Below are positions 1 through 64,000 of a stretch of 64,000 nt of DNA, one piece after another. Below the pieces are notes generated by a model that did not search any database, was not told where the DNA came from, and was given only the letters and a program-made list of their open reading frames with translations. The stretch lies in NCBI RefSeq assembly GCF_030770395.1, contig NZ_CP132480.1, positions 3,979,760 to 4,043,759 of the forward strand, read 5' to 3'. Origin of the DNA: Telluria beijingensis (GTDB lineage Bacteria; Pseudomonadota; Gammaproteobacteria; Burkholderiales; Burkholderiaceae_D). The translations under genes and the position numbers were made by a program. How positions within the stretch are numbered: position 1 is the first letter of the stretch; every line of letters begins with the position of its first letter.

Positions 1-1665
1 TCGACCGCGGCGCTGCTCAACGCGCTGAAGGTGGTGGGCAAGGACATCGGCCAGATCAAGCTGGTCGCCTCGGGCGCCGGCGCGGCCGCCATCGCCTGCC
101 TGGACATGATGGTGCTGCTGGGCGTGAAGCAGTCGAACATCTACGTGACCGATTCGCGCGGCGTGATCTGGCAGGGCCGCGAAGCGAATATGGAAGCCAA
201 CAAGGCGCGCTATGCGCAGGACACGAGCGCGCGCAGCCTGGCCGACATCGTTGACGGCGCCGACGTGTTCCTGGGCTGCTCGACCGCGGGCGTCCTGACC
301 GCCGAGATGGTCAAGACCATGGCCGACAAGCCGGTGATCCTGGCGCTGGCCAATCCGGAGCCCGAGATCCGTCCAGAAGTCGCGAAGGCCGCGCGTCCGG
401 ACGTCATCATCGCCACCGGCCGTTCGGACTACCCGAACCAGGTCAACAACGTGCTGTGCTTCCCCTACATCTTCCGCGGCGCGCTCGATTGCGGCGCGAC
501 CCGCATCACCGACGAGATGAAGCTGGCCTGCGTGACCGCGATCGCCGAACTGGCCGAGGCCGAGGCGAGCGACGTGGTGGCGCTGGCCTATGAAGGCGCC
601 GACCTGACCTTCGGCCCGGAATACATCATCCCGAAACCGTTCGATCCGCGCCTGCTGGCGGCGATCGCGCCGCGCGTGGCGCAGGCCGCATTCGAGTCGG
701 GCGTGGCGGCGCGTCCGATCGAGGACATGGACGCCTACCGCGACAAGCTGGGCCAGATGATCTACCACACCGGATTCTTCATGAAGCCGGTGTTCAACAA
801 GGCGCGCGCCGAAGTGCGCAAGGTGGCGTATGCCGAAGCGGGCGAGCCGCGCGTACTGCGCGCGGTGCAGGCGGTGGTCGACGAAGGCCTGGCGCATCCG
901 GTCCTGATCGGCGAGCCGGGCGCGATCGCCGCCGGCATCAAGGCCGCCGGCCTGCGCCTGCAGGATGGCGTCGACTACACGGTGGTCGCGGCCGAATCCG
1001 ACACCACGCTGCAGGGCACGCGCCTGCTCAAATCGGGCCAGGTCGACGCCCTGATCTGCGGCATGACGGGCAGCTACGATAGCCACCTGGAACACGTCAG
1101 GAACGAGATCGGCGTGGCGCCGGGCGCCGAGGTGCTGGCCGCGATGAACGCGCTGGTGCTCGACAAGCTGACCCTGTTCATCACCGACACCTACGTCAAC
1201 GAGACCCCGAGCGCCCAGGAACTGGCGGCGATCACCCGCCTGGCGGCCGACGCGCTGCAGCACTTCGGCCTGGAGCCGAAGGTGGCGCTGGTGTCGCATT
1301 CCTCGCAGGGTTCGTCCGAGCGCCCGTCGGCGCGCCGCATGCGCGAAGCACGCGCGCTGCTGGCGCAGCAGGCGCCCGAGCTCGCAGTGATCGGCGAAGT
1401 GCATGGCGACGCCGCGCTGTCGCAGGAGATCCGCGACATCTACGGCATCGACGCCGCTTACTCGGGCAGCGCCAACCTGCTGGTGATGCCGTCGCTGGAC
1501 GCGGCCAACATCCTGTTCAATGTGCTCAAGGTCGCCAGCGGCAAGGGCGTGACGGTCGGCCCGATCCTGCTGGGCGCGGCGAAGTCGGTGCACATCCTGA
1601 GCCCGAGCGCCACCGTGCGCCGCATCGTCAACATGACGGCGCTGGCGGCGGCTCAGGTGGTCTGA
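1..1665 (+). CDS. maeB: NADP-dependent malic enzyme, MaeB type with C-terminal phosphotransacetylase-like domain (5' end outside window)
   Basis: Decarboxylates malate to pyruvate with NADP+ in the cytoplasm. The reading frame is open from base 1, so the N-terminal catalytic part lies upstream of the window and 554 codons are seen. The first visible section is the NAD(P)-binding domain of malic enzyme, with the glycine motif SGAGAAAIACLDMM. From about visible residue 240 to the end runs a phosphate acetyl/butyryltransferase-like domain (from HTGFFMKPVF onward), the mark of the long MaeB class rather than the short MaeA class. In known MaeB proteins this domain has lost transferase activity and acts in allosteric control. 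A strong terminator follows the stop. Confidence 0.93.
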   Translation, partial: STAALLNALKVVGKDIGQIKLVASGAGAAAIACLDMMVLLGVKQSNIYVTDSRGVIWQGREANMEANKARYAQDTSARSLADIVDGADVFLGCSTAGVLTAEMVKTMADKPVILALANPEPEIRPEVAKAARPDVIIATGRSDYPNQVNNVLCFPYIFRGALDCGATRITDEMKLACVTAIAELAEAEASDVVALAYEGADLTFGPEYIIPKPFDPRLLAAIAPRVAQAAFESGVAARPIEDMDAYRDKLGQMIYHTGFFMKPVFNKARAEVRKVAYAEAGEPRVLRAVQAVVDEGLAHPVLIGEPGAIAAGIKAAGLRLQDGVDYTVVAAESDTTLQGTRLLKSGQVDALICGMTGSYDSHLEHVRNEIGVAPGAEVLAAMNALVLDKLTLFITDTYVNETPSAQELAAITRLAADALQHFGLEPKVALVSHSSQGSSERPSARRMREARALLAQQAPELAVIGEVHGDAALSQEIRDIYGIDAAYSGSANLLVMPSLDAANILFNVLKVASGKGVTVGPILLGAAKSVHILSPSATVRRIVNMTALAAAQVV

Positions 1666-1685
1666 TACGGACATCTCCTAATATT

Positions 1686-1719
1686 CGGCGGCCCCTCGTG
1701 AAGGGGCCGCCGTGTTTTT
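1686..1719 (+). terminator. Rho-independent terminator after malic enzyme
   Basis: An 11-bp perfect stem (1686-1696 with 1702-1712) with a 5-nt loop is followed by TGTTTTT. It lies 20 nt after the malic enzyme stop and just before the next start codon, so it separates the two transcripts. Confidence 0.88.
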
Positions 1720-1731
1720 GGCCACATTCCC

Positions 1732-2496
1732 ATGATTTCCTTGATCGACCTGGCACTCAATTTCGGCCTGGGCGCCTCGCTCGGCCTGGCCGGCGGCATG
1801 CTGGGCATCGGCGGCGGTTTGATCGCCATCCCGGTGCTGGGCCTGTTATATGGCATGAACCAGCACTTGGCCCAGGGCACGGCGCTGGTGATGATCGCGC
1901 CCAACGTGGCGATCGGTTTCTGGCGCTATCACCAGAAGCATCCGGTCGACCTGCGGCCGGTCGCGCTGGCGGGACTGTGCTCGATCGGGTCGGCCTGGCT
2001 GGCGGCGCGGCTCGCGGTCGGGATCGATGCGCAACTGCTGCACTATGCGTTCGCGCTGTTCCTGCTGGCGCTGGCCCTGTACTTCGGCTGGCCATCGCGC
2101 CGCAAGACGGGTGTGCCTCCGCCGCCCGAGAAGCCGGTGCCGCGCCGGCTGATGCCGGTGATCGGCGTCGCCAGCGGCGTGGTGTCGGGCTTCTTCACGA
2201 TCGGCGGCGGCATGGTGGTGGTGCCGGCCCTGGTGAGCCTGTTCAAGATGTCGCAGACGCGCGCCCAGGGCATGGCGCTGGCGCTGGTGGTGCCGGGCGC
2301 CTTCGTGGCGCTGGCGACCTACGGCCATAGCGGGGCGGTCGACTGGCAGGTCGGCCTGCCGCTGGCGCTGGGCGGCGTGCTCACCGTGTCGTGGGGCGTG
2401 CACCTGGCGCACACCTTGCCGCAGCGTTTGCTGCGCATGGCGTTCTGCACGGTGCTGGTGGGGGCGGCGGTCGCGATGCTGGCCACAGGCGCCTGA
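1732..2496 (+). CDS. TSUP-family (TauE/SafE) membrane transporter
   Basis: 254-residue integral membrane protein of the sulfite exporter TauE/SafE (TSUP) family, thought to move sulfur oxyanions or organic acids across the inner membrane. It has the family's two-fold repeat: a glycine-rich motif LGIGGGLIAIPVL near residue 25 and its counterpart FTIGGGMVVVPALVS in the second half, each followed by hydrophobic segments (about eight in all). The start at 1732 sits 13 nt after the upstream terminator, so its promoter must lie within or upstream of that hairpin region or expression depends on read-through. The substrate cannot be read from the sequence. Confidence 0.82.
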   Translation: MISLIDLALNFGLGASLGLAGGMLGIGGGLIAIPVLGLLYGMNQHLAQGTALVMIAPNVAIGFWRYHQKHPVDLRPVALAGLCSIGSAWLAARLAVGIDAQLLHYAFALFLLALALYFGWPSRRKTGVPPPPEKPVPRRLMPVIGVASGVVSGFFTIGGGMVVVPALVSLFKMSQTRAQGMALALVVPGAFVALATYGHSGAVDWQVGLPLALGGVLTVSWGVHLAHTLPQRLLRMAFCTVLVGAAVAMLATGA

Positions 2497-2535
2497 CGCG
2501 CGGCGCCGCTCAGGCTTCCACCTCAGGGTTCCAGC

Positions 2536-3618
2536 TCACTGCTCCAGATAACGCGCCACGGCCTGGCCCACCTCGGTGGTATTGGCCGTGCCGCCCATGT
2601 CCGGCGTGCGCGGGCCCTCGAGCAGGCACTTCTCGATCGCCGCCAGCATGGCGTCGTGTGCGGCGGTGTAGCGGGCGTCGCCCTGGCCCAGGAACTCGAG
2701 CATCATCGCGCCCGACCAGATCATGGCGATCGGGTTGGCGATGTTGCGGCCGTAGATGTCAGGCGCCGAGCCGTGCACCGGCTCGAACAGCGACGGGAAG
2801 GTGCGTTCCGGATTCAGGTTGGCCGATGGTGCGATGCCGATGGTGCCGGTGCAGGCCGGGCCGAGGTCGGACAGGATGTCGCCGAACAGGTTCGAGGCAA
2901 CCACCACGTCGAAGCGCTCGGGCGAAATCACGAAGCGCGCGCACAGGATGTCGATGTGGTACTTGTCCCATTTGACGTCGCCGTATTCCTGGCCGATGGC
3001 GGCCACGCGCTCGTCCCAGTAGGGCATCGAGATCGAGATGCCGTTCGACTTGGTGGCGGCGGTCAGGTGCTTCTTCGGGCGGCGCTGGGCCAGGTCGAAG
3101 GCGTAGCGCAGGATGCGGTCGGTGCCATGGCGGGTGAAGATGGATTCCTGCAGCACGAATTCGCGCTCGGTCCCTTCGAACATTTTGCCGCCGACCGAGG
3201 AGTATTCGCCTTCGGTATTCTCGCGCACCACGTAGAAGTCGATGTCGCCCGGCTTCTTGCCGGCCAGCGGGCAGGGCACGCCGGGCATCAGGCGTACCGG
3301 GCGCAGGTTGACGTACTGGTCGAACTCGCGCCGGAACTTGAGCAGCGAGCCCCATAGCGAGATATGGTCGGGCACCGTGTCGGGCCAGCCGACGGCGCCG
3401 AAGTAGATGGCGTCGAAGCCGTCCAGCTGCCGGCGCCAGTCGTCCGGCATCATCTGGCCGTGGCGCGCGTAGTAGTCGCAGTCGGCCCATGCGAAGGTGG
3501 TGAATTCGAGGCCGATGCCGAAGCGGCGCGCCGCGACTTCCAGGGCGCGCAGGCCCTCGGGCATGACTTCCTTGCCGATGCCGTCGCCGGCGATGACTGC
3601 AATCTTGTGGGTCTTCAT
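2536..3618 (-). CDS. dmlA: Tartrate/D-malate dehydrogenase (decarboxylating), TtuC/DmlA type
   Basis: 360-residue NAD-dependent beta-decarboxylating dehydrogenase of the isocitrate/isopropylmalate family. It starts with the family motif VIAGDGIGKEV. It carries VVRENTEGEYSSVGG, the AATKSNGI segment with the catalytic lysine, and the metal/cofactor region FGDILSDLGP and EPVHGSAPDIYG. The residues around the substrate loop (WGSLLKFRREFDQYVNLRPV) resemble the DmlA/TtuC branch more than isopropylmalate dehydrogenase, and no leu genes are nearby. A LysR gene is transcribed divergently from a 90-bp gap, the arrangement seen for dmlA-dmlR in E. coli. D-malate, tartrate or both could be substrates. 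Confidence 0.85.
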   Translation of the reverse strand: MKTHKIAVIAGDGIGKEVMPEGLRALEVAARRFGIGLEFTTFAWADCDYYARHGQMMPDDWRRQLDGFDAIYFGAVGWPDTVPDHISLWGSLLKFRREFDQYVNLRPVRLMPGVPCPLAGKKPGDIDFYVVRENTEGEYSSVGGKMFEGTEREFVLQESIFTRHGTDRILRYAFDLAQRRPKKHLTAATKSNGISISMPYWDERVAAIGQEYGDVKWDKYHIDILCARFVISPERFDVVVASNLFGDILSDLGPACTGTIGIAPSANLNPERTFPSLFEPVHGSAPDIYGRNIANPIAMIWSGAMMLEFLGQGDARYTAAHDAMLAAIEKCLLEGPRTPDMGGTANTTEVGQAVARYLEQ

Positions 3619-3708
3619 GGTGCTTTCTCCTGTGGACTGGTGGGTCCAGCATAATCGGAAACGCCCTGTTTATAATGTGCCTTTTTGTGGCATCGAGGAA
3701 CACGAAGC

Positions 3709-4641
3709 GTGAACAATCTGCCGGGGAATGACGACTTGCGGGTGTTCGTGACCGTCGTGCGCAAGGGCTCGTTCGCGCAGGCGGCCGTGGAGCTGGGCAT
3801 GTCGGCCGCCTATGTCAGCAAGCGCATCGGGGTGCTGGAAGACGCGCTGGGCGTGCGGCTGTTTCAGCGCACCACGCGCCGCGTGGTCGTCACAGAGGAT
3901 GGCGAGCAGGCCTTCGGGCGCGCCCAGACGATCCTGGACAGCCTGGACGAGCTGGTCGACGAGGTGTCGGCGCGGCGCCGCGCGCCCAGCGGGCGGGTGC
4001 GCATCTGCAGCAGCTTCGGCTTCGGGCGCAACGTGGTGGCGCCGGCCATCGCCAAGCTGGCGCGCGCCTATCCGGCGCTGCAGATCCGCTTCGAGGTGTT
4101 CGACCGGCTGGTCGATCCGGTGGCCGAAGGCTTCGACCTGGACGTGCGCATCGGCGACGAGATCGCGCCGCAGCTGATCGCGCGGCGCCTGATGGCGAAC
4201 CACCGCATCCTGTGCGCGGCGCCGGGCTATGTGGCGCGGCATGGGGCGCCGCGCGCGCTGCAGGAACTATCGGGCCACCAGTGCCTGGTGATCAAGGAGC
4301 GCGACCATCCGTTCGGCGTGTGGCGGCTGCGCGCGCGCGGCGTCGACGAGACGGTGAAGGTGTCGGGCGCGCTGTCGACCAACCACGGCGAGATCGCGCT
4401 GCGCTGGGCGCTAGACGGCGCCGGCATCATCCTGCGCTCGCGCTGGCATGCGCAGCGCCATCTCGACGCCGGGCGGCTGGTGCAGCTGCTGCCCGAGTAC
4501 ACGCAGGAAGCCAATGTGTGGGCGGTGTATCCGCAGCGGCTCGGTAATTCGGCCAAGGTGCGGGTGTGTGTCGAATTCCTGGAGCGGGAGCTGGCGGCGG
4601 GCAGGGACGGTGGCAGCGCCGAACCCGCACCCCAACAGTGA
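3709..4641 (+). CDS. LysR-family transcriptional regulator, likely regulator of the divergent dmlA-like gene
   Basis: 310-residue LysR-type regulator. The N-terminal helix-turn-helix (residues about 5-62) contains GSFAQAAVELGMSAAYVSKRIGVLE, shown here only as a description of the typical pattern, followed by a LysR substrate-binding domain. The GTG at 3709 is preferred because GAGGAA lies 8 nt upstream; a longer TTG start at 3685 has no ribosome site. A perfect TATAAT lies at 3671-3676, upstream of the start, in the shared divergent region. LysR genes usually control the adjacent divergent gene, so control of the D-malate/tartrate dehydrogenase is inferred, not shown. Confidence 0.86.
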   Translation: MNNLPGNDDLRVFVTVVRKGSFAQAAVELGMSAAYVSKRIGVLEDALGVRLFQRTTRRVVVTEDGEQAFGRAQTILDSLDELVDEVSARRRAPSGRVRICSSFGFGRNVVAPAIAKLARAYPALQIRFEVFDRLVDPVAEGFDLDVRIGDEIAPQLIARRLMANHRILCAAPGYVARHGAPRALQELSGHQCLVIKERDHPFGVWRLRARGVDETVKVSGALSTNHGEIALRWALDGAGIILRSRWHAQRHLDAGRLVQLLPEYTQEANVWAVYPQRLGNSAKVRVCVEFLERELAAGRDGGSAEPAPQQ

Positions 4642-4720
4642 ATGCGCGCACCGGAATAGTGCGCTGCACAAGGCTGTTTCGCGCCTGTTTCCATTCCTGC
4701 ACGCGTAGATGTCAAGCGTA

Positions 4721-4750
4721 TCGACATTGCGGCGCAACATGAGCGATAAT
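4721..4750 (+). promoter_or_regulatory. Sigma-70-like promoter before the YitT transcription unit
   Basis: TCGACA (4721-4726) and GATAAT (4745-4750), each 5 of 6 to consensus, are separated by 18 bp. Transcription would start near 4757, at the foot of the next hairpin. Confidence 0.5.
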
Positions 4751-4754
4751 AGCG

Positions 4755-4792
4755 GGCCGAAGCGCACCGTACCGCGTGGGTTTCGGCCTTTT
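4755..4792 (+). terminator. Hairpin with T-run: 5' leader attenuator or weak terminator
   Basis: GGCCGAA (4755-4761) pairs with TTCGGCC (4782-4788) and TTTT follows at once. Because a promoter lies just upstream, the hairpin would form at the very 5' end of the YitT transcript. It could equally end read-through from the LysR gene, whose stop is about 110 nt upstream. Confidence 0.4.
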
Positions 4793-4842
4793 GCGCTCAC
4801 GAGGCGCACCAGCATCCCGGTTACCAGACTATCGCAAGGAAC

Positions 4843-4953
4843 ATGAACTCCAGCTCGACGCTTGCCGCTTTCCCCTGCACGGCCTCCAGGCGGGAACTCC
4901 CCGTCCGCGTGGCGCACGCTTCCATCGATGCCGATGTGGCGGTACGCGGATGA
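4843..4953 (+). CDS. Small leader ORF (36 aa) translationally coupled to the YitT gene
   Basis: The ORF begins with ATG at 4843, has AGGA about 5 nt upstream (4837-4840), encodes 36 residues and ends in TGA at 4951-4953. That TGA overlaps the ATG of the next gene (ATGA at 4950-4953). The downstream YitT start itself has only a weak ribosome site, so coupling would explain how it is translated. The peptide (MNSSSTLAAFPCTASRR at its start) has no recognised domain and no membrane segment. The case for a real leader rests on the ribosome site and the exact overlap; conservation was not tested. Confidence 0.4.
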   Translation: MNSSSTLAAFPCTASRRELPVRVAHASIDADVAVRG

Positions 4954-5600
4954 GCCAGTCCGCCATGTTCCCGGGTCCGGCGACGCCGGGCCCGCGCGCC
5001 GTCGTGGTTAAGCCGCATTCGTTGCTGGACGACGTCTACGGGATCGTCGTGGGCGTGCTGTTCGTCGCGATCGGCATCGTGCTGCTGCAGGCGGCCCAGC
5101 TGATCACCGGAGGCGTGGCCGGCATCGCGCTACTCTCCTCCTATGTGAGCGGCATGTCGGTCGGCACGCTGTTCATGCTGATCAATGTCCCGTTCTTCCT
5201 GTTCGGCTACCTGTTCATGGGCCCGATCTTCACCTTGAAGTCGCTGGCCGGCAGCGCCATGATCATGGCCCTGCTCAAGATCATGCCGCACGTGCTGGTA
5301 ATCGGCCACATCCACCCCGCGGTGGCGGCCTTGGGCGGCGGCACCTTCTGCGGCATGGGCATCCTGGCCATGGCGCGCCACGGCGCCGGCGTCGGCGGCA
5401 CCGGCATCGTGACCCTGTGGCTGCAAAAAAAATACGGCATCAACGCCGGCCGCACCCAGGTGATGATCGACAGCGTGATCCTCCTTCTTGCCCTGGCCCT
5501 GGTCGCCCCGCAACTGGTCGGCTGGTCAGCAGTAAGCGCCATCGCCATGAGCAGCATGGTCATGGCCTGGCACCGCGCCGGCCGCTACTTCGGCAGCTAA
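4950..5600 (+). CDS. YitT-family multi-pass membrane protein
   Basis: 216-residue inner membrane protein with about five hydrophobic segments and the family pattern LQAAQLITGGVAGIALL in the first half and GVGGTGIVTLWLQKKYG in the second. YitT (DUF161) proteins are widespread; their transported substrate is not established. The start at 4950 is chosen because homologous hydrophobic sequence begins about 30 residues later, and because it overlaps the stop of the 36-aa leader. An in-frame extension upstream to 4776 would add an arginine/cysteine-rich tail that looks non-coding. Confidence 0.75.
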   Translation: MSQSAMFPGPATPGPRAVVVKPHSLLDDVYGIVVGVLFVAIGIVLLQAAQLITGGVAGIALLSSYVSGMSVGTLFMLINVPFFLFGYLFMGPIFTLKSLAGSAMIMALLKIMPHVLVIGHIHPAVAALGGGTFCGMGILAMARHGAGVGGTGIVTLWLQKKYGINAGRTQVMIDSVILLLALALVAPQLVGWSAVSAIAMSSMVMAWHRAGRYFGS

Positions 5601-5612
5601 CTTCTCCCAATT

Positions 5613-6090
5613 AGGGTCAGAGTAGATTTATTGGGCAATTGCCCGGCTTGATCCGCGGTTAATGCCTCCAGGCAGATGCCAAGAATCACGCAACAGAATA
5701 AGTAGGGTCAGAGTAAAATTATTCGTCAATTGATTCTGAAAAATTGGCAAACAATTTTACTCTGAGGTGGCCCGGGTTTGGTGGACATATTATTCGTTAA
5801 ACGAGTTTATGATCAAACGGGACTCGACAATTAATCTTTTATGCTGCGATATTTTTCTATTTCTATCGCGAAGTTATTTAATAGAAGAGAATATCTTCAG
5901 AGGAAAACGGCGGCGTGATACGCGTTTGCGTGAGGTGCGGAAATAAATCGGTCTGCCAAGGCGAGAATTGCACAATAATTCTACTCTGACCCTAATTTAG
6001 CATTTAGGAAAGTCGGCCGCAGATAAATAGGGTCGGAGTCGAATTCTTTGACAACTTTGGGGAATTGCTCAATAAATCTACTCTGACCCT
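5613..6090. repeat. AT-rich intergenic island bounded by exact 20-bp inverted repeats, with nested REP-like copies
   Basis: The left end (5613-5632) begins AGGGTCAGAGTAGATTTATT and the right end (6071-6090) is its exact reverse complement. Related copies lie between them: 5704-5723 (+), a partial copy at 5753-5765 (-) that pairs for 13 bp with 5708-5720, 5974-5993 (-), and 6029-6049 (+, two changes in the core). The interior is clearly richer in A+T than its neighbours. One 45-codon ORF (5809-5946) fits inside but has no convincing ribosome site or recognisable domain. No transposase is present. It resembles REP/BIME clusters or a non-autonomous element; the 500-bp gap between YitT and the next gene holds nothing else. 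Confidence 0.78.
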
Positions 6091-6104
6091 CATTGTTGAG
6101 GGCG

Positions 6105-6506
6105 TTATTGTTGGGGGAGGCCGTGGCCGCCGACGGGCTCGGTTTCGAAGCGGTCGGTGAAGGCGGCGATCAGGGGGCGGCCTTTGGTGATGGCGGCTTG
6201 GACTGATGGGAGCGTTAGCGATGCCTTGTGGCTGGCGGCGCTGTCCCAGGTTTCGGTGATCCAGATGGCGTCGGCGTCGGCCTTGTCCTTCGCGATCACG
6301 TAGGACAGGCAGCCGGGCATGGCGGCGGTGCCTTCCAGCAGGATGGCGATGAGGGCGTCGCGCTGGCCCGGGTGGGCGCGCAGTTTTCCGATGAGTCCGT
6401 ACATGCGGGGGTTCTCCGTTGAGGTCGGTGTGGTCGTTGGCGCGGCCTGGGGGGCCAGCGGCAGCAGGGCGAGCGTGCTCATGGCGGTGCGGCGGGATAC
6501 GGGCAT
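6105..6506 (-). CDS. Antibiotic biosynthesis monooxygenase (ABM)-fold protein with Tat-like leader
   Basis: 133-residue protein. The C-terminal 100 residues match the YgiN/ABM small ferredoxin-like fold: YGLIGKLRAHPGQRDAL at the start, a central SYVIAKDKADADAIWITETW strand region and the closing AFTDRF helix. Members act as cofactor-free quinol monooxygenases or heme-degrading enzymes; which one applies here cannot be told. The start at 6506 is supported by GGAGG 8 nt upstream. It gives a leader with SRR and a short hydrophobic stretch ending in PQA, so export (possibly Tat) is likely. An internal methionine before YGLIGKL would give the cytosolic form. The gene is divergent from the peptidase gene. 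Confidence 0.72.
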   Translation of the reverse strand: MPVSRRTAMSTLALLPLAPQAAPTTTPTSTENPRMYGLIGKLRAHPGQRDALIAILLEGTAAMPGCLSYVIAKDKADADAIWITETWDSAASHKASLTLPSVQAAITKGRPLIAAFTDRFETEPVGGHGLPQQ

Positions 6507-6590
6507 GGCGGCGGCCTCCGTGACCAAAGGTGGGGTTGCCAACAGTATATTTCTTTACTGGGTTAAGATGGCTTTTTTCATCAGATTGTC

Positions 6591-8234
6591 ATGAACACGA
6601 TGCGACTTTCCCTTCTTGCCCTGGCGGCCGGCGCCGCCGTCCTTACCCTGTCATCGAATGCGCATGCGCAGCAGCCGTCCGCCGTTTCGGAGACCGCGCT
6701 GCGCGCGCACCTGTCGTTCCTGGCCGATGACCTGTTCGAGGGCCGCGGCACCGGGCAGCGCGGCGGTTTGCTGACGGTGCGCTATCTTGAGACCCAGGCC
6801 GCACTGGTCGGCCTGCAGCCGATTCCCGGCGGCGGCTATCGCCAGAAGGTCGAGATCGAGGGCAGCAAGCTGCTCGAAGGCAGCGCCACCTTCAGCGCCG
6901 GCGGCAAGACCTTCACGCCGGTACTCGGCAAGGACATCGTGATGGGCACCAGGAGCGGCAAGGACAACGTCGCCTTCGACGCTCCGCTGGTGTTCGTCGG
7001 CTACGGCGCCACGGCGCCGGAAGAAAACTGGGACGACTACAAGGGCCTGGACGCCAAGGGCAAGATCCTGGTCATGATGGTCGACGACCCGCAACCCACG
7101 GCCGAGGAGCCGAATCGCTTCGCCGGCAAGGCCTATACCTGGTATGGCCGCTGGGTCTACAAATATGAAGAAGCCGCGCGCCGCGGCGCCGCCGGCGTGC
7201 TGCTGATCCATACCACGCCCTCGGCCTCGTATCCGTGGAGCGTGCCGGCCAACGGCTTCGGCAACGAGCGCTTCGGCCTCAAGGGCCATGGCAACCAGAT
7301 GGAAGGCTGGCTGCACGAAGACACTGCGCGCGCGTTGTTCGCCGCCGGCGGCCACGACCTCGACAAGCTGCGCGCCCAGGCCGAGCGCCGCGATTTTCGC
7401 CCGGTCGACCTGAAGGTGGCGGCCAAGGTCGCGCTGCGCTCGGCCATCCGCCAGGTCGAGGAATACAATGTGGTCGGCATCGTGCCCGGCAGCGATCCCA
7501 AGCTCAAGGAGCAGGCGGTCGTCTATTCCTCGCACTGGGACCATATGGGCATGGCCGCCGCCAAACCGGGCGACGATCCCAAGGCGGACCGCATCTACAA
7601 CGGCGCGATCGACAATGCCTCGGGCACCGCGGCGCTGCTGGCGATGGCCGCCGAAGCCGTCAAGCAGCCGGCGAAGCGTACCCAGATCTTCCTGTGGCCG
7701 GCGGCCGAGGAGCAGGGCCTGCTGGGCGCCGCGGCCTACGTCGCCAAGCCGGTGTGGCCGCTGGCGCAGACCGCGGCCGACCTGAACCTGGACAGCCTCA
7801 ACTTCGTCGGCCGCACCAGGGACATCGGCGTGGCCGGCGCCGAGCGCAGCTCGCTGTACGAGACGTCGCAGCAGGTGGCGAAAGCGATGGGCCTGAAGAT
7901 CGCGCCGGCCGTGCCCGACCTGTCGGGCGCCTACTTCCGCGCCGACCACTTCGCCTTCGCCAAGGCCGGCGTGCCGGCCTTTAATGTCGGTTCGGCCGTG
8001 TTCTCGGGCGACGGCCACTTCGAGTTCGAGCACCACCAGCACGCGTCGAGCGCCAACATGAAAGGCTTCAAGGACCACTACCACCAGGTCAGCGACGAAT
8101 ACCGTCCCGAATGGGACCTGTCGGGCATGGTGCAGCAGGCCCAGTTCACGCTCAACCTCGGCTACGCGGTCGCCAATGCGCCGGCCATGCCGACCTGGAA
8201 GAAGGGCGAAGCCTTCGGCAGCGTGAAGCGCTGA
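6591..8234 (+). CDS. Secreted M28-family zinc aminopeptidase with PA domain
   Basis: 547-residue exported peptidase. Residues 1-26 form a signal peptide ending in NAHA. A protease-associated insert (about residues 110-240) precedes the M28 catalytic domain. Zinc ligands are visible in SSHWDHMG, IDNASGTAAL, the AAEEQGLLGA motif with the general base, and NLDSLNF, with a late His in the FEFEHHQH region. M28 enzymes of this type remove N-terminal residues from peptides in the periplasm or outside the cell. The gene stands alone; its stop is 31 nt from the convergent kinase stop. Confidence 0.9.
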   Translation: MNTMRLSLLALAAGAAVLTLSSNAHAQQPSAVSETALRAHLSFLADDLFEGRGTGQRGGLLTVRYLETQAALVGLQPIPGGGYRQKVEIEGSKLLEGSATFSAGGKTFTPVLGKDIVMGTRSGKDNVAFDAPLVFVGYGATAPEENWDDYKGLDAKGKILVMMVDDPQPTAEEPNRFAGKAYTWYGRWVYKYEEAARRGAAGVLLIHTTPSASYPWSVPANGFGNERFGLKGHGNQMEGWLHEDTARALFAAGGHDLDKLRAQAERRDFRPVDLKVAAKVALRSAIRQVEEYNVVGIVPGSDPKLKEQAVVYSSHWDHMGMAAAKPGDDPKADRIYNGAIDNASGTAALLAMAAEAVKQPAKRTQIFLWPAAEEQGLLGAAAYVAKPVWPLAQTAADLNLDSLNFVGRTRDIGVAGAERSSLYETSQQVAKAMGLKIAPAVPDLSGAYFRADHFAFAKAGVPAFNVGSAVFSGDGHFEFEHHQHASSANMKGFKDHYHQVSDEYRPEWDLSGMVQQAQFTLNLGYAVANAPAMPTWKKGEAFGSVKR

Positions 8235-8265
8235 GCGGAGACTGGGCGGACCCTGAGCAAACCGC

Positions 8266-10806
8266 TCAGGCCCTGGCCGCAGCCAGGATCCGCTCCAGCT
8301 CGCCCATGTCGACCGGCTTCACCAGGTGATGGTCGAAGCCGGCGCGGCTGCTGGCCTCGCGGTCCTGGGCCTGGCCGTAGCCAGTCACCGCCACCAGCAG
8401 CGCCTGCGCGGTGGCGGGCAGGGCGCGCAGGCGGCGCGCCAGTTCGTGGCCGTCCATGCCGGGCAGGCCGATGTCGAGCAGGCAGGCGTCGGGTGCGAAC
8501 GCCGCGGCGCGTTCCAGCGCCGCGAACGGGTCGTGCTCGACTGCCACCTCGTGACCGGCTGCGCCGACGTACATCGCCAGCACCTCGGCCGCGTCGACGT
8601 TGTCGTCCACCACCATCACCTTCAATCGCCGCTCCACCGCCGCCTTCGCGAGGCCGTCCGCGTCGCGCTGCGCGCCCTGGTCCGCGCAGCGCGGTAGGGT
8701 GATCGTCAAGGTGCTGCCCAGGCCCTGGCCGGGGCTCTCCATCCGCACGTTGCCCCCGTGCAGCTGCACCAGGCTGCGCACGAGCGCCAGCCCGATGCCC
8801 AGGCCTCCCTGGGTGCGGTCCGGAGTGCGCTCGCCCTGCACGAACATCTCGAAGGCGCGTTCTAGCTCGTGCGGCAGCATGCCGATGCCATTGTCCTGGA
8901 CGACCACGCGCAATTCTTTCTCGCCGAGTTCCAGCGCCACTTTCACCCTGCCGCCGGCGGGAGTGAACTTGACCGCGTTGTGCAGCACATTGCCCACCAC
9001 CTGCACCAGGCGCTTGCGGTCGCCCATCACGCAGGCCGGCGCCGGCAGCAGGGCGGTTTCCAGCCGGTGGCGTTTCTGCTGCAGTCCCTCCTGCACCTGT
9101 TCCAGCGCTTCCAGCACGACTTCGTTGATGTCGATCCGGGTCTTCGACAGCGCGACCAGGCCGCGCGTCACGCGCGACACGTCCAGCAGGTCGTCCACCA
9201 GGCCGGCCATGTGGCGCGCCTGGCGCGCGATGATGGCGCTGATCTGGCGCGTGCGCGCCGGGTCCAGCTTGTCCTGGCCCAGCAGCTGCGCTCCGGATGC
9301 GATCGGCGCCAGCGGATTGCGAAGTTCGTGCGCCAGCATGGCCAGGAATTCGTTCTTGCGCCGGTCGGCCTCGCGCAAGCCCTCCTCGGCGTTGACGCGG
9401 TCGGTGACGTCCTGGATCGTGCCCCGGATCGCCGTCACCCTCCCATCGGCATCGTGCACCGCTTCGCAGTGCACGTCGACCCAGATCCGGTGGCCTTCGG
9501 CGTGCAGCACCTGCATCTGCAGGCGGCCGTTGCCGCCATCGCGTTCCAGCTCGCGCAGCAGCGCGTCGACGCGCGCCCAGGATTCTTCCGGCAGCAGGGT
9601 GCCGCGCTGCTGGGCGAACGGCTGCACCTCGCGGCCGTAGATGAAGGGCACCGACTCGGAGGTCTCGACCGCGCCGGTGGCCAGCACCAGATGCCAGGTG
9701 CCGAAGCGCGCCATGCGGTGCGCGTCGCGCAGCTCCGCTTCCTTGACCGCCAGCGCCTGGGCGCGCTCGCCCAGCAGGGTAGAGGCGGCGCCGATCGCCT
9801 CGGCCACCTCGGCCGCCTCCTTGACGTGCACCTGCGTGAAGCGCGGCGGGGTCTCGCCCTTGCCGAGCGCCACCGCGGGCATGGTCAGGGCCTGGACCGA
9901 GCTTGCGAGCCGGCCGCCGATCTGCCAGGCCAGCAGCAGGCCGGCCCCGAACAGCAGGGCGATGCCGCCGACCAGCAGCAGGAGCGGTTCGAACAGCGCC
10001 TGGTTCAGCGCTGCCCGCGGCACGCCCACGCCGACCGACCAGCCGCTCTGTTCCGAGCGCGAGTAGAAGGTCCGGAGTTCCGTCCCCTCCTGGGAGATCG
10101 AGCGCGTCACGCCCTCGCGCGCCACCTGCATGGCGTTGTACAGGGGTGCGGTGACGCGGCGTCCGACGAACTGCTCGTGGTTCATATTTCGCGCGAAGAT
10201 GACGCCGCTGCGGTCGAACACCGAGGCGCGTGCGCCCTCGGGCACCGACTTCGGCGTCAGCATGTCCTTGAAATAGTCGGGCCGGATCCGGATGCTGAGG
10301 ACGTGGCTGATGCGGCCATCGACGAACACGGGCACGTCGATGCTGGCGGTCGGCTGTTGCGTGACGCGGCTGATGAACAGGTTCGACACCGAAGGCCGTC
10401 CGCTGGCGATCACCATGTCGAGCTGCGCCGAGCGGTCGTCCGGCAGCGCCACGCCATAAGGCACGCTGGTATTGAACAGTTGCCTGCCGGTGTGGTCGCG
10501 CAACACGGCGGTCATGCCGGGACCGGCCAGGGCCAGCGCCTCGCGCGCCTGGCGGTAGACACGGGCGAAGTCGCCCGTCGCCAGCGTGTCGAGCGTCGAC
10601 AGGGTCTGGGCGATCGCCTGCGCGTGCAGCAGCTTGCTGTCGACCGTATGCACCAGTGCGCGCACCGTGTGCATGGTGTTGCGCTCGAACTGGGAGCGGC
10701 TTTTCTCGTATTGGTGGATGAACAATAGCGAGGCGCCGACCACGCCCGGCAGCAGGGTCGCCAGGACGAGCCAGAGCAGGTAGGCCCGGAGCGGTCTGCG
10801 GGTCAT
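8266..10806 (-). CDS. Hybrid sensor histidine kinase/response regulator with periplasmic sensor, HAMP, PAS and REC
   Basis: 846-residue inner-membrane kinase. A membrane segment near residues 8-28 and a second near 275-297 enclose a periplasmic sensor of about 245 residues, probably a dCache-like domain. A HAMP region, a PAS domain (region of VQPFAQQRGTLLP to GTIQDVTDR), HisKA with LAMLAHELRNPLAPI (His near 490), an ATPase domain with NAVKF, DNGIGM and GGLGIGLALV, and a C-terminal receiver (VVDDN, LLDIGLPGMDG, LVKPVD) follow. The start at 10806 (MTRRPLRAY) puts the first membrane segment at the N terminus; an upstream start at 10884 would add 26 unlikely residues. No DNA-binding output exists, so a separate phosphotransfer partner is expected. 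Confidence 0.9.
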   Translation of the reverse strand: MTRRPLRAYLLWLVLATLLPGVVGASLLFIHQYEKSRSQFERNTMHTVRALVHTVDSKLLHAQAIAQTLSTLDTLATGDFARVYRQAREALALAGPGMTAVLRDHTGRQLFNTSVPYGVALPDDRSAQLDMVIASGRPSVSNLFISRVTQQPTASIDVPVFVDGRISHVLSIRIRPDYFKDMLTPKSVPEGARASVFDRSGVIFARNMNHEQFVGRRVTAPLYNAMQVAREGVTRSISQEGTELRTFYSRSEQSGWSVGVGVPRAALNQALFEPLLLLVGGIALLFGAGLLLAWQIGGRLASSVQALTMPAVALGKGETPPRFTQVHVKEAAEVAEAIGAASTLLGERAQALAVKEAELRDAHRMARFGTWHLVLATGAVETSESVPFIYGREVQPFAQQRGTLLPEESWARVDALLRELERDGGNGRLQMQVLHAEGHRIWVDVHCEAVHDADGRVTAIRGTIQDVTDRVNAEEGLREADRRKNEFLAMLAHELRNPLAPIASGAQLLGQDKLDPARTRQISAIIARQARHMAGLVDDLLDVSRVTRGLVALSKTRIDINEVVLEALEQVQEGLQQKRHRLETALLPAPACVMGDRKRLVQVVGNVLHNAVKFTPAGGRVKVALELGEKELRVVVQDNGIGMLPHELERAFEMFVQGERTPDRTQGGLGIGLALVRSLVQLHGGNVRMESPGQGLGSTLTITLPRCADQGAQRDADGLAKAAVERRLKVMVVDDNVDAAEVLAMYVGAAGHEVAVEHDPFAALERAAAFAPDACLLDIGLPGMDGHELARRLRALPATAQALLVAVTGYGQAQDREASSRAGFDHHLVKPVDMGELERILAAARA

Positions 10807-10880
10807 GGTGGATGAGGCGCCGGTCACATTGCTTTCCAGAACATTTGAACGGGCGATTCTACGCGCAATCCCGCCGGTAC

Positions 10881-10904
10881 ACACGCCAGTTCTGACTGGC
10901 GTGT
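10881..10904. repeat. 10-bp perfect hairpin between acetyltransferase and kinase genes
   Basis: Positions 10881-10890 pair exactly with 10895-10904 across a TCTG loop. No T-run follows on either strand, so it is not a classic terminator. It lies in the gap between the GNAT stop and the kinase start and may be a processing site or operator. Confidence 0.5.
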
Positions 10905-10926
10905 GGCAGGCGCCACGCCGGGTGAC

Positions 10927-11457
10927 TCAGGCGCGATGGCGCGGGAACAAGGTCTTGTAGTAGATCGCCGTCGGATGCCAGCGGCCGTTCGGGGTGCAGG
11001 CATAGTCGGGCAGTTCGCCGACCCGCTGGTAGCCGCTCTTGCGGTACAGCTCCTCGGCCTCGGAACCGGCCGCCGTGTCCAGGAACAGCAGGCCGCGGCG
11101 CAGGGCCAGCGCCTCGATCTCGAGCGCCTGCATCAGGGCGGTGCCAATGCCCTGGCGGCGCTCGGTGCAATGCACCAGCACCTTCTGCACCTCGGCGCGG
11201 TTGAGGCCATTGGGCTTGAGACACAGGTCGAGCTGGGCGCTGCCGACCAGGACGCCATCGCGCAGGGCCGCCAGCAGCACGCGCCGCCCGGCGCCGACCT
11301 CGTCCGCCACGCCCTGCCAGTAGGCATCCAGCTGGTCCTGGTCGAGCCCGTTGAGAAAGCCCAGCGAATGGCCATCGGCGACGGCGTCGAGCAGCAGCGT
11401 GGCCAGTTGCGGCCTGAGGTCGGCGATGGTGCGCGGGTCGAGTCGGCGGATGATCAT
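10927..11457 (-). CDS. GNAT-family N-acetyltransferase
   Basis: 176-residue GCN5-related acetyltransferase. The acetyl-CoA pyrophosphate loop is seen as RRQGIGTALMQ near residue 102, preceded by the beta-strand VQKVLVHC. The C-terminal part LYRKSGYQRVGELPDYA is the usual acceptor-side strand of single-domain GNATs. AGGAG lies 6 nt before the ATG. The substrate is unknown. It is followed by the hybrid kinase on the same strand, 120 nt downstream, but nothing ties the functions together. Confidence 0.85.
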   Translation of the reverse strand: MIIRRLDPRTIADLRPQLATLLLDAVADGHSLGFLNGLDQDQLDAYWQGVADEVGAGRRVLLAALRDGVLVGSAQLDLCLKPNGLNRAEVQKVLVHCTERRQGIGTALMQALEIEALALRRGLLFLDTAAGSEAEELYRKSGYQRVGELPDYACTPNGRWHPTAIYYKTLFPRHRA

Positions 11458-11540
11458 GGGAGCTCCTGGTTCGATGGCGGATGATTATTTCCAAAGCACA
11501 ATGCATGCCAACTGATCATTACATATTTACAAAGTGCGGG

Positions 11541-11567
11541 TCAAACCCGTTGCAAGCGCGCCATAGT
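11541..11567 (+). promoter_or_regulatory. Possible FliA (sigma-28)-type promoter for chemoreceptor 1
   Basis: TCAAACCC (11541-11548) and GCCATAGT (11560-11567) are 11 bp apart, the spacing of flagellar sigma-28 promoters, and the second box keeps GCC. The match to the remaining positions is weak, so this rests mainly on context and spacing. Confidence 0.25.
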
Positions 11568-11675
11568 TAAACCGGATAAACAGGAAAATTTACAGTTCTT
11601 AGCAGTTGTCCATCGACAGCAAGGAACGATGTCTGTAACTTCTTTCCTTCTAGAAACTCAGCAAATCCACACAAG

Positions 11676-13376
11676 ATGAAACTGACCAACCTGAAAATCG
11701 GCAAGCGCCTGGCCCTGGGCTATGGCCTGATCTGCGCCATGCTGGTGCTCATGATCGTGACGAGCAATGCGATGCTGGGCCGGATCAATGCCGGCACCGA
11801 CGAGATCGTCCATAACCGCATGCCGCGCATCGCGCTGACCAACCGGATGCAGGCCGAGATCAACAATGTCGCGATCGCGCTGCGCAATATGCTGCTGACC
11901 GACGATGCCGCCGACCGCGAGCGCCAGGTACGCGACATCATGGCCTCGCGTGCGGCGATGGACGACATCCTGCACCAGTTGAAGGATGCGCTGTCGAATC
12001 CGAAGGCGGCCGACCTGCTCGAGCGCATGAACAAGGAAGCGGCGCTGTACAGGACGGGCCAGGACGCCATCATCAAGCACATCGCCGCCGGCGAGATGGA
12101 AGCGGCGCGCGCCTTGCTGAGCGAAGAACTGCGGCCGCTGCTGGTGCGCCTGAAGGGCGCGACCGCCGAACAGACCGCCTTGCAGAACGAGATCGCCGAC
12201 CGGGCGGCGCGCGATGCCGAGGCCACCTACCGCAGCACCAGCACGCTGATGTGGGGCCTGGGCGCGGCCGCCCTGGCGCTGGCGGCCGCGGTGGCCTGGC
12301 TGATCACCCGTTCGATCACCCAGCCCCTGGGGCGGGCGCTGGACGTCGCCAACACGGTCGCCGCGGGCGACCTGACCAGCCGCATCGAGGTTACCTCGCG
12401 CGACGAGACGGGCCAGTTGCTGCAGGCCCTGAAGACCATGAACGAAAGCCTGGCGCGCACCGTGGGCACGGTGCGCATCGGCACCGACACCATCGCGGTG
12501 GCCGCCGGCCAGGTGGCGGTCGGCAGCCAGGATCTGTCGAGCCGCACCGAGCAGCAGGCGTCGGCGCTCGAAGAAGCGGCGTCGTCGATGGAAGAGCTGA
12601 CCTCGACCGTCCGCCAGAACGCCGACAATGCGCGCCAGGCCAATGTGCTGGCCGAAGCCGCGTCCAGCGTGGCGGCGCGCGGCGGCGCGGTGATCGAGCA
12701 GGTGGTGGGCACCATGGACGCCATCCACGCTTCATCGGCGAAGATCACGGACATCATCGGCGTCATCGACGGCATCGCCTTCCAGACCAATATCCTCGCG
12801 CTCAATGCGGCGGTGGAGGCGGCGCGCGCCGGCGAGCAGGGACGCGGCTTTGCCGTGGTCGCGAGCGAGGTGCGCAACCTGGCCCAGCGCTCGGCGGCGG
12901 CAGCGCGCGAGATCAAGGGCCTGATCGGCGACTCGAGCGGCAAGGTGGCCGACGGCAGCCGGCTGGTGGCCGAAGCCGGCGCCACGATGGTGGAGATCGT
13001 CGACAGCGTGCGCCGCGTGACCGACATCATGTCCGAGATCGGCGCCGCCAGCCTGGAGCAGACCGAAGGCATCGAGCAGATCAACGTGGCGGTGGCGCAG
13101 ATGGACGAGGGCACCCAGCAGAACGCGGCCCTGGTCGAGGAAGCGGCGGCCGCAGCGGCGGCCCTGCGCGAGCAGTCGACCAGGCTGGCGCAGGCGGTGT
13201 CGGTGTTCCGGATCGATGGCGAGCAGTTGCTGGCGGCGTCGACCGCGTCGGTAGGAATGCTGGCAGCGGCGCCGGCGTCAGTCGCCCTGGCGCGGCCGGC
13301 GGTGCGTCCCCTTCCTGCTTCCCGGCCGGCGCCACGCCAGGCCAAGGCAGAGACGGCGGAGTGGGAAGAATTCTGA
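11676..13376 (+). CDS. Methyl-accepting chemotaxis protein 1 (4HB sensor, CheR/CheB-tethering tail)
   Basis: 566-residue chemoreceptor. Membrane segments lie near residues 11-32 and 190-210 around a four-helix-bundle periplasmic sensor of about 155 residues. A HAMP domain ([19 protein letters not shown]) and a long signalling coiled coil follow. The hairpin tip carries the near-invariant [20 protein letters not shown]. The protein ends in EWEEF, which fits the xWxxF pentapeptide that recruits the methyltransferase and methylesterase. It starts with ATG at 11676. A paralogue follows 225 bp downstream, and a terminator lies just after this gene. Confidence 0.93.
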
Positions 13377-13398
13377 TCCACGACCCGGCATGACGACG

Positions 13399-13426
13399 AC
13401 GGCAAGCTTCGGCTTGCCGTTTTTTT
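13399..13426 (+). terminator. Rho-independent terminator after chemoreceptor 1
   Basis: ACGGCAAGC (13399-13407) pairs with GCTTGCCGT (13412-13420) across TTCG and is followed by a run of seven T. The stem core is the same as in the terminator behind chemoreceptor 2. Confidence 0.93.
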
Positions 13427-13427
13427 A

Positions 13428-13487
13428 TTTTTTGACATACCCGCATGTCAAAAAACATGGCTCATCGTCCAGAAAAAAAGACGATGA
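13428..13487. repeat. Two consecutive inverted repeats between the tandem chemoreceptor genes
   Basis: The first repeat has 11-bp arms, 13428-13438 and 13445-13455 (TTTTTTGACAT and its complement), 6 nt apart. The second has 8-bp arms, 13462-13469 and 13480-13487 (TCATCGTC and its complement), 10 nt apart, with an A-run in the loop. The first contains TTGACA and could overlap a -35 box; it could also be a second, bidirectional terminator. They precede the GTG start of chemoreceptor 2 by about 115 nt. Confidence 0.6.
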
Positions 13488-13601
13488 CGCCAGCATTGCC
13501 CATTCGTTAGCGTGCATGCATCGTTATTGTACGCACTAGAACTTACCCTGGTTGCTTAACAGAAATAGCAATGACATGTTTAGCAATAAGGAAGAGTTCT
13601 C

Positions 13602-15239
13602 GTGAAATTAGCAGACCTGAGTATTGGAAAACGCCTGGCGCTGGGCTTCGGCATCGTCGCCTTCATGCTGGTCCTGATCAGCGCCCTTGGCAATGCCTCC
13701 ATCCTGCGCCTGAACAACGGCACCCGCGACATCGTGGAACACCGCTTGCCGGCGATCGAAATGAGCAACCGGGTCGAGACCCAGATCAGCACCATCGCCA
13801 TCGCCATGCGCAATATGCTGCTCAACGCCGATCCGGCCGACCGCCGCCAGCAGGCTGCGATCATCGACGCCGCACGCGTGGCGCTGGGCACGACCCTGTC
13901 CGAGATCGAACCGACCCTGATGGCGCATCCGGAATCGATCGGCATCCTGCGCCGCATGGAAGCGGCCAGCGCCAGCTACCTCGCCGGCGTCGATGGCCTG
14001 GTGCGGCTGCTCGACGCCGGCCAGGACGAGCAGGCCAGGGCCTATCTGCTCGACGAGCTGCGCCCGCGCCTGGGCATTCTGAAAGAGGCGACCGGCGCCG
14101 AGCTGGCGCTGCAGAAGGCGTTCAGCGAAGCGGCGGCGCGCGACGCGGCCGCGACCTATGCCAGCACCATCCGCCAGACCTGGGGCCTGGGCCTGCTGGC
14201 GCTGGCGTTGGCGGCGGCGATCGCGATCTGGATCACGCGCTCGATCACCCGCCCGGTGGCGCGCGCGCTCGAAGTCGCCAATACCGTGGCGGCGGGCGAT
14301 CTCACCAGCCGCATCGAGGTCACGGCCCGCGACGAGACGGGCCAGCTGCTGCAGGCCCTCAAGACCATGAACGCCAGCCTGGCGCGCACCGTGGGCGCCG
14401 TGCGCTCGGGCACCGACGCCATCGCGGTGGCCGCCGGCCAGGTCGCCGCGGGCAGCCAGGACCTCTCCAGCCGCACCGAGCAGCAGGCCGGCGCGCTGGA
14501 AGAAACCGCGTCGTCGATGGAAGAGTTGACTTCGACCGTCAGGCAGAACGCCGACAATGCGCGCCAGGCCACCGTGCTGGCCGCGTCGGCGTCCGGCGTG
14601 GCAGCGCGCGGCGGCGACGTGATCCACCAGGTGGTCGACACCATGGACGCGATCCAGGCGTCGTCCAGCAAGATCGGCGACATCATCGGCGTGATCGACG
14701 GCATCGCTTTCCAGACCAATATCCTGGCGCTGAATGCGGCGGTCGAGGCGGCGCGCGCCGGCGAGCAGGGCAGGGGCTTCGCGGTGGTGGCGACCGAGGT
14801 GCGCAACCTGGCCCAGCGCTCGGCGGCCGCGGCGCGCGAAATCAAGGGGCTGATCGCCGATTCGGGCGACAAGGTGGCCGCTGGCAGCATGCTGGTGGCG
14901 CAGGCCGGCGCCACGATGGAAGAGATCGTCGACAGCGTGCGCCGCGTGACCGATATCATGGGCGAGATCAGCGCTGCCAGCCAGGAGCAGAGCGCCGGCA
15001 TCGAGCAGGTCAACGGCGCGGTGGCGCAGATGGACGAAGGCACGCAGCAGAACGCGGCCCTGGTCGAGGAAACCGCCGCCGCTTCGCAGGCGATGCAGGA
15101 GCAGGCGGCCAGGCTGGCGCAGGCGGTGGCGGTGTTCCGGATCGATGCCGGCCAGGGCGGCGAGGCGCGCAAGCCGGTCGCGCAGCCGTCAGCGGCGAGG
15201 CGCCCAGCGGTCGCCGGTCCCGCCGCGGCGGCGTGCTAG
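13602..15239 (+). CDS. Methyl-accepting chemotaxis protein 2 (tandem paralogue, no tethering pentapeptide)
   Basis: 545-residue chemoreceptor with the same plan as its upstream neighbour: N-terminal membrane segment, four-helix sensor, second segment near residues 188-208, HAMP and signalling domain with the [20 protein letters not shown] tip. From the HAMP domain on, the two proteins are nearly identical (about 14280-15150 aligns with 12350-13220), while the sensors differ, so they probably detect different ligands. The GTG at 13602 has AGGAAG upstream. The C terminus ends in alanines and a cysteine and lacks the xWxxF pentapeptide, so adaptation may depend on other receptors. Confidence 0.92.
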
Positions 15240-15260
15240 ACGATCCGCGAAACGCCAAAA

Positions 15261-15294
15261 AAAAAACGGCAAGCCGAAAGGCTTGCCGTTTTTT
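15261..15294. terminator. Bidirectional terminator between chemoreceptor 2 and porin
   Basis: A 15-bp perfect stem (15261-15275 with 15280-15294) around a GAAA loop ends in T6 on the plus strand and T6 on the minus strand. It therefore serves both the chemoreceptor and the convergent porin gene, whose stop is at 15337. Confidence 0.94.
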
Positions 15295-15336
15295 GCGGTG
15301 TAAACCGGATGACATGCACCCGGTTCCAGGCGTCGC

Positions 15337-16371
15337 TTAGAACGAGTGACGCACGCCGATGTTGTACACCTGTGGGTCCGAGCCGAAGGCGCCGGCAGGC
15401 ATGGCGATCGCGTTGCCCGAACCGGCCAGCGAGAACAGGCCGGTGCCGTTGTTGCGCAGCTTGGCGTACGACGCGTACACGTTGGTGCGCTTCGACAGGG
15501 TGTAGGTGTAGGCCAGGGTGATTGCCTTGCCTTCCGCATCGCCGACTTCCTGCTCTTGCTGCTGGTAGTTCAGGTAGACGCGGCTGGCGCCGAAGCCGTA
15601 CGACACGCCGGCGTTCATCTGCTCGTACTTGTTGTCGATGCCGTTGGTGAATTCAGGATCTGCAGCCATGTAGCCGCCGCGCAGTTCGAAGTTGCCGAAC
15701 TTGTAGCCCAGGCCGACGGCGTATTCCTTGCTGTCGCCCGCTGGCAGGTCTTCCTTGTTCTGGTAGCCGGCGCCGATGTAGAAGCCCGCGTTCGCGTATT
15801 CCAGGGACACGCCGGTGATGTCGCCGCTGTCCTGGGTCGGGGTTTCGTTGCGCTCGCCCGCGCCGTAGGCTGCGCGCAGGGTGAAGCCGTTCAAGGCATT
15901 GCTCTGGTAGTTGACCGAGTTGTCCAGGCGGCGGGTCAGGCGGTTGGTGCCGAAGGCAACCAGGTTCGAACCGTAGAAGCCCTGGCCCAGGGTGTCCGAT
16001 GCGCTGGCGACGGCGGCGATCGGGCCGTATTCGCGGCCGACGGTCACGGTGCCGAAGGCGCCTTGCAGGCCGACCACGGCGCGGCGGTCGAACAGGCGCG
16101 TGTTGGTGGCGCCGGTATCGGCGGCGACGGCGGCTTCGATGTTGAACAGCGCTTTCAGGCCGTTGCCCAGGTCTTCGGTACCGCGGAAGCCGATGCGGCT
16201 TGCCGACTGGGTGCCCGACGAAACGACGGTGCGGCTGCTTTCGCCTGGCGCGTCGGTGTTCTCGACGCCGATCGATGCATCGATCATGCCGTACATGGTG
16301 ACGCTGGTTTGAGCGTGGGCGACCACCGGCAGTGCCGACACGAGGGCGATTGCAAGAATTTTGTGCTTCAT
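15337..16371 (-). CDS. Gram-negative general porin
   Basis: 344-residue outer-membrane beta-barrel of the betaproteobacterial porin family (Gram_neg_porins). A signal peptide (MKHKILAIALVSALPVVAHA) is followed by the typical first strand SVTMYGMIDASIGV, repeated amphipathic strands, the loop motif GFRGTEDLGNGLKALF and ends in VRHSF with the terminal phenylalanine needed for barrel assembly. GGAGAG lies 7 nt before the ATG. Such porins pass small hydrophilic solutes; selectivity cannot be told. Its location next to the TonB receptor gene could be accidental. Confidence 0.93.
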   Translation of the reverse strand: MKHKILAIALVSALPVVAHAQTSVTMYGMIDASIGVENTDAPGESSRTVVSSGTQSASRIGFRGTEDLGNGLKALFNIEAAVAADTGATNTRLFDRRAVVGLQGAFGTVTVGREYGPIAAVASASDTLGQGFYGSNLVAFGTNRLTRRLDNSVNYQSNALNGFTLRAAYGAGERNETPTQDSGDITGVSLEYANAGFYIGAGYQNKEDLPAGDSKEYAVGLGYKFGNFELRGGYMAADPEFTNGIDNKYEQMNAGVSYGFGASRVYLNYQQQEQEVGDAEGKAITLAYTYTLSKRTNVYASYAKLRNNGTGLFSLAGSGNAIAMPAGAFGSDPQVYNIGVRHSF

Positions 16372-16582
16372 GGATGTCTCTCCAGTGACTGTTTGTGAAT
16401 TAGCCTATCCATCATGACATGCCAGACAGACATTTGTCATCGGTGCGCGCCCAATCGGAACGGGGTCGAAACCCCCAATTGACAAGCCCGGTTTGCCGTT
16501 GCCTGGCACCGTTTTCATAGGAGAGACCAGCGCTGGTGCGGTGTCGTGACAGGGGAGGGATCGGTAGCGCTCGCTTACAAAT

Positions 16583-16656
16583 ACTTGCAAGTAATCAACT
16601 TATTGCGTTGCAATAACGCCACAGTTTCACCATAGATATCTATTGCAGTGCGCAAT
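16583..16656. promoter_or_regulatory. Cluster of TTGC/GCAA palindromes in the porin-TonB receptor gap
   Basis: The 612-bp gap between the divergent porin and TonB receptor genes holds no supported gene. It contains ACTTGCAAGT (16583-16592, perfect palindrome), TTATTGC-GTT-GCAATAA (16600-16616) and ATTGC-AGTGC-GCAAT (16642-16656), all built on TTGC/GCAA half-sites. A further ATGACA/TGTCAT pair lies near 16415-16440. The cluster looks like operator sites for the porin, the receptor, or both; the binding protein is unknown. Confidence 0.45.
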
Positions 16657-16848
16657 CACAGTGCGGAACACATTACGGCCGGCGGCACGTTCAAAATGCC
16701 GGCGCGTGCATATGGAGCGCGCCTGTCGGCACCTTGTGCGACATGCCTTCTTTCATAGACGCTATTGCACTATGCTTATGCGCTTTTTGCACCGCGGCAG
16801 TGCGTCGCTGCCAGGCGGTTTTTGCTGGCCGATGCAAAAGACTTGACA

Positions 16849-16923
16849 GATACGCCGATACATAAATCGGTATCGGAGCGCAGGAAAATATGATTGGAAC
16901 GTTCTCAATGCATCTCCTACCAT
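16849..16923 (+). promoter_or_regulatory. Arabinose-regulon promoter, copy 1 (TonB receptor): LysR-type site and core promoter
   Basis: GATAC at 16857-16861 and TATC at 16871-16874 form the GATA-N10-TATC dyad, here widened to CCGATAC-N8-GTATCGG. Twenty bases after the start of TATC comes TGATTGGAA (16891-16899), then TCTC (16903-16906, TATC in the other copies) and a -10 box TACCAT (16918-16923). TTGGAA serves as the -35 with an 18-bp spacer. The dyad is centred about 64 bp before the expected start of transcription. An additional GATAC lies at 16849-16853. The same layout precedes 24950 and 39913. Confidence 0.8.
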
Positions 16924-16983
16924 TACCTTCGAGCATGACATAAATACAGCCGGATATCGGCATATAACGACAAAAGGAGACAT

Positions 16984-19707
16984 ATGAAACGGTATGCACC
17001 GGGCTTTGCCACGCCTGAACTTTCCTGCGCTTTCCCCCACGCTTCCCGCAATGCCGCCGGCACGTCTGGCCGGCGCTTCGTCCTGCGCGCCACCGTCGCC
17101 GCCTTGGCCGGCGCCGGCCTGCTGAGCGCCGCCACCGTCGGCGCCCAGGAAGTCGCCCCTGCTGCCACCGCCACGGCGAGCGCGCCATCGAATGCCGAAA
17201 ACAACGCCGCCCGCGCCGGGGACGACCGCAACGCGGCCGTGGTGACCGTTACCGGTACCCGCCAGGCAGCCCAGAGCGCCCAGAACATCAAGCGCAATGC
17301 CGAGCAGGTGCTCGACTCGATCGTGGCCGACGACATCGGCAAGTTCCCGGATAAAAACGTGGCCGAGATCCTGGGCCGGGTGCCGGGCGTGCAGGTGATC
17401 CGCCAGAACGGCGAGGCCGGCAACGTCGTGATCCGCGGCCTGGGCGGCATCAAGACCCTGTACAACGGCCGCGAGATGTTCACCGCGGCGGGCCGCAGCC
17501 TGTTCCTGGCCGACGTGCCGGTGGCCATGCTGCAGCGGGTCGACGTCTACAAGTCGCAGGGCGCCGACATGGTCGAAGGCGGCACCTCGGGTGTGATCGA
17601 CGTGCGCACCAACCGGCCGTTCGACTTCAAGGGCGCGCAGGCGGCCGTCAACGTGCGCGGCGAGCACCGCGACAAGGCCGACCGGATCGACCCCAACGTC
17701 TCGGGCCTGCTGTCGAACCGCTGGAAGAGCGGCATTGGCGAGATCGGCGTGCTGGGCGGCCTGTCGTACCAGCGCGGCCGCTACCACGACGAAACCGCCT
17801 TCGTCGGCGAGCCGCGCACCCTCGACAGCGGCGTGATCGGGGCGCCGTCGATGGGCCGCGTGATGACCGGCGGCGACCGCGAACGCCTGGCCGGCAACCT
17901 GTCGGTCCAGTGGCGCCCGTCGCGCGACCTCGAAGTCTATGCCGAGACCTTCTCGACCCGCATCGAGCACGACTCGCAGAGCATCTTCTTCGTCGGCGAC
18001 CTGCCGATCAACAACCCGGGTTCGACGGTGACGACGATGCCGGGCTCGAACTACCTGGGGTCGATCAGCCACCCGAACGTGAACACCTTCACCCTGAGCT
18101 CGACCCAGGGGCGGCGCGAATCCTCAGAAGGCCACCAGGCGGCGGTCGGCGCGATCTGGTCGGCGATGCCCGGCGTGCGCGTGAGCACCGAACTGGTACG
18201 CACGATCAGCAAGCACGACATGAAGAACCCGATCCTGGACACCGTCATGGACCGTTCCAAGGCGATCCATGCCGAAGTGCGCGACGGCGGCGGCTACCTG
18301 GAATACCCGGGCACCGACATGACCGATCCGGCCAACTGGACCATGTTCGCCCTGTTCGACAACCACAACCGCTCGCGTGGCGCCGCCAACGACTGGCGCG
18401 GCGACGTCGCCTGGACCCCCGAGAACGACGGCTTCTTCAAGGAAGTCAGCGCCGGCGTGCGCTACGCCGAGCGCGACGCCAACTTCGTCCACGAACTCAA
18501 TGGCCACTCGCCGGCTCCCAACCTGTGGTCGCCCAATGCGATCAAGGTCACCGACTTCCCGGGCCTGAACTGCACCAGCCCCAAGACCGGCGGCAACTAC
18601 GGCATGAACCAGTTCTATGCGCCGTGCGTGGACTACCTGCTGGACCACACCGGCGACATCCGCCAGGCGATCCGCGGCGACCGCGATCCGCGGCCGGACA
18701 ATCCGCAGTCGTTCTTCGAGGACGAGGAAAAGACCAGCGCCGTCTACCTCAAGACCAACTTCGGTTTCGACGCCTGGTCGCTGCCGATCGACGGCACCGC
18801 CGGCGTGCGCTACGTGAAGACCAAGCAGCGCATCAGCGGCTACTCGGCGCGCGATGGCGTGCTGTCGCCGATCACGGTGTCGTCCACCACCAACGACGTG
18901 CTCCCGAGCCTGTCGATGCGCGCCCACTTCAGGCAAGACCTGATCGGCCGCCTGTCGGCCAGCAAGGCGATCGAGCGCGCGCCGTTCGCCGACTACAATC
19001 CAGGCCTGGCGCTGTTCCCGTCGACCACCACCACGCTGGCCACCGGCACCGCGGGCAACCCGGACCTCAAGCCGCAAGAGTCGCGCAACGTCGACGTCGC
19101 CCTGGAATGGTATTTCGCGCCGGCCGGCTCGATCACCGGCACGCTGTTCCAGCACGACTACGACAACTACCTGCGCCGCAGCGCGCGGCCCGAAGTGCAC
19201 GATGGCGAAACGTATAACGTCAGCCGTCCGTACAACGCGGTCGAGGGCAAGTTGAAGGGCGCCGAACTGGCCTACCAGCAGTTCTATACCCAGTTGCCGG
19301 GCTGGCTGGGCGGGCTGGGCATGCAGGCCAACGTGACCTGGATGGATGGCGGCCTGGCGGAAGCCGACGGCACCATCAATACCTTTGCCGGCATGTCGAA
19401 GCTGTCGGCCAACCTGGTGGCGCTGTACGAATACGGCAAGTGGTCGGCGCGCGTGGCCTACAGCTGGCGCGACAAGTTCACCGCCGAGTACAACTACCGC
19501 GCGCTGCCGTACAACATCGTGGTCGATCCGCTCAAGACGCTGGACGCCTCGGTCTCGTACAAGCTGACCGACAGCCTGACCCTGACGCTCGACGGCAGCA
19601 ACCTGCTGGACCAGGCCTACCACGACTACCACAGCGTGCCGCAGCTGCCGCGCGACGTGCGGCGCTACGACCGGGTGGTGGGGCTGGCCCTGAGGTGGCG
19701 TAACTGA
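16984..19707 (+). CDS. TonB-dependent receptor, probable arabino-oligosaccharide importer
   Basis: 907-residue outer-membrane receptor that would bring oligosaccharides into the periplasm using TonB energy. A long leader with SGRRFVLRATVAALAGAGLL and the cleavage-like VGAQE is followed by a TonB-box-like VVTVTGTR and a plug domain (DDIGKFPDKNVAEILGRVPG, VVIRGLGGIKTLYNGRE). The barrel runs to the C terminus. The DIGKFPD pattern marks the carbohydrate-type receptor group common in plant-polymer degraders. AGGAG lies 7 nt before the ATG. It heads the arabinose transcription unit and has its own regulon promoter; the substrate is inferred from the genes behind it. Confidence 0.9.
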   Translation: MKRYAPGFATPELSCAFPHASRNAAGTSGRRFVLRATVAALAGAGLLSAATVGAQEVAPAATATASAPSNAENNAARAGDDRNAAVVTVTGTRQAAQSAQNIKRNAEQVLDSIVADDIGKFPDKNVAEILGRVPGVQVIRQNGEAGNVVIRGLGGIKTLYNGREMFTAAGRSLFLADVPVAMLQRVDVYKSQGADMVEGGTSGVIDVRTNRPFDFKGAQAAVNVRGEHRDKADRIDPNVSGLLSNRWKSGIGEIGVLGGLSYQRGRYHDETAFVGEPRTLDSGVIGAPSMGRVMTGGDRERLAGNLSVQWRPSRDLEVYAETFSTRIEHDSQSIFFVGDLPINNPGSTVTTMPGSNYLGSISHPNVNTFTLSSTQGRRESSEGHQAAVGAIWSAMPGVRVSTELVRTISKHDMKNPILDTVMDRSKAIHAEVRDGGGYLEYPGTDMTDPANWTMFALFDNHNRSRGAANDWRGDVAWTPENDGFFKEVSAGVRYAERDANFVHELNGHSPAPNLWSPNAIKVTDFPGLNCTSPKTGGNYGMNQFYAPCVDYLLDHTGDIRQAIRGDRDPRPDNPQSFFEDEEKTSAVYLKTNFGFDAWSLPIDGTAGVRYVKTKQRISGYSARDGVLSPITVSSTTNDVLPSLSMRAHFRQDLIGRLSASKAIERAPFADYNPGLALFPSTTTTLATGTAGNPDLKPQESRNVDVALEWYFAPAGSITGTLFQHDYDNYLRRSARPEVHDGETYNVSRPYNAVEGKLKGAELAYQQFYTQLPGWLGGLGMQANVTWMDGGLAEADGTINTFAGMSKLSANLVALYEYGKWSARVAYSWRDKFTAEYNYRALPYNIVVDPLKTLDASVSYKLTDSLTLTLDGSNLLDQAYHDYHSVPQLPRDVRRYDRVVGLALRWRN

Positions 19708-19750
19708 GCGGCGCAACCGAGTTGACCTCGACATGTAGCTGAAGTGCGAA

Positions 19751-19793
19751 GGGGCGCTGTGCGGATATTCCGGCAGTGCCCCGGCTTGTTTTG
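19751..19793 (+). terminator. Imperfect hairpin with T-run between receptor and symporter
   Basis: GGGGCGCTG (from 19751) pairs with CAGTGCCCC (ending 19782) with internal bulges, and TTGTTTT follows. As the genes on both sides seem to form one unit, this may be a partial terminator that lowers expression of the distal genes relative to the receptor. Confidence 0.42.
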
Positions 19794-19808
19794 ACTGGAT
19801 GGTGAATC

Positions 19809-21161
19809 GTGCAAACCCAAAAACTCTCGACCCTCGAAAAAGTCGGTTTCGGCGCCGGCGACATGGCGCTCAATGTGGTGATCTCGTCGATGATGTTGAT
19901 CATCACCTTCTTCTACACCGATATCTACGGCCTGCGCACCGCCGACCTGGCGGCGCTGTTCGTCGCGGTCAAGGTGGTGGGGGCGGTGGCCGACCTGGTG
20001 ATGGGGCAGGTCAACGACGCGGTGCTGACGCGCTGGGGACGCTATCGGCCATGGCTGCTGCTGCTCGCGGTGCCGTATGGCCTGTCGGTGTTCCTGGTCT
20101 TCAGCACGCCGGACTGGGACTATGACGCCAAGCTGGTCTGGGCCTACTCGACCTATATCCTGATGACGCTGATGACGGCCGGCGTCGGCATCCCGTACAT
20201 CTCGCTGATCAGCGGCCTGACCTCGGACCCGCAGCAGCGCCTGTCGGCCAACGGCTACCGCCTGTTCTTCGCCAAGGTCGGCGCCTTCATGGTGACCATC
20301 GTGGTGCCGATCCTGGCCAACGAATGGGGCGGCGCCAATCCGGCGGCCGGCTACCAGGCCGCGATGGCGCTGATGGCGGCGGTGGGCGTGCTCCTGTTCG
20401 TATTCTGCTTCTTCACCACCACCGAACGCGTGGTGCACAAGGTCGAGAAGCAGCCGCTGATGGAACAGGTGCGGGTCTTGATGAAGAACGACCAGTGGCT
20501 GATCCTGTGCGCCGTGTGCGTGACCGGTACCATCGGCTATGTGATCCGCGGCTCGGTCGCGATCTACTACGCCAAATACTACCTGGGCGGCGATACCGCT
20601 ACCGTCTCGGCCTTCCTGTCGACCGGCGTGGCGGCCGCGATCCTGGCCATGGTGGTGTCGACCTGGACCACCAAGTTCTATTGCAAGGTCAAGCTGTTCC
20701 GCAACTCGCAGATCCTGGTCGCGGTGCTCAGCCTGATGATCTACTTCCTGGTGCAGCCGGGCGATATGGTGATGGCCTTCGTGCTGTACTTCCTGCTGTC
20801 GCTGGTGGTCGACCTGCACGCGCCGGTGTTCTGGTCGGCGATCGCCGAGACCATCGACTACGGCCAGGTCAAGACCGGCAAGCGCGTCTCGGGCTTCGCC
20901 TTCGGTGGCATCTCGGTATGCCAGAAGGCCGGCATGGCGGTCGCCGGCGGCATGGTGGGCGTGCTGCTCGATTATTTCAACTACCAGCCGAACCAGGAGC
21001 AGTCGGCGCTGGCGCTGCAGGGCATCGCGCTGATGCTGTCGGTGATTCCGGGCTTCTTCCACTTCCTGATGGGGCTCCTGATGTTCAAGTACCGGATCAG
21101 CGACGACTACTACAGCACCGTCAAAGAAGACATGCGCGCCCAGGGCTACGCGACCACCTGA
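19809..21161 (+). CDS. GPH-family sugar:cation symporter (MFS), probable arabinoside transporter
   Basis: 450-residue inner-membrane transporter with about 12 hydrophobic segments. It belongs to the glycoside-pentoside-hexuronide:cation group (XynB/YicJ/MelB-like): KVGFGAGDMALN at the N terminus and the loop DAVLTRWGRYRPWLL between segments 2 and 3 are family marks. The start is GTG at 19809 with no strong ribosome site. It sits between the receptor and a cytoplasmic GH43, suggesting that it imports arabino-oligosaccharides which the GH43 then splits. Substrate is inferred from context. Confidence 0.87.
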   Translation: MQTQKLSTLEKVGFGAGDMALNVVISSMMLIITFFYTDIYGLRTADLAALFVAVKVVGAVADLVMGQVNDAVLTRWGRYRPWLLLLAVPYGLSVFLVFSTPDWDYDAKLVWAYSTYILMTLMTAGVGIPYISLISGLTSDPQQRLSANGYRLFFAKVGAFMVTIVVPILANEWGGANPAAGYQAAMALMAAVGVLLFVFCFFTTTERVVHKVEKQPLMEQVRVLMKNDQWLILCAVCVTGTIGYVIRGSVAIYYAKYYLGGDTATVSAFLSTGVAAAILAMVVSTWTTKFYCKVKLFRNSQILVAVLSLMIYFLVQPGDMVMAFVLYFLLSLVVDLHAPVFWSAIAETIDYGQVKTGKRVSGFAFGGISVCQKAGMAVAGGMVGVLLDYFNYQPNQEQSALALQGIALMLSVIPGFFHFLMGLLMFKYRISDDYYSTVKEDMRAQGYATT

Positions 21162-21181
21162 ACCACGAATCGAGAAACGAT

Positions 21182-22132
21182 ATGCAAGAGACGATCCTCA
21201 AACCGCTGATCGAGCAACGCGCCGATCCCTACATCTATAAACATACCGACGGCTACTACTATTTCACCGCCTCGGTCCCGCTGTACGACCGCATCGAGCT
21301 GCGCCGCGCCACCACCATCGCCGGCCTGGCCGACGCGCCGACGGTCGACGCCTGGACCAAGCCCGATACCGGCCCGTACTCCGAACTGGTCTGGGCCCCC
21401 GAGCTGCATTTCAACCAGGGCGCCTGGTACGTGTACTTCGCCGCCGCGCCGAGCCGCGAGATCAAGCACAAGCTATTCCAGCACCGCATGTACGCGATCC
21501 GCAACACCAACGCCAACCCGCTCGAAGGCGAGTGGGAATTCATGGGCCAGGTGGATACCGGTATCGACAGCTTCTGCCTGGACGCCACCACCTTCACCCA
21601 CAAGGGCCAGCTGTACTACCTGTGGGCCCAAAAGGACTACGAGATCGAGGGCAATTCGAACCTGTACATCGCGCCGATGAAGACACCGTGGCAGATCGAG
21701 GGCAAGCCTATCCTGCTCAGCAAGCCGGAACACGACTGGGAAACCATCGGCTTCTGGGTCAACGAGGGCCCGTCGGTGCTGCGCCGCAACGGCAAGATCT
21801 TCATCAGCTACTCGGCCAGCGCCACCGATCACAACTACGCAATGGGCCTGCTGTGGGCCGACGAGGATGCCGACCTGCTGGACCCGGCCGCGTGGACCAA
21901 ATCGGCGCAGCCCGTTTTGCGTACGTGCTACGATCACGGCGTCTATGGCCCGGGACACAACAGCTTCACTTATGCCGAGGACGACGACACCGTCATGCTG
22001 GTCTACCACGCGCGCACCTATACCGAGATCGTCGGCGACCCGCTCTGGAATCCGGACCGCCACACCTTCGTGAAGCCGCTGCGCTGGGACGAACAGGGCA
22101 TGCCGGTATTCGGCCGTCCCTCCACCTATTGA
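21182..22132 (+). CDS. Cytoplasmic glycoside hydrolase family 43, probable exo-alpha-L-arabinofuranosidase
   Basis: 316-residue five-bladed propeller enzyme. Catalytic residues fit GH43: base Asp in RADPYIYKH, pKa-setting Asp in DSFCLDATTF and acid Glu in NEGPSVLRR. There is no signal peptide, so it works in the cytoplasm on imported oligomers. The pattern around RADPYIYKHTDGYYYFTAS resembles exo-1,5-alpha-L-arabinofuranosidases of GH43 subfamily 26. The ATG at 21182, 20 nt after the symporter stop, is taken; the frame is open much further upstream but overlaps the symporter in another frame. Confidence 0.87.
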   Translation: MQETILKPLIEQRADPYIYKHTDGYYYFTASVPLYDRIELRRATTIAGLADAPTVDAWTKPDTGPYSELVWAPELHFNQGAWYVYFAAAPSREIKHKLFQHRMYAIRNTNANPLEGEWEFMGQVDTGIDSFCLDATTFTHKGQLYYLWAQKDYEIEGNSNLYIAPMKTPWQIEGKPILLSKPEHDWETIGFWVNEGPSVLRRNGKIFISYSASATDHNYAMGLLWADEDADLLDPAAWTKSAQPVLRTCYDHGVYGPGHNSFTYAEDDDTVMLVYHARTYTEIVGDPLWNPDRHTFVKPLRWDEQGMPVFGRPSTY

Positions 22133-22157
22133 TCACATCCTCGAGGATTCGAACAAC

Positions 22158-23213
22158 GTGCAAACCGGTATCACGCAAGCGCCGTTCGGCCAGCTGCCCG
22201 ACGGCAGGGCCATCACCCAGTTCACGCTCACCAATGCCCAGGGCATGGTTGCCAGGATCATCGACTATGGCGGCATCGTCACCGAGCTGCATGCGCCCGA
22301 TCGCGACGGTAACTTCGCCGACGTGGTGCTGGGCTTCGAGTCGCTCGAGCCGTACCGCACTGACAGCCCCTATATCGGCGCGCTGATCGGCCGCTACGGC
22401 AACCGCATCAGGCATGGGCGCTTTACCCTCGACGGGCGCGAATATCAGCTGCCGGTCAACAACGGCAACAACCACCTGCACGGCGGGCCTGGCGGCTTCG
22501 ACCGGGTCAAGTGGGAGGCCACGGTCGATGGCGCCAGCCTGCGCCTGCAATACCGCAGCGTCGATGGCGAGATGGGCTATCCCGGCAACCTCGATGCCAC
22601 CGTCACCTATACGCTCACGGACGACAACGAGCTGGTGGTGACTTTCCACGCCGTCACCGACCAGGCGACGCCGGTCAACCTGACCCAGCACAGCTACTTC
22701 AACCTGGCCGGCGACGGTGACATCCTGGGCCATGTGCTGACCATCGAGGCGGACACCTTCGTGGCGATCGATGCCGAATCGATCCCGACCGGCGAACTGA
22801 CGCCGGTGACCGGCACGCCGTTCGACTTCCGCATGCCGCGCCCGATCGGCGAACGCATCGGCCAGCCGGACAAGCAGCTGCGCCATGGCGGCGGCTACGA
22901 CCACAATTTCGCGCTCAACAAGCCGCAGGGCAAGGCGCTGAGCCGCGCGGTGCGGGTGTGCGAACCGGTATCGGGCAGGGTGCTCGAGTTGTGGACCGAA
23001 GAACCCGGCGTGCAGTTCTATAGCGGGAACTTCCTCGACGGTACGCTCGCGGGCAAGGGCCGCAGCTACCAATACCGCAGCGGCTTCTGCATCGAGCCGC
23101 AGCACTATCCCGATTCGCCGAACCAGCCACAATTCCCGGACACGATCCTGCGGCCGGGCCAGGTGTACCAGACCGAGTCGCGCTTCCGCTTCTCGGTGGA
23201 GCCAGGCGCATGA
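22158..23213 (+). CDS. galM: Aldose 1-epimerase (mutarotase)
   Basis: 351-residue enzyme that interconverts alpha and beta anomers of aldoses. The catalytic His is in TQHSYFNLAG, the second His in NNHLHGG, and the catalytic base Glu is in CIEPQHYPDSPNQP near the C terminus. A GTG start at 22158 follows the GH43 by 25 nt, and the stop overlaps the next start (ATGA). Although named after galactose, here it most likely supplies the anomer of L-arabinose used by the sugar dehydrogenase. Confidence 0.92.
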   Translation: MQTGITQAPFGQLPDGRAITQFTLTNAQGMVARIIDYGGIVTELHAPDRDGNFADVVLGFESLEPYRTDSPYIGALIGRYGNRIRHGRFTLDGREYQLPVNNGNNHLHGGPGGFDRVKWEATVDGASLRLQYRSVDGEMGYPGNLDATVTYTLTDDNELVVTFHAVTDQATPVNLTQHSYFNLAGDGDILGHVLTIEADTFVAIDAESIPTGELTPVTGTPFDFRMPRPIGERIGQPDKQLRHGGGYDHNFALNKPQGKALSRAVRVCEPVSGRVLELWTEEPGVQFYSGNFLDGTLAGKGRSYQYRSGFCIEPQHYPDSPNQPQFPDTILRPGQVYQTESRFRFSVEPGA

Positions 23214-24100
23214 TGGAAGTGTTGATCGACGCCGGGCACGAACTCGGCGAATGCGTGCTGTGGTGCGAGCGCAGCGGCCGGCTGCTGTGGACCGACATCC
23301 CGGCCGCGACCCTGTGGTCCCATTCGCCGTCGACCGGCCGCACCGTCAGCTGGACGATGCCCGAGCGCCTGTGCTGCTTCGCGCTCACCGGCAGCGACGA
23401 CCGCCTGCTGCTGGGGCTTGCTTCGGGCCTGGCTTTCTTCACTTTCTCGACCGGCAAGGTCACGCGCATCTGCGACGTCGAGGCCGACAATCCTGCGACG
23501 CGCCTGAACGACGGCCGCTGCGACCGCCAGGGGCGCTTCGTGTTCGGCATGTTCAACCAGGACGACAACCCGAAGCGCGCCGTGGGCGCCTTCTATCGCC
23601 TGCACCTCGACCTGTCGCTGGAGCGCCTGCCGCTGCCGCCGGCGGCGATCGCCAACAGCATCTGCTTCAGTCCCGATGGACGACGCATGTATTTCGCCGA
23701 TTCGCAAGAGAAGGCCATCCTGTACGCCGACTACAACCCGTGCAGCGCCGAGGTCGGGCGGGTCCACACTTTCGTGGCGCTTGACGCCGCGCCGGGAGAG
23801 CCGGATGGCTCGACGGTCGATGCCGAAGGCTATCTCTGGTCCACGCGCTGGGGCGCGGGGCAGGTGATCCGCTTCGCGCCCGATGGCAGCATCGATCGCG
23901 TGCTCGCGCTGGCCGCGCCGCAGCCGAGTTGTCCAGCCTTCGGCGGGCCGGACTTGTCGACCCTGTTCGTCACCAGCGCGCACCTGGGCATGACGGACCA
24001 GGACCGCGCCGCTGCGCCGCTATCGGGCGCCGTGTTCCGGCACGCGCTGGACGTGCGCGGCTTGCCCGAGTCGCGCTTCCTGCACGTCCCGGCGCGTTAA
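23210..24100 (+). CDS. SMP-30/gluconolactonase-family lactonase, probable L-arabinono-lactonase
   Basis: 296-residue six-bladed propeller lactonase. Metal ligands of the SMP-30 family are visible: Glu in GHELGECVLWCER, Asn in ANSICFSPDG and Asp in GEPDGSTVDAEGYLW. It would open L-arabinono-1,4-lactone to L-arabonate, step 2 of the non-phosphorylative arabinose path. The ATG at 23210 overlaps the mutarotase stop by four bases, so the two are translated together. Other sugar lactones are possible substrates. Confidence 0.87.
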   Translation: MMEVLIDAGHELGECVLWCERSGRLLWTDIPAATLWSHSPSTGRTVSWTMPERLCCFALTGSDDRLLLGLASGLAFFTFSTGKVTRICDVEADNPATRLNDGRCDRQGRFVFGMFNQDDNPKRAVGAFYRLHLDLSLERLPLPPAAIANSICFSPDGRRMYFADSQEKAILYADYNPCSAEVGRVHTFVALDAAPGEPDGSTVDAEGYLWSTRWGAGQVIRFAPDGSIDRVLALAAPQPSCPAFGGPDLSTLFVTSAHLGMTDQDRAAAPLSGAVFRHALDVRGLPESRFLHVPAR

Positions 24101-24740
24101 CGCAAGGACCTGAACGTCGCCCGCACCTCGTCGATGAACAGGTCGGGCGCTTCCCATGCGGCGAAGTGGCCGCCCCGCGCTGGCTCGTTGAAGTGAACGA
24201 GATGTGCGAAGCGCTTCGCGGCCCAGCGCCGCGACAGGTTGCCGAGCTCCCCCGGAAAGGCGCTGATGCCGGTCAGCGCCGGTTGCGGCCTGGTTGGCGC
24301 GCCGTTCTCCTTCATTGCGCGGTTGACTTCCCAGTACAGGCGCGCGGCGCTGGCCCCGGCGTTGGGCAGCCAGTACATCATGATGTCGTCGATGAGTTCA
24401 TCGAGGTCCAGCGCGCCGGCATCCTGCGCCGCGTCCTGCACGAATGAATGGATCCAGGCCGCCGGCCCGGCCGGCGAATCGGCCAGGCCGAAGCCGACCG
24501 AGGCCATCGATCACGGTCCTATGCGAACCCAGGCCATTGAGCAGGGCTTCGGCGCGGCGCCAGTCATAGCCCCCGCGCCAACGCTCTACCAAACCCTGCA
24601 GCGTGGCCAGTCGCGGCCCCTGGCTGGCGTCGTCCACCGTTTCGGGATCGGGGAGACGGGTGCGCGCCAGGCGCGCCTGCAGATCGTCGAGCGCGGACTG
24701 GGGAACCGAGAGCGGGAAAGGGTGATTTCGAAGGACTTGA
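24097..24740 (-). pseudogene. Epoxide hydrolase (EHN family) remnant with a large internal deletion
   Basis: On the minus strand, 24740 to about 24510 reads as the N-terminal EHN region (FPLSVPQSALDDLQARLAR, then YDWRRAEALLNGL and RTVIDGL). The frame has no start codon before an in-frame TAG. It then jumps, in a different frame, to the C-terminal part (VGFGLADSPAGPAAWIHSF through YWEVNRAMKENG to the stop at 24097). The alpha/beta-hydrolase core with nucleophile and oxyanion loop, roughly 190 residues in intact relatives, is missing. It therefore cannot make an active enzyme. It ends head-on against the lactonase, sharing its last bases. Confidence 0.78.
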
Positions 24741-24810
24741 TGGCGTCGGATGATGGGCTCGCTTCGAGCCTAGCATTTGGTCACGAAAACAGGCATTCGC
24801 CTGGCCTGTC

Positions 24811-24877
24811 GATACGAATATCGATATCAATCTCTTGGAAAAAGTGATTGGAAAGTTATCTGGCCGATCTTTACTAT
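24811..24877 (+). promoter_or_regulatory. Arabinose-regulon promoter, copy 2 (arabonate dehydratase)
   Basis: GATAC (24811-24815), TATC (24825-24828), TGATTGGAA (24845-24853), TATC (24857-24860) and a -10 box TACTAT (24872-24877) occur at the same spacings as in copies 1 and 3. TTGGAA is the -35 with an 18-bp spacer. Confidence 0.82.
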
Positions 24878-24949
24878 TACTTCCGGTAATCAGGAGACGT
24901 GGGTAGAGGCAAGAAGCTTCGCCCAGCTAAGAATAAACAGGAGAAATAC

Positions 24950-26692
24950 ATGTCCGAAGCAAAGAAAAAGACGCCGCTGCGCTCCGCGGCATGGTTCGGC
25001 ACGCAGGACAAGAACGGTTTCATGTACCGCAGCTGGATGAAAAACCAGGGCATTCCCGACCATGAATTCCAGGGCAAGCCGATCATCGGCATCTGCAATA
25101 CCTGGTCCGAACTCACCCCCTGCAACGCCCATTTCCGCAAGCTGGCCGAACACGTCAAGCGCGGCATTCTCGAAGCCGGCGGCTTCCCAGTCGAATTCCC
25201 GGTGTTCTCGAACGGCGAATCGAACCTGCGGCCGACCGCCATGCTGACCCGTAACCTGGCCTCGATGGACGTCGAGGAGTCGATCCGCGGTAATCCGATG
25301 GACGCCGTGGTGCTGCTGGTCGGCTGCGACAAGACCACGCCGGCCCTCCTGATGGGCGCGGCCAGCGTCGACCTGCCGACCATCGTCGTCACCGGCGGCC
25401 CGATGCTCAACGGTAAACTGAACGGCAAGGACATCGGTTCCGGCACCGCCGTCTGGCAGCTGCATGAGCAAGCAAAAGCCGGCGCCATCACGATGCACGA
25501 ATTCCTGTCGGCCGAAGCGGGCCACTCGCGTTCGGCCGGCACCTGCAACACGATGGGCACGGCGTCCACCATGGCCTGCATGGCCGAGGCGCTGGGCACC
25601 TCGCTGCCGCACAATGCCGCGATTCCCGCGGTGGATGCGCGCCGCTACGTGCTGGCGCACATGTCGGGCATCCGCATCGTCGAGATGGTGCACGAAGACC
25701 TGCGCCTCTCCAAAATCCTCAAGCGCGAGAACTTCGAGAACGCGATCCGCGTGAATGCGGCGATCGGCGGCTCGACCAATGCCGTGATCCACCTGAAGGC
25801 GATCGCCGGCCGCGTCGGCGTGCCGCTCGAACTGGAAGACTGGACCCGCATCGGCAAGGGTACGCCGACCGTGGTCGACCTGCTGCCGTCGGGCCGCTAT
25901 CTGATGGAAGAATTCTATTATGCCGGCGGCCTGCCGGCGGTCATCCGCCGCCTGGGCGAGGGCGGCCTGATTCCGAACAAGGACGCGCTGACCGTCAACG
26001 GCAAGTCGCTGTGGGACAACTGCGTCGATGCGCCGATCTACAACGACGAGGTGGTGCGCCAGCTCGACAACCCGCTGATCGCCGACGGCGGCATCTGCAT
26101 CCTGCGCGGCAACCTGGCGCCGCGCGGCGCCGTGCTCAAGCCGTCGGCGGCCTCGCCGCACCTGATGAAGCATCGTGGCCGCGCCGTGGTGTTCGAGGAC
26201 TTCGACCACTACAAGCAGCGCATCCTCGATCCGGACCTGGACGTGGACGAGAACTGCGTGCTGCTCATGAAGAATTGCGGCCCGAAAGGGTATCCGGGCA
26301 TGGCCGAGGTGGGCAATATGGGCTTGCCGCCCAAGCTGCTGGCCAAGGGCATCACCGACATGGTGCGCATCTCGGACGCGCGCATGAGCGGCACGGCCTA
26401 CGGCACCGTGGTGCTGCACGTGGCGCCCGAGGCGATGGCCGGCGGCCCGCTGGGCATCGTCCAGGATGGCGACATGATCCAGCTCGATTGCCATTCCGGT
26501 TCGCTCAACGTCGAGCTGACCGATGAACAGATCCAGGCGCGGCTGGCGGATCGGGCCGAGAAGAACAAGCCCGTGCAGCATAGCGGGTACCAGCGCCTGT
26601 ATCTCGACCATGTGATGCAGGCCGACGATGGCTGCGATTTCGATTTTCTCGTCGGTTGCCGCGGGTCGGCAGTGCCAAAACATTCGCATTGA
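24950..26692 (+). CDS. IlvD/EDD-family dehydratase, probable L-arabonate dehydratase
   Basis: 580-residue Fe-S dehydratase that removes water from L-arabonate to give 2-keto-3-deoxy-L-arabonate. Cluster cysteines are in CNTWSELTPCN, GCDKTTPALL and GTCNTMGTAS, as in pentonate dehydratases of this family. The start at 24950 (MSEAKKKTPLRSAAWFG) has AGGAG 7 nt upstream and matches the usual length of about 580; the frame is open to 24899 without support. Amino-acid ilvD genes are not near. The regulon promoter upstream and the following AraD1 and aldehyde dehydrogenase genes support the arabinose role. Confidence 0.9.
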   Translation: MSEAKKKTPLRSAAWFGTQDKNGFMYRSWMKNQGIPDHEFQGKPIIGICNTWSELTPCNAHFRKLAEHVKRGILEAGGFPVEFPVFSNGESNLRPTAMLTRNLASMDVEESIRGNPMDAVVLLVGCDKTTPALLMGAASVDLPTIVVTGGPMLNGKLNGKDIGSGTAVWQLHEQAKAGAITMHEFLSAEAGHSRSAGTCNTMGTASTMACMAEALGTSLPHNAAIPAVDARRYVLAHMSGIRIVEMVHEDLRLSKILKRENFENAIRVNAAIGGSTNAVIHLKAIAGRVGVPLELEDWTRIGKGTPTVVDLLPSGRYLMEEFYYAGGLPAVIRRLGEGGLIPNKDALTVNGKSLWDNCVDAPIYNDEVVRQLDNPLIADGGICILRGNLAPRGAVLKPSAASPHLMKHRGRAVVFEDFDHYKQRILDPDLDVDENCVLLMKNCGPKGYPGMAEVGNMGLPPKLLAKGITDMVRISDARMSGTAYGTVVLHVAPEAMAGGPLGIVQDGDMIQLDCHSGSLNVELTDEQIQARLADRAEKNKPVQHSGYQRLYLDHVMQADDGCDFDFLVGCRGSAVPKHSH

Positions 26693-26698
26693 TGTGAT

Positions 26699-26773
26699 TT
26701 GGACGCGTGGACGGGAGACCCGTCCACCCTACACATTCCCGTGGGGTGGACTGCTTGCCGTCCACGCGTCCAA
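26699..26773. repeat. Palindromic element with 16-bp arms and inner hairpins between dehydratase and araD1
   Basis: TTGGACGCGTGGACGG (26699-26714) is exactly complementary to 26758-26773. Inside, GGACGGG-AGA-CCCGTCC (26709-26725) forms its own hairpin, and CCACCC/GGGTGG (about 26722-26750) a third, so the 75-bp unit can fold into a branched structure. It lies 6 bp after the dehydratase stop and 62 bp before the araD1 start. It looks like a REP-type intergenic element inserted in the operon. Confidence 0.75.
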
Positions 26774-26834
26774 CCAGCACGCGCCTGGCCGCGCTATACG
26801 CCGGCGCCACAATAAAACATAGGAGACCCGCACC

Positions 26835-27827
26835 ATGCTGCTCGTCCAATTTCTGACCGAAGCGCAAGAACGCCGCATCGGCATCCTGCACGAATCCACC
26901 ATCCGCACCATCGACGGCTATGCGACGACCGTCGAACTGGCCCGCGCCGCCATCGCCCAGGGCAAGAGTCTCGCTCAACTCGCCGAAAGCGCCGCCGGCA
27001 GCGAACAGGCCAGCTACGAAGACATCGCCACCGCCGGCCGCATCCTGCCCCCGATCGACCACCCCGACGCCGCCCACTGCTACGTCACCGGCACCGGCCT
27101 GACCCACCTGGGCAGCGCCGATGCGCGCGACGCCATGCACAAGAAGATCGGCGGCGACATCGCCACCCTGAGCGACAGCATGAAGATGTTCCGCATGGGC
27201 GTCGAAGGCGGCAAGCCGGAGAGCGGCACGCCCGGCGTGCAGCCGGAATGGTTCTACAAGGGCGATGGTTCTATCGTGCGCGCCACCGGCCAGGACCTCG
27301 ACATGCCGGGCTTCTCGCTCGACGGCGGCGAAGAACCGGAGATCGCCGGCCTGTACCTGATCGGCGACGACGGCCAGCCCTACCGCCTGGGCTACGCGAT
27401 CGGCAACGAGTTCTCGGACCACGTCACCGAACGCCAGAACTACCTGTACCTGGCCCACTCGAAGCTGCGCAACTGCGGTCTCGGCCCGGCGCTTCTGGTC
27501 GGCGAACTGCCGGCCCACGTGGCGGGCGTGTCGCGCATCGTTGGCGCGGATGGATCGGTACGCTGGGAAAAGGCCTTCGTGAGCGGCGAACAGAATATGT
27601 CGCACACGCTGGAAAACCTCGAGTACCACCATTTCAAGTACGGCCTGTTCCGGCGCGCCGGCGACGTGCACATCCACTTCTTCGGTACCGCCACCCTGAG
27701 CTTCGCCGACGGCGTCCAGGTGCAGGCGGGCGAGACCTTCGAGGTCGCGTCGCCCACCTTCGGCCCGGCCCTGCGCAACCGCCTCGCGGTGCGCGACACC
27801 CCTTACGTGAAAGTGACCACCTTATGA
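26835..27827 (+). CDS. araD1: AraD1/GguC-family dehydratase, 2-keto-3-deoxy-L-arabonate dehydratase
   Basis: 330-residue member of the fumarylacetoacetate hydrolase-like group known as AraD1 or GguC. It begins MLLVQFLTEAQERRIGIL and carries CYVTGTGLTHLGSADARD, EFSDHVTERQNYLYLAHSKL and ISGEQN-like VSGEQNMSHTLENLEYHH, as in GguC of Agrobacterium. It would convert 2-keto-3-deoxy-L-arabonate to 2-oxoglutarate semialdehyde (step 4). AGGAG lies just before the ATG, and the stop overlaps the next start in ATGA. Confidence 0.9.
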   Translation: MLLVQFLTEAQERRIGILHESTIRTIDGYATTVELARAAIAQGKSLAQLAESAAGSEQASYEDIATAGRILPPIDHPDAAHCYVTGTGLTHLGSADARDAMHKKIGGDIATLSDSMKMFRMGVEGGKPESGTPGVQPEWFYKGDGSIVRATGQDLDMPGFSLDGGEEPEIAGLYLIGDDGQPYRLGYAIGNEFSDHVTERQNYLYLAHSKLRNCGLGPALLVGELPAHVAGVSRIVGADGSVRWEKAFVSGEQNMSHTLENLEYHHFKYGLFRRAGDVHIHFFGTATLSFADGVQVQAGETFEVASPTFGPALRNRLAVRDTPYVKVTTL

Positions 27828-29395
27828 CCATCACCGGCGAAGCCATCATCGACGGCGTGCAGGAACGCGGCGCCGGCGGATCGTTCCAGGCCTGGAACCC
27901 GACCGCGCGCGAACACCTCGAGCCGAGCTTCCACATGGTCACGCCAGAGCAGATCGACCGCGCCTGCGCGCTGGCCGGGGCGGCATTCGACACCTTCCGC
28001 GCCACCAGCGACGAGCAGCGCGCGCAATTCCTCGACACCGTGGCCGAGCAGATCCTGGCCATCGGCGACGAGCTGATCGAACGCGCGATGGCCGAATCTG
28101 GCCTGCCGCGCGTGCGCCTGGAAGGCGAGCGCGGACGCACCGTGGGCCAGCTGCGCCTGTTCGCCACCTTGCTGCGCGAAGGCTCGTGGCAGGACGCGCG
28201 CCTGGACACGCCGCTGCCCGAGCGCGCGCCGCCGCGTCCCGACCTGCGCATGCGACTGATCGGCGTCGGTCCGGTCGCGGTGTTCGCGGCCAGTAACTTC
28301 CCGCTCGCGTTCTCGGTCGCCGGCGGCGATACGGCGTCGGCCTTCGCCGCCGGCTGCCCGGTGGTGCTCAAGGCCCACTCCTCGCATCCGGGCACCTCGG
28401 AGCTGGTGGGCCGCGCGGTCAGCAAGGCGGTGGCGGAATGTGGCTTGCCTGCCGGCGTGTTCGCGCTGCTGACCGGCACCGGCAATGGCATCGGCCAGCG
28501 CCTGGTGGCGCATCCGGCAATCCAGGCCGTAGGCTTTACCGGTTCGCGTTCGGGCGGCACGGCCCTGATGGCGGTCGCCGCGGCGCGCAAGCAGCCGATT
28601 CCCGTGTATGCCGAGATGAGCAGCATCAACCCGGTATTCCTGCTGCCGCAGGCGCTGGCCGCCCGCGGCGACGAGATCGGCAAGGGTTTCGCCGCCTCGC
28701 TGACCCTGGGTGTCGGCCAGTTCTGCACCAATCCCGGCCTGGTGCTGGCGGTGGAGGGGCCAGGGCTCGAGGCCTTCGTCAAGGCCGCGAGCGAGGCCCT
28801 GGCCGGCAGCCAGCATGCGGTCATGCTGAACCAGAACATCGCCGACAGCTACCGCAAGGGCGTCGATGCGCTGGCCGGCAACGAGGCCGTGACCACGCTC
28901 GCCTGCCTGGACCACCAGGAAGGCAAGGGCGGCGCCGCTTTCTTCCGCACCTCGGCCGACGAATTCCTGAAACGGCATGAGCTGCATGAGGAAGTGTTCG
29001 GCCCGGCCTCGGTGCTGGTGGTATGCCGCGACGCCGGCCAGATGCGCGAAGTCGCCGAGGCGCTGGAAGGCCAGTTGACCGCGACCCTGCAGGTCGATGC
29101 CGGCGATATCGATGCCGCGCGCAAGCTGCTGCCGGCGCTCGAGCGCAAGGTTGGCCGCATCCTCGCCAACGGGTATCCTACCGGCGTCGAAGTGTCGACG
29201 GCGATGGTGCACGGCGGGCCGTTCCCGTCGACCGCCGATGGCCGCAGCACCTCGGTCGGCACTGGCGCCATCAGTCGCTTCCTGCGGCCGGTGTGCTACC
29301 AGAACCTGCCGTTCGAGTTGCTGCCGGACGCGCTGCGCGACGGCAATCCGCTCGGCATCTGGCGCCGGCGCGACGGGGCGCTGACCAAAGAGTAA
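27824..29395 (+). CDS. 2-oxoglutarate semialdehyde dehydrogenase (NADP-type aldehyde dehydrogenase)
   Basis: 523-residue aldehyde dehydrogenase. The catalytic Cys is in GQFCTNPG, the general-base Glu in VYAEMSSINPVF and the cofactor region in FTGSRSGG. Length and the AEMSSINPVF pattern fit the KGSADH group that oxidises 2-oxoglutarate semialdehyde to 2-oxoglutarate, the last step of oxidative pentose breakdown. The start at 27824 overlaps the AraD1 stop by four bases; an upstream open frame to 27248 is the shadow of araD1. Confidence 0.91.
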   Translation: MTITGEAIIDGVQERGAGGSFQAWNPTAREHLEPSFHMVTPEQIDRACALAGAAFDTFRATSDEQRAQFLDTVAEQILAIGDELIERAMAESGLPRVRLEGERGRTVGQLRLFATLLREGSWQDARLDTPLPERAPPRPDLRMRLIGVGPVAVFAASNFPLAFSVAGGDTASAFAAGCPVVLKAHSSHPGTSELVGRAVSKAVAECGLPAGVFALLTGTGNGIGQRLVAHPAIQAVGFTGSRSGGTALMAVAAARKQPIPVYAEMSSINPVFLLPQALAARGDEIGKGFAASLTLGVGQFCTNPGLVLAVEGPGLEAFVKAASEALAGSQHAVMLNQNIADSYRKGVDALAGNEAVTTLACLDHQEGKGGAAFFRTSADEFLKRHELHEEVFGPASVLVVCRDAGQMREVAEALEGQLTATLQVDAGDIDAARKLLPALERKVGRILANGYPTGVEVSTAMVHGGPFPSTADGRSTSVGTGAISRFLRPVCYQNLPFELLPDALRDGNPLGIWRRRDGALTKE

Positions 29396-29429
29396 AAAAG
29401 CAGTTACAAGAATAAAGATGGAGACAAGC

Positions 29430-30197
29430 ATGGAACAGATGGGGAGTTATCCGAGCCTGCGCGGCAAGCGGGTATTCGTAACGGGCGGCGGCACCGGCAT
29501 CGGCGAGGCGATCGTGCAGGCGTTCGTGGAGCAGGGCGCGGTGGTCGCTTTCGTCGACATCGCGCAGCAGGCCAGCGAAGCGCTGTGCGCGCGGCTGGCC
29601 GCCGCGGGCCATGTGGCGCCGCAGTTCCGCCACTGCGACATCACCGACATCCCGGCGCTGCAGCGCACGATGGCGGAACTGGCGGCGCAACTGGGCGACT
29701 TCGACGTCCTGGTCAACAACGCGGCGAACGACCAGCGCCATGACATCCAGGACGTCTCGCTCGACTACTGGAACGAGCGCATCGCCATCAACCAGCGTCC
29801 GATGTTCTTCACCAGCCAGGCGGTCCTTCCGGGCATGAAGAAGAAGGGTGGTGGTTCGATCATCAATTTCAGCTCGATGTCCTGGCATGCCAAGGGCGCC
29901 GGCTATCCGGTGTACGCCACCACCAAGGCGGCCGTGATCGGCCTCACGCGCAGCCTGGCGCGCGACCTGGGTCCGTTCGGCGTGCGCGTCAACACGGTGA
30001 CGCCGGGCTGGGTGATGACCCAGCGCCAGGTCGAGCTGTGGGTCGACGAGGCGGCCGAGGTCGAGATCAAGAAGGCCCAGTGCCTGCCGGGCAAGCTGAT
30101 GCCCGACGATATCGCCCGCATGGTGCTGTTCCTCGGCGCCGACGACAGCAAGATGTGCACGGCGCAGGATTTCGTCGTGGATGCTGGCTGGACCTGA
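29430..30197 (+). CDS. SDR-family dehydrogenase, probable L-arabinose 1-dehydrogenase
   Basis: 255-residue short-chain dehydrogenase with TGGGTGIGEAI (cofactor loop), NNAAND and the catalytic pair in YPVYATTK. It ends in DAGWT, typical of classical SDRs. As the only sugar-oxidising enzyme in the locus it is the best candidate for step 1, L-arabinose to L-arabinono-lactone. GGAG lies 6 nt before the ATG at 29430; an alternative ATG at 29418 precedes the ribosome site. It follows the aldehyde dehydrogenase by 34 nt. Confidence 0.82.
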   Translation: MEQMGSYPSLRGKRVFVTGGGTGIGEAIVQAFVEQGAVVAFVDIAQQASEALCARLAAAGHVAPQFRHCDITDIPALQRTMAELAAQLGDFDVLVNNAANDQRHDIQDVSLDYWNERIAINQRPMFFTSQAVLPGMKKKGGGSIINFSSMSWHAKGAGYPVYATTKAAVIGLTRSLARDLGPFGVRVNTVTPGWVMTQRQVELWVDEAAEVEIKKAQCLPGKLMPDDIARMVLFLGADDSKMCTAQDFVVDAGWT

Positions 30198-30256
30198 TCG
30201 TCTGTAGCAAAGACGCGGGACTCGTTAACTTCTGAATTCCCGCCCCCTCGAAACAA

Positions 30257-30335
30257 CGTCATTCCCGCGTAGGCGGGAATCCAAGTGTGCCGGCCTATCG
30301 AGCAAGCTTGGGTACCCGCCTTCGCGGGTACGACG
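30257..30335. repeat. Intergenic inverted repeat, family 'CGTCRTTCCCGC', copy 1
   Basis: Arms 30257-30285 and 30307-30335 (29 nt each, with about five mismatches) surround a 21-nt centre. The arms themselves contain the internal mini-hairpin CCCGC-N4-GCGGG. Relatives occur at 52382-52494 and 54260-54425. It separates the catabolic genes from the glycosidase genes and ends 16 bp before the next start codon. Confidence 0.75.
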
Positions 30336-30350
30336 GATTTGGAGCTTGCC

Positions 30351-32261
30351 ATGACCGCATTTGCCCGCACTGCACTGCTTGTCGTTGGAACCCTTGGCGT
30401 GCACGCACATGCCGCACCTCTCACCAGCCCTGACCGCCACATTGCGGTCGATGTCGCCGTATCGCCATCCGGCGCGTTGACCTATTCCGTCACCCGCGAC
30501 GGCAAACCAGTGATCCTGCCATCAAGCCTCGGCATCGCCGTACAAGGCGCCGACCTGACAACAGGCCTGAAACTGGCCAGCAGCTCCCCCGTCAAGCCAG
30601 TCGAAGACCGCTACGAACTGGCCACCGCCAAGAAACGCCACATCACCTACCGGGCCAACGAGCAGACGCACACCGTGCGCAACGCCCAGGGCCAGGCGAT
30701 GGACGTGACCTTCCGCGTCTCGAACGACGGCGTCGCCTTCCGCTACCGGGTGGCGGGCAAGGGCCTGAAATTCGTCCGCGAGACCACCAGCTTCGCCTTC
30801 GACAAATCGACCAAAGCCTGGCTGCAGCCGATGTCGGTCGCCCAGACCGGCTACGCCAACACCAACCCGTCCTACGAAGAGCACTACCAGCGCGAGATCC
30901 CGGTCGGCACGCCGTCCACGCTGGGCGCCGGCTGGGTCTTCCCGGCGCTGTTCCGCACCGGCGACACCTGGGTCGCGCTGACCGAGGCGAACATGGACGG
31001 CAGCTTCCACGCCTCGCGCTTGCATACCGATTCGCCGGGCGGCGTGTACCGCCTCGACGTCCCGGCCGCGCCCGAGGTGTTCACCGACGGCGCGCTGCTG
31101 GCCGAGTCGCAAGGTGACCTCTTGAGCCCCTGGCGCATCGTCGCGCTGGGCAGCCTGGGCACGCTGGTCGAGTCGACCCTCGGCACCGACCTGGCGGCGC
31201 CCGCGATCGCCTTCGACAAGGCGAAGATCCAGCCCGGCCACGCCGCCTGGAGCTGGGCGCTGCTGAAGGACGACGGCACCTATTTCGACATCCAGAAGCA
31301 GTTCGTCGACTACGCCGCCGACATGGGCTGGGATTACACCCTGGTCGACACCGACTGGGACCGCAAGATCGGCGACGCGCGCATGCGCGAGCTGGTGAAG
31401 CATGGCCAGGCGAAGCAGGTCGGCATCCTGGTCTGGTACAACTCGTCCGGCGCCTGGAACAAGACCGAGTACAGCCCGAAAAGCGCCTTGCTCACGCGTG
31501 AATCGCGCCAGCGCGAGTTCGCGCGCCTGCGCGAGATGGGCGTCAAGGGCATCAAGGTCGACTTCTTCGCCGGCGACGGCAAGTCGATGATTGCCTACTA
31601 CGTCGACATGCTGACGGATGCCGCCCAGGCCGGCCTGCTGGTGAACTTCCATGGCGCCACCTTGCCGCGCGGCTGGTCGCGCACCTTCTCCAACCTGATG
31701 ACGGTGGAAGCGGTGCGCGGCTTCGAGTTCACCACCTTCGAGCAGAAGGACCAGGACGCGATGCCGCCGCACGCCGCCATGCTGCCGTTCAGCCGCAACC
31801 TGTTCGACCCGATGGACTACACGCCGCTGGCCTTCGGCGACATCCCGAACATCAAGCGCGTGACGCGCAACGGCTTCGAGCTCGCCGAGGCGGTGCTGTT
31901 CCTGTCCGGGATCCAGCACTTCGCCGAGCGGCCGGAAGGCATGGCCGGCGCGCCCGACTACGTCAAGAACCTGTTGCGCGAGCTGCCGCGCAGCTGGGAC
32001 GAGGTGCGCTTCATCGACGGCTACCCGGGCCGTTACGCCGTCATCGCCAGGAGGAGCGGCGACAGCTGGTATGTGGCCGGATTCAACGCCGACGGCGCCG
32101 CGCGCACCGTCGACATCGACCTGTCTTTCCTGAAAGGTCGCAGCGGGACGCTGGTCGCCGATGGCGATGGCGAACGCGCATTCAGCCAGGCCCCGATCAA
32201 GGCCGGCAAACATGGCATCAGCATCAAACCACGCGGTGGCTTCGTGGCCGTGTTCAAGTAA
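30351..32261 (+). CDS. Secreted glycoside hydrolase family 97, probable alpha-galactosidase/beta-L-arabinopyranosidase
   Basis: 636-residue GH97 enzyme with a signal peptide (MTAFARTALLVVGTLGVHAHA). An N-terminal beta-sandwich is followed by the barrel with DTDWDRKIGD, GIKVDFFAGDGK (Asp in the place of the nucleophile of retaining members), NFHGATLPRG and TVEAVRGFEF (candidate acid/base Glu). The Asp pattern points to the retaining branch, which holds alpha-galactosidases and beta-L-arabinopyranosidases, rather than inverting alpha-glucosidases of SusB type. GGAG lies 6 nt before the ATG at 30351. It would trim galactose or arabinopyranose ends in the periplasm. Confidence 0.87.
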   Translation: MTAFARTALLVVGTLGVHAHAAPLTSPDRHIAVDVAVSPSGALTYSVTRDGKPVILPSSLGIAVQGADLTTGLKLASSSPVKPVEDRYELATAKKRHITYRANEQTHTVRNAQGQAMDVTFRVSNDGVAFRYRVAGKGLKFVRETTSFAFDKSTKAWLQPMSVAQTGYANTNPSYEEHYQREIPVGTPSTLGAGWVFPALFRTGDTWVALTEANMDGSFHASRLHTDSPGGVYRLDVPAAPEVFTDGALLAESQGDLLSPWRIVALGSLGTLVESTLGTDLAAPAIAFDKAKIQPGHAAWSWALLKDDGTYFDIQKQFVDYAADMGWDYTLVDTDWDRKIGDARMRELVKHGQAKQVGILVWYNSSGAWNKTEYSPKSALLTRESRQREFARLREMGVKGIKVDFFAGDGKSMIAYYVDMLTDAAQAGLLVNFHGATLPRGWSRTFSNLMTVEAVRGFEFTTFEQKDQDAMPPHAAMLPFSRNLFDPMDYTPLAFGDIPNIKRVTRNGFELAEAVLFLSGIQHFAERPEGMAGAPDYVKNLLRELPRSWDEVRFIDGYPGRYAVIARRSGDSWYVAGFNADGAARTVDIDLSFLKGRSGTLVADGDGERAFSQAPIKAGKHGISIKPRGGFVAVFK

Positions 32262-32288
32262 AACATTCAATACAACAAGGAGACGACA

Positions 32289-33830
32289 GTGAAAGTATTC
32301 AAGCCCCTCATCCTCGCCTGCAGCCTGGCTGCCCTGCCGGCCTTCGCCCAGGTGAGCGTGTCGGTCGACACCACCAAGCCGGGCGCGCTCATCAACAAGA
32401 ACGTGTACGGCCAGTTCGCCGAACACCTCGGCACCGGCATCTACGAGGGCATGTGGGTTGGCCCCGATTCGAAGATCCCGAACACCCGCGGCTGGCGCAA
32501 CGACGTCGTGGGCGCGCTGAAGGAACTGAAGGTGCCGCTGGTGCGCTGGCCGGGCGGCTGCTTCGCGGACGAATACCACTGGCGCGACGGCATCGGCGCG
32601 CGCAACAAGCGTCCGGTCAAGGTCAATACCCACTGGGGCGGCGTGGCCGAGGACAACGCGGTCGGCACCCATGAATTCTTCGACCTGGTCGAGCTGCTGG
32701 GCACCGAAGCCTACGTCAACGGCAACCTGGGTTCCGGCACCCCGCAAGAGATGGCCGAGTGGCTCGAGTACATGACCTCGGACACCAAGTCGACCCTGGC
32801 CGAACTGCGCCGCAAGAATGGCCGCAAGGAGCCGTACAAGGTCGCCTATTTCGGCATCGGCAACGAAGCCTGGGGCTGCGGCGGCAATATGAAGCCCGAG
32901 TATTACGCCCACCTGTACAACCACTACGCCACCTTCCTCAAGACGCCACCGGGCGCGCGGCCGAAGATGGTCGCCAGCGGCGGCAACGACAACGACACCA
33001 AGTGGACCGAGGTGCTGAGCAAGGAAGCAGCGCGCGGCACCGACGGCATCAGCTACCACTACTACACCCTGCCGACCGGCGTGTGGGAGAAGAAGGGCGC
33101 CGCTACCGGCTTCCCGGAATCGGAATGGTTCTCGACCATGCAGCAGACCCTGCGCATGGACCAGCAGATAAAGCAGAACATCGCCATCCTCGACAAGAAC
33201 GATCCCGAGAAGAAGATCGGTTTCTATGTCGACGAATGGGGCACCTGGTACGACGTGGAAGAGGGTACCAATCCGGGCTTCCTGTTCCAGCGTAATACCA
33301 TCCGCGACGCGGTCGTGGCGGCGCTCAACTTCAACATCTTCCATGAATACGCCGAGCGCGTGCGCATGACGAATATCGCGCAGATGGTCAACGTGCTGCA
33401 GGCGATGATCATCACCGACAAGGACAAGATGCTGCTGACGCCGACCTACCACGCGTACAAGATGTACATCCCGTTCCAGGACGCGACCAAACTGCCGGTG
33501 GCGGTCGACAACGACGTGGCCTACTCGAGCAATGGCAAGGCGGTGCCGGGCATCAGCGCCACCGCGGCGCGCGCCAAGGACGGCAAGGTCTACGTCGCCC
33601 TGGTCAACACCCACCCGACCCGCGCCAGCGACGTCGCGCTCAACGTGGCCGGCCTGAATGTGGGCAGTGTGTCGGGCCAGGTGCTGACGGCCGAGAAGAT
33701 GGACGCCCATAACACCTTCGCGCAGCCGCAGGCGGTCAAGCCGGCGCCGTTCAGCGCGAAGGCAACCGATGGCAAGCTGACGATCAAGGTCCCGGCCAAG
33801 GGCGTGATGGTCTTCGCCGTCGAGGCGTAA
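32289..33830 (+). CDS. Exported alpha-L-arabinofuranosidase, GH51
   Basis: 513-residue GH51 enzyme that releases terminal arabinofuranose. The acid/base Glu is in GIGNEAWGCGG and the nucleophile in YVDEWGTWYD. The substrate-binding motif VRWPGGCFADEYHWRDGIG is intact. A signal peptide (MKVFKPLILACSLAALPAFA) marks it as periplasmic or secreted, whereas many bacterial GH51s are cytoplasmic. The start is GTG at 32289 after AAGGAG. Its stop codon directly abuts the ATG of the next gene. Confidence 0.92.
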   Translation: MKVFKPLILACSLAALPAFAQVSVSVDTTKPGALINKNVYGQFAEHLGTGIYEGMWVGPDSKIPNTRGWRNDVVGALKELKVPLVRWPGGCFADEYHWRDGIGARNKRPVKVNTHWGGVAEDNAVGTHEFFDLVELLGTEAYVNGNLGSGTPQEMAEWLEYMTSDTKSTLAELRRKNGRKEPYKVAYFGIGNEAWGCGGNMKPEYYAHLYNHYATFLKTPPGARPKMVASGGNDNDTKWTEVLSKEAARGTDGISYHYYTLPTGVWEKKGAATGFPESEWFSTMQQTLRMDQQIKQNIAILDKNDPEKKIGFYVDEWGTWYDVEEGTNPGFLFQRNTIRDAVVAALNFNIFHEYAERVRMTNIAQMVNVLQAMIITDKDKMLLTPTYHAYKMYIPFQDATKLPVAVDNDVAYSSNGKAVPGISATAARAKDGKVYVALVNTHPTRASDVALNVAGLNVGSVSGQVLTAEKMDAHNTFAQPQAVKPAPFSAKATDGKLTIKVPAKGVMVFAVEA

Positions 33831-34859
33831 ATGAAGGCCGCACGCGCAATCGCCCTGGCGATGGCGGTGTCGGCCTCGCTGACCGGTGCGGCCGCTTCTG
33901 CGATGGCCGCGCAGGTCGGCGTGCACGACCCGGTCATGGCGAAACAAGGCGACCGCTATTACCTGTTCAGCACCGGTCCCGGCATTACCTTCTACAGCTC
34001 GACGGACCTCAGGAACTGGAAGCCGGAAGGCCGCGTGTTCAAGGGCGAGCCGACCTGGGCGAAACAGGCCGCGCCGACCTTCAACGACCATATCTGGGCG
34101 CCGGACATCTATCACCACGACGGCAAGTATTACCTGTATTACTCGGTTTCGGGCTTTGGCAAGAATACCTCGGCCATCGGTGTCACCGTCAGCAAATCGC
34201 TCGATCCGCGCTCGCCCGACTACGGGTGGGTCGACCAGGGCATGGTGGTGCAGTCGATCCCGGGCCGCGACCTGTGGAACGCGATCGACTCGCACGTGAT
34301 CGACGACGAACAGGGCACGCCGTGGATGTCGTTCGGCTCGTTCTGGGGCGGGCTGAAACTGGTCAAGCTCGATGCCAGCCGCACGAAACTGGCCGAGCCG
34401 CAGGAGTGGTCCACCATCGCGCGCCGCGAGCGGCCGGCCTTCACGCCGGACGAAGAAGCGGCGCCGGCGCAGATCGAGGCGCCGTTCATCTTCCCGAAAA
34501 ACGGCTGGTACTACCTGTTCGCATCCTGGGACCTGTGCTGCAAGGGCAAGGACAGCACGTATAAAGTGGTCGTGGGCCGGTCGAAGTCGGTCAAGGGCCC
34601 TTATCTCGACCGCAATGGCGTCGACATGGCCAAGGGTGGCGGCTCGATCGTGATCCAGGGCGACAAGGACTGGGTGGGATTGGGCCACAACAGCGCCTAC
34701 ACCTTCGACGGCAAGGACTATATGGTGTTGCATGCCTACGAAAGCGCCGACAAGTACAAGCAAAAGCTCAAGGTGCTCGAGATGAAATGGGACAAGGACG
34801 GCTGGCCGGTGCTGGACCAGAAAGACCTGAACCGCTACCAAAGCGCGCTGCAGGAATGA
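33831..34859 (+). CDS. Secreted GH43 arabinan endo-1,5-alpha-L-arabinanase
   Basis: 342-residue GH43 with a signal peptide ending about ASAMA. The base Asp is in GVHDPVMAK, the second Asp in NAIDSHVI and the acid Glu in QIEAPFIFPK. PWMSFGSFWGGLKL and the length match endo-arabinanases that cut the arabinan backbone. It starts at the first base after the GH51 stop and overlaps the next gene by four bases, so the three are expressed together. Confidence 0.88.
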   Translation: MKAARAIALAMAVSASLTGAAASAMAAQVGVHDPVMAKQGDRYYLFSTGPGITFYSSTDLRNWKPEGRVFKGEPTWAKQAAPTFNDHIWAPDIYHHDGKYYLYYSVSGFGKNTSAIGVTVSKSLDPRSPDYGWVDQGMVVQSIPGRDLWNAIDSHVIDDEQGTPWMSFGSFWGGLKLVKLDASRTKLAEPQEWSTIARRERPAFTPDEEAAPAQIEAPFIFPKNGWYYLFASWDLCCKGKDSTYKVVVGRSKSVKGPYLDRNGVDMAKGGGSIVIQGDKDWVGLGHNSAYTFDGKDYMVLHAYESADKYKQKLKVLEMKWDKDGWPVLDQKDLNRYQSALQE

Positions 34860-37201
34860 AGACGCGTATCGCAGCCTTGAGCTTGCTGGTCGCCGGCGCC
34901 TGGGCGCAGGCCGCCGAAGTCTTCCCATTGTCCGACGTGCGCCTGCAGGCCGGCCCGTTCCTTGATGCCCAGACCACCAACCTGAACTACCTGATGGCGA
35001 TGGAGCCGGACCGCCTGCTGGCGCCATTCCTGCGCGAAGCCGGCCTGCAGCCGCGCCAGCCCAGCTACGGCAACTGGGAGTCGACCGGCCTCGATGGCCA
35101 TATGGGCGGTCACTACCTGTCGGCGCTGGCCTTGATGCATGCCTCGACCGGCGACGCCGAGACCCTGCGCCGCCTGAATTACTTCGTCGCGGAGCTGAAA
35201 CGCGCGCAGCTGGCCAATGGCGACGGCTATATCGGCGGGATTCCCGGCGGACGCCAGGCCTGGCGCGACGTCGCGGCCGGCAAGCTGGAAGCCGACAACT
35301 TCTCGGTCAACGGCAAGTGGGTGCCCTGGTATAACCTGCACAAGGTGTATGCCGGCCTGCGCGATGCCTGGCGCTATGCCGGCAACGAGGATGCGAAAGT
35401 CATGCTGGTCGCCTTGTCCGACTGGGCGCTGGCCCTGACCTCGAAGCTGTCGCCAGAACAGATGCAGACCATGCTGCGCAGCGAGCATGGCGGCATGAAC
35501 GAGATCTTCGTCGACGTGGCCGAGATGACGGGCGACCGGAAATACCTCGACCTGGCGCTGGCGTTCTCGCACCAGGCGATCCTGCAACCGCTGGCCAAAC
35601 GGCAGGACCAGTTGACCGGCCTGCATGCGAATACCCAGATCCCGAAGGTGATCGGCTTCAAGCGCATCCATGATGCGACCGGGCGCCAGGACATGGGCGA
35701 GGCGGCCAAATTCTTCTGGCAGACCGTGGTCGACAAGCGCTCGGTGGCAATCGGCGGCAATAGCGTCAAGGAGCACTTCCACAGCCAGGACGATTTCGAT
35801 CCCATGGTCCATGAAGTCGAAGGCCCGGAGACCTGCAACACCTATAACATGCTGAAGCTGACCCAGATGCTGTTCCAGTCGGAGCAGAAGGGCAGCTATG
35901 GTGACTACTACGAGCGCGCGCTGTACAACCACATCCTGTCGTCGCAGCGGCCGGAGGGCGGTTTCGTCTACTTCACGCCGATGCGGCCGAATCACTACCG
36001 CGTGTATTCGCAGGTGGACCACGGCATGTGGTGCTGCGTGGGCTCGGGCATCGAAAGCCATGCCAAGTACGGCGAATTCATCTACGCGCACGAGAAGGAC
36101 ACGCTGTTCGTCAACCTGTTCGTGGCCTCGACCCTGAACTGGCGTGAAAAGAACGTCCGCATCACCCAGGCCACCAGCTTCCCGGATACCGATACCACGC
36201 GCCTGACGGTCGATGGAGACGGCAGGTTCGCGATGAAGATCCGGTACCCTTTGTGGGTAGCACCGGGGCGCATGGAGGTGAAGGTCAACGGCAAGGCGGT
36301 CAAGCTGGACGCCCAGCCGGGCAACTACGCCACAGTGGAGCGCGCGTGGAAAAAGGGCGACCGTGTCGACGTGCGGCTGCCGATGACTACGCACCTGGAA
36401 CAGATGCCGGGCAAGTCGAACTACTACGCGGTGCTGCATGGGCCGGTGGTGCTGGCGGCAAAGACGCGCATGCTCGGGGACGAGAAGCTCAACTTCCTGG
36501 CCGACGATTCGCGCATGGGGCATATCGCCTCGGGACCGATGTGCCCACTGGAGTCGGCGCCGATGTTCGTCAGCGATTCGACCGATTTCCTCGCCCGGTT
36601 CAAGCCGGTGGCCGGCAAGCCGCTGACGTTCACGGCGCCGGGGCTGGTGCACGGCGCCGATGGGCCGCGGACCGAGTTCATTCCTTTCTTCCGCCTGCAC
36701 GAATCGCGCTACACGATGTACTGGCAGCATGCGACGCCGGGTAGCCTGAAGGAGCTGCAAGCGGCGAACGCGGCGCGCGAGGCGGACCGGATCGCGCTGG
36801 ATGCCCGCACCATCGACCAGGTGGCGCCGGGTGAGCAGCAGCCGGAATCGGATCACTTTTTCAAGGGCGAGGGGAGCGAGGCGGGGATCAATAATGGTCG
36901 CCATTGGCGCCATGCTTCCAAATGGTTCAGCTATGAGCTGAACGATCCCAAGGGCGAGGCCAGGGTATTGCGGCTGGCGTTCGCCAAGGTGGATGCGGGA
37001 CGGCGCTTCGATGTACTCGTCAATGGCAAGGTGCTGGCCGAGGTGACCCTCGACGCGAACGCAAAAGAGGACATCTACACCGTCGACTACCCGATCCCGG
37101 AAGCGATGCGCAAGGCGGCGAAGGGCAAGCTGAGTGTGCGCTTCGAGGCCAGGCCAGGGTCGGTCGCCGGTGGCCTGTACGGCCTGCGGCTGCTGCGCTA
37201 G
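34856..37201 (+). CDS. GH127/GH146-type beta-L-arabinofuranosidase (DUF1680), exported
   Basis: 781-residue (alpha/alpha)6-barrel enzyme with a short signal peptide ([19 protein letters not shown]). The zinc-thiolate centre expected for the family is present: Glu and Cys in PETCNTYNM and the Cys pair in GMWCCVGSG, one of which would be the nucleophile. Further marks are [20 protein letters not shown] and [12 protein letters not shown]. It has a C-terminal sandwich of about 150 residues ending in a carbohydrate-binding-like fold. It starts in the ATGA overlap with the arabinanase and ends the glycosidase block. Confidence 0.88.
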
Positions 37202-37224
37202 TCAAGCCGCCGCTGGATTGGTCG

Positions 37225-37929
37225 CTACAGCATGCGCACCCAGTTGCCCTTGTAGAGGATCGGTCCGGTCGGCCCATCCGGGCTTGGCGAGCCGCCCCGC
37301 GGCTCGAGCGATACCGCCAGCACGGCGACATCGTCGCCGAGCGCTGCATCGGTCAGGGCCAGTTCGATCACGCCTTCGCCCGGAAGGACGCCCAGCGAAC
37401 GTGGCGCGCCTGCCTTGGGCACCGCCCATAACTGCAGTGACTTGTCGCTGGCCACCGGGGCACTGCCGACCAGGCGCACGGTGAACACCTGGCGCCGGCT
37501 GTCGCCGGTCAGCAGCAGGGCAGTGCGCGCCTTGTCGTCGGTGAGGGTGGCCAGGTAGTCGACTTGCGGCCGGTCGAGCAGCGGCGAAGTGATCACGCCC
37601 ACCAGCACCAGCGCCAGCGCGATCGACGCCAGGCTGAGCGAACGCCAGAAGGTGAGCGACTCACTGCGCCAGAACTGCCAGGCCGCATACCCGCGCGCCA
37701 GGCCCAGGCGGCGTTCGATCGCCTGCCAGACCTGGCGCCGCGGTTCGGCGCTGGCCGAGAATTCGGCCATCGGCATGAGCCGGTCCTGCCACTCGGCGGT
37801 CGTGCGGCGCAGGGCCGCGTCGTCGCGCAGCAGGGTTTCGAAGCGGCGCCGTGCGCCGCCCTTGAGCGTACCGAGCACGTATTCGGCGGCCAGCTTGTCG
37901 CACAGGGCGGGGTTGTCGCGGATATTCAT
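37225..37929 (-). CDS. Anti-sigma factor, RskA-like, single membrane span
   Basis: 234-residue membrane-anchored anti-sigma factor. Residues 10-80 ([19 protein letters not shown], then [11 protein letters not shown]) form the cytosolic sigma-binding helices. A membrane span lies near residues 98-116, and a periplasmic RskA C-terminal domain follows ([19 protein letters not shown]). Its ATG overlaps the stop of the sigma factor gene (ATGA), the usual paired arrangement. It probably holds the sigma factor at the membrane until an envelope signal releases it. Confidence 0.86.
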
Positions 37930-38513
37930 GCGCGCTCGCCCTTGGCAAGACAGGCCTTCAAGCGTTCCAGGCTGCGCCGGATCCAGGTCTTGACGGTGCC
38001 GATCGGGATCGCCATCTGCTGCGCCACTTCGCTGTGCGACAGGTCATGGAAAAAGGCCAGGCCAACCACTTGCCGGTGCAGCCCTTCGAGCGTGGACATG
38101 CAATAGGCCAGCGCCCTGGCATCACGGCTGACGAGCAGCGCGTCGATCGGGTTCGCGCGTGGATCCTGCAGTGCGTCCATGATTGCGCTATCGAACACCC
38201 GGCCATCGATGTCGGCCTCGCCACCATGACGCCGCAGCAGGTCGAGCGCCTTGTTGCGCACGATGGTCGTCATCCAGGTCATGGGCGCCGCCAGGTGGCT
38301 CTGGTAGGTGCTGGCGCCGTTCCAGATCGCGATGTATCCATCTTGCAGCGCCTCCTCGGCCAGTTCGCGTTTACCCAATATACGCAGTGCAAAGCCAAAC
38401 AGTTTCGGCGACGTGGCGTCGTACAGGGCGCGAAATGCGGTCGCGTTGCGTTGCGCTACGGCATTCAACCATGCGCGCAGCTGTTCGGGATCGGGGGTGA
38501 GAGAGTCTGGCAC
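37926..38513 (-). CDS. ECF-type sigma-70 family RNA polymerase sigma factor
   Basis: 195-residue sigma factor with region 2 ([28 protein letters not shown]) and region 4 ([34 protein letters not shown]). A GTG start at 38513 with AAGGA 5 nt upstream is preferred; an in-frame ATG farther upstream (MSIQAISSTH) lacks such a site. The longer frame beyond that is the shadow of the divergent gene. It is co-transcribed with the RskA-like anti-sigma factor and divergent from a Tat-exported ferritin-like lipoprotein that may be its target. Confidence 0.88.
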
Positions 38514-38774
38514 TGCATTCCTTGTCGATACATGCGTTGACGAAATTGCTTGTATTGACATTATCACAAGCGACGGATTGCGCTCGCGCGCCATGGAATC
38601 GTGCGCAGCTAGTCGGACATTTCGCGATGCATCTTCAAATAGTTGAAACCGTGCGCGGCGAGCGTGAGTACAAGACGTACGCGCTGCCTCGTCCGGTCTA
38701 GCAGATTTCCTGACTGAACTTGCGAGCATGCGACGGCCCGGTTTCTTGATCGTTGTTCCAACAGGAGAACTACC

Positions 38775-39752
38775 ATGACAGACACGAATGTGACCTTGGC
38801 ACTGCTTGAATCCCGCAAGCAGAAACTTGAAAAGCGCCGTTCCTTCTTCAAGAACGTGGGCGGTATCAGCGTCGGCATGGTCGGCGGCACCTTCCTGAGC
38901 GCCTGCGGCGGCTCGGTCAAGGACGCCATTGCCCAGGCCGCGCAGCCGACCGACATCGATATCCTCAATTTCGCGCTGAACCTGGAATATCTGGAAGCGC
39001 AGTTCTATTCCTATGCGGCGCTCGGGATCGGTTTGCCAGCCAATATGTTGACCGGCGCCGGCACCCAGGGCGCGGTCACCGGCGGCCGCCAGGTGCAATT
39101 CAAGGATCCCCTGGTGGCCCAATATGCGAAAGAGATCGCCCAGGACGAAATCGCCCACGTGGCTTTCCTGCGTGGGGCGCTCGGTGGGGCGGCGGTGGCG
39201 CAGCCGGCGCTCGATATCGGCGGCACCGATCCGAATGGCGCATTCTCGAGCGCGGCGCGGGCGGCCGGCCTGGTTGGGCCGGGCGTCGCCTTCGATCCGT
39301 ATGCCAGCGATGAAAACTTCCTGTTGGGCGCCTTCATATTCGAGGACGTCGGGGTGACTGCCTATAAAGGCGCTTCGCCACTCATCCAGAACAAGACTTT
39401 CCTTGAAGCTGCAGCAGGGATCCTGGCCGCGGAGGCATATCACGCCGGCCTGGTACGCACGGTGCTGTATTCGAAAGGCTTGGGCACGCCATCCTTGCGC
39501 ACCGCTGCGACCGCGATTTCGAATGCGCGCGATAGCCTGGACGGATCGTCCGATGTCGACCAGGGGATTGTGCATGCCACCGACAGCACGGTGTCGAATA
39601 TCGTGCCGCTGGATAAGGATGGCATCGCGTTCAGCCGCACGCCAGGCGATGTGCTCAATATCGTGTACCTGACCAGGGAGTCGGTCACGATGGGTGGATT
39701 TTTCCCGCGCGGGGCGAATGGCGTGTTGAATATGAGTTCGGCCTATTCCTGA
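38775..39752 (+). CDS. Tat-exported ferritin-like domain lipoprotein
   Basis: 325-residue protein of the ferritin-like (Ferritin_2) group. The leader has the twin-arginine motif KRRSFFKN followed by a hydrophobic stretch and a lipobox LSAC-GG, so it is probably folded in the cytoplasm, exported by Tat and lipid-anchored. Carboxylate-bridged iron-site elements typical of the fold are seen as NLEYLEAQFY, QDEIAHVAFLR, FEDVGVTAY and EAYHAGLVR. AGGAG lies upstream of the ATG. It is divergent from the sigma/anti-sigma pair. The reaction is unknown; peroxide or metal handling is a guess from the fold. Confidence 0.83.
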   Translation: MTDTNVTLALLESRKQKLEKRRSFFKNVGGISVGMVGGTFLSACGGSVKDAIAQAAQPTDIDILNFALNLEYLEAQFYSYAALGIGLPANMLTGAGTQGAVTGGRQVQFKDPLVAQYAKEIAQDEIAHVAFLRGALGGAAVAQPALDIGGTDPNGAFSSAARAAGLVGPGVAFDPYASDENFLLGAFIFEDVGVTAYKGASPLIQNKTFLEAAAGILAAEAYHAGLVRTVLYSKGLGTPSLRTAATAISNARDSLDGSSDVDQGIVHATDSTVSNIVPLDKDGIAFSRTPGDVLNIVYLTRESVTMGGFFPRGANGVLNMSSAYS

Positions 39753-39759
39753 TTCCAGG

Positions 39760-39789
39760 GCGCTGGACGAGGTGTTTCTCGTCCAGCGC
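39760..39789 (+). terminator. Strong hairpin after the ferritin-like gene
   Basis: A 12-bp perfect stem (39760-39771 with 39778-39789) with a 6-nt loop begins 8 nt after the stop. No long T-run follows, so termination may be partial, but it insulates the arabinose ABC promoter just downstream. Confidence 0.55.
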
Positions 39790-39817
39790 GTATTCCAGTG
39801 GGCGGCTTTATTTTTCC

Positions 39818-39884
39818 GATACAGAAAAACATATCACACGTGCCAAAAAATTGATTGGAAGAGTATCTCACTTTGGCCTAGGAT
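39818..39884 (+). promoter_or_regulatory. Arabinose-regulon promoter, copy 3 (ABC importer)
   Basis: GATAC (39818-39822), TATC (39832-39835), TGATTGGAA (39852-39860), TATC (39864-39867) and a -10 box TAGGAT (39879-39884) keep exactly the spacings of copies 1 and 2. The start of translation is 28 nt after the -10 box. Confidence 0.82.
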
Positions 39885-39912
39885 TGCAGAACAACAATAC
39901 CGGAGACAAGTG

Positions 39913-40872
39913 ATGAGACTCACCCGCAGGAACCTCCTGGGCGCCGCCGTGGCCGCCGCAATCGCGCCGACCACCGCCTTCGCCGCCAAGCCCCTCACCA
40001 TCGGCTTCTCGCAGGTCGGCGCCGAAAGCGAATGGCGCACCGCGAACACCGCATCGATCAAGGACGCCGCCAGGAAGGCCGGCGTCAACCTCAAGTTCGC
40101 CGACGCCCAGCAGCGCCAGGAAAACCAGGTCAAGGCGATCCGTTCCTTCATCGCCCAGCGGGTCGACATCATCGCCTTCTCGCCGGTCGTCGAATCGGGC
40201 TGGGATACCGTGCTGCGCGAAGCCAAGCGCGCCAATATCCCGGTGATCCTGACCGACCGCGCCGTGAAAGTCAGCGACCAGTCGCTGTACGTCACCCTGC
40301 TGGGATCGGACTTCGTGGAAGAAGGCCGCCGCGCCGCGCGCTGGCTGGTGGAGCATGCGAAGAAGAACCCGACCCGCGCCTATAACATCGTCGAGCTGCA
40401 GGGCACCGTGGGCTCGGCCCCGGCCATCGACCGCAAGGCCGGTTTCGCCGAAGTGATGAAGAGCGAGCCACGCCTGAAGATCATCCGTTCCCAGACCGGC
40501 GACTTCACCCGCGCCAAGGGCAAGGAGGTGATGGAAGCCTTCCTGAAATCCGAAGGCAAGAACATCACCGTGCTGTACGCGCACAACGACGATATGGCGA
40601 TCGGCGCGATCCAGGCGATCGAGGAAGCCGGCTTCAAGCCGGGCAAGGACATCCTGGTGGTGTCGATCGATGGCGTGCGCGGCGCGTTCGAGGCCATGTT
40701 GCAGGGCAAGCTGAACGTGACCGTCGAGTGCAATCCGCTGCTCGGTCCTCAGCTGATGGAAGCGGCGAAGGCGGTCAAGGCTGGCAAGCCGGTCCCGAAA
40801 CGCATCGTGGTGAACGAAGGTGTCTTCCCGGCCGAAATCGCAGCCAAGGAATTCCCGAACCGTAAATACTGA
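39913..40872 (+). CDS. ytfQ: Periplasmic sugar-binding protein of ABC importer, YtfQ type
   Basis: 319-residue binding protein with a signal peptide containing RRNLLGAAVAAAIAP and ending in AFA. The mature part closely follows E. coli YtfQ: LTIGFSQVGAESEWR, QENQVKAIRSFIAQ, YNIVELQGTVGSA, SQTGDFTRAKGKEVME and VLYAHNDDMAIGAIQAI. YtfQ binds galactofuranose; here L-arabinofuranose, a close shape, is a likely ligand given the genes around. GGAGAC lies before the ATG at 39913. It starts the ABC unit behind a regulon promoter. Confidence 0.92.
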   Translation: MRLTRRNLLGAAVAAAIAPTTAFAAKPLTIGFSQVGAESEWRTANTASIKDAARKAGVNLKFADAQQRQENQVKAIRSFIAQRVDIIAFSPVVESGWDTVLREAKRANIPVILTDRAVKVSDQSLYVTLLGSDFVEEGRRAARWLVEHAKKNPTRAYNIVELQGTVGSAPAIDRKAGFAEVMKSEPRLKIIRSQTGDFTRAKGKEVMEAFLKSEGKNITVLYAHNDDMAIGAIQAIEEAGFKPGKDILVVSIDGVRGAFEAMLQGKLNVTVECNPLLGPQLMEAAKAVKAGKPVPKRIVVNEGVFPAEIAAKEFPNRKY

Positions 40873-40879
40873 GGCGACC

Positions 40880-42403
40880 ATGCTCGCCTCGACCACGGCA
40901 ATGCCGGTCCTGGAAGTGACCGGCATCCACAAGCTATTCCCCGGCGTGAAAGCCTTGTCCGACGCGGGCCTGCGCCTGTTTCCGGGCGAAGTGCACACGC
41001 TGATGGGCCAGAACGGCGCCGGCAAATCCACGCTGATCAAGGTGCTGACCGGCGTCTACCAGCCCGAGCGCGGCAGTATCGTGCTCGGCGGCGAGCAGAT
41101 CGCCCCGCGCTCGACCCAGCACGCCCAGGAACTCGGCATCAGCACCGTGTACCAGGAAGTGAACCTGTGCCCGAACCTGTCGGTCGCCGAAAACATCTTC
41201 ATCGGCCGCTACCCGCGCCGCTTCGGCATGATCGACTGGCGCACGATGCGCCGCGACGCCGCCGAGCTGCTGGCGCGTTTGCAGGTGAATATCGACGTCG
41301 CCCAGCCGCTGGCCAGTTATCCTCTGGCGATCCAGCAGATGGTGGCGATCGCGCGCGCGCTGAACATTTCAGCCAAGGTGCTGATCCTCGACGAACCGAC
41401 CTCCAGCCTCGACGAGGCCGAGGTGCAGCTGCTGTTCTCGGTGCTGCGCGGCTTGCGCGAGCAGGGCATGGCGATCCTGTTCGTCACCCACTTCCTCGAG
41501 CAGACTTATGCGATCTCGGACCGCATCACGGTGATGCGCAACGGCGAGCGCGAAGGCGAGTACCTGTGCGCCGAGCTGTCGCGCCTGGCCCTGGTGAACA
41601 AGATGATCGGCGTCGCCGCCGATACTGCGGAGCAGGCGCCGACCTGCATGGAACAGGGCATGGAAGCCGGCCCGACCTTCCTGCAGACCAGACAACTCGC
41701 CCGCCGCGGCGCTCTGGCCCCGCTCGACCTGGAAGTGAAGCAGGGCGAACTGCTGGGCCTTGCCGGCCTGCTGGGTTCAGGCCGCACCGAGACCGCGCGC
41801 CTGCTGTTCGGCGCCGACAAGGCCGACAACGGCGCGATCGAGATCGACGGCCGCGCAAAGACCTTCGCCACGCCGCGTGACGCCATCCAGCAAGGCATCG
41901 GCTTCTGCTCCGAAGACCGCAAGCACGAAGGCGCGATCCTGGACCTGTCGGTGCGCGAGAACCTGATCCTGGCGCTGCAGGCGCGCCAGGGCATCCTGCG
42001 CGCGATCCCGCTGCGCCGCCAGCAGGAACTGGCCGACCATTATGTGAAACAACTGGGGATCAAGACGGCGAATATCGAAACGCCGATCGGCACGCTCTCG
42101 GGCGGCAACCAGCAAAAAGTGCTGCTGGCGCGCTGGCTGGCCACCGAGCCAAAGCTGATGATCCTCGACGAACCCACGCGCGGCATCGACGTGCGCGCCA
42201 AGCAGGAAATCATGGATTACGTCACCACGCTGTGCCGCAAGGGCATGGCCATCCTGTTCATCTCGTCCGAACTGCCCGAGGTGCTGCGCGTGAGCGACCG
42301 CATCGTCGTCATGCGCGACCGCAAGGCCTGCGGCGAATACCGCCGCGGTGAGCTCGACGACAGCTCGGTGCTGCACGTGATCGCCGGGGAGGGCTGCCAA
42401 TGA
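40880..42403 (+). CDS. ytfR: Sugar ABC transporter ATPase with two nucleotide-binding domains, YtfR type
   Basis: 507-residue tandem ATPase. The first half has Walker A GQNGAGKST and Walker B LILDEPTSSLD; the second has the degenerate loop GLLGSGRTE, usual in monosaccharide importers, the signature LSGGNQQKV and LMILDEPTRGIDV. It powers uptake with the two permeases behind it. The ATG at 40880, 8 nt after the binding-protein gene, is chosen because the protein then begins close to the first beta-strand. The stop overlaps the next start (ATGA). Confidence 0.93.
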   Translation: MLASTTAMPVLEVTGIHKLFPGVKALSDAGLRLFPGEVHTLMGQNGAGKSTLIKVLTGVYQPERGSIVLGGEQIAPRSTQHAQELGISTVYQEVNLCPNLSVAENIFIGRYPRRFGMIDWRTMRRDAAELLARLQVNIDVAQPLASYPLAIQQMVAIARALNISAKVLILDEPTSSLDEAEVQLLFSVLRGLREQGMAILFVTHFLEQTYAISDRITVMRNGEREGEYLCAELSRLALVNKMIGVAADTAEQAPTCMEQGMEAGPTFLQTRQLARRGALAPLDLEVKQGELLGLAGLLGSGRTETARLLFGADKADNGAIEIDGRAKTFATPRDAIQQGIGFCSEDRKHEGAILDLSVRENLILALQARQGILRAIPLRRQQELADHYVKQLGIKTANIETPIGTLSGGNQQKVLLARWLATEPKLMILDEPTRGIDVRAKQEIMDYVTTLCRKGMAILFISSELPEVLRVSDRIVVMRDRKACGEYRRGELDDSSVLHVIAGEGCQ

Positions 42404-43458
42404 CGGTCGCCAAGCTCACGGCGGGAACCCAGGATTCATTCGTCTCGAAAGTCCTGTCCCACCACCTGTTCCGCCCCCTGGCCGCGCTGGGCGTGCTGCT
42501 GCTGATCGACTTCCTCCTGATTCCCGGCTTCTTCCGCCTCGAGATCAAGGACGGCCACCTGTATGGCGCCCTGGTCGACATCGTCAACCGCGCCGCGCCC
42601 CTGATGCTGGCCGCGATCGGCATGACCCTGGTGATCGCCACCCGCGGTATCGACATCTCGGTCGGCGCGGTGGTGGCGCTGTCCGGCACCGTGGCCTCGA
42701 TGCTCATCGGCGGCACGATGGTGATCCAGGACGGCGTGCCGGTCTACGTGGCCGAGACGCCGATGCTGATCGCGATGGCCGCCGCGTTAGGGGCTGCGCT
42801 GCTGTGCGGCCTGTGGAATGGCGCGCTGGTGGCTGGCCTCGGCCTGCAGCCGATCGTCGCCACCCTGATCCTGATGGTGGCCGGCCGCGGCCTGGCCCAG
42901 TTGCTCACCGATGGCCAGATCGTCACCGTCTACTACCAGCCGTTCTTCTTCCTCGGCAGCGGCTACCTGTTCGGCCTGCCGTTCGCGCTGTTCGTGGTGG
43001 CGGCGGTATTCGGCGTCACGGCGCTGCTGCTGCGCCATACCGCGCTCGGCCTGTTCATCCAGGCGGTGGGCATCAATCCGGTGGCCGCGCGCCTGGCCGG
43101 CATCCGCACCGCGGCCCTGATCGTGTTCGTCTACGTGTTCGCCGCCGCCTGCGCCGGCATGGCGGGCCTCATGATCAGCTCCAACGTGAAAAGCGCCGAC
43201 GCCAACAACGCCGGCCTGATGCTCGAACTCGATGCGATCCTGGCCGTGACGCTGGGCGGCACTTCGCTGGCCGGCGGCAAGTTCAGCCTGGCCGGCTCCA
43301 TCATCGGGGCGCTGATCATCCAGACGCTCACCTACACCATCTATTCGCTGGGCGTGCCGCCCGAGATCAATATGGTCGTCAAGTCGGTCGTCGTGTTCCT
43401 GGTCTGTATCTCGCAGTCCGACCAGTTCAAGAATCTGTGGAAGCGGAGGGCGGCATGA
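42400..43458 (+). CDS. ytfT: Sugar ABC transporter permease, YtfT type
   Basis: 352-residue inner-membrane permease with about ten hydrophobic segments. It has the family motifs TRGIDISVGAVVALSG and LDAILAVTLGGTSLAGG near the C terminus. It overlaps both neighbours by four bases in ATGA arrangements, so the ATPase and both permeases are translated as a coupled set. It forms half of the membrane channel with the following permease. Confidence 0.91.
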   Translation: MTVAKLTAGTQDSFVSKVLSHHLFRPLAALGVLLLIDFLLIPGFFRLEIKDGHLYGALVDIVNRAAPLMLAAIGMTLVIATRGIDISVGAVVALSGTVASMLIGGTMVIQDGVPVYVAETPMLIAMAAALGAALLCGLWNGALVAGLGLQPIVATLILMVAGRGLAQLLTDGQIVTVYYQPFFFLGSGYLFGLPFALFVVAAVFGVTALLLRHTALGLFIQAVGINPVAARLAGIRTAALIVFVYVFAAACAGMAGLMISSNVKSADANNAGLMLELDAILAVTLGGTSLAGGKFSLAGSIIGALIIQTLTYTIYSLGVPPEINMVVKSVVVFLVCISQSDQFKNLWKRRAA

Positions 43459-44435
43459 TTGCGCTCGTTCATCACGCACGCAGGCTCTCGAAAGCGCCGT
43501 CGTTCACCTCGATGGTCACGGTGGTCCTGCTTGCCGCCATGCTGCTGATCGGCGGCGCGCTGTACGAGGGCTTCCTGTCGCTGCAGGTGATGCTCAACCT
43601 CCTGATCGACAACGCCTTTTTGCTGGTGATCGCGATCGGCATGGGCTTCGTGATCCTGTCCGGCGGGATCGATTTATCCGTCGGCGCCGTGCTGGCGCTG
43701 TCGACCATGATCGCGGCCTGGCTGCTGCAGGTCGCCCACTGGCCGCCGCTGGCGGTGATCGCTGTCGTGCTGCTGATGGGCGCGGCGTTCGGCGGGGGCA
43801 TGGGCGCGATCATCCATTACTTCCGCCTGCAGCCCTTCATCGTCACGCTGGCCGGCATGTTCCTGGCGCGCGGCCTGTGCTACCTGATCAGCATCGAGTC
43901 GATCACGATCGAGGATCCGCTGTTCGTGGCCATGTCGCAGACGCAGATCCCGTTCTTCGGCGGCTTCCTGTCGCCCGGCGCCCTGATCGCGCTCGGCATG
44001 CTGGCCTTCGCCGTCTGGCTGGCCCACTACAGCGGCTTCGGGCGCGCGGTGTATGCGGTGGGCGGCAACGAACAGTCGGCGGCCATGATGGGCTTGTCGG
44101 TCGGGCGCACCAAGGTCGCCGTGTATGCCCTGAGCGGCTTCTGTGCGTCGCTGGCCGGGCTGCTGTTCGCGTTCTACATGCTGTCCGGCTACGGCCTGCA
44201 TGCGCAGGGCACGGAACTCGACGCCATCGCCGCCGTCGTCATCGGCGGCACGCTGCTCACCGGCGGCTACGGCTATATCGCCGGTGCGTTGTCGGGCGTG
44301 CTGGTGCTGGGCACGATCCAGACCCTGATCGCCTTCGACGGCACCCTCAGCTCGTGGTGGACCCGCATCGTGATCGGCGGCCTGCTGTTCGTGTTCTGCG
44401 TGGTGCAGCGCGTAATGTCGTTCAAATCAAAATAA
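43455..44435 (+). CDS. yjfF: Sugar ABC transporter permease, YjfF type
   Basis: 326-residue permease, paralogous to the preceding one: ILSGGIDLSVGAVLALST and ELDAIAAVVIGGTLLTGG are the matching motifs. The sequence YAVGGNEQSAAMMGLSVG is typical of YjfF. The start in the ATGA overlap at 43455 is supported by GGAGG just upstream. A secreted GH43 gene follows after 17 nt. Confidence 0.91.
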   Translation: MIALVHHARRLSKAPSFTSMVTVVLLAAMLLIGGALYEGFLSLQVMLNLLIDNAFLLVIAIGMGFVILSGGIDLSVGAVLALSTMIAAWLLQVAHWPPLAVIAVVLLMGAAFGGGMGAIIHYFRLQPFIVTLAGMFLARGLCYLISIESITIEDPLFVAMSQTQIPFFGGFLSPGALIALGMLAFAVWLAHYSGFGRAVYAVGGNEQSAAMMGLSVGRTKVAVYALSGFCASLAGLLFAFYMLSGYGLHAQGTELDAIAAVVIGGTLLTGGYGYIAGALSGVLVLGTIQTLIAFDGTLSSWWTRIVIGGLLFVFCVVQRVMSFKSK

Positions 44436-44452
44436 CACTTCAGGAGACATAG

Positions 44453-45403
44453 ATGTTCAAGCAAATCATCCTCGCCGCCGCCCTGTGCGCCGCAACGTTA
44501 GCGCAAGCGAGCAACCCGATCGTCAAGGACATCTTCACCGCCGACCCGGCGGCGCTGGTAGACAACGGCCGCGTCTACCTCTACGTCGGCAAGGACGACG
44601 CCCCGGTCGGCGGCAAGGACTATCTGATGAACGAGTGGCGCGTGTATTCGAGCTGCGACATGAAGAAGTGGACCGATCACGGTTCGCCGCTGCGCTACTC
44701 CACCTTCAAATGGGCCGGGCGCGACGCCTGGGCCTCGGACATCATCAAGCGCGACGGTAAATACTACTTCTACTCGACGGTCGACCATGCGACCATCCCC
44801 GGCAAGGCGATTGGCGTGGCGGTGTCGAACAGCCCGACCGGCCCCTTCGTCGACGCCCTCGGCAAGGCCCTGGTCACGAACGACATGACCAAGGAAACCA
44901 AGATCCTGTGGGACGACATCGATCCCGCCGTGTTCATCGACGACGACGGCCAGGCCTATCTGTACTGGGGCAACACGGTGATGAAGTACGCCAAGCTCAA
45001 GCCGAACATGATCGAACTGGATGGCCCGATCCACACCGTCGGCCTCGAGAACTTCGTCGAGGCGGCCTATATGCACAAGCACAAGGGCACCTATTACCTG
45101 ACCTATTCGCGCCACTTCCCGGAAGAGACGGTGTACATGACCGGCCCCACCGTGACCGGTCCATGGACGATGGGCGGGGTAATCATGGAAAAGAATACCA
45201 ACGTCAAGACCATCCACCAGGCCATCGTCCAGTTCAATAACAAGTCTTATATCTTCTACCACAACGGCAAGCTGCCGACCGGCGGCGAATACCGCCGCTC
45301 GGTCGCGGTAGAAGAATTGCGCTATGGCCCGGACGGCGCCATCCTGCCGATCCCGCAAACGGCCGAAGGCCCGGCCGCCAATCCTGCGCCAGGCTGCAAG
45401 TGA
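44453..45403 (+). CDS. Exported GH43, alpha-L-arabinofuranosidase/xylosidase type
   Basis: 316-residue GH43 with a signal peptide (MFKQIILAAALCAATLAQA). Catalytic residues: base Asp in FTADPAALVDNGRVYL, second Asp in DDIDPAVFIDDDGQ and acid Glu in NFVEAAYMHKHKG. The pattern YLYVGKDDA resembles subfamilies that cut arabinofuranose side chains. AGGAG lies before the ATG. It is the third GH43 of the locus and the last gene of the ABC unit, giving the importer a periplasmic enzyme that frees its monosaccharide. Confidence 0.86.
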   Translation: MFKQIILAAALCAATLAQASNPIVKDIFTADPAALVDNGRVYLYVGKDDAPVGGKDYLMNEWRVYSSCDMKKWTDHGSPLRYSTFKWAGRDAWASDIIKRDGKYYFYSTVDHATIPGKAIGVAVSNSPTGPFVDALGKALVTNDMTKETKILWDDIDPAVFIDDDGQAYLYWGNTVMKYAKLKPNMIELDGPIHTVGLENFVEAAYMHKHKGTYYLTYSRHFPEETVYMTGPTVTGPWTMGGVIMEKNTNVKTIHQAIVQFNNKSYIFYHNGKLPTGGEYRRSVAVEELRYGPDGAILPIPQTAEGPAANPAPGCK

Positions 45404-45432
45404 TAACCGCAGCAGTGAAATACTGCCGGGCC

Positions 45433-45452
45433 GATATCCAAACTGATATGAT
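45433..45452 (+). promoter_or_regulatory. Variant regulon site overlapping the -10 box of the GbpR-like gene
   Basis: GATA (45433-45436) and TATG (45447-45450) keep the N10 spacing of the regulon dyad, with one mismatch. TATG is part of a -10-like TATGAT (45447-45452). No TGATTGGAA module follows. A protein bound here would block the promoter, which suggests self-repression. Confidence 0.5.
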
Positions 45453-45458
45453 TTCTTG

Positions 45459-46400
45459 ATGGATACGACAAACCCGAACTGGTTCCTGAAGGCGCGCCTC
45501 AAGACGCGCCAACTGCTGCTCCTGATCGCGCTGGACGATTACCGCAACATCCACCGCGCGGCCGAAGAGCTGCACATGACGCAGCCGGCGGCATCGAAGC
45601 AGGTCAAGGACCTGGAAGAGATGCTCGACGTGCGCCTGTTCGAGCGCCTGCCGCGCGGGATGGAACCGACCATCTACGGCGAGACGATGATCCGCCACGC
45701 GCGCATGGCGCTCACCAGCCTGGCGCTGGCGCACGACGACATCGTGGCGCTCAAGGCCGGGCTGGCGGGGCAGGTCGAGGTGGGCGTGATCATGGCGCCG
45801 GCGATGGCGCTGCTGCCGCGCGCGATCGCCCGCATCAAGGAACAGGCGCCGCTGCTGCGCATCGGCGTGCAGCTCGAGTCGAGCAATGTTTTGCTCGACA
45901 AGCTCAAGCACGGCACGCTCGACTTCATGATCGGCCGCATCCTCGAGAAGGAAGACTCTACCGGCCTGATCTACGAAGAGCTGACCGAGGAGCCGGCCTG
46001 CGCGGTCGTGCGTCCCGGCCACCCGCTGCTGGAGCGGCGCGACCTGACGCTGGCGGACATCGCCGAGCGGCCGTGGATCCTGCCGTCGCCGGGCAGCATC
46101 CTGCGCCACCGCTTCGACATGATGTTCCTGCGCGCCGGCCTGCAGCCGCCGGTCAACGTGGTCGACACCACGGCCTTGCTGCTGGTGACGGCGCTGCTGC
46201 AGCAGACCGATGCCCTGCACGTCATGCCGCTGGAGGTGGCGCAATACTATGCCTCGCTGAACGTGATGAGCATCCTGCCGATCGAGCTGCCATGCAAGAT
46301 GGATGCCTTCGGCATCATCCGCCAGCAAGACCACCTGCTGTCGCCGGGCGCCGACCTGCTGTTGAAAGCGGTGCGCGCCGCCGCGGCCGAGATCTATTGA
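45459..46400 (+). CDS. gbpR: LysR-family regulator, GbpR-like; probable activator of the arabinose regulon
   Basis: 313-residue LysR-type regulator close to GbpR, the sugar-responsive regulator of binding-protein genes in Azospirillum/Agrobacterium. The helix-turn-helix is in IHRAAEELHMTQPAASKQV; RLPRGMEPTIYGETMIRHAR and AGLAGQVEVGVIMAPA are shared GbpR-type patterns. The start is the ATG at 45459; TTG at 45456 is less likely. No ribosome site precedes it and the -10 box ends only 6 nt upstream, so the mRNA may be leaderless. It closes the arabinose locus and is the natural candidate for binding the three shared promoter sites. Confidence 0.88.
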   Translation: MDTTNPNWFLKARLKTRQLLLLIALDDYRNIHRAAEELHMTQPAASKQVKDLEEMLDVRLFERLPRGMEPTIYGETMIRHARMALTSLALAHDDIVALKAGLAGQVEVGVIMAPAMALLPRAIARIKEQAPLLRIGVQLESSNVLLDKLKHGTLDFMIGRILEKEDSTGLIYEELTEEPACAVVRPGHPLLERRDLTLADIAERPWILPSPGSILRHRFDMMFLRAGLQPPVNVVDTTALLLVTALLQQTDALHVMPLEVAQYYASLNVMSILPIELPCKMDAFGIIRQQDHLLSPGADLLLKAVRAAAAEIY

Positions 46401-46469
46401 TCCGTAGTGCCAACACAACCACCAAAAGTCACGGATGTGTAACGGGCGCAGCCCATCCAGTTTGCTCGC

Positions 46470-46500
46470 TATAATCGCCGACAACAATAAAATGTTGGCG
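46470..46500 (+). promoter_or_regulatory. TATAAT promoter and 5' leader hairpin before hybrid kinase 2
   Basis: A perfect -10 box lies at 46470-46475, without a clear -35. Right after it, CGCCGACA (46476-46483) can pair with TGTTGGCG (46493-46500) with one G-T pair. The kinase start is 85 nt downstream. Confidence 0.5.
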
Positions 46501-46584
46501 GCGGGGCAATAAGAACGCGAGGGGAAACGTTCCAGTGTAGTAAGCCCAGCCAGCTTCGAGAGAGAACCAGACTGGGTATTCCTG

Positions 46585-48795
46585 ATGAGCAACCTGAGCA
46601 GTTTCCCGCCGACGGCCGTTGGCGGCTTGGCATTGGGTGAGCCGGCCACCTGGCCGGATGGCCTGCGCGCTATCGGCGACCTGATCCTTGCCTCGCGCTT
46701 CCCGATGTTCCTGGCCATCGGCCACGACCTGCGCCTGTTCTACAACGACGCTTATTCCGACCTGCTGGGCGACAAGCACCCGGCCGCGCGGGGTGCGCCC
46801 TATGCCAGCATCCGGCCCGAGCTGTGGGAACGCATGCGTCCCTATTTCGAGCTGGTGCTGGCCGGCGAGGCGACCCAGCTCCAGCACGCCCTGATGGAAT
46901 TCGAGCGCAACGGCAAGCGCGAGCGGCGCTTCTTCTGCGTCTCGCTGTCGCCGGTGCGCCATGCCGGCGACGTGGTGGGCGTGTATTGCGTGCTCACCGA
47001 GACCACGTCCGACGTGCTGTCCGAGCACCGCCACGCCTTCCACCAGAAGCTGGGCGAGACCCTCGACGGCCTGGACGACGCAGTCCACATCATGAAGGCC
47101 ACCAGCGCCATGACCGGGCAGACCCTGGGCGTGGCGCGGGTCGGCTATGGCGAGATCGATGCCGCCTGCCGCACCGTCAGCATCGACCGCGACTGGACCG
47201 ACGGCCGCATGGCCAGCCTGGGCGGCATGTCGCACCCGCTGGCGGCCTTCGGGCCCGACATCGTCGCCATGCTGCGCCAGGGCCGCACCGTGCGCATCGA
47301 CGACGTCGGCGCCGACGGGCGTTCGGCCGGGTTCGTCGCGGCCTATGCCGGCATCGGCGCGCGCGCGGTGGTGATCGTGCCGATCATCGAAGACGGACGG
47401 CTGGCCGCCGTGTTCTACCTGCACGAACCGTTCGCGCGCCACTGGACCGAGCAAGAGACGGCGATGGCCGAGGACGTCGCGCGCCATACGCGCGAGGTGG
47501 TGCGCCGCTCGCGGCTCGAGGAGACCGTGCGCGCCGCGGCGCTCGAGCGCGATGCGCTGCTGCAGAGCGAACGCGCGGCGCGGGTGCAGGCCGAGCGCCT
47601 GAGCCGCGCCAAGGATGAATTCCTGGCCATGCTGGCGCACGAGCTGCGCAATCCCCTGGCGCCGATCAGCAGCTCGGCCAGCCTGCTCAGCATGCAGTTC
47701 GCCAGCGAGCCGCGCATCTGCCAGACCAGCTCCATCATCAGCCGCCAGGTCAAGCACATGAGCCGCCTGATCGACGACCTGCTGGACGTCTCGCGCGTAA
47801 CGCGCGGCCTGGTCAAGCTCAAGCTGGCCACGGTGGACTTCCGCGAGGTGGTGACGGGCGCGCTCGACCAGACCCGCCCGCTGGTGCTCGAGAAGGCGCA
47901 CCAGGTGGCGGTCGAGCTGCCCGACGCGCCGGTCTTGGTGCGCGGCGACCACACGCGGCTGGTGCAGAGCGTGGCCAATATCGTCAACAACGCCGCCAAG
48001 TACACGCCGAAAGGGGGCCAGCTCGCGCTGGCGCTGGAGGCGCTCGATGGCCGCATGGTCTTGCGCGTGCGCGACAACGGCTCGGGCATGCCGCCCGACC
48101 TGGTGCCGAGCGTGTTCGACCTGTTCACGCAAGGCGCGCGCACGCTGGCGCGCTCGCAGGGCGGGCTGGGGCTGGGCCTGACCCTGGTCAAGCGCCTGGT
48201 CGACCTGCACGAGGGCGAGGTGGCGGCCCACAGTGATGGCGTCGGCTTCGGCAGCACCTTCACGCTTACCTTGCCCTGCGTGACGGGCGCCTGCGACGGC
48301 CTTGACGCCCAGCCGGGCGACCTTGACGCCGCGCGCGCCACCCTGCGCCGCAAGCTGAAGGTGCTGATCGTGGACGACAACAGCGACGCCGCCGACAGCC
48401 TGGCCACGCTGCTGCAGGTCCAGGGCCACGCCACCTCGGTCGAATACGACGCCCAGTCGGCCCTGCGCCGCGCGCGCGCCGAGCGGCCCGACGTGATGCT
48501 GATCGATATCGGCCTGCCCGACGTCGACGGTTATCAACTGGCGCAAGAGCTGCGCGCGCTGCCTGAGACGGCCACCACGGTGCCGGTGGCGGTGACGGGC
48601 TATGGCCAGGCCCGGGACCGTGAACGCGCGTTGCAGGCGGGCTTCGCCCACCACCTGGTCAAGCCGGTCGACATGACGGCGCTGGTGCGCATCCTCGAGT
48701 CGAGCGCCGCGCTTGCAGCCGCGGTGGAAGCCGATGCGACCACGCCGCGGCCATCGTCGGCGTCCGAATCCGAAGAGGCGCTGGCGCCGGCGTGA
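46585..48795 (+). CDS. Cytosolic hybrid histidine kinase (PAS-GAF-HisKA-HATPase-REC)
   Basis: 736-residue soluble hybrid kinase without membrane segments. A PAS-like domain (FPMFLAIGHDLRLFYNDAY, about residues 30-135) and a GAF-like domain (about 165-310) precede HisKA with LAMLAHELRNPLAPI (His near 350), the ATPase domain with NNAAKY, DNGSGM and GGLGLGLTLV, and a receiver (IVDDNSDAADS, LIDIGLPDVDG, LVKPVDM). About 40 alanine-rich residues follow. The last two-thirds resemble the hybrid kinase at 8266-10806, so they are paralogues with different sensors. No partner regulator is adjacent. The signal is unknown. Confidence 0.9.
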   Translation: MSNLSSFPPTAVGGLALGEPATWPDGLRAIGDLILASRFPMFLAIGHDLRLFYNDAYSDLLGDKHPAARGAPYASIRPELWERMRPYFELVLAGEATQLQHALMEFERNGKRERRFFCVSLSPVRHAGDVVGVYCVLTETTSDVLSEHRHAFHQKLGETLDGLDDAVHIMKATSAMTGQTLGVARVGYGEIDAACRTVSIDRDWTDGRMASLGGMSHPLAAFGPDIVAMLRQGRTVRIDDVGADGRSAGFVAAYAGIGARAVVIVPIIEDGRLAAVFYLHEPFARHWTEQETAMAEDVARHTREVVRRSRLEETVRAAALERDALLQSERAARVQAERLSRAKDEFLAMLAHELRNPLAPISSSASLLSMQFASEPRICQTSSIISRQVKHMSRLIDDLLDVSRVTRGLVKLKLATVDFREVVTGALDQTRPLVLEKAHQVAVELPDAPVLVRGDHTRLVQSVANIVNNAAKYTPKGGQLALALEALDGRMVLRVRDNGSGMPPDLVPSVFDLFTQGARTLARSQGGLGLGLTLVKRLVDLHEGEVAAHSDGVGFGSTFTLTLPCVTGACDGLDAQPGDLDAARATLRRKLKVLIVDDNSDAADSLATLLQVQGHATSVEYDAQSALRRARAERPDVMLIDIGLPDVDGYQLAQELRALPETATTVPVAVTGYGQARDRERALQAGFAHHLVKPVDMTALVRILESSAALAAAVEADATTPRPSSASESEEALAPA

Positions 48796-48865
48796 ATCGC
48801 ACCGGCCGGCCACGGCCCATCGGCGGCGAGGGTATGATCATGCTTCCATCAATGAAAGGATGAGC

Positions 48866-49561
48866 ATGTCCGAATTCGTCTTCCCCGCTCCCGCCACGCC
48901 CTCGGTGGCCGTCAGCGGTTCGAGCAGCCGGTTCCCGGTGCGCCGCGTGTTCTGCGTCGGCCGCAACTACGCGTCGCATGCGCGCGAAATGGGCAGCGAC
49001 CCGAACCGCGAGCCGCCGTTCTTCTTCACCAAGCCGGCCGACGCCGTGGTGCCCGCCAGCGGCGCGGTGCCGTACCCGCCGTCGACCGACGACCTGCACC
49101 ATGAAATCGAACTGGTGGTGGCCCTCGGCGCCGGCGGCGCCAACGTCGACCCGGCCAATGCGCTCGACCTGGTGTGGGGCTATGGCGTCGGCCTGGACCT
49201 GACCCGGCGCGACCTGCAGGCGGTGGCCAAGGACAGCGGCCGTCCGTGGGACATGGCCAAGGGCTTCGACGCCTCGGCACCCTGCAGCGCCCTGCATCCG
49301 GTGAGCGAAGTGGGCCACCCGGCCGCGGGCCGCATCTGGCTCGAGGTCAACGGCGCCCTGCGCCAGGAAGGCAACCTGGATGAACTGATCTGGCCGATTG
49401 CTGACGTGATCGCCTACCTGTCGCGCTTCGTGACGCTGGCGCCGGGCGACCTGATTTATTCGGGCACCCCCTCGGGCGTGGCGGCCTTGACACCGGGCGA
49501 CCGCGTGCGCGGCGGCGTCGATGGCGTCGACACCTTCGAACTGGAAATCGGCACACGCTGA
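48866..49561 (+). CDS. Fumarylacetoacetate hydrolase-family enzyme, probable fumarylpyruvate hydrolase
   Basis: 231-residue FAH-family protein. Metal ligands are visible in DDLHHEIELVVALG (two Glu) and GLDLTRRDLQ (Asp), with the family start FCVGRNYASHAREMG and the lysine in DMAKGFD. It ends in SGTPSGVAALTPGD, close to fumarylpyruvate hydrolases and YcgM-like acylpyruvases. AAGGA lies just upstream of the ATG at 48866; an ATG 6 nt earlier is possible. It ends 4 nt from the convergent next gene. The exact substrate is not certain. Confidence 0.85.
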   Translation: MSEFVFPAPATPSVAVSGSSSRFPVRRVFCVGRNYASHAREMGSDPNREPPFFFTKPADAVVPASGAVPYPPSTDDLHHEIELVVALGAGGANVDPANALDLVWGYGVGLDLTRRDLQAVAKDSGRPWDMAKGFDASAPCSALHPVSEVGHPAAGRIWLEVNGALRQEGNLDELIWPIADVIAYLSRFVTLAPGDLIYSGTPSGVAALTPGDRVRGGVDGVDTFELEIGTR

Positions 49562-49565
49562 GCGC

Positions 49566-50351
49566 TCAACGCGCAGCGATCAAGCCTTCCATCTGCGCCA
49601 GCAGGGCCTGGCGCGCCGCGTCGAGCTGCGCGCCATTGGTCTTGCCCGACAGCGCGGATCGCTCCTTGCGGCCCAGGAAGTAGGCGACCCGCTCGGCGTT
49701 GGCGCCGGAAGGGTGGGGCAGGCCGTGCAGGATGCGCCCGGCCTTCACGATGCCCTGGCGCGCCAGCCAGTCCAGGCCTTCGCTCACGCTGGCCCCCATC
49801 GGGATATACAGCGCATCGGGCAGCATGGCCGCCTCGTGCGCGAACCAGCGCAGCGTCTCTTCCCTCAGGAACGCCTGGCGCGGCATGGCCGGCGTGCCGC
49901 TGTAGTTCTTGCCGTCGACGAAGACCGGATGGCGCAGGATGGCGCCGATATGGACCAGCTGCGCATCGGCCCCGAACAGGCTGGCGCAGCTGGCGATGCC
50001 AAGCCAGCGCTGGACCCCGATCGCGTCGAGCAGGGCCACGAAATTGGGCCGGATCGCGCCGCTGAAGGCGCCGGCCTGGCGCGCCGCGCGCAGCACGGTA
50101 TCGCGGTCGGCGCCGAGGGCCATCTGGCGCTGCGCCTCGCGCATCGCATTCTTCCATTGCACGAAGCCGGGCGAGATGCCGACCACCACCACGCGCGCGC
50201 CGAGGTTCACCGACTCGAACGGTATGTAGTGACTGCTGTAGCGGCCTTCACGTGCCAGCAGGAATTGTTCTGGAATGTCGGCGGAGGTGGCGACGCGGTC
50301 CAGTTCCAGGCGGCGGATGGCGTCGGCGTAGCGGTCGAAAAGAATATCCAT
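49566..50351 (-). CDS. Uracil-DNA glycosylase-like family protein
   Basis: 261-residue protein with the outline of the uracil-DNA glycosylase superfamily: an early VVVVGISPGFVQWKNA in the place of the GxDPG-type motif 1, and GRILHGLPHPSGANAERV resembling the C-terminal HPSxxN loop. The usual water-activating residue cannot be identified, so activity on DNA is uncertain. The start at 50351 (MDILFDRYADA) is taken because residues upstream look non-coding. Its N terminus faces the alpha/beta-hydrolase gene. Confidence 0.6.
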   Translation of the reverse strand: MDILFDRYADAIRRLELDRVATSADIPEQFLLAREGRYSSHYIPFESVNLGARVVVVGISPGFVQWKNAMREAQRQMALGADRDTVLRAARQAGAFSGAIRPNFVALLDAIGVQRWLGIASCASLFGADAQLVHIGAILRHPVFVDGKNYSGTPAMPRQAFLREETLRWFAHEAAMLPDALYIPMGASVSEGLDWLARQGIVKAGRILHGLPHPSGANAERVAYFLGRKERSALSGKTNGAQLDAARQALLAQMEGLIAAR

Positions 50352-50460
50352 CGAAGGGTTGCGAGAATGAGACGAGCTGGGCATTGTGCCAGTCTTTAGG
50401 GAGGGGGCGGGTTGCGCACCATGCGCTACCCTGTGGTGGTCGCGTTGAAGGAGTCCCATC

Positions 50461-51396
50461 ATGGCACCGTACCGCTTCCTTGCTTGCACCGTCGCTGCTT
50501 GCGCCTTGTCCCTGCCTGCGCAGGCTGCCGAACCCTCCATGCCCGCCCAGTTCAAGACCGGCAGCGTCCAGACCGCGGACGGGGCCACCATCCACGTGCG
50601 CACCGGCGGCAAGGGCCCGGCGGTGGTGCTGATCCACGGCTTCGGCGACACCGGCGATATGTGGGGGCCGCTCGCCGCCCGGCTGGCCCGGAACCATACC
50701 GTGATCGTGCCCGACCTGCGCGGCCTGGGCTTGTCGTCGAAGGCGCCGGGCGGCTACGACAAGAAATCGCAGGCCGCCGATATCCGCGCCGTGGTCGAGA
50801 AGTACGGCCAGGACCGGACCGACGTGGTCGGCCACGACATCGGCACCATGGTGGCCTATGCCTACGCGGTGCGCTATCCGGACAAGGTGAGCCGGCTGGT
50901 GGTGATGGACGCGCCGATTCCCGGCGTGGCGCCGTGGGACCAGATGGTGCTCGATCCGCGCCTGTGGCATTTCAATTTCGGCGGCAAGGAAGCCGAGCAG
51001 CTGGTGCAGGGGCGTGAACGGATTTTCCTGGACCGCCTGTGGAACCAGTTCGCCGCCGATCCCGCCAAGGTGGACGAGGCGACCCGCGCCCATTACACCC
51101 GGCTGTATGCGCAACCCGGCGCGATGCGGGCCTCGTTTGCGCAGTTCAACACGATCGCCACCCAGGACGTGGCCGACAACCGCGCCGCATCAAACGTGAA
51201 GCTCACCATGCCGGTGCTGGCGATCGGCGGCGAGAAATCGTTCGGCCCGATGATGGCCGCCGTCATGCGCAATGCCGCCGTCGACGTGCGCGAAGCCGTC
51301 GTGCCGGATGCCGGCCACTGGATGATGGAAGAAAACCCGGATGCCACCGTCAAGCTGATCGACGAGTTCCTCACGCCCGGTGTTGCCGCCCGCTAA
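50461..51396 (+). CDS. Exported alpha/beta-hydrolase of the epoxide hydrolase/dehalogenase type
   Basis: 311-residue protein with a signal peptide ending in AQA (about residue 22). The nucleophile elbow reads GHDIGTM, with Asp as in epoxide hydrolases and haloalkane/haloacetate dehalogenases, not Ser. The oxyanion loop is HGFGDTGDMWGP, the cap is present and the catalytic His is in PDAGHWMMEE. AAGGAG lies just before the ATG. The substrate is not predictable. Confidence 0.85.
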   Translation: MAPYRFLACTVAACALSLPAQAAEPSMPAQFKTGSVQTADGATIHVRTGGKGPAVVLIHGFGDTGDMWGPLAARLARNHTVIVPDLRGLGLSSKAPGGYDKKSQAADIRAVVEKYGQDRTDVVGHDIGTMVAYAYAVRYPDKVSRLVVMDAPIPGVAPWDQMVLDPRLWHFNFGGKEAEQLVQGRERIFLDRLWNQFAADPAKVDEATRAHYTRLYAQPGAMRASFAQFNTIATQDVADNRAASNVKLTMPVLAIGGEKSFGPMMAAVMRNAAVDVREAVVPDAGHWMMEENPDATVKLIDEFLTPGVAAR

Positions 51397-51517
51397 TACG
51401 GCGCGAGCCCGGTCGTCTAGTGGCAAGTCCTGCTCAATGCATTGAGCTGCGTCAGCGCGCCTGAACTGATACGCTAGCGATAACGACGCACTTTGCGCCA
51501 GATCGAGCGGGGTGGTG

Positions 51518-52375
51518 ATGACACGGGTCGCATTAATCGCCGTACACGGCATGGGAGAAACATTGCCCACCTATGCCGACGGCTTGATGGCGGGGCTGCG
51601 CAGCCGCCTCGGCGCGCTGGCGGGCCAGGCCGTGATGCGCTCGGTCTATTACCAGGGTATCCTGCACGACAATCAACGCCAGGTCTGGGAGCGTACGGCC
51701 GCCACCGGCAAGGTGCGCTACGCGTCCCTGCGCAAATTCGTGCTGTACGGCCTGGGCGACGCCGCCGGGCTGGAAAACCGCAAGGAGATTCCCGGTTCGG
51801 TCTACGAGCTGGCCCAGGGCGAAATCGCCGCTGCCTTGCTGTCGGCGCACGCGGTGCGGCCCGATATGCCGGTGGTGTTCGTGGCCCAGTCGCTGGGCGG
51901 GCAGGTGTTGTCGAGCTATCTGTACGATGCCCAGAAGGCCGCCGCGGGGCGTGCGGTCGGCGCCGGCATCTGGCGCAATATCGACGCCTGGGCCGGCAAG
52001 GCGCTGGGGCGCTCCCTGACCGCCAGCGAACGCGTCTTCCTGGGCGGCGGAACCTGCGCCGGCCTGGTCACCACCGGCTGCAATATCCCGATCTTCGTCG
52101 CCGCGCACAAGGAGATGCACATCATCCCGATCGCGCCGCCGACCTCGCTGTTCAAGTGGATCAACTTCTACGATCCGGACGACGTGCTGGGCTGGCCGCT
52201 GCAGCCGTTGTCGAACGGCTACCGGACCCTGGTCGAGGACCGGGCGATCAATGCCGGCGGCGGGGTGGCGGGCGTGCTGGCGCGCAGCTGGAATCCGCTG
52301 TCGCACAACGAATATTGGGAAGACGGCGCGGTGCTGGACGCGATTGCCGCCATGCTGCGCCGGCTGGCAGCCTGA
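51518..52375 (+). CDS. Putative alpha/beta-hydrolase (serine) of unknown function
   Basis: 285-residue protein, cytoplasmic (no leader). It begins VALIAVHGMGETLPTYADG, an HG-type oxyanion motif, and has the elbow AQSLGGQV in place of GxSxG near residue 130. A late Asp (DPDDVLGWPL) and the closing NPLSHNEYWED could supply the rest of a triad. It is not close to a named family I recognise. GTG at 51512 is an alternative start two codons upstream. It is followed at once by a palindromic repeat. Confidence 0.68.
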   Translation: MTRVALIAVHGMGETLPTYADGLMAGLRSRLGALAGQAVMRSVYYQGILHDNQRQVWERTAATGKVRYASLRKFVLYGLGDAAGLENRKEIPGSVYELAQGEIAAALLSAHAVRPDMPVVFVAQSLGGQVLSSYLYDAQKAAAGRAVGAGIWRNIDAWAGKALGRSLTASERVFLGGGTCAGLVTTGCNIPIFVAAHKEMHIIPIAPPTSLFKWINFYDPDDVLGWPLQPLSNGYRTLVEDRAINAGGGVAGVLARSWNPLSHNEYWEDGAVLDAIAAMLRRLAA

Positions 52376-52381
52376 CCGCCG

Positions 52382-52494
52382 ACCACGTCGTTCCCGCGGA
52401 GGCGGGAACCCAAGTCCTGTGCGCTGCCAAGAACAGGACCGCGAGTGGCTGCGCGGGCAAACTTGGGTTCCCGCCTTCGCGGGAACGACGTGGT
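52382..52494. repeat. Intergenic inverted repeat, family 'CGTCRTTCCCGC', copy 2 (near-perfect 34-bp arms)
   Basis: Arms 52382-52415 and 52461-52494 (beginning ACCACGTCGTTCCCGCG) are complementary at 33 of 34 positions, with 45 nt between. It starts 6 bp after one stop and ends 46 bp before the convergent chemoreceptor stop, so it may also help end transcription. Confidence 0.85.
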
Positions 52495-52540
52495 GGTGCG
52501 GTGACGGTTTGCGGTGGCGGTGGTAATGGTGGTGCTACTG

Positions 52541-54142
52541 CTACATCGCCAGCGCCGGCGTCTTGCGCGCCGCCAGCCGCGGCTGCGACATGCCTTCGGC
52601 GCCGCCCAGCCTGAACTCGGCCGCCACCGCGGCCAGGCGCGCCGCCTGTTCCTGCATGCTGGCCGCGGCCGCGGCGGCTTCCTCGACCAGCGCGGCATTC
52701 TGCTGCGTCACCTGGTCCATCTGCGTGATGGCCTCGTTCACCTGGTGGATGCCGGTGCGCTGCTCCTGGGTGGCCGAGGTGATCTCGGCCATCATGTCGG
52801 TCACGCGCGCCACGCTGCTCACCACGTCGTCCATGGTGGTGCCGGCCTGCTGCACCAGGGCGGTGCCGGCATTCACCTGGGTCATCGAGTCGCCGATCAG
52901 GCCCTTGATTTCCTTGGCCGCGCTGGCCGAACGCTGGGCCAGGTTGCGCACTTCGCTGGCCACGACCGCGAAGCCGCGGCCCTGCTCGCCCGCGCGCGCC
53001 GCTTCCACCGCCGCATTCAGGGCCAGGATATTGGTCTGGAAGGCGATGCCGTCGATCACGCCGATGATGTCGACGATCTTGCGCGCCGAGGCGTCGATCG
53101 ACCCCATCGTGTCGACCACCTGGCCGACGATGGCGCCGCCGCGCGCCGCCACGTCGGACGCGGCCTGGGCCAGGCCATTGGCTTGCACCGCGTTGTCGGC
53201 GTTCTGGCGCACGGTGGCCGTCAGTTCTTCCATCGAGGCCGCCGTTTCTTCCAGCGCGCTGGCCTGCTGCTCGGTGCGGCTCGACAGGTCGAGGTTGCCG
53301 GCCGCGATCTCGCTCGAGGCGGTCGAGATGGCGCCGGTGCCTTGCTGGACCTGCGCCACCACCCGCGCCAGCGCGCCGTTCATGGTCGCCAGTGCCCGCA
53401 TCAGGTCGCCCACTTCGTCTTTCGGATAGGTGCCGAAGCTGTTGCCGAGGTCGCCCGAGGCGACCGTCTGCGCCACCTCGAGGGCGGCGTCCAGCGGGCG
53501 GGTGATGCTGCGCGTGATCAGCACGGCGGCCAGCGCTCCGAGCGCCGTCGCCAGCACGGTCAGCAGGACCACCAGGCGGGTGCTGCGCGCGTTCGCCGCT
53601 TCGATCTCGACCGCGATATCGTCGATGGACTTGCGCTGGATGTGCAGCAGGTTCAGGATCCGGGCGCCATAGGCGGCCGCGGCCGGCGAGAAGACCTGTT
53701 CATAGGCGCGTTCCGCGGCCTCGGCGTCGCCGGCGGTGCGCGCATTCATGACGGCTTCCTTGGCGTCCTGGTACTTCTTGCGCAGCCCCATGATCTCTTG
53801 CAGCGTTTTCTTTTCCTCTTCCGTGTCGAGCAGGGCTTCCACCTTCTTCACCGCGGCCGAGGCATCGGTGACGCTGTCCTTGATCGGCTTGGCGAACACC
53901 GTCGACAGGGTGCCGTCGGTGCTGCGCGCGATCAGCGAGGTGCGGGCGATGGCGGAATACGCCAGCACGTACCAGTCGGCGACCAGGCGTTCCTTGGCTA
54001 GAGGCTTTTGCATCATCTGCCGGGTGGATTCGGCGCTCGAGCGCGTCGTGTAGAGGGCAGTGGCGGTGCCCGCCAGCGACAGGATGAGGATCGTGGCGAA
54101 GCCCATGGTCAGGCGCGAACCGATGCGTAGATTTTTGAACAC
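52541..54142 (-). CDS. Methyl-accepting chemotaxis protein 3
   Basis: 533-residue chemoreceptor with membrane segments near residues 11-30 and 190-211, a four-helix-bundle sensor (region of [17 protein letters not shown]), HAMP and the signalling domain with the [20 protein letters not shown] tip. Its sensor is unlike those of the two tandem receptors at 11676 and 13602. The C terminus (ARKTPALAM) lacks the xWxxF tether. It is flanked on both sides by copies of the same palindromic repeat. Confidence 0.92.
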
Positions 54143-54259
54143 GATGTCAACATTCGAGAGAAACGGAAAATTCCGCTCAGCAAGTATTTACGCTTCAAGC
54201 TTAAAATGAAATGCCAAAAAGGATAGGTGTTGTAAAGACGCAATAGTCCAGTCTGACGC

Positions 54260-54425
54260 TAATGGCGTTAAGTTAAGAGTAGCTACCACGTCGTTACCTC
54301 CACTGGAGGTAACGACTTCTCGCGAAGGCGGGAACCCAAGTTCTGCTAACGTCGTCGAAACGCTCGCAGAATTAGGTTCCCGCCTTCGCGGGAACGACGG
54401 TTGTTACGCTAACTTAACGGCATTA
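54260..54425. repeat. Intergenic inverted repeat, family 'CGTCRTTCCCGC', copy 3, enlarged, with an inserted palindrome
   Basis: Outer arms 54260-54277 and 54408-54425 (about 16 of 18 matching) extend the family beyond the core arms seen in copies 1 and 2. The left core arm is interrupted by a 27-bp palindrome, 54290-54316, with 13-bp arms around one base (GTCGTTACCTCCA on the left). The right core arm (about 54375-54400) is intact. It fills the gap between the chemoreceptor 3 start and the asparaginase stop. Confidence 0.75.
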
Positions 54426-54438
54426 CAGCTGACGCGGT

Positions 54439-55464
54439 TCAGCCCGGGCCTGTCAGCTTGAACAGCGGCCGGATATCGCCCGCCACGGCGCCGCGCGCAT
54501 TGCGGATCGCCGGCTGGCGGTAACGCTCCAGGGCCTTGCGGCGCGCCGTGTCCAGCAGGCCCAGCTGGTCGAGCACGGCATACACGGCCGGATGCAGCGC
54601 GCGGCTATTGCCGTCTGCAATCTTGATCGCGATGCCGATCCCGGCCGAGCGCACGCCGATCGCCTGCACCGCGTCGGCGCCGATCTTGGCCACCCAGTCG
54701 CCGTCGCCGGCCGTCATCCAGTGCAGGTCGGTGCGCTCCTCGCCCGACACCATGTCAGGGCGCGCCGTCATGGCCTCGCCCAGGATGCCCAGCGCGCCGC
54801 CCAGCTGCGGATCGGCGCTGCCATGCGCCAGGCGCGCATACAGGTGCGCGAGCGACGCCAGCGGCATCGCATAGTTCGGCGCCGAGCAGCCGTCGAGCCC
54901 GGTCGGCATGGCATCTGGCGGCAGGCCGGCCGTGGCGGCCAGGGTGGTGCGGATCGCCTGCTGCAGCGGGTGGCCGCGTTCGACGTAGCCCGCATGCGGC
55001 ACGTCGTGCAGGCGGCACCAGGCCAGGAAGCCGCCGTGCTTGCCCGAACAGTTGTGGTGCAGCGGCGTCCAGCTGGCATCCTGCGGCGGCTTCTCGCCGG
55101 TGAATTCGTAATGCAGCGGCGTCGCGCAGCCGCATTCGAGATCGCCCGGCGCGAGCCCGATCTTGTCGAGGATGGCGCGCACGCCGTCGAGGTGGATCGT
55201 CTCGCCCGAATGGCTGGCGCACAGCAGCGCGACTTCGGCCTGCGTGAGCCCGAAGCGCGCGGGGCCGTCGGCCAGGATGAAGGGCAGGGCCTGGAAGGGC
55301 TTCAGGGCCGAGCGCGTGAAGGTCGGATAGTTGGGATCGCCGGCCGACCACAACAGCGTACCGCGGGTGTCGACCACCGCCACCGACCCCCAGTGGACAT
55401 TCTCGATCGTGTAGTCGGAATCAAGGTAGCCGCGCGTGGTCGCGACCAGCGGAATCGCATGCAT
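54439..55464 (-). CDS. L-asparaginase, Rhizobium etli type II (class 3, zinc-dependent) family
   Basis: 341-residue asparaginase of the group typified by R. etli ReAV, unrelated to the E. coli enzymes. The two Ser-Lys pairs are present: FTRSALKPF and the Ser of CASHSGE, with a late Lys in the AIKIADG region. The zinc ligands Cys-x-x-Lys in NCSGKHGG and Cys in DGCSAPNYAM are intact. It splits L-asparagine to aspartate and ammonia in the cytoplasm. GAGG lies 8 nt before the ATG. Confidence 0.9.
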   Translation of the reverse strand: MHAIPLVATTRGYLDSDYTIENVHWGSVAVVDTRGTLLWSAGDPNYPTFTRSALKPFQALPFILADGPARFGLTQAEVALLCASHSGETIHLDGVRAILDKIGLAPGDLECGCATPLHYEFTGEKPPQDASWTPLHHNCSGKHGGFLAWCRLHDVPHAGYVERGHPLQQAIRTTLAATAGLPPDAMPTGLDGCSAPNYAMPLASLAHLYARLAHGSADPQLGGALGILGEAMTARPDMVSGEERTDLHWMTAGDGDWVAKIGADAVQAIGVRSAGIGIAIKIADGNSRALHPAVYAVLDQLGLLDTARRKALERYRQPAIRNARGAVAGDIRPLFKLTGPG

Positions 55465-55680
55465 GGGATGGCCTCATTCGTTATCGATGGCGCTACTGTA
55501 CGGCATCTGCACGCGATGCAGACACACTGTTGAAACAAGGCCTGCTTTGAAATCCGGGCTCGCGAAAAGTGGCATGCAGACGGCGTGCAGACAGGTCCGA
55601 AACACACGCATATGCACCTCCCGTTCACTTCGCGTTTTCAGCATTTCGTCGCGCGTTTCCGCGCTTCGTCCCATCGCCGC

Positions 55681-55708
55681 TTGAATGCATCCGGCGTCTC
55701 GCTAGACT
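55681..55708 (+). promoter_or_regulatory. Candidate promoter for the small secreted protein
   Basis: TTGAAT (55681-55686) and TAGACT (55703-55708) are 16 bp apart. The remainder of the 374-bp gap after the asparaginase start shows no gene or clear repeat. Confidence 0.35.
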
Positions 55709-55838
55709 GGGTTCATCGCCAGACAAAACAGCAACCCTGGCGAATATGCAACACGTGGACCGCGCGGCCTCTTCACAAGCGACAGAGCGCTTGCCGCCCA
55801 GGTTCTTCCCTCGCACCCGACCTGAAAGGAAAGACATC

Positions 55839-56240
55839 ATGCGCATCAAACACATCGCCCTGCTCGCCGCCACCGCCGCCACCGCCGTCTTCTCGCTGTC
55901 CGCCGTGGCCGCCCCGCAAGGCGCCGCCAAGCCCGTCGTCGAAGTCCGCAGCTCCCATCAACAGGTGCCGATGCCGGCCTTCGCCTACGACCGCGTGCAG
56001 GGCGAATACGCGCTCGAGGACGGCCGTGTCCTGCAGGTCAGCGGCAAGCTCGATGGCCGCAAGCGCACCCTGTATGCCGACCTGGGCGACGGCCAGGTCG
56101 AACTGATCCACGTCGGCAAGAAGCGCTTCGTCGCGGTCGGCAAGGACCTGAGCCTGCGCTTCCAGGGCGACAGGATTCCGGACACCGTCTTCGTGCGCGA
56201 TGGCGGGAATCGCGCAGTGGCCGCGACTGCGCAGCGCTGA
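55839..56240 (+). CDS. Small secreted protein of unknown function
   Basis: 133-residue protein with a clear signal peptide (MRIKHIALLAATAATAVF to AVAA). The mature part is a short beta-rich domain (VQGEYALEDGRVLQVSG, RTLYADLGDGQVELIHVG, FVAVGKDLSLRF). It is not a family I can name. AAAGGA lies 8 nt before the ATG. The dipeptidase gene follows 100 nt downstream but has its own TAGACT element near 56298, so they may be separate units. Confidence 0.72.
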   Translation: MRIKHIALLAATAATAVFSLSAVAAPQGAAKPVVEVRSSHQQVPMPAFAYDRVQGEYALEDGRVLQVSGKLDGRKRTLYADLGDGQVELIHVGKKRFVAVGKDLSLRFQGDRIPDTVFVRDGGNRAVAATAQR

Positions 56241-56340
56241 TCCGCATGATCCGATGCGCCGGCCCGGGAGCCGGCGATCGCCCGCCCACATGGCTGTGCT
56301 AGACTCCTTGCGCTTTTGCAATCCTGGAGACTGGCACCAC

Positions 56341-57891
56341 ATGTACAAGAACGCCTTGCTTGCCAGCCTGCTGCTGGCATCGACCGCCGCATTCGCCGCG
56401 CCGCAGGCCGACGCACCTTCCACCAGCCCACTTGCCGCAACGGCGACGGCGCCCAGTGCGGCCGCCATCGGCGCCGCCAAGTATGCGGTCGAGACCTATC
56501 GCAACGACGTGGTCGACACCCTGGCCCGGCTGGTGAGCTTCAATACCGTGGTCGATGCGCGCTACCCGTCCGACCGCAACCCGATCCACATCGCCTTCAA
56601 GGCTGCCCTCAAGGAAGAAGCCGAGCGCCTCGGCCTGGACTATGCCGACCATGGCTGGACCGTGATCGTCGGCCTGGGCAAGGGCAGCGAGCGGGTCGGC
56701 ATCGTGACCCACGGCGACGTGCAGCCGGTCGACCCGAGCAAATGGAAGAAGTCGCCGTTCGTGCTGGACCGCACCAGCGAGCCGGGCAAGCTGATCGCGC
56801 GCGGCGCCGAGGACGACAAGGGACCGATCGCCACCGCGCTGTATGCGATGAAGAGCATCCGCGACCGCCAGATTTCGCTCGCCAAGCGCATCGAGCTGTA
56901 CGTGTACATGGGCGAGGAATCGGACTGGGGCCCCCTGACCGAATTCCTCAAGACCCACGTGCCGCCGCAGATGAGCATCACGCTCGACGCCGAGTATCCG
57001 GTGGTGACGGCGGAGAAGGGCGGCGGCACGGTCGCCGTGACGATCCCGAAGGCCGGCGCCGTCGTGCCCGCGCCTGGCGCCGCCTACGTCGCCGAATTCA
57101 GGGGCGGTTCGTTCAACACCCAGATCCCCGAGGATGCTGAGGCGCTGGTAGTCAACGCCTCGCCCGGGATCGAACGGCAGGTGCGGGCGCGCGCCGCGGA
57201 GCAGGACGGCATGCGCTATACCTTCGAGCGCCAGGGCGCGAACCTGAAGGTGGTGGCGAAGGGACTGTCGGCCCACTCGTCCAAGCCGCAGGAGGGAGTC
57301 AACGCGGTCAGCATGCTGGCCGACGCGCTGGCGGTGCACGACTGGCCGAACACGGTCGCCGGCGGCGTGGTGAACTACCTGAACGACCTGGTCGGCACCG
57401 GCTATCGCGGCGAGAAGTTCGGCAAGATCGCCTACCGCGACGAGTTCATGGGGCCGATGACCTTCAAGCCGACCGTGATCCGCCAGCTGGACGACGGCAT
57501 CGAGGTGGCAATCAATGTGCGTCGCCCGCGCGGCAAGACCACCGAGCAGCTGACGTCCGAGATCCAGGCGGCCCTGGACGACTGGCAGGCGCGCCGGGTG
57601 CCGCTGGCGAACGTCAAGGTGGGTGTGCGCGACCCGTGGATCCTCGAGACTGCGCCGCAGGTGCCGACGCTGCTGTCGACCTTCTCCTATTTCACCGGCA
57701 TGAAGGATGCGAAACCGGTGGCGATCGGCGGCGGCACCAATTCGCGCCTGTTCCCGAACGCGGTCAGCTTCGGTCCGTCGATGCCGGGCCAGAAGTACAC
57801 CGGCCATTCGGAACACGAGTTCATCACCACCAAACAGCTGCTGCTCAACCTGCAGATGTACACGGCGGTACTGGTCGACTTGGCCAAATAA
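56341..57891 (+). CDS. Exported M20-family metallodipeptidase (PepV/Sapep-like)
   Basis: 516-residue zinc dipeptidase with a signal peptide ending in AFA. Metal ligands and catalytic residues fit M20: GIVTHGDVQPVD, ARGAEDDKGPI, MGEESDWGP and the late GHSEHEF. The lid/dimerisation domain is large, as in PepV-type enzymes that act on dipeptides such as carnosine-like or Xaa-Gly. The start at 56341 gives the signal peptide at once. A strong hairpin follows the stop. Confidence 0.88.
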   Translation: MYKNALLASLLLASTAAFAAPQADAPSTSPLAATATAPSAAAIGAAKYAVETYRNDVVDTLARLVSFNTVVDARYPSDRNPIHIAFKAALKEEAERLGLDYADHGWTVIVGLGKGSERVGIVTHGDVQPVDPSKWKKSPFVLDRTSEPGKLIARGAEDDKGPIATALYAMKSIRDRQISLAKRIELYVYMGEESDWGPLTEFLKTHVPPQMSITLDAEYPVVTAEKGGGTVAVTIPKAGAVVPAPGAAYVAEFRGGSFNTQIPEDAEALVVNASPGIERQVRARAAEQDGMRYTFERQGANLKVVAKGLSAHSSKPQEGVNAVSMLADALAVHDWPNTVAGGVVNYLNDLVGTGYRGEKFGKIAYRDEFMGPMTFKPTVIRQLDDGIEVAINVRRPRGKTTEQLTSEIQAALDDWQARRVPLANVKVGVRDPWILETAPQVPTLLSTFSYFTGMKDAKPVAIGGGTNSRLFPNAVSFGPSMPGQKYTGHSEHEFITTKQLLLNLQMYTAVLVDLAK

Positions 57892-57908
57892 ACTCGCGCA
57901 CTGCCGCA

Positions 57909-57937
57909 GTCGGTTGGCGGCATCTCCGCCAACCGAC
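57909..57937 (+). terminator. Hairpin terminator after the M20 dipeptidase
   Basis: A 12-bp perfect stem (57909-57920 with 57926-57937) with a 5-nt loop starts 18 nt after the stop and is followed by a pyrimidine-rich but not pure T tract. Confidence 0.6.
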
Positions 57938-58294
57938 CCGATATCTCCCTCTTCCATGAAGTTGAAACACCGCTCTTGCCTACGTCAGGCGCCTAGGTGT
58001 TTTGCTTGCCAAAACGTGTAAATATTTCTAATCATGGTGTAGGTGCGAGCCTACAATAGTCATGATAGTCAGCGCCTGCCCAGGCGCTCCCCCTTGTGAA
58101 TCCACGTCTTAGGCCGAGGGCTGTCTCGCCCCTGTGACAGCGCAGTATTGATACCCGGAAAATGAGCAAGTTCTAGGTAGAAAGTGTGGCGAAAACAGCA
58201 TGCTAGGATCGGCTTTTAGCGCAGCGAGCGCGCCGATGCGTCGTCATCCGGCGTGCGCGTTCGCGCCCGACGTGACCGAACCTGAACTGTTGCC
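57938..58294 (+). other. Gene-free region before the gal operon with two hairpins; possible long 5' leader
   Basis: No ORF with support is seen in this 357-bp stretch. It holds a TACAAT -10-like box at 58052-58057, the palindrome AGCGCCTG-CC-CAGGCGCT (58071-58088) and a stem GCTGTC/GACAGC (58120-58125 with 58136-58141). Farther down comes a TTGATA at 58148-58153. No known riboswitch pattern was recognised. If transcription starts near 58064, galT has a leader of about 230 nt. Confidence 0.4.
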
Positions 58295-59389
58295 ATGCAT
58301 AGCAAAGACCTGAAGAAACCGGACGGACGCAACCTCACCCTGTACAGCAACGGGCTGATTCCCGATGGCATCGTCGCGCCGAGCCCGTTCCCGGATCCGC
58401 AGCATGCGAATCCGCACCTGCGCTGGCATTCGCTGCGCGGCGAATGGGTGACCTACGCCGCCTTCCGCCAGAACCGCACCTACCAGCCGCCGCCGCAATA
58501 CAACCCGCTGGCGCCGACCGTCGACCAGGAACATCCGACCGAGATGCCGGCCGGCGACTACGAGATCGCCGTGTTCGACAACCGCTTCCCGTCGCTGGCG
58601 CTGGAGTCGCACGATCCGCCTACCGTGACGGTGCCGACCGCGCCGGCCAACGGCCATTGCGAGGTAGTAGTGTTCACGCAAGACCCGAACGCGGCGCTGG
58701 CCCACCTGCCGCTGTCGCGCATCGAACTGCTGCTGCAGGTCTGGGGCGACCGCACCACACGGATCGGCAGCCACCAGCACATCCACTACGTGCTGCCGTT
58801 CGAGAACCGCGGCGCCGAGGTCGGCGTGACCCTGCACCATCCTCACGGCCAGATCTATTCCTACCCGTTCGTGCCGTCGGTGCCGGCGCGCATGCTGGCG
58901 CAAGAGCGCGAATACTATCTGCAGCACGGCTCGAGCCTGCTGTGCGACATGGCGCGCGACGAGGCCGCCGACGGCCGGCGCGTGCTGTACCAGGACGAGT
59001 ACGCGATCGCCTTCGTGCCGGCCTGCGCGCGCTATCCCTACGAGGTATGGGTGATGCCGAGCGGGCCATGCAAGGACTTCGCCGCGCTCACGCCGCCCCA
59101 GCGCGAAAGCCTGGCGCGCGCGCTCAAGACCGTGCTGCTCAAGTACGAGACCCTGTGGAACCGGCCTTTCCCCTACCTGATGGCCTGGTACCAGGCCCCG
59201 ACCGACGGCGCCGAGCACCCCGAAACCCAGTTGCACGCCCAGTTCTATCCGCCTTACCGCACGCGCGACCGCCTGAAATACCTGGCCGGCACCGAGCTGG
59301 CGGCCGGCATGTTCGCGATGGACGTGCTGCCCGAGACCACGGCCTATGAATTGCAGCAGGTCGAGGTCAGCCTGGAGGAGGGCGCATGA
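58295..59389 (+). CDS. galT: Galactose-1-phosphate uridylyltransferase
   Basis: 364-residue Leloir-pathway enzyme that swaps UDP between glucose and galactose 1-phosphates. The active-site His motif is HHPHGQIYSYPF, with the HPHGQ core holding the nucleophile. The N-terminal RWHSLRGEWVTYAAFRQNR is typical. The final section LMAWYQAPTDG with HPETQLHAQFYPP matches the second half-domain. It is the first of four overlapping genes; no galE is in the window. Confidence 0.93.
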   Translation: MHSKDLKKPDGRNLTLYSNGLIPDGIVAPSPFPDPQHANPHLRWHSLRGEWVTYAAFRQNRTYQPPPQYNPLAPTVDQEHPTEMPAGDYEIAVFDNRFPSLALESHDPPTVTVPTAPANGHCEVVVFTQDPNAALAHLPLSRIELLLQVWGDRTTRIGSHQHIHYVLPFENRGAEVGVTLHHPHGQIYSYPFVPSVPARMLAQEREYYLQHGSSLLCDMARDEAADGRRVLYQDEYAIAFVPACARYPYEVWVMPSGPCKDFAALTPPQRESLARALKTVLLKYETLWNRPFPYLMAWYQAPTDGAEHPETQLHAQFYPPYRTRDRLKYLAGTELAAGMFAMDVLPETTAYELQQVEVSLEEGA

Positions 59390-60489
59390 CGGGACTGGAC
59401 ATGCGGGCCACGGAGGTGGCCGACAAGCTGGCGCTGCTGCGCGCCACCCTGGTCCAGGAGGGCGCCGGCGCGCTGCGCCTGCGCGGCACCGACTGGTTCG
59501 CCTGGGTCACGGCGGGCGGCTCGAGCGCCGTGCTGCACACGACCGACGTCGGCATCGCCGAGGTGCTCGTCACGGCGGACGATGCCTGCGTGCTGACCGA
59601 CGAGATCGAGGGCGAGCGCCTGCGCGCCGAGGAAGTCCCGGGCGGCTTCACCTTCCATATCGAGCCGTGGGCCGAGCCGGAACTGCGCGAGCGTTTCGTC
59701 GCGGGCGCGGCCCAGGGCCGGGCGGTGCTGTCGGACCGTCCCGTGGGCGACGAACGGCCGCTACCGCTGGCGCTGCGCCAGAGAAAACTGGTGCTGGGCG
59801 ACGCCGAGCAGGCGCGCTACCGCCTGCTGGGCCGCGAGGCGGCCGAGGCGATGACCGAGGTGCTGCACCGCGCGCGTCCCGACTGGACCGAGCAGCAACT
59901 GGCCGGCGCCGGCGCCGAAGCCCTGTGGCGGCGCGGCATCCATCCGGCCCTGGTGCTGGCGGCCGGCGCGCGGCGCCTGCCCCTGTACCGCCACGCGACG
60001 CCATCGCACGAGCCGCTGGGCGAGCGCGCGATGCTGGTGTTCTGCGCGCGCCGCCATGGGCTGTATGCGAACCTGACGCGCTTCGTCAGCTTCGGCGGCG
60101 CGGGTTCGGCGCCCGAGGCCCAGCGCGCGCTGATGGACGTCGAGGCCACGGGCCTGGCGGCCGTCGAGCCGGGCAAGTCGCTGTCGAGCGTCTACCACGC
60201 GCTGGCCCAGGCCTACCACCACGCCGATGTCGAGGGCGCGATCCGCGAGCACCACCAGGGCGGCATTACCGGCTACCTGGCGCGCGAGATCGTGGCCACC
60301 GCCAGCACCGCGACCCAGCTCGAGGAAGGCATGGCCTTCGCCTTCAACCCGAGTTATGGCGGCATGAAGATCGAAGACACCTTTTTGCTCGGCCCGCAGG
60401 GGCTCGAGAACCTGACGTGCGACCCCGGCTGGCCGGCGCTCGACGTCCATGGCCGCAAGCGGCCGCTCTGGCTGGAGGCGCAGGCATGA
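59386..60489 (+). CDS. M24 (aminopeptidase P/creatinase-fold) protein lacking metal ligands, in the gal operon
   Basis: 367-residue protein with the two-domain plan of M24 proteins: an N-terminal creatinase-like domain (LRGTDWFAWVTAGGSSAVLH) and a C-terminal pita-bread domain. The positions that normally carry the five metal ligands are largely changed: the first two Asp sites read LVFCARRHGLYANLTRF, the His site is HHQGGITGYLAR, and only the Glu in KIEDTFLL is obviously kept. It is thus probably a pseudoenzyme. It overlaps galT and galK by four bases each, so it is made together with them. Its job in galactose use is unknown. Confidence 0.78.
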   Translation: MTGLDMRATEVADKLALLRATLVQEGAGALRLRGTDWFAWVTAGGSSAVLHTTDVGIAEVLVTADDACVLTDEIEGERLRAEEVPGGFTFHIEPWAEPELRERFVAGAAQGRAVLSDRPVGDERPLPLALRQRKLVLGDAEQARYRLLGREAAEAMTEVLHRARPDWTEQQLAGAGAEALWRRGIHPALVLAAGARRLPLYRHATPSHEPLGERAMLVFCARRHGLYANLTRFVSFGGAGSAPEAQRALMDVEATGLAAVEPGKSLSSVYHALAQAYHHADVEGAIREHHQGGITGYLAREIVATASTATQLEEGMAFAFNPSYGGMKIEDTFLLGPQGLENLTCDPGWPALDVHGRKRPLWLEAQA

Positions 60490-61572
60490 CCGTGAACACC
60501 GACACCTTCTTTGGCGGCGCGCCCGAAGTGAACGCCTCGGCCCCGGGCCGGGTCAACCTGCTGGGCGAGCACACCGACTACAACGACGGCTTCATGCTGC
60601 CGGTGGCCACGCCCCAGCGCACCATGGTGGCGCTCAGCCGCAGCGGCGACGACCATTTCCATTTCTATTCGCCGAACCTCGACGCGACCGTCACCTTCGC
60701 GAAGGATGGCAGCGCGCCGCAGGGCTTCGGCAGCTATATCGAGGGCTGCATCCGGCTGGTGCAGGCGGAGGGCATCGAGGTGCCGCCGCTGCGCGTGTAT
60801 GTCGAGACCGACCTGCCGGTGGGCTCGGGCCTGTCGTCGTCGGCCGCGCTCGAGGTGGCGACCCTGCGCGCCATGCGCGCGCTGCTGGGTTTCGATCTCG
60901 ACGACGTCAAGCTGGCGCAGATCGCCCAGCGCGCCGAGATCGAATACGCGCGGGTGAATTGCGGAATCATGGACCAGATGGCGTCCAGCCTGGCCGACGA
61001 GCGCAATATGCTGTTCATCGACGCCCGCACGCTGGAACATCGCCTGGTGCCGCTGCCGCCGGATACTGAACTGATCGTGGTCGACTCGGGCGTGGCGCGC
61101 AAGCTCGCCGCCAGCAAGTACAACGAGCGGCGCGCCGAATGCGAGGAGGGCGCGCGCAAGCTCGGCGTGCAGGCGCTGCGCGACGTGGCCGATCCTGCTT
61201 CCGTGGAGAGCCTGCCATCGCCGCTGCGCGAACGTGCGCGCCACGTGGTGCAGGAGAACCTGCGGGTGCTCGAAGCCGCCGAGGGCGTCAGCGCCGGGCG
61301 CTTCGGCGAATTGATGAACGCCTCGCACTTCAGCCTGCGCGACGACTACGAGGTCTCGATCCCCGAGCTGGACGCCCTGTGCGAGGCCTTGCGCGCGGCC
61401 CCCGGCGTGCTGGGGGCGCGCCTGACCGGCGCCGGCTTCGGCGGCGCCTGCGTCGCGCTGTGCCGCAAGGGCCAGGCGCAGCAAGCGGCCGCCAGCGCGC
61501 TGGCGGCGTATAACAAAGATGGACGCCAAGGCCGGATCCTGGTGCCGGTACCGACTGACAGAAAGGATGACG

Positions 61573-61586
<14 letters not shown>
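60486..61586 (+). CDS. galK: Galactokinase
   Basis: 366-residue GHMP kinase that phosphorylates alpha-D-galactose. All three signature motifs are intact: GRVNLLGEHTDYNDG at the N terminus (galactokinase signature), PVGSGLSSSAALE (ATP loop) and LTGAGFGGACVAL near the C terminus. The start in the ATGA overlap with the M24-fold gene is preferred, and the end overlaps the GH2 start by 14 bases. Confidence 0.94.
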
Positions 61587-63384
<1,798 letters not shown>

Positions 63385-63450
63385 GCCCGGCTTGCTGTCC
63401 ACCCGGCGGCGCAGCTGGCAGCGAAATCCCGGCGGCGCAGCGCGATCCCG

Positions 63451-64000
63451 TTAGCGCTGGATGGCGCCGCCCGTCACGTTGATGCGGTCGCCACTGCGGA
63501 AGTCGGGGGTGCTGTTGTGGGTGACGACTTGCGTGCTGCCGTCGTCCATGCGCACCGTGACGCGGTAGGACTGGCCGGAGCTGCCCGTGGCGCCGGCTGC
63601 CCCGCTCGCGCCCATCGAGGCATCGCCCTCGGTGATGCCGATCGCGGCCGGCAGGATCTCGATCGCCAGCACGGTGCTGTTGGGCGCCGCGGCTGCGCCG
63701 GCGGTCGAGGCGGTGCCGCCACGGTCGTCCTGCATGCTGGAGGTGCCGGAACCGCTGCTGCCGGAGGCGCCGGAGCTGCCCGCGCTGCCGCTGTTGTCCT
63801 GGATGCTCTCGGGGACCGAACCGGTCGCGCCCGAGGTGCCGGAGCTGCCGCTGGCGCCGTAGTCGCTCGTGCCCGTGCTGCCGCTCGTGCCGCTCGTGCC
63901 GCTGGATCCGCTCGACTTGTCGCCGCGCATGGCGGCGCACCCGGATATGGCGAGCGCGACCGCCAGCAGGCCCGCCATGGCCACGCTCTGGTGTGATTGC
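63451..64000 (-). CDS. Ser/Gly/Ala-rich lipoprotein with SlyB-like C-terminal strand region (5' end probably outside window)
   Basis: The visible frame has a lipoprotein leader ending in the lipobox ISGC, then about 80 residues of low-complexity Ser/Gly/Thr/Ala repeats with scattered aromatic and acidic residues. The closing domain (YRVTVRMDDGSTQVVTH, FRSGDRINVTGG) is like the C-terminal part of outer-membrane lipoproteins SlyB/Pcp. GTG at 63984 could start it, but the frame stays open to base 64000 and the residues before it suit a signal peptide, so the true start is likely beyond the window. Confidence 0.7.
   Translation of the reverse strand, partial: QSHQSVAMAGLLAVALAISGCAAMRGDKSSGSSGTSGTSGSTGTSDYGASGSSGTSGATGSVPESIQDNSGSAGSSGASGSSGSGTSSMQDDRGGTASTAGAAAAPNSTVLAIEILPAAIGITEGDASMGASGAAGATGSSGQSYRVTVRMDDGSTQVVTHNSTPDFRSGDRINVTGGAIQR

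Follow-up and report, generated by a model that had tools for sequence, protein, structure and literature searches.

The window, a stretch of 64,000 nucleotides of the Telluria beijingensis genome, contains three sets of sugar uptake and breakdown genes on the forward strand, whose limits as transcription units were derived from gene order and spacing. Unit 1 (16984..24100) encodes a TonB-dependent receptor, an MFS_2 transporter, a GH43 protein, an aldose epimerase and an SGL-type lactonase. Unit 2 (24950..37201) encodes an IlvD/Edd dehydratase of the arabonate type, AraD1/GguC, an aldehyde dehydrogenase, an SDR protein, an alpha-galactosidase-like, an ArfA-like and an AbnA-like protein, and a GH127 protein. 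Unit 3 (39913..46400) comprises a YtfQ/R/T-like sugar ABC transporter, a second permease, a GH43 protein and, as its final gene, the LysR-type regulator gene gbpR (45459..46400, forward strand). The dehydratase reaches 832.1 bits against the model for L-arabinonate dehydratase, which is under the cut-off of 882, and passes the broader subfamily models NF004784 and NF009560. As a whole, the gene set fits an oxidative breakdown of L-arabinose combined with arabinan scavenging.

GbpR has the two Pfam domains of a LysR-type regulator, HTH_1 and LysR_substrate, both above their cut-offs, and its length of 313-314 amino acids matches the roughly 300 typical of the type. The protein is 94-96% identical to those in several Massilia records. 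Its best NCBIfam match is the PcaQ family TIGR02424, yet the score of 191.3 bits remains below the curated cut-off of 303.8.

A spaced motif at the three promoters

Upstream of the TonB-dependent receptor gene (site 1), the dehydratase gene (site 2) and the ABC transporter genes (site 3), a pattern search of the window identified the motif GATAC-N9-TATC-N16-TGATTGGAA-N3-TMTC on the forward strand, starting at 16857, 24811 and 39818. All three copies match without a mismatch; no other match was found in the window on either strand with up to three mismatches allowed, and none of 100 dinucleotide shuffles of the window contained the motif. This agrees with the earlier note, which had described one promoter design at the three starts, and the intervals it gave, 14, 20 and 12 nt between successive element starts, N11 to the -10 box and 18 bp from TTGGAA to the -10 box, hold in every copy. 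Its description of the -10 box as TASSAT-like applies to two of the three boxes, TACCAT and TAGGAT, but not to TACTAT.

In site 1, the putative recognition dyad GATAC-N8-GTATC, or ATA-N10-TAT, lies at 16857..16874, the putative activation half-site TGATTGGAA-N3-TCTC at 16891..16906, over the -35 region (16894-16899), and the -10 box TACCAT at 16918..16923, a position at which TANNAT is kept in relatives. The corresponding elements of site 2 are the dyad at 24811..24828, the half-site at 24845..24860 over the -35 region (24848-24853) and the -10 box TACTAT at 24872..24877; those of site 3 are the dyad at 39818..39835, the half-site at 39852..39867 over the -35 region (39855-39860) and the -10 box TAGGAT at 39879..39884. 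All elements are on the forward strand; dyads and half-sites were located by sequence and pattern search, the -10 boxes by sequence. With a dyad centred near -64, counted from a transcription start assumed via the -10 box, and a weaker half-site at -35, the layout is that of a LysR-type operator. This reading, already put forward in the earlier note, is supported by the sequence and by the comparative tests described below. The classical T-N11-A core is not present, since the conserved T3 and A16 are separated by 12 bases; the dyad ATA-N10-TAT is one base longer than that box. A search for sigma-70 consensus promoters in 39700-46700 found none versus 1.2 expected in shuffles, a difference that counts as weak evidence.

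Pairwise identity among the three copies is 60-68% inside positions 1-50 and 20-33% in the 200-base flanks. The statement that the surrounding bases are not conserved thus stands for the flanks; in addition to the motif bases, however, the three copies agree at six positions. These include positions 29-32, an A-tract that was absent from the originally described motif and is strongly conserved across relatives.

A further dyad, GATATCCAAACTGATATG (45433..45450, forward strand), lies just upstream of the gbpR start codon, where an activation half-site was not recognised. It is one of two exact matches in the genome to a strict dyad pattern, which was picked post hoc. In 47 of 80 relatives, which do not count as independent cases, the 121-base region around the gbpR start outscored more than 99% of 1600 random windows. 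We infer that this dyad may be an autoregulatory site, probably a damping one. In many relatives gbpR is divergent from its target, with the site between them, an arrangement seen in several genera, while in the window gbpR closes unit 3 and has its own dyad; the resemblance to the autoregulation or divergence of LysR regulons is one of position.

Genome-wide occurrence and association with GbpR

The earlier note had suggested that the motif defines a regulon which can be searched for genome-wide. In the genome of 6,017,275 bases in one contig, the spaced motif with at most three mismatches occurs four times on the forward and not at all on the reverse strand, and the pattern read backwards, used as control, gave no match. 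A sequence-only site model, trained on 40 sites from other genomes and none from this one, gave six matches at E<=10 among the 150 of 439 first-look candidates that were scored. Four of them are full sites with E values from 3.7e-13 to 2.4e-8, namely the three sites of the window and one at G000:C1:3880190, upstream of a GluP/FucP-like sugar permease gene. A partial site (E 1.9e-4) lies at 4324914 upstream of a GH43 gene, and the sixth match, with an E value of 7.46, is at chance level. All five sites, four full and one partial, are located upstream of genes whose products take up or degrade sugars or act as glycosidases. The search hence recovered a small, sugar-related set, and the random genomic placement that had been named beforehand as the result speaking against a regulon did not occur.

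The dyad by itself is not specific in the genome. Allowing one mismatch, it has 49 forward and 49 reverse matches, in which near-palindromes are counted twice, and the reversed-dyad control has 9 and 12.

To evaluate GbpR as the partner of the motif, we searched 116 genomes of the family separately for the motif and for the protein, with orthologues defined by at least 65% identity. An orthologue was present in 30 and the motif in 31 of the 116 genomes; 29 have both, one has GbpR only, two have the motif only and 84 have neither. The motif was thus found in 29/30 genomes with a GbpR orthologue versus 2/86 without (Fisher p 7.5e-24, with related genomes treated as independent), in support of the gbpR-like gene at 45459 as the partner, as had been proposed. 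The one GbpR genome without the motif, G094, has a degenerate site upstream of a receptor gene. The two motif-only matches, in G033 and G069, were judged to be chance, with best matrix scores of -13.7 and, at another place, 4.3. G065 and G107 contain GbpR homologues of 41-42% identity and no motif, and the stretches fetched around both genes score at background.

The same observations bear on other explanations of the shared sites. Another LysR-type regulator might bind them, with GbpR as a bystander; a search with the GbpR protein gives 37 matches in the genome, one of them GbpR itself, and the window contains one other LysR gene (3685-4641). We consider this improbable. The next best match is only 27% identical to GbpR, and the nine next best LysR genes were rejected as partners, their loci (~1.5 kb on each side) being without a site at scores of -4.6 to -39.4. 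In addition, the genome model search, with 150/439 candidates scored, yielded only the five described sites and the match at E 7.46, and the motif both tracks GbpR orthologues in 29/30 genomes and adjoins gbpR in distant lineages.

That the shared part represents the -35 and -10 elements of an alternative sigma factor is far less probable still. An ECF sigma/RskA gene pair (37225-38.5 kb) sits between units 2 and 3, and the GGAA near the -35 is reminiscent of ECF promoters. However, conservation is among the strongest in the dyad, which lies far upstream of a promoter core, and the -10 box is a sigma-70-like TANNAT. The sigma and anti-sigma genes occur (E<=1e-20) in the fetched stretch of just 2/80 GbpR loci, on which ground this candidate was rejected. 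Equally remote is a recent duplication of one promoter, by which the similarity would be uninformative on regulation. Three near-identical spaced motifs within 23 kb could give this impression, but it is contradicted by the flank identity of 20-33%, and in other genomes a separate site precedes the orthologous genes of each promoter type.

Conservation of the site and its spacing in relatives

Among the 158 sites scoring at least 20, 84 lie before the transporter gene, 16 before the dehydratase gene and 7 before the receptor gene, counts that include one window site each and some genomes twice. At nine GbpR loci from other families (49-57% identity), the top site adjoins gbpR in all nine cases and scores above all 40 shuffles of its own locus. 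Of five further loci (52-56% identity), L189, L190 and L193 score 24.8-48.3, and L191 and L192 -2.2 and -1.9; all five sites, including the two weak ones, exceed their 40 shuffles, and those of L191-L193 are on the 3' side of gbpR.

The spacing was assessed by scoring the recognition dyad and the activation half-site apart, with a spacer of 0-40 bases. A spacer of 16 was best in 71/80 close loci, or 58/67 after removal of the 13 loci holding a training site, in 12/14 distant betaproteobacterial loci and in 7/12 plasmid-borne loci, the latter two sets containing no training sites. Another spacer was chosen in 9/80, 2/14 and 5/12 loci, respectively; these include L173, L181 and L194, where a spacer-16 site nevertheless adjoins gbpR. 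ChvE was searched for in 398 genomes of the phylum; 42 of these yielded 43 matches in total, and the 30 best matches were taken as loci. A GbpR-like gene (30-38% identity) is present within ~1.5 kb on each side in 14 of these and absent in 15; L206, with chvE beside a LysR gene of 25-27% identity and two sites, was excluded from this comparison. Spacer 16 was best in 13/14 chvE loci with an adjacent GbpR-like gene versus 0/15 without.

Sites also occur outside the betaproteobacteria. Azospirillum brasilense has three, at the chvE, ytfQ and gbpR/lactonase promoters (scores 16.3, 15.5 and 10.1), and Azospirillum sp. B510 has two (17.5 and 6.0). Among five further alphaproteobacterial plasmid loci (26-35% identity), Sinorhizobium meliloti and Rhizobium leguminosarum show a clear spacer-16 site, Qingshengfaniella (L264) shows a weak one (score 2.0), and no clear site was seen in Pleomorphomonas (L261), where the gene is annotated gbpR, and Tistrella (L263). 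Further weak sites occur in Methylobacterium (L203, 8.6) and at the chvE loci L230 (-1.9) and L235 (-27.3); in the homologue loci of Azospirillum thermophilum (L199), Niveispirillum (L204) and Phaeobacter (L205) a clear site is absent. Overall, GbpR shares with LysR genes beside chvE and its transporter genes both homology and a common operator, with L235 and L263 as exceptions. The partnership between GbpR and the motif is supported by the sites beside gbpR in most of the distant relatives examined, with the exceptions given, and by the preference for a 16-base spacer when its length is not fixed.

The S. meliloti locus may link the site to a known response. In S. meliloti 1021, gbpR and a gene of the ChvE family are divergently oriented, and the best site, which has spacer 16, is in the interval between them; the ChvE-family gene scores 554.1 bits against the ChvE equivalog model, above the 460 required. 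In the available portion of PMC4254191, an arabinose-inducible araA promoter on the megaplasmid is placed at gbpR, where the spacer-16 site lies, and gbpR is drawn as a potential/confirmed regulator. The same portion gives a 10-fold rise of this promoter with arabinose in minimal medium, and cites earlier work for a rise of more than 100-fold (PMC4254191). The sequence record is unannotated, and the identification of the divergent gene as araA depends on its position next to gbpR.

A probable GbpR operator and its relation to known systems

Taken together, the three sites are very probably the operators and promoters of one regulon under the GbpR-like protein (45459-46400), a reading derived from sequence comparison. 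A GbpR dimer would anchor on the dyad ~64 bp upstream of the start as the recognition site, and the second dimer of one tetramer would touch the weaker ATT-N7-TAT half-site over the -35, while the A-tract between dyad and half-site probably aids DNA bending. The fixed spacing would then follow from the binding of one protein tetramer on one helix face. Once an inducer is bound, which is probably L-arabinose or an early intermediate of its breakdown, the tetramer would shift its grip and assist RNA polymerase at promoters whose -35 is a poor match to the consensus. With gbpR as the last gene of the transporter unit, induction would also increase the amount of GbpR itself, and the dyad upstream of gbpR may limit this increase through local repression.

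A constant spacing is expected for a single regulator; it is notable mainly for the reach of its conservation. The arrangement of ATA-N10-TAT, a 16-base spacer and ATT-N7-TAT over the -35 is likely common to the whole GbpR lineage, with a spacing older than the divergence of alpha- and betaproteobacteria. It would allow GbpR-controlled aldose regulons, including rhizobial chvE promoters, to be recognised directly from sequence, and in the window the regulon would further comprise genes for arabinan scavenging and a dyad at gbpR that acts in feedback. The regulon is new, clearly delimited and well supported, while the kind of LysR-type switch is already known. It places the uptake of arabinan under common control with transport and oxidative L-arabinose catabolism in Massilia-like bacteria. 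From the operator, binding sites are predicted for the promoters of chvE and araA, and for one of these, in S. meliloti, reporter strains are described in the available portion of PMC4254191. It also provides a searchable operator for a regulator family that was described via chvE of Agrobacterium and relatives.

In Agrobacterium and Azospirillum, GbpR is the LysR-type regulator of chvE/sbpA, expected to react to sugars, for instance L-arabinose or D-galactose, and the protein described here belongs to the same type, with ~42% identity to the Azospirillum proteins and 33-35% to the rhizobial ones. GbpR homologues adjoin chvE and ABC-transporter genes in Azospirillum, Rhizobium and Tistrella records, and the same spaced site is found at gbpR/chvE-type loci of A. 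brasilense, Azospirillum sp. B510 and R. leguminosarum. The present system differs from these in its YtfQRT-like transporter, in the position of gbpR within the operon, and in the arabinan-degrading enzymes and the TonB receptor encoded by the units.

Neither the present motif in Massilia nor a GbpR operator was found described in the accessible parts of the literature; the network in PMC11387232 may hold predicted sites. In Halomonas, the available text of PMC5507952 presents AraR, the predicted regulator of araMFGHCY, as a LysR-family protein with a predicted motif at oxidative L-arabinose genes, which may be related to the present motif. The Halomonas homologue in our set (L202, 42% identical), which may differ from the published AraR, fits the motif best with a spacer of 17 rather than 16. 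For PcaQ of S. meliloti, the accessible part of PMC5002191 gives the site ATAaccgggggatTAT, an ATA-N10-TAT centred at 65.5 bp. This dyad has the same length and nearly the same place as the one described here; PcaQ differs in its half-site and in the pathway that it serves.

Genes around the arabinose units

Between arabinose units 2 and 3 of the window, the minus strand carries genes for an ECF sigma factor and an RskA-type anti-sigma factor beside a ferritin-like gene (37225-39575). Such a sigma/RskA-type pair is present in just 2 of the 80 GbpR loci, as judged from the stretch fetched for each. A hybrid histidine kinase gene (46585-48795) immediately follows the 3' end of gbpR, the LysR-type regulator gene. 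GalT, GalK and a GH2 glycosidase are encoded close to the arabinose cluster (58295-63384), and the motif search over the window found no copy of the site, the predicted GbpR operator, in this stretch.

Variant arrangements of the site

Upstream of chvE, a sugar-binding protein gene, genome G028 has two sites 137 bases apart (L153/L206). The adjoining LysR gene is merely 25-27% identical, yet both sites are present; gbpR proper is found at a distance of about 8-9 kb. In Halomonas sp. PA16-9 (L202, position 4977, minus strand), a spacer of 17 rather than 16 bases gives the best fit for the dyad and the activation half-site. Three loci from one family of the order (L191, L192 and L193) have a site with a weaker dyad; rather than sitting in a region between divergent genes, it is placed 3' of gbpR and shares that gene's orientation.

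Dyads preceding gbpR

Multiple GATATC-type dyads are observed immediately upstream of gbpR in Janthinobacterium (L024-L034, L042, L046 and L055), a more elaborate arrangement than that of the window, where a single dyad (45433-45450) precedes the gene.
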